Shown here one piece after another: positions 1 to 64,000 of a stretch of DNA of 64,000 nt. Source of the DNA: Lantana camara (Eukaryota > Streptophyta > Magnoliopsida > Lamiales > Verbenaceae). The position numbers were made by a program, and so were the translations under genes. Under the pieces are notes generated by a model. The model saw nothing but the letters and a program-made list of their open reading frames with translations. It did no database searches and was not told where the DNA came from. Numbering within the stretch: the stretch's first letter is position 1; every line of letters starts with the position of its first letter. Location of the stretch: positions 33,958,501-34,022,500 of the forward strand of contig CM074865.1 in assembly GCA_037501455.1 (NCBI GenBank), written 5' to 3'.

Positions 1-981
1 TAGTCGGGCTTTTGAGGATTCATGTACCTCACTAGCCATTATGTATGAGGTGGCCGGGTCTTGCAAGCCCGTCCACCGCCGGAGGAAGAAGGTTGGAACT
101 TATTTTATGGCTATAAATATGTTATGATTGTTATGCACCGTGCGGGAAGGCCGGGATACGGATTGCCCAAACGACTATGTCTTATATTATGTTATATGAT
201 TTGTATGTATTATAATATATTGCATGATCACATATTTCAACTATTAATGATATTTGTCGTACACGGTCGGAGTTTGGTTGGAGATGATGCACGCTCACTC
301 GCCGAGCCTTTATGTTTATGTATGAATTATGAACCTAATGAATTTAATATGATTAGTCGTAAAATCCGAGTATTGCCCAGCTATTCTCTTGCCCTTTTTG
401 GGAACTAACTCTAAATAAAACCTTACTCGGGATTTGTGACTTGCATGCACATGTTTCTCTATATATGTATAGCTCCTGCTCACTCAGTCTTCTAGAGACT
501 GACCCCTCTTTCCCACCTTTCAGTTGCTTGCATGTTTTGCTAGGCGGAAGTCAAGTTTTAATCTCTTGTCGAGTCACTTGTACACTCGAGTCATATTTTA
601 CATTCTTTTATGATTTAATTATATTTCTGTTATGTATTGGGCCTGTGTGCCAATTATGATTATTGTTGGCTATTGAATTCGGGACAGGTTGCATGCCTAG
701 TTGAACCCGTTGTTAGGATGCTTGGTGGATTTAAATTATGTATTGGAATTGTTGGGCGTGTAACCATGGTTGAAAATTTTGAATTATATGTTATTGCTTC
801 CGCTTTACATTCTAGGTATTCTTGATTTATTTGGTACAGGGTTAGATTCCGCCTAGCTAGGATATCTTTTATTTTGGTCTCCCGTTCGCTATGAGTCCGG
901 TTCATGTTTGGATTATCCATTTCACGTGTGGACTAGACTTGTAGTGCGGGGGATGTGGCGCCTGTCGTCCCGCGTGCTACA
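1..981 (+). mobile_element. 3' part of a gypsy-type LTR, 5' end outside the window
   Basis: The sequence aligns with the later part of the LTRs at 39087-46499: the block with GTCGGGCTTTTGAGGATTC near the start, the CCGGAGGAAGAAGG block, the GAGACTGACCC block and the motif TTGCTAGGCGGAAG. It ends in GTGCGGGGGATGTGG and GTGCTACA at 981, the 3' end shared by all gypsy-type LTRs here. No primer-binding site follows, so it is probably a solo LTR or a 3' LTR. Short reading frames inside it lie in non-coding LTR sequence and are not genes. Confidence 0.85.
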
Positions 982-3192
982 AAATATTCGTAAATAAGTC
1001 AAAGGATATACGAATTAATGTTATTCCAATCCAACTAAAGTTTGAATAAGATCAAACCATCAAATCACCCGCAAATCATTTGTATTATTTATCTTATTTA
1101 ATTAAAATTCAATATAAGCGAATTTGTAGTGCAACACATTTTTTTTTTAAAAAAAAAAAAAACGAAAATAGTATTGGCACTGAGAGCAACAACAATCCAT
1201 ATTATTTTACAATGATAATTATTATTTTTAAAAATAGATACGGTTGACCTAGTCTATCACAATCCCACGGACACCCCTTCTCTCCTTCTATTTTCTTCTT
1301 CTCCAACCCTCACTTGCTACCTGTCGTTGCCTTAAGTCCGTCGCTGTCTTAAGTCCATCGCACCAAGCCACCACAGTCAAAACCTGTAATTATAATGTGG
1401 ATAAATTAATTTTAATGTTAATAAGTTGTAGATAATCTGTAACTAATTATTTAACTTCTGAAGAGATTATTAGTAATCGTTTTAATTGTTGTGCATTGTC
1501 TGTTTTTGTGTTTGTTTTAATAATTTAGATGTTTAGTTTTTAATTATTGTAATTATTATTTAATTATACAGTCGCTTAAAATAAATTATTTTTATTGACA
1601 TTTAATAATTTAATATTCTTATAGTTTATATAAGGGTAATATCTGGAAATAGTGTTCGAATGATGTGGTATGGTTCAAATGAATATGACCTATAATAATA
1701 TTGCTGCTTACAATAAAGTTGCTACCTACAATAATATTGTTGGATTATGTAGTTTTATCACAACCACAAGTAAGAGTCGTAACTGCACACACTTCACTAT
1801 TAAAATTCAAAAGTTGATATGCAATAATTTTGTTGCATTTTTACTACTTTATTACACCATTAATTGGATTGAAGTAACTACTCATACTCACTTATCAAAG
1901 ATTAATACACAAAAAAGAATTAAATATACATTATAAAAATAAAGTAATTTTGTCTACACACAATCCCGCAATTATCATAATTCAAAAACTAAGAAGTGAT
2001 ATTGGGGCATCCTTATGTAAGAAATGACCATGTAAGAAATAATGTTACTGCAACTTTATTAAATATAGACATTGGGAAATGACCACTCTGATCGATACAA
2101 GGGAAAAAAAGACTACGCATGATGGCATCCGACGGGTTGGTTTATTAAAGTCGTAGATTATATCAGTGACCCATAAATAATACAAAATTAGTGTCTGCAC
2201 ACTCGATGCGTTTGTAAAAAGATAAATATTAAATTAAAATCTTGATATTATTATTTAATTATTTTTAATATAATTATAATTTTACCATAAATAAATGAAT
2301 AGATAAAATAATACAATATCAAATTAGTATAAAATAATAGTTAAAGTAGAAATTAAAAATTATGAAAAAGAGAAAATATAATCAAAAAATTGAAATGATG
2401 TGAGATGAAAAAAGAATTAAAAATTAATCAAAAAAAGAAGAATTTGAGAGTTTTAGTGAACGCGGAAAAGTTAAGCAGAAAACTATTAAAATATATTCAA
2501 AAAATAAAAAATAAATAAAAACAGTTCATGACAACAAATCGATCTCTTGTTTGATATAATAGTATAGAAGTTGGCTGCAGTTTATATCCCCAACCGCATA
2601 TCTCAACTACAGACCCTTCAAAAATCGTTGATGGCAGTAACATTCCGTTACAAAAAAATAAACCCCACATCCAATAACACATCCTTATCTCGTTGTCTGA
2701 AGAACTAAGGTATATCTATGTACTAAACATTTCCTTAACTCGTTTTGTCTAGAACTAAGATATATCCATAGACTGTACTACTGTAGAAAGAATAAAAGAA
2801 ATGGCCAACGCGTGGTTTTCTCTGCACATAAATTTTTAGTTACCTAAAATAACTTGGACTTTTTATATTTCTTTTCTATTATTTGTCCCCGTCATTTTCA
2901 TTACGTCGAAACTAGTAAACTTGCATGCAAATGAAAATACAAAAAGAAGCGAAAGAAAAGAACAAAAACAATGGAAGAGTTTCACAGAAAAAAACAGGGA
3001 TAGGTCAAAATAAATTTTTATCACCACAAAATCTTGATTCAACGAAAGTAGCAGCAAATGGTAAAAATCTTGATTCAGCATTTGACACCACAAAATCAAC
3101 ACTCAAAATAAATTTACCAACACAACCAAACTCAAATGGACATATCATCCTCCAGCAAAACTGTCACTTGTAAGATTATCTATGATGCTATT
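982..3192. other. AT-rich intergenic DNA and 3' flank of the L13a gene
   Basis: I see no gene in this stretch. It is AT-rich and has homopolymer runs, including a T-run joined to an A-run at about 1141-1162. The last few hundred bases (about 2950-3192) should include the 3' untranslated region of the minus-strand L13a gene. The short open frames are low-complexity and match nothing I recognise. Confidence 0.5.
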
Positions 3193-5340
<2,148 letters not shown>

Positions 5341-6584
5341 CTTGGTGGTTCATGAATCATGACAAAATTATGATTAAAAAGAGAGAGAATTTAAATTATT
5401 AAATATATATATACTTTTTTTTTTGTGGAAAAATTATTAAATACGTAATAAAGTTTGTATATTTATAAATTGATACAATGAAAAGATTATGGTAAAGAGG
5501 GCGTGCCACACAAATTTTATTGTCTGTAAAATAAAATTACAAGACAAAAAAAAATATGAACAAAATATAAAAATTCAAAGAAAATAATAATTTTAAAGGA
5601 ATAAATTCTATCAAAGTTTCCTTGGATTCTTCCTTTTAACTTTGCATCCGAGAGCGTGACGCTTATTCTCGGATAAGTAGTTGTGATTTTTCCAAATTTG
5701 ATGGAGAAAAACCCGTGTGGTCTACTTCGATGTTGAAATCAATAGCTTTGACGAAATTGAAGAACTTTCAAAGGTTGTAGCTGGATTTCAAGATTGTAGT
5801 CAAAGTTTCCAATTTGGTGGTAGCCAGATTTGAAGATCAAATTTGAAAACAAACTTGAAGAAGATTTGAAGATGGAGATTGAAAGACCGAAGACGACGAC
5901 GAGGAACACAAGTGCAGACGTCTGTCACGAAAAAGGGACTCCAGCCCCGATTATGGAAAAAAAAATAAAAATGTACGCGGTATGCCTTCAAATATCAACG
6001 AGGTTATCTTTGGGATATTTAAAATTAAGTAATGGGTAAAAAAAATTTGTAATCCGAACTATAATCATTTTTATATTATTCTATCGGAATTAATTTTCAT
6101 CGCAAACCGCTATTGCTACTTTGCATTTTTTTACCATTAATCATCTCTAACTGATTTTAGTGATTTCGGTGGCCTTCTAGTGATTTTCGTGATCAAACAT
6201 GTTGGTAGATTTTTTATTTTTCACCAATTCAATTACTAACTTTTTTTTTTACAACATTTATTCTTATCCGATTTCTTTTCTCATCCAAATTTTCTTCACC
6301 AAAATTTTTCTCCAACATCTTTTTTTCATATTTATATCCGACACTTTTTATTCTCCATATCCCAAACTTTTTTTTCAAAAGTTTCACTTGCCAACATCAT
6401 TTGTTTTTTATTACACACAATGCTCTATGACACTTTTATTTATTGAAAATTAGAATTCTAAGTTTTTTTTATTGCACTTCTACAAAGTGAATATTAGAAT
6501 AGAGAAATTTGCCAAGTAAGATTATTTTTTTTTATAAATGTCTAAAAAATGCAATAGGTTTGGATTAATTGGCCAAATTAGGAC
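5341..6584. other. Intergenic AT-rich DNA
   Basis: No gene is visible. The stretch has T-rich and A-rich tracts and several short open frames with skewed composition (for example a Phe/Leu-rich frame at 6199-6453) that look like chance readings. It ends where homology to the copia LTR begins, near 6585. Confidence 0.45.
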
Positions 6585-7600
6585 GGCGATGAAAAAATGC
6601 AATAGCTAGTGAGAATGCTAGTTCTATGGCTTGTGTTTGGCTAGGATATTTTATTTTGAAAACTTTTCTTTTATTTTATCAAAAACAATTAACACTTCTT
6701 GAGTGTTGGTCTAAAGCGTAAAAGAAGCACCACCACTAGTATATATACTAGTGAGGTTCGAAAATCCCTACGGTTCCCAAACCTAGTGGACTTTGTTTTC
6801 TTGCTCACTAATTAACTAATTAATTATTAATTTTTAATTGAATAATAAGTTTTTAACTTATTCTCCAAGTTTAGCAAGAGATGCTTTCTCTCTCCTACAA
6901 TAGAAAGTTTGAGTTTTCAACCTTTACCTATTAAAGTCAAAAGTCAATTTATTCAATAAATAACTTAATTCATAATTAATTATTTATTGGGTTAATTATT
7001 TTGAGAATAGTTTTAACAATTAATTCATAATTAATTAAAAGACAAAAATTAATTAATTACAATTTAATTAATTAGTTCTAGAAAAGAATTCACGTTTGAA
7101 ATAATTACACGTCGGAGCCACGCGTGAAGCCACGAAGGCCGCGTGACACGTGGCAGTCACATGTGCTTGACACGTGGCAGCAGTCCACGTGTAAATGCTC
7201 CCATTTCAATCAACAATTTGATCCTTCGTTAATCCAGTTAACTGTTGGGAAAATGGACAGAAACACAGCAGAAATTTTAAAACTTTTCCCAAAAGATAGA
7301 ATCGAATCTTGCAATTCCTATTCCCAAATTCGTAGAGATCAAGAAACTCACTTAGATAGTAGCTTTCTTGACACGTTCTAGCCGCCCAAGAACGCTCTTC
7401 AAGCGGCTTGATCCCCAAAAGCTCCTTTGAATCTTTCAAGACTTCACGATAGTAGCCCTCTAGAGAATTAGTCCACCAACCTCGACCACGATCCGAATAG
7501 GGAGGATACTAGTTCTATATTCGGTGTTTAGGCTCTAGGGTTTAGTGTATAATTATTGGAGAAGGAGAATTTGTGTATCAATCATCAATGGGGTTCGAAC

Positions 7601-8260
7601 CAATGTTTTAAAAACCGGACCGTTAAGCGAACCGAAAAATCAACTGGGTCAAGGGTCACTGGTTCAACCGTTGGATCAACCGTGGTCGAATCGGTGATGT
7701 CATAATTATGTCATAAATAATATTAAATATTAAATATTTATAAATAATAAATAATAAGACATATTTTAAAATTTACTTTTATATTTTCTCAATTTATATA
7801 AAAATATAATATGCAAATATAAGAATATTATAAACAATGAATTAAAAACCAAAGATTATGAACTAAAATAAAACACAAATTCATAATTCATGAATTGTAA
7901 CATGAACATTTAAAGTTCAAAAGTCCGAGACAAGAAAATAATAATCCCAAATTAAATAAAAATACATAATACATTAGTTTTGAAGAAGTGGTTGCATAAA
8001 ACATATAGAAATAGTGGAGAAAAATATAGAAAATTAGAGAAATTGGGGTTTAATTTTATCAATTTATTGTTTTTTAAAAAATTGAACGGTTCACTTCACC
8101 CAGGAACGGTTTTACGGTCCGAACGGTCCAACCACAGTTCGAAACAGTTTTCACAAAATAGAGCGGTTTTTGAATGCGAACGGTTTTGGGGTGATGACTA
8201 GTTCGTCCTTCCGGGCGGTCCGACCGTCCGGTCCGGTCCGGTTTGGTTTTTAAAACATTG
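7601..8260. mobile_element. hAT-type MITE, 660 bp, 8-bp TSD GTTCGAAC
   Basis: Terminal inverted repeats start CAATGTTTTAAAAACCGGAC at 7601 and close with the imperfect complement ending AAAACATTG at 8260. The 8-bp duplication GTTCGAAC, itself a palindrome, is perfect at 7593-7600 and 8261-8268. CA-starting TIRs with GTTTTAAA and an 8-bp TSD are typical of hAT elements. There is no transposase, so it is non-autonomous. The subterminal regions are rich in CCGGACCG and ACGGTCCGAACGG words, which could be transposase sites. Confidence 0.9.
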
Positions 8261-8615
8261 GTTCGAACCCTACTAATATATAGCATGGGGTTCGAACCTC
8301 CCATCCTAATCCGGATAGGATTTGAATCCCTTATGCTATCTTGATTCTTGCTTGGAGAGTAAGTCTCTTACTTTGACCAAAAGTCCACCTTTTGACCAAC
8401 TTGTCAAACAAGAATAATATCTAACTCTCTTAGATATTTTATTTTACTTTATTTATTAAATAATAAATAACTTGAAGACTAATAATTAATTAATTCATAA
8501 TTAATTATTTATTAGACTTTATTTCTCAAAATTAGGACTTCAATATTAATTCAAAATTAAATTAAAGCCCATTAAATAATTAACACATTAATTATTTAAT
8601 ATATACACATGACTA

Positions 8616-8738
8616 CACGTGTCCCTAAGGACACGTGTCATCCACGTGTTCCGCACGTGCGATTCACACGTGTGTGCCCCACCATTCTCTTAATGGTTCG
8701 ATCAACTCGTTTAATCGGTTCAAGCCTTAACCCACGTG
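8616..8738. promoter_or_regulatory. Cluster of six G-boxes (CACGTG) in a copia LTR
   Basis: CACGTG occurs at 8616, 8632, 8643, 8654, 8667 and 8733, six times in 123 bp of otherwise AT-rich DNA. Related LTRs have three copies at 7147-7191 and two at 30713-30735 in the same region. G-boxes are bound by plant bZIP and bHLH factors, including ABA and light regulators. That these drive the LTR promoter is inference. Confidence 0.6.
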
Positions 8739-9423
8739 ACCGGGTTGTTGTGTGTGACCCTCTAGGTTCTTAATTCAATTAGCAGTGACCCCAATTAATT
8801 AATTTTCTAATTAATTAATCAGTTCACAGATCAAACGACCATAGTTTAGCAAAGGGTGTTTGACCCCTAACTGAATTAGAATGTTTCGATTCGACAGAAC
8901 CTTTAAATCATTGACATATGTGAGATACAATCCTCCTACATCCTATCTCTCAATCAAGATCTAGGGTAAGGCAATAATTAGAACCCTAATAATCTTGATC
9001 TTAAAGTTCAGTGCATTTCACATCCATTTAATCTCAATCCAAGAAACTCATTTCTTGATGTCTTGATCCACTGCCTTGGCCAAGGACTCCTAGATGGCAT
9101 ATGAATGACTTACACAATAAGAGATCAACTTTCTAATGCAATTGTAGGTCCTTTATAGACTCTCATATACTTTCATGTGCCACTTGTGCAGCCCCAGCAT
9201 AAGCTTTGAATCAGTTGTCTAAGGCGACACCCTTTAAAGCTTATACCTAAGGCTACAGAGTTAGCCCATAAAGTATCAATGGAACCTCAAGTCTAATCAC
9301 ATCGATGACTCGTGAGATATTTCCTAATCTGGAAGTTTCTATTTCCAGAGATAGAAACTTCCTTTCCCATTTAGCAATCTTCTCACACGGGACACCTCAG
9401 TGTACTTACTTAGAATGAGTAAG

Positions 9424-12400
9424 TGTAACGCCCCAGTTTTTCAGAGGTTTGAGCATGATGTATTCGTTTACCAATGTGCACAATTTAATTAATGATATAT
9501 GCTTCATTATTGATTTTATTAATTGATCATGAATTCTAGAGATGTTTGGGCATGTGTGTTTATGTTTGATGCCGTTGCTATTTGGTTTGATTTCTGTTTT
9601 TCGTGGAAACTTAGCATGAGTGAATTATGTGACTTATGATTATGTTTATATGCTCGTTGCATGATTTTATTCTCGTATGTGAGTTTTGGATTCTTTTGTG
9701 TGATCGGAACCGAAAAGGGGGCTAAAGAGCATTTAGCGCACCTTGTGTTCCGGGCGGCATATCTTGAGCTCGGGCACTCGGAATCGAGTTCCGTCACCTC
9801 CATTGGATCCGGATAAACGAATCGGAGACAATGGGACAAGCCTCATATTTTTATAAGATTAAGTGGATTACCAAATCTTAACCAAAACAAGCCCCTTGCG
9901 CCAAAAATGACAAATATTAGCTATTTCACGTTCACGGATCTATCCTAACGTACCTAGACCTTAACCATTGACCTATACCCACTTGCACACTCTCTCTCTC
10001 TCCCATATCAGCCCCCCCACCGAACCAAACCCCCTCTCACTCACCAAACTCAGCCAAAATGGAGAGAGAAAGAAGAAGAAAGAAGGAAAGAAGAAGGAAG
10101 AAGGAGAACTATTCAACCCTTGGGTATTTGAGCTCATACCCCCTCCATTTCTCCTCCAAATTGAAAGGTAAGACCATATTTGTAATGTACATCTCCTCAT
10201 AGTCATTTTGAGTTAAGGTTTGCATGATTTCTCCAAGTGATGAGCATGTATTGGCATATGGGGTGAATAGTGAGGGTTTGGGAAGAATTGATGAATTCTA
10301 GCTTGCTTCCTTGTGGATTCTTTTGGTATGAAGTATGTATATTGCTCCTAAGACATCATTTTTGATATGTATGAACTTGCTTTGGTTGTTGGATTAGGAT
10401 TCATGATTTTGCCAATTATGAAATTGAAGTATTGCTTGAGCTTGCTCCATATTCATTCCTTGCATGTGTTGTTGCAACTTTGGACCATTAATTGGCTTGA
10501 AATGCATGAATGCTTGCTACCTTAACTTACCTATGTGTGTTAATTTGATGTTTATATGGTTTAGCATAAGTTTTGCCCTGTTTGTTGTGTGTTTTTCGCC
10601 ACTGACCTAAATCCGCGAGGGTGGATTTGAGGCAGAAACTTTGGATCCTCCCCTGTTTTCTGACTGAGATTGTTTTGTCTCGTTTACCCTCATACGAACT
10701 CAAATTGACCTAATTTTTGAACCCACGGAAACCTCTTGAAGTCTAGAACATCCTCCAATTGGAATCAACTCGATATCTTTTCTCAATTGTGAGTTATGAT
10801 TGTTTGAAAATTGTGTCGCCACTTCACCGAACTTCTACATTGGCCCAAACTTCAAACCTACGCCATTTTCACCTTGCTTTGAACCGTGATTCGTGCCACA
10901 TATCCTTGAAAACATCTATGTGTCTAGTTTCACCTCCAACAAGCAAAACATAATTCCAATTTATCAAACTCAAGATATACCCATTTTTCTACAGCTTGCG
11001 CATTTCCGAATTGTCAACTTTTCCTAACTTTTGCTAAACTTTGCCAAAACTCGTTCTATCGCCTTCCTTGCACTTTCTCGACCCCTTATGTGACTTATAT
11101 ACTATACTAACATGCTTTATGAGGTGTTTTGATTAGTGTATGAAGTTTATGACTTGAATTGCTATGAAATATGAAAGTTATGAACGAAGGAACTTGATAA
11201 CTCCATGTATTGAATGTACTTGAATGAATTATGTCATAAAGTGCCTTCATGACATGATTTTTACTTCATATACATTTATAACATGTATTATCTTGGGTAT
11301 TATGAAATTTTATGATTTTTCATGGAATATTTTACGAGTTATGCCTCAACGTGACCTAATTGCTCCTAATATGCGCATGCATGGATCTTGACTCTCAATG
11401 TACACCCTAATTGCTTATGTAACTCTTAGTTATCACTTGTATGATATGTATACATATTATATCACGTGTTATGATTATTATTTGAATTTCTCGGATTTAT
11501 TGCGTATGAAATATGGAAGTTATGAACTCGAACGGATATGAACTTCTCTTGGAATGAATGGATGACTTGTTTACATGACTTTAAGTAATGAATTGTGCAT
11601 ATGAATGTTTCCATGATACCATATCATGTCTTATGCATTCATATCATATTCATAACATTGTCGTGCGTCGTATTTGGTTCATTTGGAGTCTTGAGTCTTA
11701 CGTGTACCCTCTATTGTCCTTGGTACAGTTTTCACGAGGGCAGAGACTTGCCGGGTTCATAGGACACTTTCAAGTCCTCTTGTTTTCTTCTTGGTTTTGG
11801 TTGGTAAGGTGTAAAGGTGGGTTTCTCTTCTATTAGTTAACTGACCCTATATACTCCCAATGTGTAAAGATTTCGGCCAAAACTATTATACGTATATAGA
11901 GTCACTTTTCAAGAGTAAATATTTGCAACGTAAAGCCCTTATTTTATGAACCCTACCAAATGTTTTGGCGAGAATGAAAGAATGAATGTTATGCACAGAA
12001 TGGGGCCCAGGGACTTGGTGTGAGTGGTGACCCGAGGAGGCATGGGCTGACGGTGAACCTTCACACTAGTCCCACCAATGAACGGCGTAACCGGACCTCG
12101 TTAGGAGTTAGCGAGTAATGGACGTTGAGTGCCATCTGGGGAGTCAGCGTTCCCCTTTTAGTCAATGAATGGATGGTTCGGGCCGATCACCCGGCCATCA
12201 CCCGGTGGAAGAAGGTGTAAATGTTCATGAATGTGCACAAAAGAATGTTATGCATGAATGAAAGAAAGAAAGAATGTTTAATAAACTACACGCGGTGTTG
12301 GTTGGAGATAATGCACGCCTACTCGCCAGACCACAAAAGACCTAAAGAATGAAAATGAACGTTATAATCCCTTTTGATGACTTCTTTATCTTACCCACTT

Positions 12401-12993
12401 GGGAAAATGCTCAAAAACCTCATTTGGGATTATAACTTGTATGTGAATGTTAAATATTGTTGTATATGCTATTTATGCCTCATTTTATACCCACCAGTCT
12501 CCTATAGACTGAACCCGGTTTGTTTTCAGTTTTCTTGCAGGTTTGGGGTGCTAGGCGGGAAGTCGAGTTTGTTAAGTCTTTCGGTCAAGTCAAAGTCTGT
12601 TCTTATGCATTGTGTATCATGAATTGTTTAAATTATAAAGAATATATGATTTGTATTGATTATTGCTACCATCATGATTTCTGAATAAGCTTATAGGAAC
12701 AGAAAGAATCCATAATTGATGTTTTGTGATTTTATTAAATTTCGGGATTAGGTATCTAAGTTAGTTGAACCCGTTACTCTTTGCTTACTTCGCTATTTAT
12801 CAATGTACTTTGCTTCCGTACTGGTATTATTTCTGTTGTAATGTTTCTTTGGTTGCGAAAGTTAGTTCCCGCCTAGCTTAGCGAGTGTGTGTGTCCCCGT
12901 TCGCCGTGATTTAGCTCGGGTATGGATTGTGCATTTCATATTCGGGTCGGGTCTCGGTGCGGGGGATGTGGTACCTTGCGCTCGGGTGCTACA
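9424..12993 (+). repeat. 5' LTR of the LARD-like element
   Basis: The LTR runs from TGTAACGCCCC to GGGTGCTACA. In order it has a CT-rich stretch near 9990-10010, a splice-donor-like AAAG/GTAAGA at 10168, one palindrome unit at 10609-10628, a conserved block CTCTTGAAGTCTAGAACATC near 10733, an acceptor-like TTTTCTTGCAG ending at 12540, and TGCTAGGCGGGAAG just after it. Small frames are not conserved coding sequence. Confidence 0.9.
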
Positions 12994-13001
12994 TCCTTAA
13001 G

Positions 13002-13013
13002 TGGTATCAGAGC
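13002..13013 (+). other. Primer-binding site for initiator-Met tRNA (LARD-like element)
   Basis: TGGTATCAGAGC, complementary to the 3' end of plant tRNA-iMet, lies 8 bp after the 5' LTR. The match continues for most of the following bases (CCGGTT). Confidence 0.92.
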
Positions 13014-15689
13014 CCGGTTGCAAAACCGGTGTTCTAATGTTGTGATTGAGTCAGTTTAGGTCGTGCGGTATAGGAACAACTTGTCAACGTATGCATTGCA
13101 TTGGCTTTTAATGTTATTTGCTGCTAATTGTTGAGATTGTTCGATATACATAACTTAATTTTAATCTCATTACTTTGGTATTGCATTTTGCATTTAGTGT
13201 GCTTTCATTGATTCAACTATGTGCCATAAGCATATCCTAACCGACATACATATATATTTGAGTTGAATTTTGATTATAGATTGTAATCATGTCAATCAAG
13301 CTACAACCTATTTCAACCACAAGTTACTTCTACTAGATCGACGGAGGGATTGTGGGAGCAAAAAGGGAATTGAAGGCTAGGTGTTCAATTTTCGTGGCTT
13401 GCCAAATGGAATTTCATATCATGGCTCGATATCATGAGAGGAAGCTAATAGGAAGCTTAGATCATGGGAAGGGTCATCAATTTTATCCTTTTTACAAACC
13501 TTGAAGATTATCAAAGTACAAGTATGTTGGAGACTCAAAATTTCTAATTTAAGGGAGTTGTGAGACAACAAGATGGGTGTGGAACTTCTTACCACCCAAT
13601 TATAAAGGCGTTCAATACAAGATCAAACTCTCCAAGGTCCACCTTTGAGACCTCCGAGTTCGAGATGGTTGAGCAATTGGAAGGTCAAGTTGGGAAACTT
13701 CAAAGGAGCAAATGCAAGATGTGTTGGAGGCTTCGACTCAACTAAGATGAAAAGAGTGGAGAGTCGTTAATTGTAGGATTTTACAAAAAGGAGTCAAGTC
13801 AAGAAGCATGGGAGAACGGTTGCAATTGAGGATTAACAAATGGATGCAAAGCAAAGATAGCCAGGAGTCTCGAAGAATTCAAATCGCATCAACTCCTTGG
13901 AATTTTGGAACACGGTGATATCAAGAAGCAAGCAAGGATGGGAAAACATCACCAACGATTGAACAATGTTTAACCTTGCAAACTATGCTCATGATAATGG
14001 AATCAAAGGACAAGATATCGAGCTAAAGCCACCACTACGGTGACAGGTTCAATGCATTCATAGCACGTGCATCATACGTTGTAATTTACTTATTTAAATT
14101 CCTACCTATGTGTTTTAATATTGTAATCAATGATGGGATGTTGCATCTCCTTGGTTGAAATATGTGCTGCACGCATTGAACATTCTAACCCAACATGCAC
14201 TGTTTGAGTGTATACTTGTTAGGATACTTTCTCAGTTTAATGCCTCAACTACTAATTCAACCGAATCCTTACCGAAGCTCTACCGAAGAGGGTCAAAAGG
14301 GAAATTTTTGGGCGACAGGGATATGCCGGAAGTGAAAGTTAAATTTTGGGAGATTTAGGGTTGGAATGGACTTAGAATTATTTGGATCAAATAAGAAAAG
14401 AGAAGAAGACTTCGGATTACAAGAAAAATTGGAAAGAGGGAGGTCAGGGGGTAAAGGAAGATGGATGTTATTCCAATTCAAACGTCTTGATTTGATGTGA
14501 GTAACTCACTGAACCATTTCTTAGCTAGAGTTACTCAGTAGAAGGAGATTAGGATTTTCGGCGAAAAGATATGGATAGAGTTCGAAATAGGGGGTTTTCC
14601 ATAGAATCGGGTATCATACTCTGAAGATGGTGGAATTATGGAGGAGCTTCTGCGAGACTGTTATGTTAGCTCAAAAGAAAAGGAACCGAATCAGATTGGC
14701 ACAATTCGTGATGGCAACTATAAAGGTTGATTTTGATTGAGGGTTGGAGGAGCTCGGATGACACCCAACAAATTAAGATCCAACTATGTACTGGTTGATT
14801 TTCCATGATGACTCAAAAGAAGTTAAGGAGAAAGGAATAGTAGGGAGCAATTATAGAAGGACTTGAATTGGACCTTAGGGAATTGAAGGAGCCGGAACCG
14901 AACACATCTTTACAAATAGATTCTTGGGCCAGTCGAATATATGGAATTCAGATACCGAAGATGGTGATATTATCAGGGAACTTCTGATGGATTTGAAAAT
15001 AACTATGGAGAAAGGAAAACTTGATCGAATCATCATGCTTGAAGATGATAGTAATTACTCCTAGTTAACCAGGTCCTCAACAAAGTACTCAAGAAAAAAA
15101 TGAATTAACAGAACCGAGATGAAGTGCGCATATAGGGGTTGTAAATACTAAAGGTGAATTCAAATGAGGAATGACAAGAGAATTTCTTGGAAGATTGAAT
15201 TTCACTTGGAGAACTGATATCTCTATCGCATTCCGGGAAATGGGTTAATCGAATTAAATGAAGGAGCACGGTTTTGAATTAAAGAAGACAACCACGGATT
15301 TATCGTCTTTACTTTAACCGGATACACATCAGGGATACTAAAGATAAGTCAAGAATTGAGCTAGCTTCTGGATTCGACTATATATTCTGACATGAGATTT
15401 TCATCTTCAAAATTCCCTACTACGGTGAACGGTACAAGAAGCATTCATGGCATATGCATACATGCAATTTTAATTCAAATGATTTGATTACAATATTCTT
15501 TGTTTGCCTATTGTGTTAATTGTTTTACATGTTGTTGATCAATATGCTCAATATGTACTTAATACTTGACCTTGTGTGTTTTTATAAACGTTAACTGTTG
15601 TATTAGTATTTGTTGCCCTTCTTGTTGTTAGCTCTTTGTTGTATGTTTGGGTTGTGTTGCTCGAGAGTATTGGAGACTTCCTTGCTTTG

Positions 15690-15802
15690 TTGTTTGAGAG
15701 ACGGGGTTCTCTCTTTGTTGTTTCAGAGACGGGGCTCTCTCTTTGTTGCTCTCAAGAGACGGGGTTCTCTCACTTTGTTGTTTGAGAGGCGGGGTTCTCT
15801 CT
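15690..15802 (+). repeat. Four tandem units near the 3' end of the LARD internal region
   Basis: Units of about 29-31 bp contain GAGAGACGGGGTTCTCTC and variants followed by TTTGTTG. They start near 15695, 15724, 15755 and 15783. The GAGAGA and TCTCTC arms can pair, so each unit is a small hairpin. Variable tandem repeats just before the polypurine tract are known in plant LTR retrotransposons. Confidence 0.85.
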
Positions 15803-15843
15803 TTGTTTGCATAGGTTGTAGTGAATCCGAGGACGGGTTCTTT

Positions 15844-15858
15844 TTAAGGGGGTGAGGT
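15844..15858 (+). other. Polypurine tract of the LARD-like element
   Basis: A purine-rich AAGGGGGTGAGG stretch ends just before the 3' LTR TGTAACG, the expected position of the plus-strand primer. Confidence 0.8.
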
Positions 15859-18800
15859 TGTAACGCCCCAGTTTTTCAGAGGATTGAGCATGACGTATTC
15901 GTTTACCATTGTGCGCAATTTAATTAATGATATATGCTTCATTATTGATTTTATTAATTGATCGTGAATTCTTGAGACGTTTGGGCATGTGTGTTTATGT
16001 TTGATGCCGTTGCTATTTGGTTTGATTTCTGTTTTTCGTGGAAACTTAGCATGAGTGAATTATGTGACTTATGATTATGTTTATATGCTCGTTGCATGAT
16101 TTTATTCTCGTATGTGTGAGTTTTGGATTCTTTTGTGTGATCGGAACCGAAAAGGGGGCTAAAGAGCATTTAGCGCACCTTGTGTTCCGGGCGGCATATC
16201 TTGAGCTCGGGGACTCGGAATCGAGTTCCGTCACCTCCATTGGATCCAGATCAACGAATCAGAGACAATGGGACAAGCCTCATATTTTTATAAGATTAAT
16301 TGGATTGCCAAATCTTAACCAAAACAAGCCCCTTGGGCAAAAAATGACAAATATTAGCTATTTCACGTTCACGGACCTATCCTAACGTACCTAGACCTTA
16401 ACCATTGACCTATACCCACTTGCACACTCTCTCTCTCTCCCATATCAGCCCCCCCGCCGAACCAAACCCCCTCTCACTCACCAAACTCAGCCAAAATGGA
16501 GAGAGAAAGAAGAAGAAAGAAGAAAAGAAGAAGGAAGAAGGAGAACTATTCAACCCTTGGGTATTTGAGCTCATACCCCCTCCATTTCTCCTCCAAATTG
16601 AAAGGTAAGACCATATTTGTGATGTACATCTCCTCATAGTCATTTTGAGTTAAGGTTTGCATGATTTCTCCAAGTGATGAGCATGTATTGGCATATGGGG
16701 TGAATAGTGAGGGTTTGGGAAGAATTGATGAATTCTAGCTTGCTTCCTTGTGGATTCTTTTGGTATGAAGTATGTATATTGCTCCTAAGACATCATTTTT
16801 GATATGTATGAACTTGCTTTGGTTTTTGGATTAGGATTCATGATTTTGCCAATTATGAAATTGAAGTATTGCTTGAGCTTGCTCCATATTCTTTCCTTGC
16901 ATGAGTTGTTGTAACTTTGGACCATTAATTATCTTGAAATGCGTGAATTCTTGCTACCTTAACTTACCTATGTGTGTTAATTTGATGTTTATATGGTTTA
17001 GCATGAGTTTTGACCTGTTTGTTGTGTGTTTTTCGGCACTGACCTAAATCCGCGAGGGTGGATTTTTCCTTTTGGAAAAATCCACGGGGGTGGATTTGAG
17101 GCAGAAACTTTGGATCCTCCCCTGTTTTCTGACTGAGATTGTTTTGTCCCGTTTACCCTCGTACGAACTCAAATTGACCTAATTTTTGAACCCACGAAAA
17201 CCTCTTGAAGTCTAGAACATCCTCCAATTGGAATCAACTCGATATCGTCTCTCAATTGTGAGTTATGATTGTTTGAAAATTGTGTCGCCAGTTCGCCGAA
17301 CTTCTACATTGGCCCAAACTTCAAACCTACGCCATTTTCACCTTGCTTTGAACCGTGATTCGTGCCACATATCCTTGAAAACATCTATGTGTCTAGTTTC
17401 ACCTCCAACAAGCAAAACATAATTCCAATTTATCAAACTCAAGATATACCCATTTTTCTACAGCTTGCGCATTTCCGAATTGTCAACTTTTCCTAACTTT
17501 TGCTAAACTTTGCCAAAACTCGTTCTATCGCCTTCCTTGCACTTCCTCGACCCCTTATGTGACTTATATACTATACTAACATGCTTTATGAGGTGTTTTG
17601 ATTAGTGTATGAAGTTTATGACTTGAATTGCTATGAAATAAGAAAGTTATGAACGAAGGAACTTGATAACTCCATGTATTGAATGTACTTGAATGAATTA
17701 TGTGATAAAGTGCCTCCATGACATGATTTTTACTTCATATACATTTATAACATGTATTATCTTGGGTATTATGAAATTTTATGATTTTTCATGGAATATT
17801 TTACGAGTTATGCCTCAACGTGACTTAATTGCCCCTAATATGCGCATGCATGGATCTTGACTCTCAATGTACACCCTAATTGCTTATGTAACTCTTAGTT
17901 ATCACTTGTATGATATGTATACATGTTATATCACGTGTTATGATTATTATTTGAATTTCTCGTATTTATTGCGTATGAAATATGGAAGTTATGAACTGGA
18001 ACGGATATGAACTTCTCTTGGAATGAATGAATGACTTGTTTACATGACTTTAAGTAATGAATTGTGCATATGAATGTTTCCATGATACCATATCATCTCT
18101 TATGCATTCATATCATATTTATAACATTGTCGTGCGTCGTATTTGGTTCATTTGGAGTCTTGAGTCTTACGTGTACCCTATATTGTCCTTGGTACAGTTT
18201 TCTCCAGGGCGGAGACTTGCCGGGTTCATCGGACACTTTCAAGTCCTCTTGTTTTCTTCTTGGTTTTGGTCGGTAAGGTGTAAAGCTGGGTTTCTTTTCT
18301 ATTAGTTAACTGACCCTATATACTCCTAATGTGTAAAGATTTCGGCCAAAACTATTATACGTATATAGAGTCACTTTTCAAGAGTAAATATTTGCAACGT
18401 AAAGCCCTTATTTTATGAACCCTACCAAAATGTTTTGGCGAGAATGAAAGAATGAATGTTATGCACAGAATGGGGCCCAGGGACATGGTGTGAGTGGTGA
18501 CCCGAGGAGGCATGGGCTGACGGTGAACCCTCACACTAGTCCCACCAATGAACGACGTAACCGGATCTCGTTAGGAGTTAGCGAGTAATGGACGCTGAGT
18601 ACCATCTGGGGAGTCATGTTCCCCTTTTGGTCAATGAATGGATGGTTCGGGCCGATCACCCGGCCATCACCCGGAGGAAGAAGGTGTAAATGTTCATGAA
18701 TGTGCACAAAAGAATGTTATGCATGAATGAAAGAAAGAAAGAATGTTTAATAAACTACACGAGGTGTTGGTTGGAGATAATGTACGCCTACTCGCCAGGC

Positions 18801-19462
18801 CACAAAAGACCTAAAGAATGAAAATGAACGTTATAATCCCTTTTGATGACTTCTTTATCTTAACCACTTGGGAAAATGCTCAAAAACCTCATTTGGGATT
18901 ATAACTTACATGTGAATGTTAAATATTGTTGTATATGCTATTTATGCCTCATTTTATACCCACCAGTCTCCTATAGACTGAACCCGGTTTGTTTTCAGTT
19001 TTCTTGCAGGTTTGGGGTGCTAGGCGGGAAGTCGAGTTTGTTAAGTCTTTCGGTCAAGTCAAAGTCTCTTCTTATGCATAGTGTATTATGAATTGTTTAA
19101 ATTATAAAGAATATATGATTTGTATTGATTATTGCTACCATCATGATTTCTGAATAAGCTTATAGGAACAGAAAGAATCCATAATTGATGTTTTGTGATT
19201 TTATTAAATTTCGGGATTAGGTATCTACGTTAGTTGAACCCGTTACTCTTTGCTTACTTTGCTATTTATCAATGTACTTTGCTTCCGTACTGGTATTATT
19301 TCTATTGTAATGTTTCTTTGGTTGCGAAAGTTAGTTCCCGCCTAGCTTAGCGAGTGTGTGTGTCCCCGTTCGCCGTGATTTAGCTCGGGTATGGATTGTG
19401 CATTTCATATTCGGGTCGGGTCTCGGCGCGGGGGATGTGGTACCTTGCGCTCGGGTGCTACA
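15859..19462 (+). repeat. 3' LTR of the LARD-like element
   Basis: It is nearly identical to the 5' LTR along its length. The main length change is an insertion of about 33 bp that doubles the palindrome unit (17046-17065 and 17078-17097, against one unit in the 5' LTR). The candidate donor is at 16605 and the candidate acceptor ends at 19009. Confidence 0.92.
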
Positions 19463-20943
19463 GTAAGCACCCCCATGTATCACGCACGTATCAATAATAC
19501 ACTTTGCACACCATGAAACAAGGTGGTCATTCTTTAGGGCGTGATCACATGAGCAAGCCTCGAACGAGTTAGGTTGACACTCCCAATGTCTATAGGACTC
19601 ATCGGCTTGGAGTGATTTCTAATCATGACTTATGTGATACAGGGCTCGTCTCATGAACCACTTCTCCTAAATGGTTGAGTCCTATAGGTCATATTGATTA
19701 GAGGAGTTCTTATACATGTGCAATTAAAGTAAACATACAATCAAACAAGAGCATATAAAGAAGTGTTGCCTTAATTCGTATTATTCAAAGATTGTCTGTG
19801 ATTTACAAAAAAGAAAGTACTAAAGCAGACTATTACATCGGCTTTCAGGGCACTATTCCTAACATTAACATCCTACCATAATCCTCGTACTCTGGCATTT
19901 GTGTGTGACCCTTTAGGTTCATTATTGGATTAGCAGTAACAGTAATTAATTAATTTCCATAATCAATTAATCACTTCACAGATCACACTACCGTAATCTA
20001 GCAATAGGTGTGTGACCCCTAGCCGAATAATGAAATGAATCGAAGAACCTTTTAGTCAATTACAATCAGTGAAATACGATCCTCCTACAGCTCCATCTCT
20101 CAATCAAGAACTAAGGCATGGGAATATTCTCAGAGCCTTGTTATTCTTGATCTTTAAAGTTAAGTTCGTTTCTTATCCATTTAGATCTCAATCCAAGAAA
20201 ACCCCATTTTCTTGATGTCTTGATCTCTTATCCACCTTGGCCAAGGGTTTAATATTTAATGGACTACGAACAACTTAATGAGTAAGAGATCATTCTTGTT
20301 CTTAACAAATGTAGGTCCTTTATCGATTCTACTAATTCTACATATGCCACTTGTGTAATCCCAACATAGGTCGTGGTTCAGGTGTCTATATGGTGACACC
20401 CTTTTGAGCCTATATCAAAGATTACAGAGTTAGCTCATATGAGACATTACAGAATCTCAAGTCAAAGGATTATTAATCATGTCATTGACCTATGAGATAT
20501 TTCCTAATCTGGAAGTTTCTAGGAGAATTCCTTTCCCATTTAGGAATGTTCTCACGTGGGACATCTCAGTGATGAAGTTATTATAACAATCACCCTTATG
20601 TATTATGAGTGCATTATTGTATGCACTTATCATTCCATGAAACTGAATGATCCTTCAAAAGGACATAATCATATAAGCAAGTCTCAATGGAGTCAAGGTC
20701 GACACACCCACTATCTATCGGACTCATCGACTTGGAGAAGTTTCTAATCCTCACCTATAGAGTTAAGAACTTGTTTCATGTGCCGTTCTCATAAGGGCAA
20801 GGTTCTTAACGGCCTCATCGGATTAGGGGAGTTGAAAACATGCAAAACACAGTCAAACCCAAACAGACATAAATAAGCACATAAAGAAGTGATTGCCTAT
20901 GAACAAAATCATCTCGTTTATTATTCAAAGACTGTTTGTGATT

Positions 20944-21463
20944 TTACAAGGAAATAGTAAAGCATAAATTCTTCTTTAAGGGAACTATTCCTAACAATCT
21001 CCCACTTGCCCGTAAAAGCAGCTCAGGTGCTAATCTAAGTCCCATCTTCTGAAGATGTCCTTCGAAAGCCTGTTGACTGAGGGCATTAGTAAGTGGATCT
21101 GCCATGTTCTCTGCCGATGTGACCCTTTCGATTTGTATATCTCCTCGTCTTGACGATATCATAAATCAAGTGATACTTCCTCAAAATGTGCTTGGTCCTT
21201 TGGTGAGATCTTGGTTCTCTTGCTTGAGCAATCGCCCCGGTGTTGTCACAAAACACTGTAACGGGGTCTTTAATGCTAGGATCTACACCCAACTCTTGGA
21301 TGAAGTTTCTTACCCAAACACTTTCCTTAGCTGCATCGTTTGCAGCTAAGTATTCGGCCTCAGTGGTCGAATCTGCAGTGGTCACTTGCTTGGAACTTTT
21401 CCAACTCACTGCTCCACCATTCAGGCAGAATATGTATCCTGACATGGATTTAAAGTCATCCAT
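20944..21463 (-). pseudogene. Copia 1 RNase H domain and pol C-terminus, frameshifted
   Basis: The frame 21463-21086 reads a Ty1-copia RNase H with [19 protein letters not shown], then [10 protein letters not shown] (catalytic Glu) and CDNTGAIA (catalytic Asp), then [10 protein letters not shown] second frame, 21162-20944, carries the tail ([15 protein letters not shown]), so one frameshift splits the domain near 21100-21160. The upstream part of the domain continues toward 21780 in broken frames. RNase H removes the RNA strand during reverse transcription. Confidence 0.88.
20997..21012 (-). other. Polypurine tract of copia 1
   Basis: On the minus strand CGGGCAAGTGGGAGAT ends directly at the 3' LTR start (TGTTAGG). 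AAGTGGGAGAT before the LTR is the usual plant Ty1-copia polypurine tract. Confidence 0.88.
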
Positions 21464-21779
21464 GTCTGATGCAAAGCTTGCATCACATTATCCTCTAATG
21501 AGAAGATCTTTCTGGCCTCCGTAAACCAAGAACAAATCCTTAGTTCTTCGCAAGTACTTAAGGATGTTCTTTACAGCAGTCCAGTGACCTTCACCAGGGC
21601 CAGATTAGAATCGGCTAGTCATGCTAAGTGCATAAGCCACATCCGGTCGTGTACATAGCATCGCATACATTATGCTTCCTATAGCTGATGCATAAGGAAT
21701 TCTGGACATCCTGGACTTTTCAAGTTCAGTCTTGGGACACTGCTTCTTCGAAAGAACTGTTCCCGGTCCTATTAGAAGT

Positions 21780-22398
21780 TTACCTCGTTTGATGCATAAA
21801 CCTCTTTAGTATCTTGTCAATGTAAGCCGACTGTGATAATCCTAACAATCTCCTGGGTCTATCCCGATAGATCTTTATATCGAGAATGTAGGATGCATCA
21901 CCAATATCCTTCATCTCAAATTGGTTCGATAACCAAGACATTGTTACTTTCATGTCATCCTTCACATTCCCAATGAGGAGGATGTCATCTACATAAAGTA
22001 TCAGAAATTGAACCGAGGTTTCCATTTCTTTCTTGTACACGTATGACTCATTCGGATTTTGAATAAAGCCAAACGATTTGCCCGCTTCATCAAATTGAAT
22101 ATTCCAATTCCTAGAGGCTTATTTCAATCAATAGATTGAACGTTGGAGCTTACAAACCTTTTGTTCGCTCCCACTGAATGTGAAAGGGTTGCTCCATGTA
22201 AATGTCTTTGTCAATGTCTCCATTGAGAAAGGAAGTTTTCACATCCATTTGCCATATCTCATAGTCATAATATGCAACAATGGCAAGCAAGATTCGAATG
22301 GACTTTTGCATTGCAACCGGTGAGAAGGTTTCATCAAAGTCTACACCTAGTCTTTGAGTAAAACCCTTAGCAACTAATCTTGCTTTAAAGGCTGCCAC
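21780..22398 (-). pseudogene. Copia 1 reverse transcriptase, broken into fragments
   Basis: The frame 22398-22150 holds the N-terminal RVT_2 part: ARLVAKGFTQ, then DFDETFSPVA and QMDVKTSFLNG with the first catalytic Asp. The frame 22040-21780 holds FLILYVDDILLIG, with the YVDD box at residues 16-19, followed by FEMKDIGDASYILDIKIYRD. Between them (about 22040-22150) the reading frame is interrupted. A short in-frame start further upstream (22717-22469) gives the linker ending EQWKEAMKSEMDSMYS, where about 12 bases are missing compared with copia 2. No intact polymerase can be made. Confidence 0.9.
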
Positions 22399-22921
22399 GC
22401 TTCCATCTACTCTATGCTTGTGCTTATATATCCATTTGCACCCTATGGGCCTGATCCCATCAGGTGGATCAACCTAGGTCAGAGTACATAGAATCCATTT
22501 CCGATTTCATTGCTTCTTTCCACTGTTCAGAGTCCAAATCTAACAGTGCCTCCTCATAAGTTAATGGATCATTATCCATTTGAGATGTTTGGTGGAGAAA
22601 ACTATACCATCTCTCTGGTTGTCTAGGATTGCATTCAGAACGTCTTATTTGAGGAGGATTTTCACGTGTATCACTCTCTGGGATTGGCTGAGGGACATTA
22701 GTCTCCAAACTAGGCATGGGACTTTGGTCTCAAACTTCTTCGAGTTCTGCGATCTTGCCTTTCTTTTCTTTAAGGAACGAGTCCTCAAGGAAAGTAGCGT
22801 TTCTTGATACAAAAACCTTTTGTTCAAAAGGATCGTAGAAATAATATCCTATTGACTCTTTAGGATATCCTACGAAGTTACATAAGCTTGATCTAGCTTC
22901 AATCTTATCTCCCACTATTCT

Positions 22922-23857
22922 CTACACGTAAGCAAGACAACCTAAAATTCTTAAGTAAGAATAATTAGGGATTTTGCTAAACCACATTTTAAATGGGGTT
23001 TTGGGTACAAATTTGGATGGAACAAGATTCAGAATCTTAACTGCTGATTCTAAGGCATAACCCCAGAATGAAGGCAGCAATTTAGTGAAGCTCATCATGG
23101 AACGAACCATATCAAGTAAGGTTTTGTTCCTTCTCTCCGAAACTCCATTTAATTGAGGAGTTCTCGGAGGAGTCCACTGTGAGATAATTCCATTATCTCT
23201 GAGATGACTAAGTAATTCATCACTTAGATACTCGCCACCTCGATCAGATCGAAGTGTCTTTATCTTGTGACCGGTTTGGTTCCCAACCTCCTTTTGAAAT
23301 TCCAAGAATTTCTCAAAGGCTTCGGATTTATACTTCATTAAGTACACATAACCAAAACGACTAAAGTTGTCTATAAAGGTTATGAAATATTGATGATTGT
23401 TTCTCGTACTTACACTGAGTGGTCTACAAACATCAATATGTATTATATCCAATACTTTAGTGGCACGTTCCACTTTACCATTAAAGGGAGTTTTGGCCAT
23501 TTTTCCTTTAAAACATGATTCACAATGAGTTAACTCTTTAAGTTCATTATCATGGAATGATCCTAAATTAGTTAACTTAGCAATCCTATCTTTAGAAATA
23601 TGGCCTAAACGTGCGTGCCATAAAGAAGCCGAGATCTTGTCATCTCTTTTGCGTTTGTTTATTTGTTGTATATTCAAAATATTAGTGTCTTTAGTTGTGT
23701 AAAGTCCATTAGATAATGTACCAAGCAAAATGGAAGTTTTATTTTTCTTAAGATAAAAGTTTCCATTTCTAGAAAATGTATCAAATCCTTCACAATCAAG
23801 TATTGGAATGGAAATAATATTACGAATAATAGAAGGTACATAAAGGACTTTATTCAA
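22922..23857 (-). pseudogene. Copia 1 integrase with pre-integrase zinc-binding domain
   Basis: This is the longest surviving pol frame (311 residues). The HHCC zinc-binding module uses His81, His86, Cys112 and Cys115. The catalytic triad is Asp142 (IHIDVC), Asp205 (LRSDRGGEY) and Glu241 (NGVSERRN), giving the DD35E spacing. The enzyme inserts the cDNA into the genome. The flanking pol parts are frame-broken: a piece downstream at 22915-22730 carries the region with IEARSSLCNFVGYPKESIGYY in another frame. The domain core is therefore intact but separated from the rest of the polyprotein. Confidence 0.92.
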
Positions 23858-23917
23858 AACTAAAGTAAAGACACCTAAATCTAATCTACACGTCCCAATG
23901 GCTTCAGCTTGAATGCT

Positions 23918-24115
23918 TCATCCATTCTCAAACTTCAAAACATATTCCCCTTTTTCAAGCTGCCGAATCTCACTTATCATCTGTACATCATTACAGATAT
24001 GAGCTCTATAGCCGATATCAAGTACCCAAGAATTAGAATTAATAGATAGATTTACTTCAAAAATAAACGCACTTGTACTCTTGGCAGTTCCTCTTCTAAT
24101 GCCCTTTCCTGCCAC
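23918..24115 (-). pseudogene. Copia 1 protease remnant
   Basis: The frame contains NSNSWVLDIGYRAHICND, matching the Ty1-copia aspartic protease region that normally reads WxLDTGxxxHxC. The active-site triad is Asp-Ile-Gly here, so the Thr is lost and catalysis is unlikely. The frame differs from that of gag, so a frameshift lies just after the zinc knuckle. Confidence 0.8.
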
Positions 24116-24872
24116 AATGGTGGCAAACGTCCTCTCTTTGATCTTTTTTCTTCTTGGCCTTTCTATTTTTAACCTCTCCGTCGGGTTTAAGAGATCCCTT
24201 CTTCTTGGGAGCTTTCTTCCCTTTGCCTTTAGAAGGCCTAGAAGAGGAAGTGACCATCATTACTTTGTTATCCTTCTTGATAGTGTGTTCAACAGTCACA
24301 AGCTGACTAATCAGCTCAGTGACAGTATCATGAGCACGATTCATGTTGAAGTTCAGCACGAAAGGGTTGAATGATGGTGGAGGCGATGCGAGCAACAGGT
24401 CCACGACGAGTTCTTCACTCAGTGGCATTTCCACGGAGGGCAATTTCTCTTTCAAAGTAAGAAACTTAAGACTGTGTTCATGGACACTTGTACCTTCTTT
24501 TATTCTGAGATGAAAGAGCTCTTTAGAGGTGTTGTACCTTAAAACATGCTCTTTGGGATGGTACAATTGCTCAAGGTGGTCATAAATCTCCCAAGCGTTT
24601 TCCATTGACTCGTGTTGCCTTTGCATGTTCGAAGACATGTTGGCCAACATGAGGCAACGGGCTTGAAGATTTTCTTCATTCCATTTTTCAATCGCATCTC
24701 TTTTGGCCCGAGTTGGAGCCTCCTCTTCAGTGACAGGCTCTCCCTCGAAGAGAACATATCGTCTTTTTTCAGAATCTAAAACTATCTTTAGATTCCAAAG
24801 CCAATCAGAGTAATTGGGTCCCGTCAACTTGTTTGATTCGAGGATGGATACTAGAGGGTTTTTAGTTGCCAT
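24096..24872 (-). pseudogene. Copia 1 gag with zinc knuckle cut by a stop codon
   Basis: The capsid/nucleocapsid frame starts MATKNPLVSILESNKLTGPN, with NYSDWLWNLKIVL typical of copia gag, followed by a Lys-rich basic stretch (SKGKGKKAPKKKG) and the CCHC zinc knuckle CHHCGRKGH. The codon right after the knuckle His is TAG where this family normally has Trp (TGG). The last Cys of the knuckle lies just beyond it in the same frame. The start ATG at 24872 fits the family length. About 1 kb of leader lies upstream. Confidence 0.9.
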
Positions 24873-25895
24873 TTCAATTGTAGAGAATCACAGAACTACA
24901 ACCTAAATGAAAAACAGAGAAATCATGAGCATGCTGAATAATAACGATTATACATATTATCAAGGTCTTTAGAAATATGTTCTCCCATTGTTTTTAGAAG
25001 GTCTATAAATCCCTAACGACCTTAGAAGAAACTTATTTTCACAATGGGTACTAGGATCCCAAGCATTCTCAGTTTTGAACCCACGACTCGTGAGACATCC
25101 AAAGGTCTAAGAATCTTTATGTAGGTACGAATTGCCGATTCCATACCCATGGAATTCCTAGTAATGTTTTTGCATCACTGATCTTTTAATCATGGACCCA
25201 CGACTCGGGAGACATCCATATCTACTTCAGTGTTGAGCAGAACCCATCAATCATAAGATCTCAACCAAACTTAATCCGGAATGACCCACGACTCGTGAGA
25301 CATCGCCCATTCTAAAATGGTCAAGAAATATTAATTACTTAACGTGATTAATCAAGAAACTAATAATTAATAAACTACACTAATTACCCCACGACTCGTG
25401 AGACAACAATTAGCTTCACTTATTAAGTCCCAAATCCTATTGATGAAATGCTAGGAATTTTATTAATGTGATAAATACCTATTTCTTCGAAATTGCTCAA
25501 TATTTTAAATGGGATTTTCGAATTTCCGGAGAGTTGTCCAGATTGACCTCACCAACATATAATGTTATCCAAATTTTAATTATCTTGATTAATGCAATTT
25601 CACATAAAATGCATCACATAAGCAATTAGCAGAAAACATGTCCTAGCATGATACTAATTATGAGATGATCATGGGTATCCTATTTTATATGTGATTATGG
25701 GAGCCACTCCATAATCACTAGTTCTAACATTCATGCCACATAAGACAATTCATATCAGATAGGGGTACGGTATTAAATGGAAAACCCTATCTATTACATT
25801 AATAGAAAATAAACCCTCCCTAACATTTTGAGGGGTCTTCAATTATGGCGCCTTTCTCCTTGATTTGTAGATCCATCTTGCTCCTTGGGTGCTTG
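24873..25895 (-). other. Copia 1 untranslated leader with four palindromic repeats
   Basis: This stretch separates gag from the 5' LTR and has no reading frame of note. The phrase CCCACGACTCGTGAGACAT recurs at about 25080, 25197 (one mismatch), 25284 and 25387 (diverged end). Its core CACGA-C-TCGTG is a perfect inverted repeat around one base. The primer-binding site expected at the LTR end is absent, and the junction at about 25896 looks like a deletion. Confidence 0.75.
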
Positions 25896-26842
25896 TCTCA
25901 GTCAATGACAATCAGTGAAATACGACACTCCTACAACTCCATCTCTCAATCAAGAACTAAGGCATGGGAATATTCTCAGAGCCTTGTTATTCTTGATCTT
26001 TAAAGTTAAGTTCGTTTCATATCCATTTAGATCTCAATCCAAGAAAACCCCATTTTCTTGATGTCTTGATCTTTTATCCACCTTGGCTAAGGGTTTAATA
26101 TTTAATGGACTAGAAACAACTTAATTAGTAAGAGATCATTCTTGTTCTTAACAAGTGTAGGTCCTTTATTGATTCTACTGATTCTATATATGCCACTTGT
26201 GTAATCCCAACATAGGCCGTGGTTCAGGTGTCTATATGGCGACACCCTTTTGAGCCTATATCAAAGATTACAGAGTTAGCTCATATGAGACATTACAAAA
26301 TCTCAAGTCAAAGTATTATTAATCACGTCATTGACCTCTGAGATATTTCCTAATCTGGAAGTTTCTAGGAGACTTCCTTTTCCATTTAGGAATGTTCTCA
26401 TGTGGGACATCTCAGTTATGAAGTTCTTGTAACAATCACCCTTATGTATTATGAACGCATCATCGTATGCACTTGTCATTCCATGAAACTGAATGATCCT
26501 TCAAAAGGACATAGTCACATAAGCAAGTCTCAACGGAGTCAAGGTCGACACTCCCACTGTCTGTCGGACTCATCGACTTGGAGAAGTTTCTAATCCTCGC
26601 CTATGGAGTTAAGAACTTGTTTCATGTGTCGTTCTCATAAGGTTAAAGTTCTTAACGGCCTCATCGGATTAGGGGAGTTTAAAACATGCAAAAGATAGTC
26701 AAACCCAAACAGACATAAATAAGCATATAAAGAAGTGATTGCCTATGAACAAAATCATCTCGTTTATTATTCAAAGACTATTTGTGATTTTACAAGGAAA
26801 TAATAAAGCATAAATTCTGCTATAAGGTCACTATTCCTAACA
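25896..26842 (-). repeat. Truncated 5' LTR of copia 1
   Basis: The stretch aligns with 20048-20996 of the 3' LTR over its whole length and ends in CTATTCCTAACA at 26842. The inner half of the LTR and the primer-binding site are deleted. Confidence 0.85.
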
Positions 26843-27039
26843 TTATGATCATATTGGATTTAGTTTTTCCCTTGTAGAGTCCTTCAAGAAAAAGTTTAGT
26901 TTGATCTTTGTAAATTTATTTCCTAGTTATAAATTTTGTCTTATGTATATAGTTTTTTTTATAAGGAAATTATGCTTATATGAATTATTAGTTTTATTAG
27001 CTTTATCTTAAATTTAATTTCTTGTTATATGATTTAAAT

Positions 27040-28490
27040 ATCTATGATTAGAGAAAGTTTAGTTTCAGTTTGGCATTTTACTATCAATTTTTTCTATATT
27101 TCCATAACTCATCTTAATGATGTAAATCCTATTTGACGAATTAGAGAACTAGTTTATCTACGGAGTTTGACTAGATAAAGTCTAATTTTAATTTTGCATT
27201 TTAATATTGTGTGGCCCTATCCTACATTAAAAAAATATAATTTTTTATATATAAGTTAAATAGTGCAAGTATAATCAATGGATATTCCTTTTAGATAGTA
27301 TTTTAGACTCAATTTCAGGTTTCACTCAGTGAGTTCGAGTATTGCACTCGTGTCCAATGGACCTGTAGGCCCGGGGCATGATAAAATGGTATCAGAGTCG
27401 CTCGTCAACCAAGTGAGCTAAGTGCTATGCGGGACAAAGTATTACACTCATAGGAGCCACACACCTATTGAACCTATGGGTCAAAGTGTTACATGTACTG
27501 GATCCACCTCTTGAGCCCGTATGAGCTGCCTCTAGCGTCTTAACACCTACGGGTCTGTCATGAGCTATATCACGCTACAGTGAGGATGTTGCGATTCTCA
27601 AGGAGGGGCGATTAGTACGTTTCTTTACTACATTTGAAAAATATAATAAATAAATTTTGTATATAAGTCAAAAAGTTCAATTATAACTAATGGATATCCC
27701 TTTGGTGTAGTGGTTTAGGCCCAATTTCAGGTTACACTAGGTGAGTTCGAGGTTTGCACTCGCGTCCATGGACTTGCAAGGTTCAGAGCATGATAAGTAT
27801 CAATTTTGCCTACAGTCCCAAAGGTCGTTTTAAGTTTTAAATCATACTCTACAAATTGGAGTAATTAAAATCTTCCGTTTTTCCATTTTGACTAAACAAA
27901 GTATAACTTTAGTTTGACATGTTAATATCAATTTGATCTAAAGATCCATAGCTCATTTTTAGGTTTTTATTCTACTCGATAAATCAGAGTAAAATTTTGT
28001 CATTCTTCCATTTTAAGTAAGCAAAGTCCAGTTTTGGATTTTAATATAGATTTAGCCCACAGTTCAATAACTCATTTTATATTTTGAATTCTACTCGACA
28101 AATTGAAAAAAGTTCGTTGTTCCCTTTTTAACTAGATAAAGTCCAATTTTAGCTTGGTATTTTAATATCGATTAATGACCTATAGTTTTGGAGCTTGTTT
28201 TTTATTTTAAATCCTACTCGACAAATTCGGAGGAAAACTTCATCATTTTCCTTTTTGACTAGATAAAGTTCAATTATAGTTTGAAATTTTAATAACAATT
28301 ACAATAAATTGGAGAACTAGTTCATCTAGGAAGTTTGAGTAGAAAATTCCTATATATATTTTTTTTTTTACATTTTAAGATTAATTATCCCTTCAGTGCC
28401 ATATGTTTTCTTCTGACTTACATCATATTTGATAAATCAGACAAATTATTCATTTTCTTGCGATAATCAATTTAAATTTGAATATATTGA
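27040..28490. repeat. Diverged tandem repeat, unit about 122 bp
   Basis: A unit containing ACTAGATAAAGTCYAATTTT, then TTTTAATATCAATTT and then TACTCGACAAATT recurs with anchor positions near 27052, 27170, 27889, 28013, 28128 and 28257. After subtracting the TRIM, the spacings are 115-129 bp. A seventh, weaker unit may follow to about 28490. The copies have diverged heavily, so it is an old array. No coding potential. Confidence 0.75.
27208..27795 (+). mobile_element. TRIM (terminal-repeat retrotransposon in miniature)
   Basis: Two direct repeats of about 180 bp (27208-27383 and 27613-27795) share CAATTTCAGGTT, GTGAGTTCGAG, TGCACTCG and GGCATGATA words. Between them are TGGTATCAGAG at 27387-27397 (initiator-Met tRNA primer site) and the polypurine tract AAGGAGGGGCGA just before the second repeat. 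At 588 bp with no coding sequence this fits a TRIM. The flanks AATAT (27203-27207) and AGTAT (27796-27800) are a probable TSD with one mismatch. The exact LTR ends are uncertain by a few bases. Confidence 0.8.
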
Positions 28491-30002
28491 TTCGTGAGCA
28501 AGCATGCAAGAACTGATAAACTTTATCCCTTATTATTTGTCTTATTAGTCATCTGAAATGAAGCAAACACCTACAATTCAAAGCACAATCACCTTCTTTT
28601 TTAACCATGTTATGCACGTGCAAAATCAACTTTATTTAGTTTTTGGTATATTTAAGACTTCACTCCCAAGACTAGCTTATACTTGTTCAGGGGTTTTTGT
28701 CGAAAATTATAATCAAAACCCTATATAGTGCAAGTGTACACATGATATTTGTAGCACATACGTGTCGATTTCACAAGAATGGAGAAAACTAATCAATTAT
28801 TTCATATATCCATTAATCTAGAGACCGACTCGATTATTCAAGTGGTGGTTTCTATAATTACAACATGCAAGAAAGTAAAAAATAGCAAAATATTGAAGAC
28901 TCAACAATAATAACGAGTAGTCAAGGGATACTTATTCCATAGATTAAGACAACAATGCATTGTTTAATGAATTATTTTGTTTTCACAATTATCATCACTT
29001 ATATCAATACTGGTCTCTCTCAAGGACAAACATACGTGCACAATAAGTTCATATTGTTTACTCTCATAATCCAATAACTCACCAATTAAGCTAATAAAAT
29101 AAGATGATTGTAATCAATTAGCAGTGACTAAGACATACTCTAATCAACCACTAATTGCTCAGAGTCAAGTTAAATCTCTTTATACTCGAAAACCTAAGTG
29201 TTACAAAATTCATTCCAAATTCATAAGCATCTCTCGATTATCATATAAATTCTAAACCACATTAAAGGTGATCAAGCTTCAACATGTCAATCAATTCAAT
29301 TTTAAAATATAAAAACCATTCGTCAAAGTAATACATCAACATCTATATCCAATCCATCATCATTCCCGTGACTAGGAAATTAGCTACTCATCATCGTAAA
29401 AACAACAAGAAAAATAGAGTTTAAAATATTCATGCTCATAAATAAATATGACTGTTCAATTCAATCCTAATCATCAATAAGTATTCAAAATTGAATAAAC
29501 GACATTAGTTTGCATACTTTGGAATAGAAAATATTCTAGCTAAAGCGATATAGAAAAATTGAAGAATTGTCGTGACGAAGGAAGATGCAAAATTGCTCCT
29601 CCTCTTTTATCTTCGTCTCGTACTCAACTGCATTCCAAGTCTCTATTCTTCAACTCTCTTTTCTATTAGGGTTTTGCGTGCCTTAAATACTCGTTGTTAA
29701 ATAAAACACAAAATTCTCAAATTATTCCCGTCTGACATCGATCGCGGCCACTAAGGATTCCAGTGTAATTTTCTCGCCGCTATGATCCTTAAAAAATCGC
29801 TAATATGTTTTTAACACTAATTCAAAACCGCTAAGAAATTCCTTTTGCATTGTTCGCTGCTGCTAATCACCTGAATAGTAGCTTTTTTCTCTGTTTTCTT
29901 CGCACCCACTAATGGATTTAGCGGGAAAGGTTGGCGGCCGCTAATTAACTCGGTTAGCTATTATTTTGTGCTTGTTTTGTCGTTTTTGTTCTAAGTTTGT
30001 CA
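28491..30002. other. Unclassified repeat-like DNA
   Basis: No gene is visible. The part from about 28690 (TATAGTGCAAGTGTACAC, followed by ACGTGTCGATTTCACAAG) resembles a repeat phrase I have seen in many plant genomes but cannot assign. The last 250 bases hold several GCGGCCRCTAA-like and CCGCTAA words. No long frame or LTR end could be found. Confidence 0.4.
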
Positions 30003-31446
30003 TGATGGGAAAAAAAAAATAGTAACGCAACGGAATTTAAAATTTTTTCCCAAAAATAAGATCTAGACTTGCAGTTCCTATTCCTGAATCGTAAGGATTT
30101 CAAGAAACTTACTTAAATCGTTGCTTTCTTGAAATGTTTTGAGCCGTCCTCAAACGGGCTTCAAGCGGCAAGTCCCTCGAACTTCTTCGAATCTTTAAGA
30201 CTCCGAAATCGTAGTCCTCTAGAGTAATAATCCACACCAACCTCGATCACGGTCTAAATAGGGAGGATGCTAGTACTATATTCAATGTTTAGGCTATAGG
30301 GAATTGTGTGAAGTGATTCAGAGATTTTTTGCTATCATTCTCCCATGGGGTTCGAACCCCACCCTTAAATAGGCTAGGGTGGTTCGAACCCCCTTGTCTT
30401 ATTAGGCAAGGATTCCAAATCCTCCAAGACTTTGAATTACTTACTAGGTAAGAAAGGTATTCTACTTTGACCAAAAGTCTCCTTTTATCAACTTTCCTTA
30501 CAAGAAATTCTATCTAACTCATTTAGATATTTTCATGGGATATTTTATTTATTCATAATAAATAAATTAATGTCAATAATTAATTAATTCACAATTAATT
30601 TTTTATTGGACATTTAAACTCCAAATTGGACTTTATAATAATTCATAATTAAATTAAAGTCCATTAAATAATTAATCAAAATTAATTATTTAATTCATCA
30701 CACAAGAAGAGACACGTGTCTCGCTTAGACACGTGCGCCATGCGTGTGACCCCTCTTTTTGATTCTTAATTGGTTCGATCAACTCGTTTAATCGATTCAA
30801 GCCTTAACCCTCGTGATCGGGCATTTGTGTGTAGCCCTCTAGGTTCTTTATTCAATCAGCAGTGACCCTGATTAATTAATTCCTAATTAATTAATCAGTC
30901 GACAGATCACCCTACCATAGTCTATCAACAGGTGTGTGACCCTTAACTGAATAAGAATGTATAAATTCGATGAACCTTTAAGTCATTGACATATGGGAAA
31001 TAAGGTCCTCCTACAACCTATCTCTCAACCAAGATCTAGGGTAAAGGGATAGTTAGAACCCTAATAATCTCGGTCTTAATGCTATGTTTATTTCATATCC
31101 ATTTGATCTCGATTCAAGAAACCCTTTTCTTGATCTCGATCCACTGCCTTGTCTAAGGACTCCGAGATGGCATATGAATGACTCACACAATAAGAGATCA
31201 TCTTGCTAAAGCAAGTGTGGGTCCTTCATCGATTCTCACATGCTTTCACGTGCCACTTGTGCAGCCCCAAAATAAGTCGTAGTTCAGCTGTCTTGGGTTA
31301 CATCATTTTAAGCTTATTTCTAAGACTACAGAGTTAGCTCTTATAAAGCATCGATGGAATCTCATGTCTAAGGATTACTGAATCACATTAATGACTTGTG
31401 AGATATTTCCTAATTTGGAAGTTTCTATTTTCAGAGATAGAAACTT

Positions 31447-33025
31447 TGTGACACCCCGTCTTCTCGATAATCAAGGTATGACGTCACGAGAGAGTTTAAT
31501 TCTGCACTTTCATGATTTATGTGAATTCGCATGTCTTACGTGTCAATTTACAATTTATTTTAATTATGTGCGCGTTAGAATTTAATTAAATGTACTTGGA
31601 CTCAATCGTCCAATATTTGCAAATTAGGGACCTAATTATAATTAGGTTGTTTTTAGCCTTCGTGGCTACCTTGTGCTCGGGATTCGAATTCGAATTCTAA
31701 CCTTGTCATTGAGTTCATTTCAATGATTCGGATTCAATGAATTAACCTTTTATTTTCTAAGCCATTTGATCGCCCTACTGTTTTAAAATCCGATCCGAAT
31801 GGACCGGATACCGTTCGACCCTACCCCGTGTGACCGACCCGTTTCAGCGCTTAAAGGGCTGAAAATATCAGCCCTCTCTCTCCCCATTTTCATGAGACAA
31901 GCAAGCAAGGGAGAAGAGAAGAAAATCCCCTTTTGGCTCAAGCTCGTGCCCCGTTCGACCTCCCGATCGAAGAACCAAGGTAACCATTGTATTCCTCTAG
32001 TTACGTGCTTCAATTCTACGTGCATTTCATGGTGTGATTGCTTATCTAAGTGGCTATTTAGGAATGATGATGAATAATATAGGTTTCGTATTTTGGGTGT
32101 TCGGTCTTACTTCGAAGTCCAATTTGTGTTCTAATGTGTTATATATATATCTGATATACCTTGAATTTGGGTGTTTTTGGCATGAATATTGATTGGTATG
32201 TGATTTGGGGTGGTTTAGGAACCACCCCTGTTAAGCTCCTGCTGTGTTACTGCATTTTTCGGGAGAAGACGACCCAACACGACCATGTCAGCCCTTAGTT
32301 CATTTCCAACACGGCCGTGTTCAAACTTCAAGTTGGAATTTTTTTTATTCCGACACAGCCGTGTCAGCTTCCAGGCCAATTTTGACACAACCGTGCAGCC
32401 TTGGTTTGTGCTCTGTGTAGCCTGAATTTGGCACTATAGAAACCTTTTGAAGTTTAGAACATTCTCCAATTGGAATCACCTCAAAATTTGTTCTAGATTG
32501 TGAGATATAACCGTTTGAAATTTGTGTCGCCACTTCATCGGAATTCTATTTTCGTCCAACTTTAAACCTATGCCATTTTTGCCTCGCTTTGAACCATGAT
32601 TTGAGCCATATACCATTTGAAATATCTATATATCTAGTTTCATTTCCAAGAAACAAAACTTAATTCCCATTTCTCAAACTCAAGTTATGATCATTTTCCT
32701 ATAGCCTGTCCATTTTAGAAAATTTCCAGCTTTTGACCGTTTTTGCTCGGAACCATTTCTTATGGTTTTCTTCCGCTTTTCTTGCACCTTTTCACCTCCG
32801 AACCCAGTCCTAACTTGTTATATCTTATGTATGTATATGTATTTATTCTAATATGCATTGGCTTTGTGATTTTGTTTGAGTTTCAGGGTCTACGTTCCTC
32901 CTGACTTAGGTGTGTCTGTCAGTCTCCCATTCGCCTCTGCTTGGTTCATTTACGGGTTTCCCATCTCGTATGTGGATTAGGCTTAGGTGCGGGGGATGTG
33001 GTGACCCACCGTGCTGGGTGCTACA
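31447..33025 (+). repeat. 5' LTR of the gag-only gypsy element
   Basis: It runs from TGTGACACCCC to GGGTGCTACA. It has a donor-like CAAG/GTAACC at 31980, four palindrome-like units at 32276-32396 built on ACACGGCCGTGT, the conserved block TTTTGAAGTTTAGAACATTC near 32444, and a pyrimidine-rich acceptor-like site ending at 32886. Confidence 0.9.
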
Positions 33026-33033
33026 TCTTAAAG

Positions 33034-33045
33034 TGGTATCAGAGC
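33034..33045 (+). other. Primer-binding site for initiator-Met tRNA (gypsy element)
   Basis: TGGTATCAGAGC lies 8 bp downstream of the 5' LTR end, as in the LARD-like element. Confidence 0.92.
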
Positions 33046-33283
33046 TCTAAGTTGCAAAACCCGAGCTCAGTGTTGTGTTGTGTCGGTCTAAGTCGAACGG
33101 CATAGGACAATGTGGCTTTGTGTGTGCATTTGCATCGTGAATTGCTATGATATGAATCTGAAGTTTTACCTTTTTATTGATTTTATATCTTGTGGTGTAT
33201 TGCATTTTCTAATTGCTCTTAACTGATTTAAATATGGGACATTCTCACGTACTAACCGATATACATATATCTATATTCTAGTT

Positions 33284-34122
33284 GTGGGAATTTTCAGGAT
33301 GCCACCACGTCGACAAGATTTTGGTCAACCGGCTCATCAACATCCTTATAATCAAGAGCAATATCATGCCGAGACGCGGCCTATGAATCCGATGGCAATA
33401 TTATATCATGACTTCAGGGCCTTCAATCCTCCCCAATTCAAAGAAGGCGATGATATCCGGGCTGAAGAGTGGATTTCAGAGATAGAGAGTATCTTCAAAG
33501 TGTGGCCGTGCAACTCTCAAGACATGGCTCATCTCACCATATTACTTTTACAAGGACAAGCAAGACAATGGTTGAAGAGAGTTGCCCCACAAATTGAAAC
33601 AACAAGCAAAGGATTGACCTGGGATACATTCCTTCAGGAGTTTAGAAGGAGGTACATACCGACCATATTACGAGACCGAAGATTTGAGGAGTTCTTTACC
33701 TTAAAACAAGGAGACAAAACGGTCGTGGAGTACATCAAAGAATTTGAGAGGCTAGGCACTTACGTGCCTCACATTATGGGCAACAATGAGATGAAGACTT
33801 GGTACTTCATGGAAGGACTCTGGGATGAGTTCAAGGAGGGCTTAATTGTGGAGAATACGAGTACATGAGATAAAGCTACAACGAAAGCTTTAAGGGTTGA
33901 AAATCAAAGAATAACAAGAGGCAAGAAGAGGATTTAGGATCGAGAGATAAATTGAGATTTTGCTCGAACCTACAAATGGAGGAAAGATTTTAACATCCCA
34001 GTACCCAAGCAAAGAGGAAGATTCGTGGGAAGAAACACAAAACCGGGAATTCTTCAAAACTAAGGCAAGAACCTCAACCATGTACCTATTATAGAGGGAC
34101 TAATCACGCCTACAACTTGTGT
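33284..34122 (+). pseudogene. Ty3-gypsy gag, truncated and frame-broken
   Basis: The open part (33284-33868, 194 residues) is a Retrotrans_gag domain: EEWISEIESIFKVW, QARQWLKRV, then FLQEFRRRYIP and FFTLKQGDKTVVEYIKEFERL, as in gypsy capsid proteins. The natural start is probably the Met at 33299 (MPPRRQ), five codons into the frame. A TGA stop ends it at 33868. About 0.2 kb further on, 34081-34122 reads a zinc knuckle in which the second Cys is Tyr (C-x2-Y-x4-H-x4-C), a TGT to TAT change. No pol follows. Confidence 0.88.
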
Positions 34123-35923
34123 TGGGATAGGTTGAAGAAGTGTTACGCGCGTGGATTAAAGGAACATATGGTGGCCGAATACGACAACTCCAAGGTTAGC
34201 AAACAACGGAAGCGAGAACAAAAGCTTCAATTTGGAAACAGACCTGACCCCGAGGATGGAGGTAATTGCATACATGGCACATGCATCCATGACATATTTA
34301 AAATCCTGCATTTAATTATTTGTTATATCAAAATTGCTATTCCTAACATGCTTGTGTGCTTGAGTGCAAATTACTTGATGCATGGCATCAGCATATATAA
34401 ACCCAACATGCACATTTAGTGTCTGCTTGATAGGGTGTGTCTTCTTTGAACCTCCAAGTTTGGTGTTCGACGAAGTTGGAAGAGTTGGGTAGAGTGAGGG
34501 TTGGAATTAAGGATCCTCTTTTGAGATTGGATTGAAAGGTGTGGGGTGAACGAAGACGGTGTTGAAGAGGATTGATCTGGGAAATCTACAAACGGGAATT
34601 GAGGATTTAAGGGAATTAGAACCCGCTTTGAAGAAGGGTTAATTCTTCTAATAAGGTATTCTGATGAAGGTGTCGAAGATGGAATGCTAAATTTATGAAA
34701 GACACCAAAGGGAAGTCCATTAACAGGCACAAAATGGGATTAGTTTAAAAATATCAGGGCATAGACATTGATTTGTATTTAACCGTGCCTTTGAAGAGGA
34801 ATTCAAAGAAGATTAACGGAAGACTTTGGCCGAGTTCTTGAGGGACCTCAAAGGGCCAAGATAAAATCATGAGCGAAGTCGTGGGTTATAGGTGAGAAGA
34901 AATTAAGGAATGTATCGGTGTGGGAGTTGGGAACTTCGAGTTACTTAACAACATTGACAACGCAAGGGGATGTCTCCGGGCTAGAGGAGGAGTTCCATGG
35001 TAAACAATAAGGGACTTCAAACACATTACTTCTACACTCCAAGAAAAGAGTGGTACTAAATGCGAATATCAACATCTTACTCTAGAGTACCTTAACGGGT
35101 TATAAGACAAGACCCTCTTTGGGAATTCTAAGAGCAAGTATTCGAATGAAGGAACTCGGGCTATAAGGCCGTTGGTGATAAATCGGAGCCAAAGGATTCA
35201 ATTCTTGGGAATGGAAGCAAGACCAAGAGAACACTTAAGAACTGAAGGTTGGATTAGAGAAGTTTCCAAGAGTAAGGCAACAACTGTGGGATAAAGAACG
35301 GGAGAAGAGTAGCAGCACAAGATGATTTGGGAACTTCGAGGCGTAATTGGGGTAATATTTGAAGACCAAAAGCTAAATAAGTAATGGAAGGCCGGATGGT
35401 TACCACGGTATCGGAGCACATCACCATAAGATCAAATTTTCCACATCGGTGAACGGTACACTAAACATATATATCACTTGCATCATGCATCTTTAGTTTT
35501 GTTTGTGTTTTAAGTGTTCTTGAGTTAGTTGCTACATGGTAAGATGAGGGTCGAGCTTTGCAACCATTCAACGAGCCTCTTGAAGAGTGGCGTGGTAAGA
35601 AGAGGGTTCGAATGTTAGACACTTCGGACCTCAGATCATGGACAATGAGGAGATTTGCTTTGAGCTTGGTTGTGGAGTGGCGTGGCTGAGCTTGAGAGTT
35701 GACTCAAATGAACTCAAACGGTGAGACTTGAATCTACTTTAGACCCTCTTTACCGCGGAGTCGATCGAACAATTCAAATGACCGGATCGATTTGAAGATT
35801 CAAACCCCTTGTGCTTGAAGACCTTTCTCGATGAACCTCGAACTTGGGTAAATACAGAAAGATGTTCGAGCTTGAAACTCGAGCAGTAGAACCTAGGGAC
35901 CAGGTTCTCTTAAAGCGGGAGAT
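34123..35923 (+). other. Non-coding 3' internal region of the gypsy element
   Basis: No pol domain can be read. Module words shared with the LARD-like element (GGTGAACGGTACA, then GCAT and CATGGCACATGCATCCAT) occur at about 34255-34300 and 35445-35490. The polypurine tract TAAAGCGGGAGAT (35911-35923) precedes the 3' LTR. Confidence 0.65.
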
Positions 35924-37502
35924 TATGACACCCCGTCTTCTCGGCAATCAAGGTATGATGTCACAAGAGAGTTTAATTCTGTACTTTCGTGATTTATGTG
36001 AATTCGCATGTCTTACATGTCAATTTTCAATTTATTTTAATTATGTGTGCGTTAGAATTTAATTAAATGTACTTGGACTCAATCGTCCAATATTTGCAAA
36101 TTAGGGACCTAATTATAATTAGGGTGTTTTTAGCCTTCGTGGCTACCTTGAGCTCGGGATTCGAATTCGAATTCTAACCTTGTCATTGAGTTCGTTTCAA
36201 TGATTCGGATTCAATGTATTAACCTTTTATTTTCTAAGCCATTTGATCGCCCTACCGTTTTAATATCCGATCCGAAAGGACCGGATACCGTTCGACCCTA
36301 CCCGTGTGACCGACCCGTTTCAGCGCTTAAAGGGCTGAAAATATCAGTGCTCTCTCTTCCCATTTTCACGAGACAAGTAAGCAAGGGAGAAGAGAAGAAA
36401 TCCCCTTTTGGCTCAAGCTCGTGCCCCGTTCGACCTCCCGATCGAAGAACCAAGGTAACCATTGTATTCCTCTCATTACCTGCTTCAATTCTACATGCAT
36501 TTCGTGGTGTGATTCCTTATCTAAGTGGCTATTTAGGAGTGATGATGAATAGTATAGGTTTCGTATTTTGGGTGTTCGGTCTCACTTCGAAGTCCAATTT
36601 GTGTTCTAATGTGTTATATATATCTGATATACCTTGAATTTGGGTGTTTTTGGCATGAATATTGATTGGTATGTGATTTGGGCTGGTTTGGGAACCACCC
36701 CCGTTGAGCTCCTTCTATGTTGTGCCTTTTTCCGGAGAAGACGACCCAACATGACCGTGTCAGCCCTCAGTTCATTTCCAACACGGCCGTGTTCAAACTT
36801 CGAGTTGGAATTTTTTTTATTCCGACACAGCCGTGTCAGCTTCCAGGCCAATTTTGATACGACCGTGCAGCCTTGGTTTGTGCTCTGTTTAGCCTGAATT
36901 TGGCACTATAGAAACCTTTTGAAGTTTAGAACATTCTCCAATTGGAATCACCTCAAAATTTGTTCTAGATTGTGAGATATAACCGTTTGAAATTTGTGTC
37001 GCCACTTCACCGGAATTCTATTTTCGTCCAAATTTAAACCTATGCCATTTTCGCCTCGCTTTGAACCATGATTTGAGCCATATACCATTTGAAATATCTA
37101 TGTGTCTAGTTTCATTTCCAAAAAAAAAAAAAACTTAATTACCATTTCTCAAACTCAAGTTATGATCGTTTTCATATAGCCTGTCCGTTTCAGAAAATTT
37201 CTAGCTTTTGCCCTTTTTTGCTTGGAACCATTTCTTATGCTTTTCTTCCGCTTTTCTTGCACCTTTTCACCTCTGAACCTATTCCTAACTTGTTATATCT
37301 TATGTATGTATATGTATTTGTTCTAATATGCATAGGCTTTGTGATTTTGTTTGAGTTTCAGGGTCTACGTTCCGCCTGGGTTAGGTATATTTGTCAGTCT
37401 TCCGTTCGACTTTGCTTGGTTCATGTATGGGTTTTCCCATCTTGTATGTGGATTAGGCTTTAGGTGCGGGGGATGTGTTAACCCACCCTGCTAGGTGCTG
37501 CA
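35924..37502 (+). repeat. 3' LTR of the gag-only gypsy element
   Basis: It has the same length as the 5' LTR (1579 bp) with scattered substitutions, ending TGCTGCA. Palindrome units lie at 36747-36870. The candidate intron is 36455-37361. Confidence 0.9.
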
Positions 37503-38596
37503 AACTTCCTTTCCCATTTAGGAATCCTCTCACACGGGATACCTTAGTATACTCGTTTAATTCAAACGAGAACCCTTATATATCACACACGTATCGACTA
37601 TACACTTTACACCATATGAAACAAGGTAGTTCTTCTTAAGGGCATGATCACACTAGCAAGCCTCAAGCGAGTCAATTCGACACTCCCACTGTCTTTTGGA
37701 CGCATCGACATGGAGTGGTTTCTAATATTAACTTATGTGATTTAGGGCTCGTTTCATAAACTACTTCTCCTAAATGGTGGAGTCCTATAAGTCAATTAGA
37801 TTAGGGGGGTTCTTACACATTTCTCGTTAAAGTAATCATATAATCAAACAAGAGCATATAAAGAAGTGTTACCTTATGATCAAATCAGTTCGTGTATTAT
37901 TCAAAGATTGTCTGTGAATTACAATGAAAAAACACTAAGCGGATTACAAGAACGACTTTTAGGGCACTATTCCTAACAATCTCTGTAACGCCCCGTTCGT
38001 TCGGCCGTACAGGTATGACATCACGGGTGAACTAAATGTGCATTTGAATTATTTAATTAGGCTCTTATGTGTTTATTATGTGATATATGTTGAATATAAA
38101 TGATTTTTATTAAAGAAGTTTGATTTAGGTATTTGGATTTTGCTCTATGTGCTTCTTTGACCCGTTTGATTCCGACTTCGATTCCGAACTATGTGGCTAT
38201 GTGAAATATTTGATATATATTTTTTATGCACTCGTCTACGTGTTTATGTTATACTTTGAGACTCGTTTGGCTAGGTCTTGGAACTATTTTGTGATTTTAG
38301 GGACTTAAGGGCCTTAAGTGCAAATTAGGGTACCTTGAGTTCCCCCATCCCGTAACTTGAGTTCAGGAATTTGGATTCCAATTCTAACACCACCGTTGGA
38401 TTCATTTCAATGATTCGGATCCAACGAAACTAGCCTCATATTTTTCTAAAGCTGTTTGAACCCCCTTTGGCTTAAAATCCGATCCGAATGGACCGGATCT
38501 TTTTGATCCTACCCATTTCACTTGACCCTACCCAATTTAGCTTTGAAAAGAGTTGAAATATCAGCCATTTCTCCCCCTATTTCTACGAGATAAGCA

Positions 38597-38621
38597 AAGA
38601 GAGAGAGAGAGAGAGAGAGAG
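38597..38621. repeat. (GA)n microsatellite
   Basis: An uninterrupted run of about 12 GA units in the transcribed-looking part of LTR-A, just upstream of the donor-like site. Confidence 0.9.
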
Positions 38622-39086
38622 GAAGAAGAAGCTCCCCAAGCCCTAACCCTTGAAGCTCAAGTTTTGCTTTATTCGATCACTTTCCCGACGATCCGAGGTA
38701 AGATTTCGACTCTCCTCGATGTGTATTTTCATTCTACACCACTTGCATCTCTTGAATCTTTGTATATGTGAAGTATGAACAAGATAATAAATAGTGCTTT
38801 CATGTCAAAATTTGAGAAAATGTCTTGTACTTTGATTCCCACGATTTGAACTTGATATATGTTGTTCCTTGGAGCTTAATTGATGTATATTATTTTGAGT
38901 GGATTGTTGAAGCATGAGTGTATCACCATTGTTGGACCTTCAAGATGTAAAAATGGTGGTTGGTTTCTTGGTGCATTCCATGAGTTTTTGACAAGAGAAT
39001 TTGATGTAGCATGATTACATGAACTTGTGCCTTGAATTTGATTGCATTTGGTTGAGTTTTGATGTGGTTCTTGCTCCCTTCTCTTT

Positions 39087-41136
39087 TGTAACGCCCCGAC
39101 TTTTCGGACGTAAAGGTAGGACGTATGTGTTTACCTATTTGCGCGAATTAATTGTTTTTACGTGTTTTTATATTTAATTTTATTATAATTGTTATTATTT
39201 TATTATATTATATTATAATATTTTATTCTAATATTATTAATTATATATATATATATATTTCGTATTATATATATAAACATGTTTAATTATTTTATTATTA
39301 ATTTAATGATTATACTAATTATATGTTATATTAATTAATCATGTTTTAATCAATTACTTATTTATATATATTATTATACGTGGAATTACTATAATTATGC
39401 ATGAATTTCATATTTTGCATGCAAATTATATGCATGCATGGAGATTATAATTATGCATGGGAATTAAAATTTTGCATGGATTTATTTCATTTTTTTGCAT
39501 GAGATTTCACAATTTATACATGAATTGCATGATTGAATTTATTCGTTTACTTTGTGCTTCGTTCTCTTATGAAATGATACCGAATTGCCACGAAATTGTA
39601 ATATGTTGTACATATATGTGTTATGCTTATTGAATGAATTTTAGATTAATTGATATGCAATATGAATATTATGAATGTTTATGAATTTATGAAATATATA
39701 TGAACTTATGAATTTATGAAACTTATATGAATTTATGAATTTATGAAATTGAATGAAATATATGAATGAATGATTATATGATTTAAATCTCTTAATCGTG
39801 CACATGAACATTTTTATGATATAACATGATCATTTATGCATTCATGTCATATGTACTTCATTGCCGAGCGTCATATGTGGTCATGAGTCTCATACCTTTT
39901 CTTTTACACAGATTCGGGTATGGTCAGAGACGCGGGCGAGCCCTGAGACGCTTGTGCCTTATTTTGCTTTGGAAAAAGGTGGGTTTTTCTTCTACTAGTT
40001 AAACAACCCTATAAATCCCTTATGTGCAAAGTTTTAAGCCAAAATTATATATTTATATAAATTGAGTCACTTCGGGTAAATGATTTCAACCGTATGACCC
40101 CTTTTATATATGAAACCCTACCTTATGTTTTGGCGAGATTGCATGTACGTTATGTTCACGGGCCCCGGGACTTAGTATATGTGGCTAACCGAGGAAGCAA
40201 GGGCTGACGGGGATCCCATATACTAGTTCCAACCAAATCTACGACGATACGGACCTCGTTAGGAGTTTTGACGAGGAAACGCAGGTCGGGCTTTTGAGGA
40301 TTCATGTACCTCACTAGCCATTATGTATGTTCCGGTGGTCAGGTCTAGCTAACTTGTCCACCACCCGGAGGAAAAAGGTGTATATGTATGATTATGATCA
40401 TTTATGTATGTGCACAAAAGATATGTATGATAACCAATAATTATGATATGACTACACGAGGAGAAGGTTGGAGATTGTGCACGCTCACTCGCCGAGCTTA
40501 AACCCTTATGAACAATTATGAATGAATATGAACGTCGTAGTCCCGTTGATGTTTTTCGTTGTTTTAACCACTTGGTAAATTCTTATCAAACTTCACACGG
40601 GATTAGGGCTTGCATGTATGTGTTTCATTTATGCGATATTATATATCTTATGCCCCGTTTTTATACCCACCAGTCTCTTTTAGACTGAACCCGGTTGTTT
40701 TCAGCTGTTTTGTGCAGGTATAGGAGTGCTAGGCGGGAATACAAGTCGTCTAGGTCTTGCATTTATGTTTAGCACTTCTTTTCAGTATCATATTCATACT
40801 CTTGTTGATACTTTTGTATACGATTATAGTATAGATTGGAGCGTTATGATTTTGTAGGCCATGAGCGCCGTTGATTATGGAATGTTTTTGTATATCTATT
40901 TTTGGAGCTTGGTGGCACTGTGTATATATGCTATGTTATTCTTGCTTCCGCGAATTTTCTTTAACTCTGATTTTATATGTTTCTTGAGTTGTTTGGTCCA
41001 AGGGTTAGTCCCGCCTAGCATAGCGTGTGTGTTGTGTCCCCGTTCGCCGTGGATTTGGCACGTGTATGGACTCCCATTTCATATACGGGTCGGGTCTCGG
41101 TGCGGGGGATGTGGTACCTTACGCTCGGGTGCTACA
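39087..41136 (+). repeat. Left LTR of the tandem array
   Basis: 2050 bp, TGTAACGCCCCGAC to GGTGCTACA. The first 0.8 kb is very AT-rich. An acceptor-like TTTTGTGCAG ends at 40717, before GTGCTAGGCGGGAAT. I find no palindrome array and no clear donor, unlike the other long LTRs. Confidence 0.93.
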
Positions 41137-41769
41137 TCCTTAACCTTCCTTTGAGACGTCCGTATAAACTGTATATCTTTCTGTACCTTTGGGAAGTGTG
41201 TTGATGCAAAATGGAAGAGTAATCGCCTATGCCTCAAGGGAATTGAAAGAGCATGAACAAGAACTACCCCACTCATGATTCGGAATTAGTGGTAGTGATC
41301 TTTGCTTTGGGTAAGTGGAGACACTATCTTTATGGAATTTCGTTCGAGGTCTTTTCCGATTACAAGAGTCTCCAATACTTATTCTCACATAAGAAATTGA
41401 ACAAGAGACAACGGCGTTGGATGGAACTTTTTGGCGGATTATGAGAGTACGATCCGATACCATCCCAGCAAAGCCAATTTGGTCGTGGATGCACTTAGTA
41501 GGAAAACTAGTGTGTCCAATGTGAAAGTGGAAATTGGAGTTTGAGATTGGAAATAAGGTTTTCTTAAAGGTTTCCCCACGAAAAGGGTTCTCAAGGTTTG
41601 GACAGGGAGGAAAATTTACCCTCGGGTTATCGGACCATATGAGATTTTGGAGAAGTGATAAGACCAAAGAGGTTACGTGAAAGACGAAGGATTAGATGAA
41701 AAGGTTTCACCCCGAGTTTTTCCGAGCGAGCAGTGAATCTGAGGACGGATTCTTTTAAGGGGGAGAGAT
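41137..41769 (+). pseudogene. First internal segment: RNase H and integrase C-terminus remnants
   Basis: The remnant starts with [20 protein letters not shown] in one frame and continues after a 1-nt shift as [19 protein letters not shown] and [20 protein letters not shown], a Ty3-gypsy RNase H. Next come YHPSKANLVVDALSRK and, after a large deletion, an integrase C-terminal piece (VFLKVSPRKGFSRF). The primer-binding site, gag, protease, most of RT and the integrase core are deleted. A polypurine tract AAGGGGGAGAGAT (41757-41769) remains. Confidence 0.9.
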
Positions 41770-43817
41770 TGTAACGTCCCGACTTTTCGGACGTAAAGGT
41801 AGGACGTATGTGTTTACCTATTTGCGCGAATTAATTGTTTTTACGTGTTTTTATATTTAATTTTATTATAATTGTTATTATTTTATTATATTATATTATA
41901 ATATTTTATTCTAATATTATTAATTATATATATATATATTTCGTATTATATATATAAACATGTTTAATTATTTTATTATTAATTTAATGATTATACTAAT
42001 TATATGTTATATTAATTAATCATGTTTTAATCAATTACTTATTTATATATATTATTATACGTGGAATTACTATAATTATGCATGAATTTCATATTTTGCA
42101 TGCAAATTATATGCATGCATGGAGATTATAATTATGCATGGGAATTAAAATTTTGCATGGATTTATTTCATTTTTTTGCATGAGATTTCACAATTTATAC
42201 ATGAATTGCATGATTGAATTTATTCGTTTACTTTGTGCTTCGTTCTCTTATGAAATGATACCGAATTGCCACGAAATTGTAATATGTTGTACATATATGT
42301 GTTATGCTTATTGAATGAATTTTAGATTAATTGATATGCAATATGAATATTATGAATGTTTATGAATTTATGAAATATATATGAACTTATGAATTTATGA
42401 AACTTATATGAATTTATGAATTTATGAAATTGAATGAAATATATGAATGAATGATTATATGATTTAAATCTCTTAATCGTGCACATGAACATTTTGATGA
42501 TATAACATGATCATTTATGCATTCATGTCATATGTACTTCATTGCCGAGCGTCATATGTGGTCATGAGTCTCATACCTTTTCTTTTACACAGATTCGGGT
42601 TTGGTCAGAGACGCGGGCGAGCCCTGAGACGCTTGTGCCTTATTTTGCTTTGGAAAAAGGTGGGTTTTTCTTCTACTAGTTAAACAACCCTATAAATCCC
42701 TTATGTGCAAAGTTTTAAGCCAAAATTATATATTTATATAAATTGAGTCACTTCGGGTAAATGATTTCAACCGTATGACCCCTTTTATATATGAAACCCT
42801 ACCTTATGTTTTGGCGAGATTGCATGTACGTTATGTTCACGGGCCCCGGGACTTAGTATATGTGGCTAACCGAGGAAGCAAGGGCTGACGGGGATCCCAT
42901 ATACTAGTTCCAACCAAATCTACGACGATACGGACCTCGTTAGGAGTTTTGACGAGGAAACGCAGGTCGGGCTTTTGAGGATTCATGTACCTCACTAGCC
43001 ATTATGTATGTTCCGGTGGTCAGGTCTAGCTAACTTGTCCACCACCCGGAGGAAAAAGGTGTATATGTATGATTATGATCATTTATGTATGTGCACAAAA
43101 GATATGTATGATAACCAATAATTATGATATGACTACACGAGGAGAAGGTTGGAGATTGTGCACGCTCACTCGCCGAGCTTAAACCCTTATGAACAATTAT
43201 GAATGAATATGAACGTCGTAGTCCCGTTGATGTTTTTCGTTGTTTTAACCACTTGGTAAATTCTTATCAAACTTCACACGGGATTAGGGCTTGCATGTAT
43301 GTGTTTCATTTATGCGATATTATATATCTTATGCCCCGTTTTTATACCCACCAGTCTCTTTTAGACTGAACCCGGTTGTTTTCAGCTGTTTTGTGCAGGT
43401 ATAGGAGTGCTAGGCGGGAATACAAGTCGTCTAGGTCTTGCATTTATGTTTAGCACTTCTTTTCAGTATCATATTCATACTCTTGTTGATACTTTTGTAT
43501 ACGATTATAGTATAGATTGGAGCGTTATGATTTTGTAGGCCATGAGCGCCGTTGATTATGGAATGTTTTTGTATATCTATTTTTGGAGCTTGGTGGCACT
43601 GTGTATATATGCTATGTTATTCTTGCTTCCGCGAATTTTCTTTAACTCTGATTTTATATGTTTCTTGAGTTGTTTGGTCCAAGGGTTAGTCCCGCCTAGC
43701 ATAGCGTGTGTGTTGTGTCCCCGTTCGCCGTGGATTTGGCACGTGTATGGACTCCCATTTCATATACGGGTCGGGTCTCGGTGCGGGGGATGTGGTACCT
43801 TACGCTCGGGTGCTACA
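41770..43817 (+). repeat. Middle LTR of the tandem array (chimeric)
   Basis: 2048 bp. It agrees with the right LTR at two sites in the first half (CATTTTGATG; GGGTTTGG) and with the left LTR at six sites in the second half, placing a crossover between about 42600 and 42930. Its first bases read TGTAACGTCCC, with one private change. Confidence 0.93.
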
Positions 43818-44450
43818 TCCTTAACCTTCCTTTGAGACGTCCGTATAAACTGTATATCTTTCTGTACCTTTGGGAAGTGTGTTAATGCAAAATGGAAGAG
43901 TAATCGCCTATGCCTCAAGGGAATTGAAAGAGCATGAACAAGAACTACCCCACTCATGATTTGGAATTAGTGGTAGTGATCTTTGCTTTGGGTAAGTGGA
44001 GACACTATCTTTATGGAATTTCGTTCGAGGTCTTTTCCGATTACAAGAGTCTCCAATACTTATTCTCACATAAGAAATTGAACAAGAGACAACGGCGTTG
44101 GATGGAACTTTTTGGCGGATTATGAGAGTACGATCCGATACCATCCCAGCAAAGCCAATTTGGTCGTGGATGCACTTAGTAGGAAAACTAGTGTGTCCAA
44201 TGTGAAAGTGGAAATTGGAGTTTGAGATTGGAAATAAGGTTTTCTTAAAGGTTTCCCCACGAAAAGGGTTCTCAAGGTTTGGACAGGGAGGAAAATTTAC
44301 CCTCGGGTTATCGGACCATATGAGATTTTGGAGAAGTGATAAGACCAAAGAGGTTACGTGAAAGACGAAGGATTAGATGAAAAGGTTTCACCCCGAGTTT
44401 TTCCGAGCGAGCAGTGAATCCGAGGACGGATTCTTTTAAGGGGGAGAGAT
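43818..44450 (+). pseudogene. Second internal segment: same gypsy pol remnants
   Basis: It is almost identical to 41137-41769, with the same deletions and the same frameshift. I noted three single-base differences (TTAATG for TTGATG, GATTTGG for GATTCGG, GAATCCGAGG for GAATCTGAGG). The shared deletion shows that the internal loss came before the duplication. A polypurine tract ends at 44450. Confidence 0.9.
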
Positions 44451-46499
44451 TGTAACGCCCCGACTTTTCGGACGTAAAGGTAGGACGTATGTGTTTACCT
44501 ATTTGCGCGAATTAATTGTTTTTACGTGTTTTTATATTTAATTTTATGATAATTGTTATTATTTTATTATATTATATTATAATATTTTATTCTAATATTA
44601 TTAATTATATATATATATATATTTCGTATTATATATATAAACATGTTTAATTATTTTATTATTAATTTAATGATTATACTAATTATATGTTATATTAATT
44701 AATCATGTTTTAATCAATTACTTATTTATATATATTATTATACGTGGAATTACTATAATTATGCATGAATTTCATATTTTGCATGCAAATTATATGCATG
44801 CATGGAGATTATAATTATGCATGGGAATTAAAATTTTGCATGGATTTATTTCATTTTTTTGCATGAGATTTCACAATTTATACATGAATTGCATGATTGA
44901 ATTTATTCGTTTACTTTGTGCTTCGTTCTCTTATGAAATGATACCGAATTGCCACGAAATTGTAATATGTTGTACATATATGTGTTATGCTTATTGAATG
45001 AATTTTAGATTAATTGATATGCAATATGAATATTATGAATGTTTATGAATTTATGAAATATATATGAACTTATGAATTTATGAAACTTATATGAATTTAT
45101 GAATTTATGAAATTGAATGAAATATATGAATGAATGATTATATGATTTAAATCTCTTAATCGTGCACATGAACATTTTGATGATATAACATGATCATTTA
45201 TGCATTCATGTCATATGTACTTCATTGCCGAGCGTCATATGTGGTCATGAGTCTCATACCTTTTCTTTTACACAGATTCGGGTTTGGTCAGAGACGCGGG
45301 CGAGCCCTGAGACGCTTGTGCCTTATTTTGCTTTGGAAAAAGGTGGGTTTTTCTTCTACTAGTTAAACAACCCTATAAATCCCTTATGTGCAAAGTTTTA
45401 AGCCAAAATTATATATTTATATAAATTGAGTCACTTCGGGTAAATGATTTCAACCGTATGACCCCTTTTATATATGAAACCCTACCTTATGTTTTGGCGA
45501 GATTGCATGTACGTTATGTTCACGGGCCCCGGGACTTAGTATATGTGGCTAACCGAGGAAGCAAGGGCTGACGGGGATCCCATATACTAGTTCCAACCAA
45601 ATCTACGACGATACGGACCTCGTAGGAGTTTTGACGAGGAAACGCAGGTCGGGCTTTTGAGGATTCATGTACCTCACTAGCCATTATGTATGTTCCGGTG
45701 GTCAGGTCTAGCTAACTTGTCCACCACCCGGAGGAAAAAGGTGTATATGTATGATTATGATCATTTATGTATGTGCACAAAAGATATGTATGATAACCAA
45801 TAATTATGATATGACTACACGAGGAGAAGGTTGGAGATTGTGCACGCTCACTCGCCGAGCTTAAACCTTTATGAACAATTATGAATGAATATGAACGTCG
45901 TAGTCCCGTTGATGTTTTTCGTTGTTTTAACCACTTGGTAAATTCTTATCAAACTTCACACGGGATTAGGGCTTGCATGTATGTGTTTCATTTATGCGAT
46001 ATTATATATCTTATGCCCCGTTTTTATACCCACCAGTCTCTTTTAGACTGAACCCGGTTGTTTTCAGCTGTTTTGTGCAGGTATAGGAGTGCTAGGCGGG
46101 AATATAAGTCGTCTAGGTCTTGCATTTATGTTTAGCACTTCTTTTCAGTATCATATTCATACTCTTGTTGATACTTTTGTATACGATTATAGTATAGATT
46201 GGAGCGTTATGATTTTGTAGGCCATGAGCGCCGTTGATTATGGAATGTTTTTGTATATCTATTTTTGGAGCTTGTTGGCACTGTGTATATATGCTATGTT
46301 ATTCTTACTTCCGCGAATTTTCTTTAACTCTGATTTTATATGTTTCTTGAGTTGTTTGGTCCAAGGGTTAGTCCCACCTAGCATAGCGTGTGTGTTGTGT
46401 CCCCGTTCGCCGTGGATTTGGCACGTGTATGGACTCCCATTTCATATACGGGTCGGGTCTCGGTGCGGGGGATGTGGTACCTTACGCTCGGGTGCTACA
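44451..46499 (+). repeat. Right LTR of the tandem array
   Basis: 2049 bp, ending GGTGCTACA followed by the TSD TCTTT. It carries private changes not seen in the other two LTRs (for example CCTCGTAGGAG, TTGTTGGCAC, GTCCCACCTA). Confidence 0.93.
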
Positions 46500-46550
46500 T
46501 CTTTTCCCCACGAACAACCCCTACTACTACATCTTTTTCCAGCCCAGAAA

Positions 46551-46642
46551 GGTTCCTCGGGCGGGGAACGTTTGCCTTTGAGGAGTCCCCGGGTGGGGAC
46601 CTTAGTGCAGAAACTTTCTGGACAAGTTCCTCGGACGGAACA
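46551..46642 (+). repeat. Palindrome array of LTR-A (word GTTCC-n-GGAAC)
   Basis: Three units: GGTTCCTCGGGCGGGGAACG near 46551, GAGTCCCCGGGTGGGGACC near 46583 and AAGTTCCTCGGACGGAAC near 46624. Each has pairing arms around a CGGRYG-type centre. Confidence 0.8.
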
Positions 46643-47709
46643 TTTTGCCTTGAAATCTCCCCAGCAGTGGACCATCCATCTGAGCTCCGATTGACCTGAA
46701 ATTTTAACCACAGAAACCTCTTGAAGTGTAGAGTATTATCCGATGGAATCACATTAAAATTCTTCTCATTTGAGAGATATAACGGATCCATTTTGGTGTC
46801 GCCACTTCACAGAAAATCTGCTTTTGTCCCACTTCAAGATTACGCCATTTTTACATCGCTTTGAACTAAAATTCAAGCCATATATCATTGGAAAGACCTG
46901 CTTGTCTAGTTTCATACTCAACAAACAAAACTTAATTCCAACTTCTAGAACTCGAGATATCTCCATTTTTCTACAGCTTGCGCATACCGAAAAACTACCA
47001 GCTTTTACCAAAATCCATTTCCTTGCGTTCCTTTCACTTCCTTGACTTTCTGTATGTGATCAAATTGATCCCTTTTGTCTTAAACTTGTATCTATGATGC
47101 TAATGCACTTTTCATTGATGTATTATGATATTTTTATGAATTTTATGGCTGGATTTACGGGGTGTAAACGTGACTTTTGCGCATGAACGTTTAAATGCTA
47201 TATTATAACTCTTCTTGCAACCAATCTATTCTTTGTGGCTTTAAGGGATTCCTCTCACCTCTAATTGATTCATATGCGTTGTTAGCATGTATTATAATGT
47301 GTTATGAATTGAATATTGAATGAATGAACGATATGGAATGAACGAATGCTAATGAATGGACATGATCTATTAGTGTAATGAAGGATAGAATCATTTATGT
47401 GTCTAGGTGGTATTAATTGTGCACATAAACATCTTCATAGCACATTGTTATTACTCATGCATGCCATATCACATTAATGCATTGCCATGTCACATATATG
47501 GTTTATTTTGGAGTCTTGAGTCTCACGAATGCACCGTGTTATCTTTTGTATAGTTTTCTCGATGGTGGAGACCTACTGGGTTCATAGGCTATCTTCAAGT
47601 CTTCTTTTCTTCTTGGTCTTTTTTGGTAAGGTGTAGCCAGGTAAGTTTCTCTTCTATTAGGTAAACTTTGACCCGATATATCCCAATGTGCAAGATTTTT
47701 GCCAAAGTA

Positions 47710-47737
47710 TTATATATATATATATATATATATATAT
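47710..47737. repeat. (TA)n microsatellite
   Basis: A run of about 14 TA units within LTR-A. Confidence 0.9.
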
Positions 47738-48488
47738 CGTGTATTTTCAAAAAGTCAATGATTTAACGTTAAGGCCCTTTTCTTTAAAATGAATCCCTAC
47801 CTAATATTTTGCGAGATCAGTGTTCACAATGAATAACTGGGGCCTTGGGACGAAGTGTACGTGGCTATCCGGGGAAGCGTGGACTAACGATAATCCCGTG
47901 CACTAGTTCCAACAAACAATGACGATGTTACGACCCTCGTTAAGAGATTAACAAGGAATGGGAATTGGGATTTTAGGCCTTCATGGACCCCTCTAGCCAC
48001 AATGAATGGGTGGATGGGTCTTTGGCCAAGTCCGTCCACTAATCAAAGGAAAAAAAGGGTAATTGAATGAATGATTATGCATGAATGATTGAACGAAGGA
48101 ATGAATGAATGATTATGAACGAAAGAATGTTGTGTGATCGCTAAGAAATGAATGAATAATGCACACATGAGGAGAAGGTTAGAGAATTCGCCCACTCGCT
48201 GGGCTCACGTAATGACTTAATGAATGAATGAATGAAATTGATTGTTGTAATCCCGCGTATTGTTTTCTTTGTTTTCATCCACTTGGGAAATGATTCAAAA
48301 CCTCGTATGGGATTAGAACTTGCATGTATGTGTTTAAATTCTGTATTATTATTGTACTAAACCGCTGTTTTATACCCACCAGTCTCTTAAAGACTGAACC
48401 CAATTTGTTTTCAATTTCTCTTGCAGGTTTTGGAGTGCTAGGCGGGAATTTAAGTCCGTAGAGTCTTAGGAGTCGTGTGTAGTTTACC

Positions 48489-51008
48489 TGTAACGCCCCA
48501 GCTTTCGGCCTTTCAGGTATGAATGCCATGAGTGAGTTGTGAGAGTTAGAATTTAAATTAATTTGATCATTTCTTCAATTTTATATGTCATGACATAATT
48601 TTTATAAAATTTTATTTCAAGTGTTTTTATCAAATTCATACCAAATTGATAATTATTGCATAAATTGAATTTGATTGTAACGTGAATCAATTCCCGAGCA
48701 TGATTTAATTTCTTCTATGTCCTTGTTTGATCATTTTCTTAAATTTGGGGACTTAATTACATGATTTTTTTTTTCATGGGACTAAATTGATCATTTATTA
48801 TGGAATTGGATTTAATTGCATAACTTGTGAACTTGAGGGATTTAATAGCAATTGGAGCATTTTTCTTCCCTTTTTAGAGCAGCACATTTTCCTTATCTCA
48901 TATAAACATATCATACTTGCTCATTTGCTTCCATTTTCTACCGATTCAAAAACCCTACCAAGAAAAGAAGGGAATTTCATCAATTCAAGCTATATTTTGT
49001 GGGTTTTGTATGTATTGGAGCATCATCATCAACATATCTCCATTTCTTTTCATCTCTTTCTTATTTCAAGATAAGATGGAGATTTTGATCAATTCTTGGA
49101 TTCATTATGTGAGACTAGAGTTATGGTTTGAGTTTGATGAATTGAGTATTTGTTGTTGGAAGTATGCTGGTGAACTTTGAGCTTAAGTTTGAAGCATATA
49201 TTATGAAGTTTATGAGCTTAGATTATAGGTTGACATATGGGTTTGAAATGAGTGATTCTTGATGATCAAGCTTGGATTTAAGTGTTTATATGAGTTATTA
49301 TTGATCTATAAGCATGCTAGTATGTATATTGCATGATTTGTATCAATTGGAGATGGAATTATGGATCTTTGTGCTTTGTGGTTTTGGTACGTTTTTCCCC
49401 TGAATACTGCCCTGTTTCTGTCTCTACTGCGTATCGGGAACGGCCCTTCCCGTCCCAGTTCATTCTGGGAACGACCGTTCCCACCCCTGCCAGCTGTCCC
49501 GCGAGACTGGGAACGACCCTTCCTAGTTTTGGCTTACAGCCGAAACGGCCGTTCCCAGCCATGAGCAAACTCCAAATTCTTTACAAACGCACTGGATTTG
49601 TTCGGGGAGCCAGGAACGGCCCTTCCCATTTCCAGTTTAAAACCGGAACGGCCGTTCCCATGCTCTAGAGGGTTTTATGAATTTTCTGCATAAAATTGAG
49701 TTTTCATAATCCGTTTCTAATGCCATAATTCATCGATACGTGTTAGTATATACTCATTTTATGCATGAATATGATCATACCATTCCATAAATTGTCAATG
49801 CACGTTATATTGTTCATGATCACGCCGTTCGTCCTAATTGGTACATTTGAGTCGTGTCTCATGGACAATTGTCTTTCTTGCACAGACCAGCTTCCTGGTG
49901 ATGAGGACCAGACCCCGTGAGCTGTTTCCTTGTTTATTTTGGTCACACAGGTGAGGTTTAATTTCTAGATATATAGAACCGTTATAACCCTATGTGAACT
50001 TTTCGGCTAAAATGTATATATATCTATACATCTTTCAAAAACTCGATTGATTGAATTGAAATGACTGTTTTGGCGAGTAACTGTATTGCACTATGGGCCC
50101 GAGGGTAGTGGCTTGAGCTAACCGGGAAAGCATGGGCTGACGGGTAACTCTGGCCCTATCCTCACCATTTGGGATGACCCCTGAATCCACCAGGAGGTTT
50201 GATGGAGGAAGGAATCCCCGTACGTGGGAGTCATGTTCCTGATGTACACACTGATTGGATGGTTGGGCCTTGCAAACCCACCATCACCCCGGAGGAAGAA
50301 GGGTTCATGAAACTGCCAATTGTGCACTATAATAACTTGCATGCTTATTATTGAATTGAAACACAACTATAGTATTGTTCACTGTCTGGAGTAAAGGTTG
50401 GAGACTTCCCTCACTTGCCGGGCCACTGATTGACTGGAATTGTTAATAAATTGATAAAATTGATAGTTGTAATCTTGGGTGATATTATATCTTATTTCTT
50501 GACTTATATTGTTCTTTTACAAAAATATTACCCGAGATTATAACTTGCATGTATGTGCGCTTATATTTATATACCCCTCACTCAGCCTATTGTAGACTGA
50601 CGCCTCAACCTTTCAGATTTTACAGGTGCGTGCTAGGCAGGAATTAGAATCGAGTCATGTCTTTAATTTGGGTCTAACACACTTCACCTTCATCTTATGT
50701 TCATGTATTGATATTTATGGAATATTTTGGCATGTTTTATGGAATATTTTGGAGATGATATTGTATTGATATGTATATGGATAGATAGTATGCTTTTGGA
50801 TACTTGATATTTGATAATGAAAAATTATGCTTCCGCTTTTATTGCTCTGAATTGATTATTTGGTTTGGTGTTAGTCCCGCCTAGATATTGTGGTTTTTTT
50901 TATTGTCTCCCGTTCGCTATAGCTTTGGTTCATGTATGGATTGTCCATTTCATATATGAATTGAACTATAGTGAGGGGGATGTGGTACCTAGTGTTCCGG
51001 GTGCTACA
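48489..51008 (+). mobile_element. Solo gypsy-type LTR (LTR-C), 2520 bp, TSD TTACC
   Basis: The ends are TGTAACGCCCCAGC at 48489 and GGGTGCTACA at 51008. TTACC is duplicated at 48484-48488 and 51009-51013. It holds six palindrome units at 49436-49659 and an acceptor-like TTTTACAG ending at 50625, followed by GTGCTAGGCAGGAA. The donor position reads TTCAAG/ATAAG (49071), probably a mutated GTAAG. Confidence 0.93.
49436..49659 (+). repeat. Palindrome array of LTR-C (word GGGAACGGCCGTTCCC)
   Basis: Six units in 224 bp: GGGAACGGCCCTTCCC, GGGAACGACCGTTCCC, GGGAACGACCCTTCCT, CGAAACGGCCGTTCCC, AGGAACGGCCCTTCCC and CGGAACGGCCGTTCCC. The spacers between them are unrelated to each other, so this is not a simple tandem duplication. 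Confidence 0.9.
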
Positions 51009-51333
51009 TTACCTTTATGTTACAGTCATGTCATTTAATTATTGTTATGATTAGTGAACGTATGGGAGCGCCTCAAAAGGTTTATTTAATTTAAGCCTGT
51101 GAGCTCATTGATTATGTTATTGTAATATTAATTCTTCTGCTCACATTACCCTACTATGCTATTATTTCTATATGTTGCTTAATTGGTTTCGAAAGTTAGC
51201 TCCCGCCTAGCATAGTGACTGTGTTGTGTCCCTGTTCGCTCTGATCTAGCACGTGAATGGATTACCCATTTTATATGGGGGTCAGGTCTTAGTGCGGGGG
51301 ATATGGCATCACGCACTCGGGTGCTACAATCTC

Positions 51334-51706
51334 CCACTTACCTATCAAAGCCACTCATGAGCTAATCTAAGTCCCATCTTTTCAAGATGTCGTTTGAATG
51401 CCTGCTGACTGAAGGGTTTGGTTAGTGGGTCTGCCACGTTCTCTGCTGATGTGACCCTTTCAATTTGCAAATCACCTCTTTTAATGATATCACTTGTTAA
51501 GTGATACTACCTCATAATGTACTTGATCCGTTGGTGAGATCTTGGTTCTCTTGCTTGAGCAATCGACCCAGTGTTGTAACAAACACAGTCACGGGGTCTT
51601 TCATGCTAGGAATGACACCCAATTCTTGGATGAAGTTTCTCTCCCAAAAAACCTCTTTGGTTGCATTGTTTGCAGCCAAATATTTGGCCTCATTGGTCTA
51701 ATCTGC
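51334..51706 (-). pseudogene. Copia 2 RNase H C-terminal part and polypurine tract
   Basis: The minus-strand sequence aligns with copia 1 at 21002-21373 over its whole length: pol tail, then RNase H up to the solo LTR at 51707. It contains several frame breaks. The minus-strand tract AAGTGGGAG at 51334-51342 is the remainder of the polypurine tract, cut by LTR-A. Confidence 0.82.
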
Positions 51707-54700
51707 TGTAGCACCCCACACGCAAGGCGCCACATCCCCCGCACTAAGAACCGACCCGTATATGAAATGGGAAATCCATATACGTGCCAGTTCAAAGTGT
51801 ACGGGGACTCACTCACTCACTAGGCTAGGAGGGAACTAAACTTCGAAATCAAATTAACAATTCTAAAGAATAAAATGCATGTGCGGAAGCAAAATATATA
51901 ATCAAGCATAAATACAATGAGAAATTGACAGGTTCAACTAACATAGATACTTAGTCCAAAAAATTCATACATAAACATTTCCAAATATACATTCTTTTAA
52001 GCCATCGTATGTACAAAATGCGTATGAGGTGACTTAGACTTAAATATGAGACTTGACCGATTCAGAACCCCGCCTAGCACTCCAAACCTGCAAAAGAACT
52101 GAAAACAAAGCCGGGTTCAGTCTATAGGAGACTGGTGGGTATAAAACAGGGCATATCATAGATAATATTACAGAATTTAACCACACGCACATGCATGCTA
52201 TAATCCCGTACGAGGTTTATAAGATATTTCCCAAGTGGGTTAAAACAAAGAAAACAACGCTCGGGATTACAACAATCAATTTCATAATTCACAGTCATAA
52301 TTGTTCATGCGGTCGATACGTGAGCCCTGGCGGGTGGGCGAAAATCTCCAACCTACTCCTCGTGTGTGCATATCAATTTAGTTTCTATTTTTGCGATCAT
52401 ACACATTCATACATATTCGTTCATAATCATAATCATAACATATCATGCATACTCATATCATTCATAATCATAAACAATTTCACCTTCTTCCTCCGGGTGG
52501 TGGACGGGTTAGCAAGACCCGACCACCGGTCCATACATAGGCCAATGGGGGTACATGAATCCCCCAAGGGCACTCAGCTCCCATTCCTCGCTGAACCTCC
52601 TAGCGAGGGCCGGTATCACCGTAAATGTGGTGGGACTAGTTCAAGGGATCACCGTCGGCCCATGCCTCCCCGGTTAGCCACTTGCACTAAGTCCCTGGGC
52701 CCGTGCAATCATAATCATGTCCATGCCAAAAATCATAAGGTGGGAATACATAATAGAAGCGCTTTACGTTTGAAAATCATAGACTCTTTTGAAAAGACTC
52801 GATATATATACATATATATAATATTTTGGTTTAAAACTTTCACATAAGGGATATATCGGGTCATCATAGCTAATAGAAGAGAAACCCACCTGCTACACCT
52901 TACCGAACAAATACCAAGAAGAAAAGAAGACTTGAGGTATCCTATGAACCCGACAAGTCTCCGCCCCGGAGAAAACTGTACAAGGACAATGCAATGAATT
53001 CGTGAGACTCAAGACTCTAAATGAACCATATATGACACACGACAATGTATTGATCCTGATATGAGATACAAAGGAAACATGATTCATGCCATGAGGTCAT
53101 AGATTCAAGTAACTTATCACAACGTCCAATACGGGGTGGATTCATTTCATGCGTTTGCTATCTTTCATATCTTGCATTCATTACGAGCCATAAATTATAT
53201 ACAACAAGTATAACATAGGTTATGAAGGTACAAGAGGTGATATTATGTCAAGGGATCGTTCATGTGCACGATTAATATTTCTAAGAACTATAAACGTTCA
53301 ATAAATTCATTCCAAGAATCATTCAAATTCATTTAAGTTCATCACTTTCATAATCATACCAAATTAATCTAAGGAATTCAAATAATACGCATAACACATA
53401 GTATACCATGTATACGATTCATATAAGCTCTTAAGAAAAGGTAAGAATTCACTTAAGTTTCAAATATGTAACATCAAAGCATACGCATACCATTTAAATT
53501 CGTTCAAGTTCATATCTTTCATATATCAAGCCAAATCAATCCAAGAATTCCAAATAACAAGCATAACACGTCATATAACACGTATACATATCATACAAGT
53601 CATAAAATAAGAAATAAGAAGCAATTAGGGTTCATCTTGGAAGCAAAAGATCCATGCATGCACACATTAGGAGCATTAATGGCATACTGATACATAACTC
53701 GGAAAATATTCGACGAAAAATCATGAAACTTCATAACACATAAGTTAACACATTATATGACATGTTAATGAAGTGATTGAACCAAAAACGAGCTAAATAA
53801 GCCATGCAATTCACATTGCAAACTGAAAATTCATGTAGATATGTGAAGGGTCGCAGCCGCGACCCATTTCGTTCATGAAATGGTAGCGGCCGCTACCCAT
53901 GCAAAATCCGAATTTTGAGCAAATAATTCCATAATATGTGAGCAAGCCAAATTCAGGTCGCGGGGGCGACCTGAAATGCATGAAATTCAGGTCGCGGGCG
54001 CGACTTGAGAGAGAAATCAAAGTACGCACACACGAGTCGCGGCCGCGACCAAGATTGTTCTTGGTCCGATCGCGGCCGCGACCTACCCAACTCCGGAGCA
54101 GAACACAGCAAAAACAGAGCAAAAATGAGGCCAAGCTTTAACCAACAAATTCAGGTAAGTTATAACAACAATTATACATCAAAATAACTCCAAATCAACA
54201 CCGAAACAGGCTCTCCAAGTGATCAAACGTGAGGAAGGGAGGAAGATGACCATCTCATGAAATTTCATCAAAGTTCCATCGATGGCAACTCATTAAACGC
54301 TTAGCCATCATAAAATACATGATCATGAAGATAAAGAGGAAGTTCAAATAATCATATTCATGCTTGGAATCAACCTAAATCATCAAGGAATGAGAGAGAT
54401 CAACATATGTATCCAAAACCTAACTATTTCTTCTCCTCAGCCATAAACCCATGAAAACATGCTCAAAATTGGGGATGAATGAATCAAAATGACTCATATT
54501 GAATGTATAACACAACCCTAAACTCACCTTCTGAATTGGATGGAAGATGGAAGAGATTTGAGCTTAAATCTCCAAGCTTTGGTAAGGTTACGGGAATGGA
54601 ACTGGAGCAGGGACTTGGGACTGATATTTCTCTTGGTTGTGAGGGTTGGTTTGGTTGAGGGAGGTAAGGTTCAGATAAGGGGTTGAGTTAGGTTTCCAAT

Positions 54701-55492
54701 TCCTCAAACCATGGTTAATTTGGTCAAGGTTTGAATAAGTTATGGCTCTTTTAGTAAAATGTGGCAGTTTTGGGGAACGTTGCATGTTTCGGTTGAATTT
54801 CGGGGGTTCAAATGGTCTTAGAAAAATATGAGGCTAAGTTTATTGAACCTAAATTTTTGTTACGAGTTCAACGGAATTGACGGAACTCGATTCGGAGCTC
54901 AAAATATCACATACGGAACTAAGGGTGCACTAAGTGCTCGTTAGCCCCCGGTTTGGTTCCAAACTTACCAAATAAATTTAAAACACAATCAAAAGAATCA
55001 GAAAATGTAAAACGAGCATAAATACATGTTCATAACACATATTAGTCCGACATATTAAATTTCCACGAAGTTACGAATTTACTTCATATAGTAACGGCGT
55101 GCAACTTGTAACGTAAATGCAAATCGACCAAGAATTCATATAATTCAAATTTCCAAAAGAAATTAAGAATCCATTTTAATCATTTATTAAAATCTAACGA
55201 AATGCATATTATAGAAAATTAATTAAAATTACAAATAGTAATTATCACAAACAATTAATTACGCAATTTCTATAATTTAAACGCACAATTGGGGAACACA
55301 TAATTATTCATGCACGAGTGGTTCAAGTAATCGAATTCATTCCAATTCAAATATTGCATATATTTCAATTAATCACATATTTAACAATTAAACATTGAAA
55401 TTTAAATATATAAAACACTTATAGCCAATTAATTCGCGCAAATTAGTAAACATATATGTCATATTAGAATACGAAAAAGTTGGGGCGTTACA
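51707..55492 (-). mobile_element. Minus-strand solo gypsy-type LTR (LTR-D), 3786 bp, TSD TCTGC
   Basis: On the minus strand it starts TGTAACGCCCCAAC at 55492 and ends GGGTGCTACA at 51707. TCTGC is duplicated at 51702-51706 and 55493-55497. It has a donor-like AGAAG/GTGAGT at 54527, six palindrome units at 54084-53848, and an acceptor-like CTTTTGCAG ending at 52088, followed by GTTTGGAGTGCTAGGCGGG. Confidence 0.93.
53848..54084 (-). repeat. Palindrome array of LTR-D (word GGTCGCGGCCGCGACC)
   Basis: Six units: GGGTCGCAGCCGCGACCC, GGTAGCGGCCGCTACC, AGGTCGCGGGGGCGACCT, AGGTCGCGGGCGCGACTT, GAGTCGCGGCCGCGACCA and CGATCGCGGCCGCGACCT (plus-strand reading). They stand out as GC-rich islands in AT-rich DNA. 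Confidence 0.9.
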
Positions 55493-55497
55493 TCTGC

Positions 55498-56139
55498 AAT
55501 GGTTGTTTGCTTGGAACTCTTCTAACTCACTGCTCCGCCATTAAAGCAGAAAATGTATCCTAACATTAACTTAAAATCATCTAAGTCAGATGCGAAACTC
55601 GCATAATAGAATCCTCTGATGATGAGATGTTGCTGTCCTCCGTAAACTAAGAACATATCCTTAGTTCTTCGTAAGTACTTTAGGATGTTCTTCACGGTAG
55701 TCCAGCGACCTTCTCCAGGGTCAGATTGGAAACGATTTGTAACACTAAGTGCATAAGCCACATCTGGTCGAGTGCACAACATTGCATACATTATGTTACC
55801 TATACTGAAGCATAAGGTATTTGAGCCATTCTATTCTCGAGATCAGTTTTAGGGCGCATCTTCTTCAAAAGAGATGTTCCTATGCTCATTGGAAGTTTCC
55901 CTCCCTTGGAATCTTCCATGTTGAACCGTTTCAACACCTTGCCTATGTACATCGATTGTGATAATCCTATTAACCTCTTAGATCTATCCCTATAGATCTT
56001 TATTACGAGGATATAGGAAGCATCACCAAGATCCTTCATCTCGAATTAGTTCGATAACCAAGACTTGGTCACTTTTATGTCATCCTTCAAATTCCTAATT
56101 AGAAGGATATTGTCAGCACAATGTACCAATAATTATAAT
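55498..56139 (-). pseudogene. Copia 2 RNase H N-terminal part and RT C-terminal part
   Basis: The frame 55791-55522 reads TRPDVAYALSVTNRFQSDPG, then YLRRTKDMFLVYGG and GYIFCFNGGAVS, ending at a TAG where copia 1 has Trp (TGG). The frame 56039-55800 reads MKDLGDASYILVIKIYRDRS followed by IGLSQSMYIGKVLKRFNM. The two frames differ, so at least one frameshift separates them. At about 56115-56140 the sequence leaves the copia alignment, just before the YVDD region, where the mitochondrial patch begins. Confidence 0.85.
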
Positions 56140-56698
56140 AAAGTATCTCTTTCCCCTCCTCCTGCTGTGATTCCTGTCGCTGTTCTTCCACTCGAGCTCT
56201 ACTTTGTATCCCATACCGGGTGTCCAATAGCAACGGTGGTAATGCCCTTGCTTCTGATCTCCCTGCTCTTGCTAGCAATGACATTTGAGCCGAAGGCCTT
56301 TGAATTTTTAGTAGAGTAGAGATTGGCGGTGTATGGGTTTAGAATAACCTTCCTTCCATAGTAATAACTCTTTTCAGGGCTAAGATGCACGTCTATCTAA
56401 AGGGTGCCGAGGAGCGTAAGGGTAGTTAAAGACTCCCTTCCCTACCAGGCCTTCTCCCAGAGAGTACATAAGTAATCGCGGATCAGCATGCCGTGGTGAA
56501 TATGTACACGGGCCTTGTACACACCGCCCGTCTGAACTCCGACAACCGCATGGGACAAGGGGCGGTTTCTTCCCATATACCCCCACTGATTCGGATTTCC
56601 CTTCAGACTAAGGGCCCCTTTGCCCCTGACATCTTCCTGGGTTGGCAGTACTTTCTTCAATACGAGGTCTCCTGGCTGAAATTCCGGGCTAACTCCTT
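56140..56698. other. Inserted organelle-like DNA with a mitochondrial 18S rRNA fragment
   Basis: This stretch breaks the copia 2 RT alignment: copia sequence stops at about 56140 and resumes at about 56700. Bases 56470-56532 match the 3' region of plant mitochondrial small-subunit rRNA: AGTAATCGCGGATCAGCATG, then GTGAATATGTAC and TTGTACACACCGCCCGTC. The similarity stops abruptly after CCCGTC. The remainder is GC-richer than its surroundings and looks mitochondrial in texture, but I cannot name genes in it. It is probably a nuclear mitochondrial insertion made of more than one piece. Confidence 0.7.
56470..56532 (+). pseudogene. rrn18: Mitochondrial 18S (small subunit) rRNA fragment
   Basis: About 63 bp of the conserved decoding-region sequence before and through the universal ACACACCGCCCGTC motif. 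GGATCAGCATGCC with GTGAATATGTAC is closer to the plant mitochondrial form than to the plastid form (which reads GTGAATTCGTTC). There are a few substitutions, such as ATGTACACGGGCC. Far too short to be a functional rRNA gene. Confidence 0.85.
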
Positions 56699-56699
56699 T

Positions 56700-57703
56700 C
56701 TATACACACACGACTCATTCATGTTTTTTATGAGCCAAGTGCTTTAACTGCTTCGTCAAAACGAATGTTCCAACTCCAAGAAGCTTGCTTCGATCCATAG
56801 ATTGACTTTTGGAGTTTACAAACCTTTTGCTCACTCCCACTGAATGTGAAACCCATGGGCTATTCTATGTAAATGTCTTTATCAATGTTTCCATTGAGAA
56901 GGCAGTTTTCACATCCATTTGCCATATCTCATAGTCATAATATGCAGCTATGGCAAGCATGATTCGAATAGACTTCTACATTGCAACTGGGGAGATGGTT
57001 TCAGCAAAGTCTACACCTAGTCCTTGAGTGAAGCATTTACAATGAGTCTTACTTTATACGCTGCAATGCTTCAATTTACTCCATCTTTCGCTTGAAAATC
57101 CATTTGCATCCTATGGGCCCGATCCTATCAGGTGGATCCACCAAGGTCCAAACTTGGTTAGAGTACATAGACTCCATTTTGGATTTCATGGCTTGTTTCC
57201 ACTGCTCAGAGTTAGAATCTGACAGCGCCTCCTCATATGTAAGTGGATCATTATTCACTTGAGAGATTTCATGGAGTAAACCATACCATCTCTTTGGCTG
57301 TCTAGGTGTGTGTTTAGAACGCCTTAGAGGAGGATTTACACGTGTATCGAGTTCTGTTCTTGGCTGTATTCTATCAGTTTGGGGCATTTCATATGGCGTG
57401 GGTTGTTTTCAAATTTTTTCGAGTTCCGTGATCTTGCCTTTCCTTTCTTTTAGGAATGTTTCCTCAAGAAAAGTTACATTTCTTAAAACAAACAACTTTT
57501 GTTCAAGAGGATCATAGAAGTAGTATCCTATGGATTCCTTAGGATAACCTACAAAGTAGCATAAGTTAGAACAAAGGTTCTAACTTATCTCTCATTGGCC
57601 TCTTCACATAAAAAGGACAACCCTAAATTCTTAAGTAAGAATAACTAGGGATTTTGCCATTCCACATCTCATGGGGCGTTTTAGGGACTAATTTGAACGG
57701 AAC
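56700..57703 (-). pseudogene. Copia 2 RT N-terminal part and integrase C-terminal part
   Basis: The frame 57387-57076 reads DPLTYEEALSDSNSEQWKQA, then MYSNQVWTLVDPPDRIGPIG and CKWIFKRKME, the entry to the RVT_2 domain. The sequence around 57420-57700 matches the integrase C-terminal region of copia 1 (22730-23010) with frame breaks. It is cut at 57704 by copia 3. The rest of integrase, protease and gag lies outside the window. Confidence 0.83.
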
Positions 57704-59724
57704 TGTTGGGAATAGTGCCCTGAAAATTCAATTTGTTGGATTAATTAAACTGAATTTATAGAAAATTATGAGTATTTCACATATTGATAATTAATGGCAT
57801 GTGGTGGTATTCTTATATGAAATGTGTTTCATAGGAAAAGACTTTGAATACCAAAATCACGTGTCATTAAAATTCTAGTCAGTAAGATAAGAATATGTTC
57901 TTATCAAGAGTATAACGTGGTTATATAAGATGATTAGTCTTTCGTCATAGGGAATGGTGATTCCAATTATAACACCTTGATGATTTTCAATAGGATTGGA
58001 AACATCGAACTGGACCACTGAGATTATTCATTTTATACTGCTATCTAAAATGAATAAAATCTCAGGAAGCATTGTACTGATAATATTTCGACTTTAGGCA
58101 TATAGTGTTAGTCATTGTAATATACTCAAAGTGAGGTCTCGGTAACGGGTGGCCAAAATACTTTGTACGTTCGATGACTACATGAAATGTGCTAAAGAGT
58201 TATATTGATCGAGGAATCTGTGGCCTTGCTGGAAGGTAAAAAGATATCCATGAAATAGATTTGTAAAAGTTCGAATTAAGACTTTGGCCAAAGTACTTCA
58301 CATGATACGTCACCGAAGTTGTATGTTGAATGTGTTTCACATACAGAGAATTTGAATTTAAGGCGAATCAATAAGTTTCAGATTAGAGATGAAAAATAAA
58401 TGATAGTGGTTACAATTTATTTTTCATGGATATCTACACGGAGGAGTGAAATGCGAAATTATTCTAGATCGAGCTCTTTGTGACTAATTTAATTAATTTT
58501 AGAGTGCAATAATATTTATTTAGTGGAATTAAATATTGTTAAACGGTAATTAATTACTATCATGAGATGATAGCATATTAACCCGTTTGGAGCTAAAATT
58601 AATTAGTACTGTAGGTCCCCCTGCAAGCCCCAATCGAAAACCCGAAGATAAAACATTAAAATGAAAAAAGAAATAAAATTTCAAAGTGTTTGAAAATAGC
58701 CAAGGGATTTATTTTAAGAAAATTCCAAAGAGTTGGAAATGCCCAAAATTTCATTTTGGAGAAAATGAAAATTTATCAAATTTTTTTAAAAAAGAAATAA
58801 TAATAAAAAAAAATTGATGACGTGGCATGTTGACGTGGCAAGTGGCTGACGTATCAGCTGACTTGTCAGGCCACATCAGCGCCTGAGGGTGAGGTGGGGC
58901 TGACTCAGCGCCAGCGCAACACAGAAACCCTTGAGGCCGCGTGTGTAAGACACGCACCACTTCAGGTGGCGCGTGAGGGCGCGTTCGGCGGCGGATCGGC
59001 GCGTTCTCGGTGGCGTTGGACTCGTGGTGATGAGATCTTCAACGTGGTGTATTCAAAAGTCTGATACAAGTCGCACATGCAAGTGGAGATATGAAATTAC
59101 CATTTTGCCCTCAAGTTTTTCCCTATAAATAGGGGGGCCTTGGGTCCTCATTTTTTCTCATAACTTTGGGAGAGGTTTTGGCTGAGTTTTTGGCTTTGAA
59201 ATCATATCCCTTTTCTCCTAGTTAATTCTTAATTTTTTTGGAATTAATTTTAATTAGGTGTTTATATATTTAATATATAAAACACTTAATTTCGGGAGAT
59301 TAAATCCTGAAAAGGGTTTTCTAGTTTAAAGTTTTATTTTCTCTAGTATTTAGAGAAATACTTTCGGAGCCCACACTCTGAGGGATTCTCCGGGGATATT
59401 GCGGGGAAGCTCTGCCTGTCTCACGAAAGGGAAAGGAGCTGGAAAAATGCCTTTAGATAGCCATATTTGGAGTACGGTAATATTTTACGATTGTATTATT
59501 TTGAGCATGATAAATTGTGTGCCATTAATTGTTAATTTCATGTTAAATATTTATCTACTTAGTGATTTAAAATTTATTATCAATTGCATGTATATACTTG
59601 AGTAGATCCGACTAGTCTTCCGCTATTGTATTAAAATGTTTTAGAAATATTTTAATACTTGTATTATATGAAAATGTTAAAATGTGGTCCAGTACTGCTA
59701 CTGTTTTAGGCCCACCACCCAGCA
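57704..59724 (+). repeat. 5' LTR of copia 3, 2021 bp
   Basis: It runs from TGTTGGGAATAG to CACCCAGCA, with the primer-binding site two bases later. A promoter-like region is at 58818-59131. Confidence 0.88.
58818..59131 (+). promoter_or_regulatory. Candidate LTR promoter: TGACG cluster and TATA box
   Basis: TGACG occurs at 58818, 58831 and 58847, the first two within TGACGTGGCA (ACGT core). CTATAAATA at 59123-59131 is a good TATA box. Clustered TGACG motifs are bound by plant TGA-type bZIP factors. Function here is inferred. Confidence 0.6.
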
Positions 59725-59726
59725 AC

Positions 59727-59738
59727 TGGTATCAGAGC
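59727..59738 (+). other. Primer-binding site for initiator-Met tRNA (copia 3)
   Basis: TGGTATCAGAGC, two bases after the LTR end CCCAGCA. Confidence 0.92.
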
Positions 59739-60655
59739 CGTGCTATTGATATATACATGCATTGATATGATGCATGCGATACATAATTTTAAATCTGCTA
59801 CTGTGCACGTAAATTATGTCAAAGGAGACTGGTTTTTAAGTAGGACCATTGTGACCCCTCCAGTGTTTCTTGGGAATTTACGTGGAATGGTATTTCTTTG
59901 GGAAACAATTTAATTGCTTTTCTTGAAAAATTACCAAATCAGTAAACATGATTTAAATTATGTGATAATTTAGTTATAGCATTTTTGCTTTATGCCATTT
60001 ATTTTAAGTATGATAATTATGTGATAATTATATACAAGCATGCTTAATTTTATGGTATGATCATGATAATATTAGATATTATGCTATTTATAATTATGCA
60101 TATTTTATTTAATGTGATTAAATGATCTTTTTTAATAGAGATTAGACGCGATGCATAATTGGACTAATATTTTTCGGCCTAATTAATAAATAGTTATTAA
60201 ATTACCTTAAAATATTATTGGGATTTTAAATATGATTTAGTAATCCTAGTGGGAGCGTATTAATAAGATTAATCACTTCCAACAATAAGAAGCCAAAAGT
60301 GATTATATGATAATCAAAAGATAATCCAAACCTCTTAAAAATTCAAGTGGGAGCGAGATGAAAAGAGTTGGATTCTCACGGCCTCCATTACCCGTCTATA
60401 GTAGAGTGGATGTGTACTACTCCCTTCGGCGGGTATATATTCGCGGTATACAAGACTAGACTTCTACGGATAGAATGAAATGCTGGGAAAGTCAGCTCGA
60501 CCACGCGTCTGTGGAGTGTCTTGACCTACTCGTACGGACTTCTAGGTAATGGTACACACTTGAATAAGAAATATATTAACCTCCCTTCGGAGCTATGTTA
60601 TATTCACTTAGAGGCCAAGGGTTGACGTGGTGGACTAACATTGTTTGGTAAGGGT
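59739..60655 (+). other. Untranslated leader of copia 3
   Basis: No frame with gag similarity. The phrase GTGGGAGCG occurs twice (near 60250 and 60347). The leader is cut at 60656 by a solo LTR and resumes at 63792. Confidence 0.6.
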
Positions 60656-63600
60656 TGTTGCGCCCGAAGCGGCGAGCCACCACATCCCCCGCACCTAGTC
60701 CCGAACCCACATATGAAATGGAAAATCCATACATGAGCCCAAAACTAAGTGAATGGAGACCTACGCACACACTAACCCAGGCGGAGCTAAAACAAGACAG
60801 AGCGCGTAAAACAAGGAACATAGCGGAAGCATGCATAAAGGATACAAAAACATAATTCAACAAACAACGGGGTCTTCTATCCCTAGAAGCCTGTCCCGAA
60901 TAAATATCCATTACAACGAGCTTAAATTCAATAGATTCATAAACCAAATATCAAATACAAACTTATACAAAATACAACTATATGCAAGTGGAATGCAACT
61001 CGATCTAGAAGGCAGGAAAACCCGATCGACTCACATCTCCGCCTAGCTTGAACCAACACCTGCAAAACTAAAAGTTGAAAGGAGAGGGTCAGTCCACTGA
61101 CTGAGTGAGGGGGTAACGCATACCCACACATACATATATATAAAGCATAGCACTTATTAAATCGAAAGACTATGAACCGGGAGTAGGGTTTTGCATACCA
61201 AAACCGTTTTCAACTCAAACGTATTCTTATATTCATACTTACCAAAACATAAACATAACTGAGCGTAATCTTATCAAATCATATCAAAAGGCTCCTATCC
61301 TTTTTCATAGTTAACATATCATACGTAAACTTGCCGAGCACGAACACAAACATCCCATCCTGGGCTCCTCATAACATATCATACGAAAACGTAAAACATA
61401 GCATAATATTCATACCAACCTCCTTACTCCGGTGATGGAAGGGCTGCCTGACCCTAAACCATCCATACTTACATTAATTGCAGGTCGTGAGTTTTGTGAC
61501 ACCCACACCGGCGGACTCCATCCCCCAACCAAACCTCCTGGCGGGTTCCGGGTTCATCCTATCATTTGGAGAAGTGCACAGGGGTCATAACCGGCGACCC
61601 CATGGCCGTCCCGGGTCTCCCTTACCCATAACTCCGGGGCCCAACATACCAAACATTACATACTATAACATACCGAATCATACCATAACATACCACAACT
61701 CGCCTACAACATACTTATTATAACATAACGTAACATACGTACCTTATCGGAGCATACCATACCTTGCAACTTAGCATATGCTATAAACATACCTCTCCGT
61801 GTCCTCCTAATCTAGAGCTAGCATGAAGACACACGGTTTGGAGCATAGCCTCGTTGCAAAACATAAGCTTACATACGCTCATACTTATAGGTTTCAAAAC
61901 CCGAATCATGGCAAAAGTCATACACATACCGTATAAACACATATCTATTATATAAATATAATAGTATATTCGCATGCGGGCTTGAAAATGAGCACATAGG
62001 GGTCGTAGGTCGCATTAACTAAAAGAAAATCCTAAAACCTCACCTTTTACCAAAAGTACCCATGGATGAGCGTTGGTGATCAAGAAGAAGTTAAACGGTG
62101 GAACCAACACCTCTCGAACTCAAATTTGAGATAAACAAACATAAACTCATGACGTAGACTCGATCATGAACCAATTAGACGCTCGGCGACACATACGAAT
62201 GCAAATGGATGCAACGCATATCATATAGATTCATACTTAGGCATATCAAATCAAATAATGAGATATCACATAAGGAATTCAAGAATTAAACTCATATCAT
62301 ATGAAATAAACTCATGATGTGTCATATTATAGCATAACATAAGTGTTCATGAGTCTACAATGCATAACAGAGACAAACGAATCTAGAAAGAATCACACAT
62401 AGCACTTAAACGCATATCAATTCAAGTCACGTTTACACTTATCAAATGGATCCATAAAATTAGAATAAATGACTAAACATGTTGTATAATCACATATTAA
62501 CATGTTGAGGTCATAATTGGGGTGGGATAAATCGAATACAATCAAGAACGAAGCAAGAAATGAACAACGAAACGAAGCGGAGCACACAAAATCACACCAC
62601 ACGAAACACACCCCAAAATAGAAGAAGGTAACGGGCGTTAGGTATGGCCATCCCAAAAGCCTTAATGCCCGTTAAAAGAAACAGGAGCAAAATTTCTCCA
62701 AGGCTAGAGGAGGTAATGGGCGTTACCTCCCCAAAGGGGAAAAGACTTAACGGGCGTTAACCCCGTCGTCTGCTCCAAAACGAGAGCAGCCATGGCTGCT
62801 CTCCCCTGCAACTCAACCAACAACAAGAGCAGCAAGGAAGAAGCATGAAAGCAGCAACAGATAAGCATGAAAAGGTCAAAGAAACATCATAGAAACAAGC
62901 TCTAAAACTCCAAAATCAATCAAGCAAGAGATTCATCAAAATCCAAAATCCCTAACTATTCACACCAAAACTCATAGCATGCTTGAAACTCCATGAAAAT
63001 GAGAATAACATAGCTCTAAATGACCACAAGAATGAGGAGAGTAAAACCATATACTTACCTTTCAATTTGGAGAAGAAATGAAGATGTATGGAGCTCAAAA
63101 CTTGCAAAGTGAACAGTATCAGATTTCCCCCTTTTTCCTTCCTCTCGGTTCCACCTCGTTTTTCCCCTTTTTTGCTGAGTTTGAGTGTGTGGTTGGGAGA
63201 TAATAAGAGAGAGGGTTTAACTAAGGTCAAATAGGCTCAAGAATCAAGTCATTTGGTTAAGAAATGAAAGAGTTTTAGCCAAAATACTCCAAGGTGGCGA
63301 AGCTGTGCATGCTGTTCGGTTCGGAGGAAATACAGGGGTCCAAACTGGCTTAGAAAAATATGAATCTAGGTTCTTCATTTCCTTTCTTCCTTACAAGTCC
63401 AGCGCCACTTCCGGAATTCGAATCCGAATTCCCGATCTCAAGTTATGGCCTCCGAAATCCGAGGCGCGCTAAAACTCGTTAGGCCCTCAAATCCCAAAAA
63501 TAAGGAAATGGTCTCCGACCAATTCGAACAAGTATAAACGAATAAAATAAACACGTAAACAAGTTCATGAAATATATAATTCAAGCATATCACGTATTCA

Positions 63601-63791
63601 CATAGCTCGGAAAATAAATTCAGTATTAGAAATTAAATACGAAAGTTAAAACGAAAAATCTAAACATTTAGGGCACATAGGTCACTTAAACAATTAATTC
63701 AACGAAGAAATAAAATAAAAAAGGGAAATTAAAACATCAAAAACCCTCTCGTGATGTCATACCTGGCTTGCCGAAGAAACGAGGTGTCACA
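60656..63791 (-). mobile_element. Minus-strand solo gypsy-type LTR (LTR-F), 3136 bp
   Basis: On the minus strand it starts TGTGACACCTCGTTTC at 63791 and ends GGGCGCAACA at 60656. The flanks AGGGT (60651-60655) and AGAGT (63792-63796) are a TSD with one mismatch. It has a donor-like AAAG/GTAAGT at 63058, four palindrome units at 62764-62627, and an acceptor-like TTAGTTTTGCAG ending at 61060, followed by GTGTTGGTTCAAGCTAGGCGG. Confidence 0.87.
62627..62764 (-). repeat. Palindrome array of LTR-F (word TTAACGGGCGTTAA)
   Basis: Four units (plus-strand reading): GGTAACGGGCGTTAGG, CTTAATGCCCGTTAAA, GGTAATGGGCGTTACC and CTTAACGGGCGTTAACC. The outer arms pair and the centre is GGGC or GCCC. Confidence 0.85.
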
Positions 63792-64000
63792 AGAGTTACC
63801 TAGATGACATGTTAATAAAGAATAGTTTCTGCTTTTCTAAGGGGTTTTTCGACCTCGCCTCCGGGGAGTCAACTGCGGTTAGTTAAGTCACCATTGCGTA
63901 AATCAAAATGTTTACGTAGATTTCATTTATTGGTTAGATACAGAAGAAAGTGGAATACATAATCTTAACTTATATTTATTTATTTATTTCAGTTTTATAA
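63792..64000 (+). other. Continuation of the copia 3 leader
   Basis: It follows the TSD-like AGAGT after LTR-F and contains no recognisable gene. The window ends here. Confidence 0.5.

Follow-up and report, generated by a model that had tools for sequence, protein, structure and literature searches.

Palindromic site arrays with a common core and a conserved spacing grid in chromovirus LTRs of Lantana camara: candidate operators for dimeric proteins

The window, i.e., the whole 64-kb stretch of Lantana camara DNA analysed here, holds six families of long terminal repeats (LTRs), designated LARD, gag-only, A, C, D and F, each with a cluster of near-palindromic sites at the place given in a preliminary description of this DNA (Table 1). 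When degenerate sites are included, there are 6 sites per LTR in C and D, 4 in F, gag-only and A, and 1-2 in LARD, and counted in this way, the palindromic word is reused within all six families, as had been claimed. A strict unbiased scan of the 64 kb, in which near-palindromic 14-mers with a seed of at least 6 of 7 pairs had to be used 3 or more times in a 250-bp stretch, recovered such reuse in three places only, the C, D and F clusters, and in none of 20 dinucleotide shuffles. Looser scanning for pairs of sites yielded 38, of which 8 were outside the clusters, against a shuffled mean of 1.02 (maximum 3, 50 shuffles), and a third scan, for arrays and again looser, added both gag-only LTRs as well as three places without true clusters. 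The exact 16-mers originally quoted for C and D proved to be idealised, none of the sites in those two clusters being a perfect copy, and TTAACGGGCGTTAA occurs once, in LTR-F. Family T, of which the window contains three LTR copies, resembles the others at the LTR ends but has no such array. Hairpin density was rejected as a signal because other regions equal or surpass most of the clusters: only D tops the ranking, and the C, F, LARD3 and gag clusters have a lower hairpin content than 200-bp windows at 21326, 31576, 8601 and elsewhere.

Table 1. LTRs, dyad arrays and the adjoining conserved block in the 64-kb window
Feature	Position	Strand	Remarks
LARD 5' LTR	9424..12993	+	
LARD 5' LTR dyad	10609..10628	+	one dyad, AAATCCGC-GAGG-GTGGATTT; one unit fewer than 3' LTR
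LARD 3' LTR	15859..19462	+	
LARD 3' LTR dyads	17046..17097	+	two, 32 bp apart
Gag-only 5' LTR	31446..33025	+	gag ORF 33227-33868 (Retrotrans_gag)
Gag-only 5' LTR array	32276..32396	+	four dyads, ACAC-N4-GTGT, gaps 32, 44, 32; fourth degenerate, placed by eye
Conserved block 3' of array	32439..32715	+	homologues 10728-11005, 17198-17474, 36911-37195, 46695-46985
Gag-only 3' LTR	35923..37502	+	
Gag-only 3' LTR array	36748..36868	+	as in 5' LTR; first and fourth degenerate
LTR-A, first part	37985..39085	+	start approximate; split by nested T elements 39086-46504
LTR-A, second part	46505..48467	+	holds array; end not located
LTR-A array	46552..46672	+	four dyads, GTTCC/GTCCC words, gaps 32, 41, 31; third and fourth degenerate
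LTR-C array	49435..49660	+	six dyads, GGGAAC-N4-GTTCCC, gaps 31, 42, 32, 71, 32
LTR-D	51707..55252	-	start approximate
LTR-D array	53848..54083	-	six dyads, GGTCGC-N4-GCGACC, sense-order gaps 33, 45, 34, 74, 33
LTR-F	60653..63792	-	ends approximate
LTR-F array	62626..62762	-	four dyads, TTAAC/GGTAAC-N4-GTTAA/GTTACC, gaps 34, 51, 34

The carriers of these arrays are Ty3/gypsy chromoviruses, which we take to be Tekay rather than another chromovirus. At one genomic locus, L097, two places of one array word lie 7.4 kb apart with a 4.5-kb internal region between them, marking a single element that encodes, in this order, gag, protease, RT, RNase H, integrase and a C-terminal chromodomain match. The chromovirus order of integrase followed by chromodomain is thus seen, at L097 alone and with domain scores below cut-off (Chromo, 22.9 bits against 25.1; rve, 20.7 against 32.6), and the gypsy domain order rules out a Ty1/copia Sirevirus identity. 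In this internal region, the one examined, gag-pol is the only sense-strand frame of at least 90 aa. The viral contigs, genome contigs and protein database searched yielded no relatives outside the genome of the window.

To follow the arrays through that 1.27-Gb genome, two samples of loci were chosen with palindromes ignored, 30 by the block and 20 by an upstream motif. Copies elsewhere do carry arrays: they were called at 24 of the 30 block loci, 23 of which have three or more sites, and at 12 of the 20 upstream-motif loci, 10 of which have three or more, against none in 600 and 400 shuffled sequences, respectively. These counts are not independent, given that near-copies are included and all loci lie on one contig. 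No array was called at 6 of the former and 8 of the latter, and with the core filter (see below) dropped, at least 3 sites are found in 11 of the 20 upstream-motif loci, compared to 0 of 400 shuffled sequences.

Words of different families, previously described as unrelated, have a common core, CGSSCG (S = C or G), and it is the ~4 nt arm on each side that varies. Among 104 sites chosen to match the core in at least 5 of 6 letters and to pair at 3 or more of the 4 arm positions, the core is exact in 55 and one letter off in the remainder, the commonest form being CGGCCG (27 of 104), with CGCCCG and CGGGCG as near variants. Exact cores found without using the arms number 42, in 17 of the 30 block loci, and their arms pair in 38, 39, 38 and 35 of 42 cases at arm positions 1-4, where independent sides would give 18.4, 25.0, 26.9 and 11.2. 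Thus, the two arms of a dyad change together, the compensatory pattern that had been proposed as a check.

The spacing of the sites, which the preliminary description overlooked, is a grid kept across many different words. Among 107 gaps between sites, 61 measure 31-35 bp, 30 measure 39-51 bp and 8 measure 71-77 bp, with 8 falling elsewhere; leaving out the window, the corresponding figures are 52, 26 and 6 of 92. A phase test on a hand-typed list of gaps that are related to each other peaks at 10.5 bp (R 0.70), but the helical-phase reading of the grid is weak because 10 and 11 bp score nearly as high (0.69 and 0.66) and the doublet gaps span 31-35 bp. Inverted repeats with stems of at least 5 occur in 6 of 61 spacers, a small excess over the shuffled mean of 0.6 (maximum 4), and gapped alignment was uninformative on spacer identity (0.60-0.69 for different-word pairs, 0.67 for shuffled sequence).

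The place of the array within the LTR is conserved as well. In five families, 0.8-1.2 kb separate the cluster from the start of the LTR (that of C was not located), and a GGTAAG-like site, only TGTGAG in C, precedes the cluster by ~290-445 nt; the two distances agree with the original claim of one place across families. In the block sample, the first site is 342-357 nt and the last 244-249 nt before the block motif in 16 and 17, respectively, of the 24 array-bearing loci, and at L048 and L076 the array is ~100 nt nearer to this motif. Many of the 30 block loci have a donor-like AAG|GTAT or similar ~640-745 nt 5' of the block motif, as scored with a matrix and with a weak consensus. If this site is used, the array would be intronic, which is unusual for a promoter operator, but not for an enhancer. 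No TATA box is conspicuous in the alignments.

The array evolves faster than the adjoining block. For 12 loci in which four sites are clear, the block is 0.80 identical in the 10 same-word pairs and 0.78 in the 56 different-word pairs, whereas arm identity is 0.90 versus 0.41 and core identity 0.82 versus 0.68; some of the different-word pairs have alike arms, because L053 was separated from the other ACAC loci. Even closely related lineages have unlike arrays, with block and array identities of 0.85 and 0.60 for L053/L057 and of 0.83 and 0.53 for L052/L061. On the block tree, the words require 13 changes (15 if array-less rows count as a state), with the labels of L058, L060, L070 and L071, where no array was called, assigned by eye; the minimum possible is 9 and the shuffled mean 23.5. 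The words GTCG, TACC, ACAC and CAAA require 3 changes each, as forced by starred branches. Thus, words have been switched repeatedly, and identical words sit on separate LTR lineages. Words are also inherited, being far more clustered than shuffled labels, none of 200 shuffles scoring as low.

We propose, with a probability of about 0.55, that the arrays are cis-regulatory DNA operators for dimeric proteins in the LTRs of Tekay-like chromoviruses and their non-autonomous derivatives. Each site, a dyad of a ~4 nt arm, the core CGSSCG and the inverted arm, would bind a dimeric protein; the sites, set in doublets ~three DNA turns apart, usually two doublets and sometimes more, would be occupied in a cooperative manner along a single DNA face, and the bound proteins would control LTR transcription, through activation or resistance to silencing. 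The arms would select which member of a protein family binds, and LTR families may recode when arms are replaced in concert and when lineages exchange whole cassettes, the share of each process being likewise a matter of interpretation. The core common to the families suggests a single protein family. The readers are probably host transcription factors, the likeliest candidates in view of the lack of an extra protein in the one internal region examined, and the recurrence of words on separate lineages is easier to reconcile with a small set of host factors, or with cassette exchange, than with a partner that each element encodes for itself. A literature search for a host protein reading CGGCCG gave no lead, and gag or integrase could conceivably read the word. 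Of the original interpretation, the diversifying site read by a dimeric DNA-binding protein is a good fit, given the two-sided arm changes, the conserved grid and an array that outpaces the block, whereas the RNA hairpin fits poorly and the analogy with VANC is logical rather than literal.

Retroviral dimerisation and packaging stem-loops are palindromes close to the major splice donor or beyond it, and the arrays follow a donor-like site, so that stem-loops or duplexes of this kind, with arms that keep pairing in a family-specific manner, have to be considered. Many words have self-complementary centres, and strong folding is predicted for the sense strands of D, C and LARD3 (z-scores of -9.4, -6.7 and -4.8; F, -2.7). 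Yet gag (-1.3 and -1.7), A (0.1) and LARD5 (-0.1) fold little or no better than shuffles, folding has no consistent strand preference, and most centres in LARD and A lack self-complementarity. Nor is there the G·U tolerance of packaging or dimerisation pairing: mismatched arm pairs include 1 G·T and 7 A·C in the 42 exact-core sites and 9 G·T and 15 A·C among 416 arm pairs. With strand folding and wobble counts both failing to support it, and with a DNA-like fixed gap between sites that hairpins would not predict, an RNA signal appears unlikely. Alternatively, template switching in reverse transcription, reported at inverted repeats in the portions of earlier work available to us, could perfect palindromes, making the arms change together without any function. 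The inverted repeats in some spacers (6 of 61) and the unequal unit number in the two LTRs of one element (10609 versus 17046/17078) are compatible with such a by-product, which, however, leaves one word at 4-6 separate sites, the cross-family core, the kept gaps and the kept position unexplained, and is quite improbable.

A fast-evolving element-encoded protein that recognises the word of its own family and counters silencing would be the counterpart of VANC. In the available text on the VANDAL elements of Arabidopsis, VANC motifs have one orientation and spread by tandem repetition, and an element-encoded protein binds them (PMC5735166), and the parallel with the arrays, namely, element-specific short words in noncoding clusters changing in concert, is evident. 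Unlike those motifs, however, the arrays are dyads on a grid with a common core, identical words occur on separate LTR lineages, and the internal region of L097 contains no such gene, only gag-pol with its weak chromodomain match, which makes this explanation improbable. Finally, the palindromes might mainly feed small RNAs and methylation as a target of host silencing, as argued for maize Sireviruses, the palindromes of which attract small RNAs according to the part of that study consulted (PMC10760457). This is highly improbable: silencing gives no reason for a conserved core or spacing, selection should purge the sites, and CpG observed/expected differs little between the array stretch (0.95) and the block (0.99) across the 30 block loci.

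En/Spm subterminal arrays, also repeated short sites, are bound by the dimerising protein TNPA, but En/Spm is a DNA transposon with its own binding protein. The nearest known kind is instead the palindromic CGG-CCG repeats of copia Sireviruses. As described in the sections consulted, Sirevirus LTRs contain family-specific palindromic repeated motifs immediately 5' of a conserved TATA box, with a CGG-CCG core in most families and varying outer symmetry; the motif is termed Sirevirus-specific, and fixed spacing is not mentioned there (PMC2829016). The arrays described here are likewise palindromic, repeated and built on a CGG-CCG core, and in both cases the palindromes are family-specific and reused many times per LTR. 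The differences, as far as those sections go, are that the present arrays belong to Ty3/gypsy chromoviruses rather than Ty1/copia elements, are spaced on a grid of 31-35 and 39-51 bp, come after a donor-like site and switch words between close LTR lineages. In a search mostly outside the subscription literature, we found no earlier report of such arrays in gypsy/Tekay LTRs, only the Sirevirus work and insertion-site palindromes; the string 'palindrom' is absent from the accessible text of one paper on LTR structure (PMC3601003).

A more specific, tentative version of the operator explanation is a swappable address code, in which the fixed grid and CGSSCG core are constant across the LTR families of a lineage, four-letter arms choose which member of a dimeric DNA-binding family drives the LTR, and a family might move to another host niche when its cassette is replaced or exchanged. 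Should this be true, the likeness of the core between gypsy chromoviruses and copia Sireviruses would imply independent targeting of a single host protein family by two superfamilies, and the Sirevirus-like core makes a common host factor a directly testable idea. If the code is read by a family of host proteins, the coexistence of sister retrotransposon families would be explained by partitioning of host regulators. The arrays constitute a natural series of ~ten operator codes set in related backbones, which allows specificity of binding, site spacing and the success of families to be compared. Single words of the series are present in thousands of copies, with genome counts of 2022 for GGTCGCGGCCGCGACC (1 for the control) and of 5275 forward and 5311 reverse for TGACACGGGCGTGTCA (0 for the control).

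Within these LTRs the palindromes form arrays of dyad sites, in which a core of CGGCCG, CGCCCG or CGGGCG stands between inverted arms whose types include ACA, CAAA, GTCG, TACC, ATCC, TCCC, TCCA, GGAA, TAA and GAA. The preliminary description gave each family an unrelated word, which is true of the arms but not of the cores, these being common to the families. It also credited six gypsy-type LTR families with clusters of GC-rich palindromes at comparable positions, each reusing one word; a strict scan of the window bore such reuse out for families C, D and F only and missed the others, with 0 places in 20 shuffles. Looser settings called three sites in the gag-only cluster but also three further places: one at 29741 and two in the LARD LTRs, where they precede the palindromes. 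A pair scan of the window gives 38 palindrome pairs where 1.02 would be expected, and 8 of these pairs fall outside the clusters.

Further loci were drawn from the host genome (1.27 Gb, 378 contigs) without reference to palindromes. The pattern TGTCTAGTTTCAYNYYCNACAARCAAAAC, from the conserved block following the array, has 601 matches on one strand and 595 on the other, against none on either for its control, and its first 30 matches served as loci; the upstream motif GCCTCATATTTTTCTAAG has 999 and 1057 matches, again against none for the control, and 20 of them were hand-chosen from the list, skipping neighbours. Arrays, as called by a script purpose-written by the author of the analysis, are present in 24 of the 30 block loci and 12 of the 20 upstream-motif loci, all on contig 1 of this one genome and including near-copies, versus 0 of 600 and 0 of 400 shuffled sequences under identical settings. 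At least three sites are found in 23 and 10 loci, respectively; omission of the core filter raises the latter to 11 of 20 by adding one locus, L086.

The sites are also regularly spaced (see table), and the six-site ruler is almost identical in LTR-C and LTR-D despite their unrelated arms. Pooled over 40 arrays from 56 segments, 61 of 107 gaps measure 31-35, 30 measure 39-51 and 8 measure 71-77, the remaining 8 being 22, 23, 23, 60, 65, 65, 67 and 85; in the other 16 segments, which include the 3' LARD LTR and LTR-A of the window, no array was called. Gaps of about 32, 43 and 74 bp are close to 3, 4 and 7 turns of DNA, although the phase statistic is not sharp.

Array gaps (bp, centre to centre, sense order; the last site in gag-only and in A is degenerate and was positioned visually) and window coordinates of neighbouring features
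Feature	Coordinates	Gaps
LTR-C		31, 42, 32, 71, 32
LTR-D		33, 45, 34, 74, 33
LTR-F		34, 51, 34
Gag-only LTR		32, 44, 32
LTR-A		32, 41, 31
LARD LTR		32
Palindromes, 5' and 3' LTRs of a LARD element	10609-10628; 17046-17097	
Conserved block, LARD	10728-11005	
Family T LTRs (three near-identical, 2.05 kb)	39086-41141; 41769-43822; 44450-46504	
G-box repeat family	8590-8680; 30690-30740	

The preliminary description left a choice between a site for a dimeric DNA-binding protein and an RNA hairpin. In 42 exact cores from 17 of the 30 block loci, picked with no regard to their arms, pairing holds at arm positions 1-4 in 38, 39, 38 and 35 cases, and the pair types vary among families. The mismatches show no wobble bias (1 G·T versus 7 A·C in these 42 sites; 9 versus 15 in a second count), which argues against RNA. 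Hairpins per se are not peculiar to the clusters of the window. Given the dyads, the two-sided arm changes, the fixed gaps and the absence of wobble, we favor sites that would be read by dimers as double-stranded DNA. The preferred candidate for the reader is a family of host factors, since the same words turn up on different lineages and the one internal region inspected showed no additional protein. Because the array lies downstream of a donor-like site, it may serve as an intronic enhancer. The suggested analogy with VANC motifs (PMC5735166) is one of logic only. Closer are the Sirevirus RMs, which are likewise palindromic and reused with a CGG-CCG core, but belong to another superfamily, occupy another position and, in the sections consulted, have no reported grid (PMC2829016). 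A later study notes that in maize an obvious miRNA-like structure peak is generally lacking from gypsy elements (PMC10760457).

Judged by sequence comparison, the array changes faster than its surroundings: when 12 loci that each show four clear sites are compared pairwise (66 pairs), the block is 0.80 identical for matching and 0.78 for differing words, versus arm identities of 0.90 and 0.41. Even close lineages can differ in word; L053 and L057, for example, have block and array identities of 0.85 and 0.60. On a tree of 33 rows built from the block alone, the word labels require 15 changes with array-less rows counted as a state, or 13 otherwise, whereas shuffled labels require 23.5 (0 of 200 as low); thus, words are inherited, yet also switch, and for four of them the starred branches of the tree force three changes apiece. 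Matching spacer positions average 9.6 for the same word on separate lineages (8 pairs), 7.6 for different words (66 pairs) and 6.8 at baseline, and vary widely (L051/L057, 16; L053/L075, 13; L047/L056, 5), so that cassette exchange and independent adoption are both possible. Units are also gained or lost, as between L051 and L057, and a LARD element has one palindrome unit more in one of its LTRs than in the other; repeated GGGTGGATTT words flank the differing unit. Compared with the rest of the sampled arrays, the GTCG-word arrays of L048 and L076, with gaps of the type 33-34, 75, 33, lie about 100 nt closer to the block motif and look as though they had replaced part of the block.

Where located, the LTRs begin with TGTRACRCC or similar and end with GGTGCTACA or similar. 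The short gag-only family encodes a Retrotrans_gag match. At L097, a stretch between two occurrences of an array word that are 7.4 kb apart encodes gag, protease, RT, RNase H, integrase and a chromodomain-like tail, a predicted content that makes the element a chromovirus, presumably of the type labelled Tekay. The window also contains a fragment of a ribosomal L13 family gene. The block of ~280 bp is mostly 74-80% identical among LARD, gag-only and A, above the ~60-66% of most other LTR stretches.

In alignment, LTRs A, C, D, F, T and LARD resemble a small gene, with a donor-like GGTAAG, a second exon-like piece bounded by ACAG and GGTGGGTTT, and TTTTGCAG|GT..GCTAGGCGGGAA. The last of these is complementary to TCCCGCCTAGC ~250-330 nt further on, possibly forming a long-range stem. 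The three T LTRs, nested in LTR-A and merely ~630 bp apart, lack the CGSSCG array; of 30 loci sampled through an exon-like motif that T also has, 6 carry ATGCATGCATGT-like words in repeated form in its place. TGCATG words occur several times in the T LTR itself. In another repeat family there are several CACGTG (G-box) palindromes, ACACGTGTCCCTAAGGACACGTGT among them.
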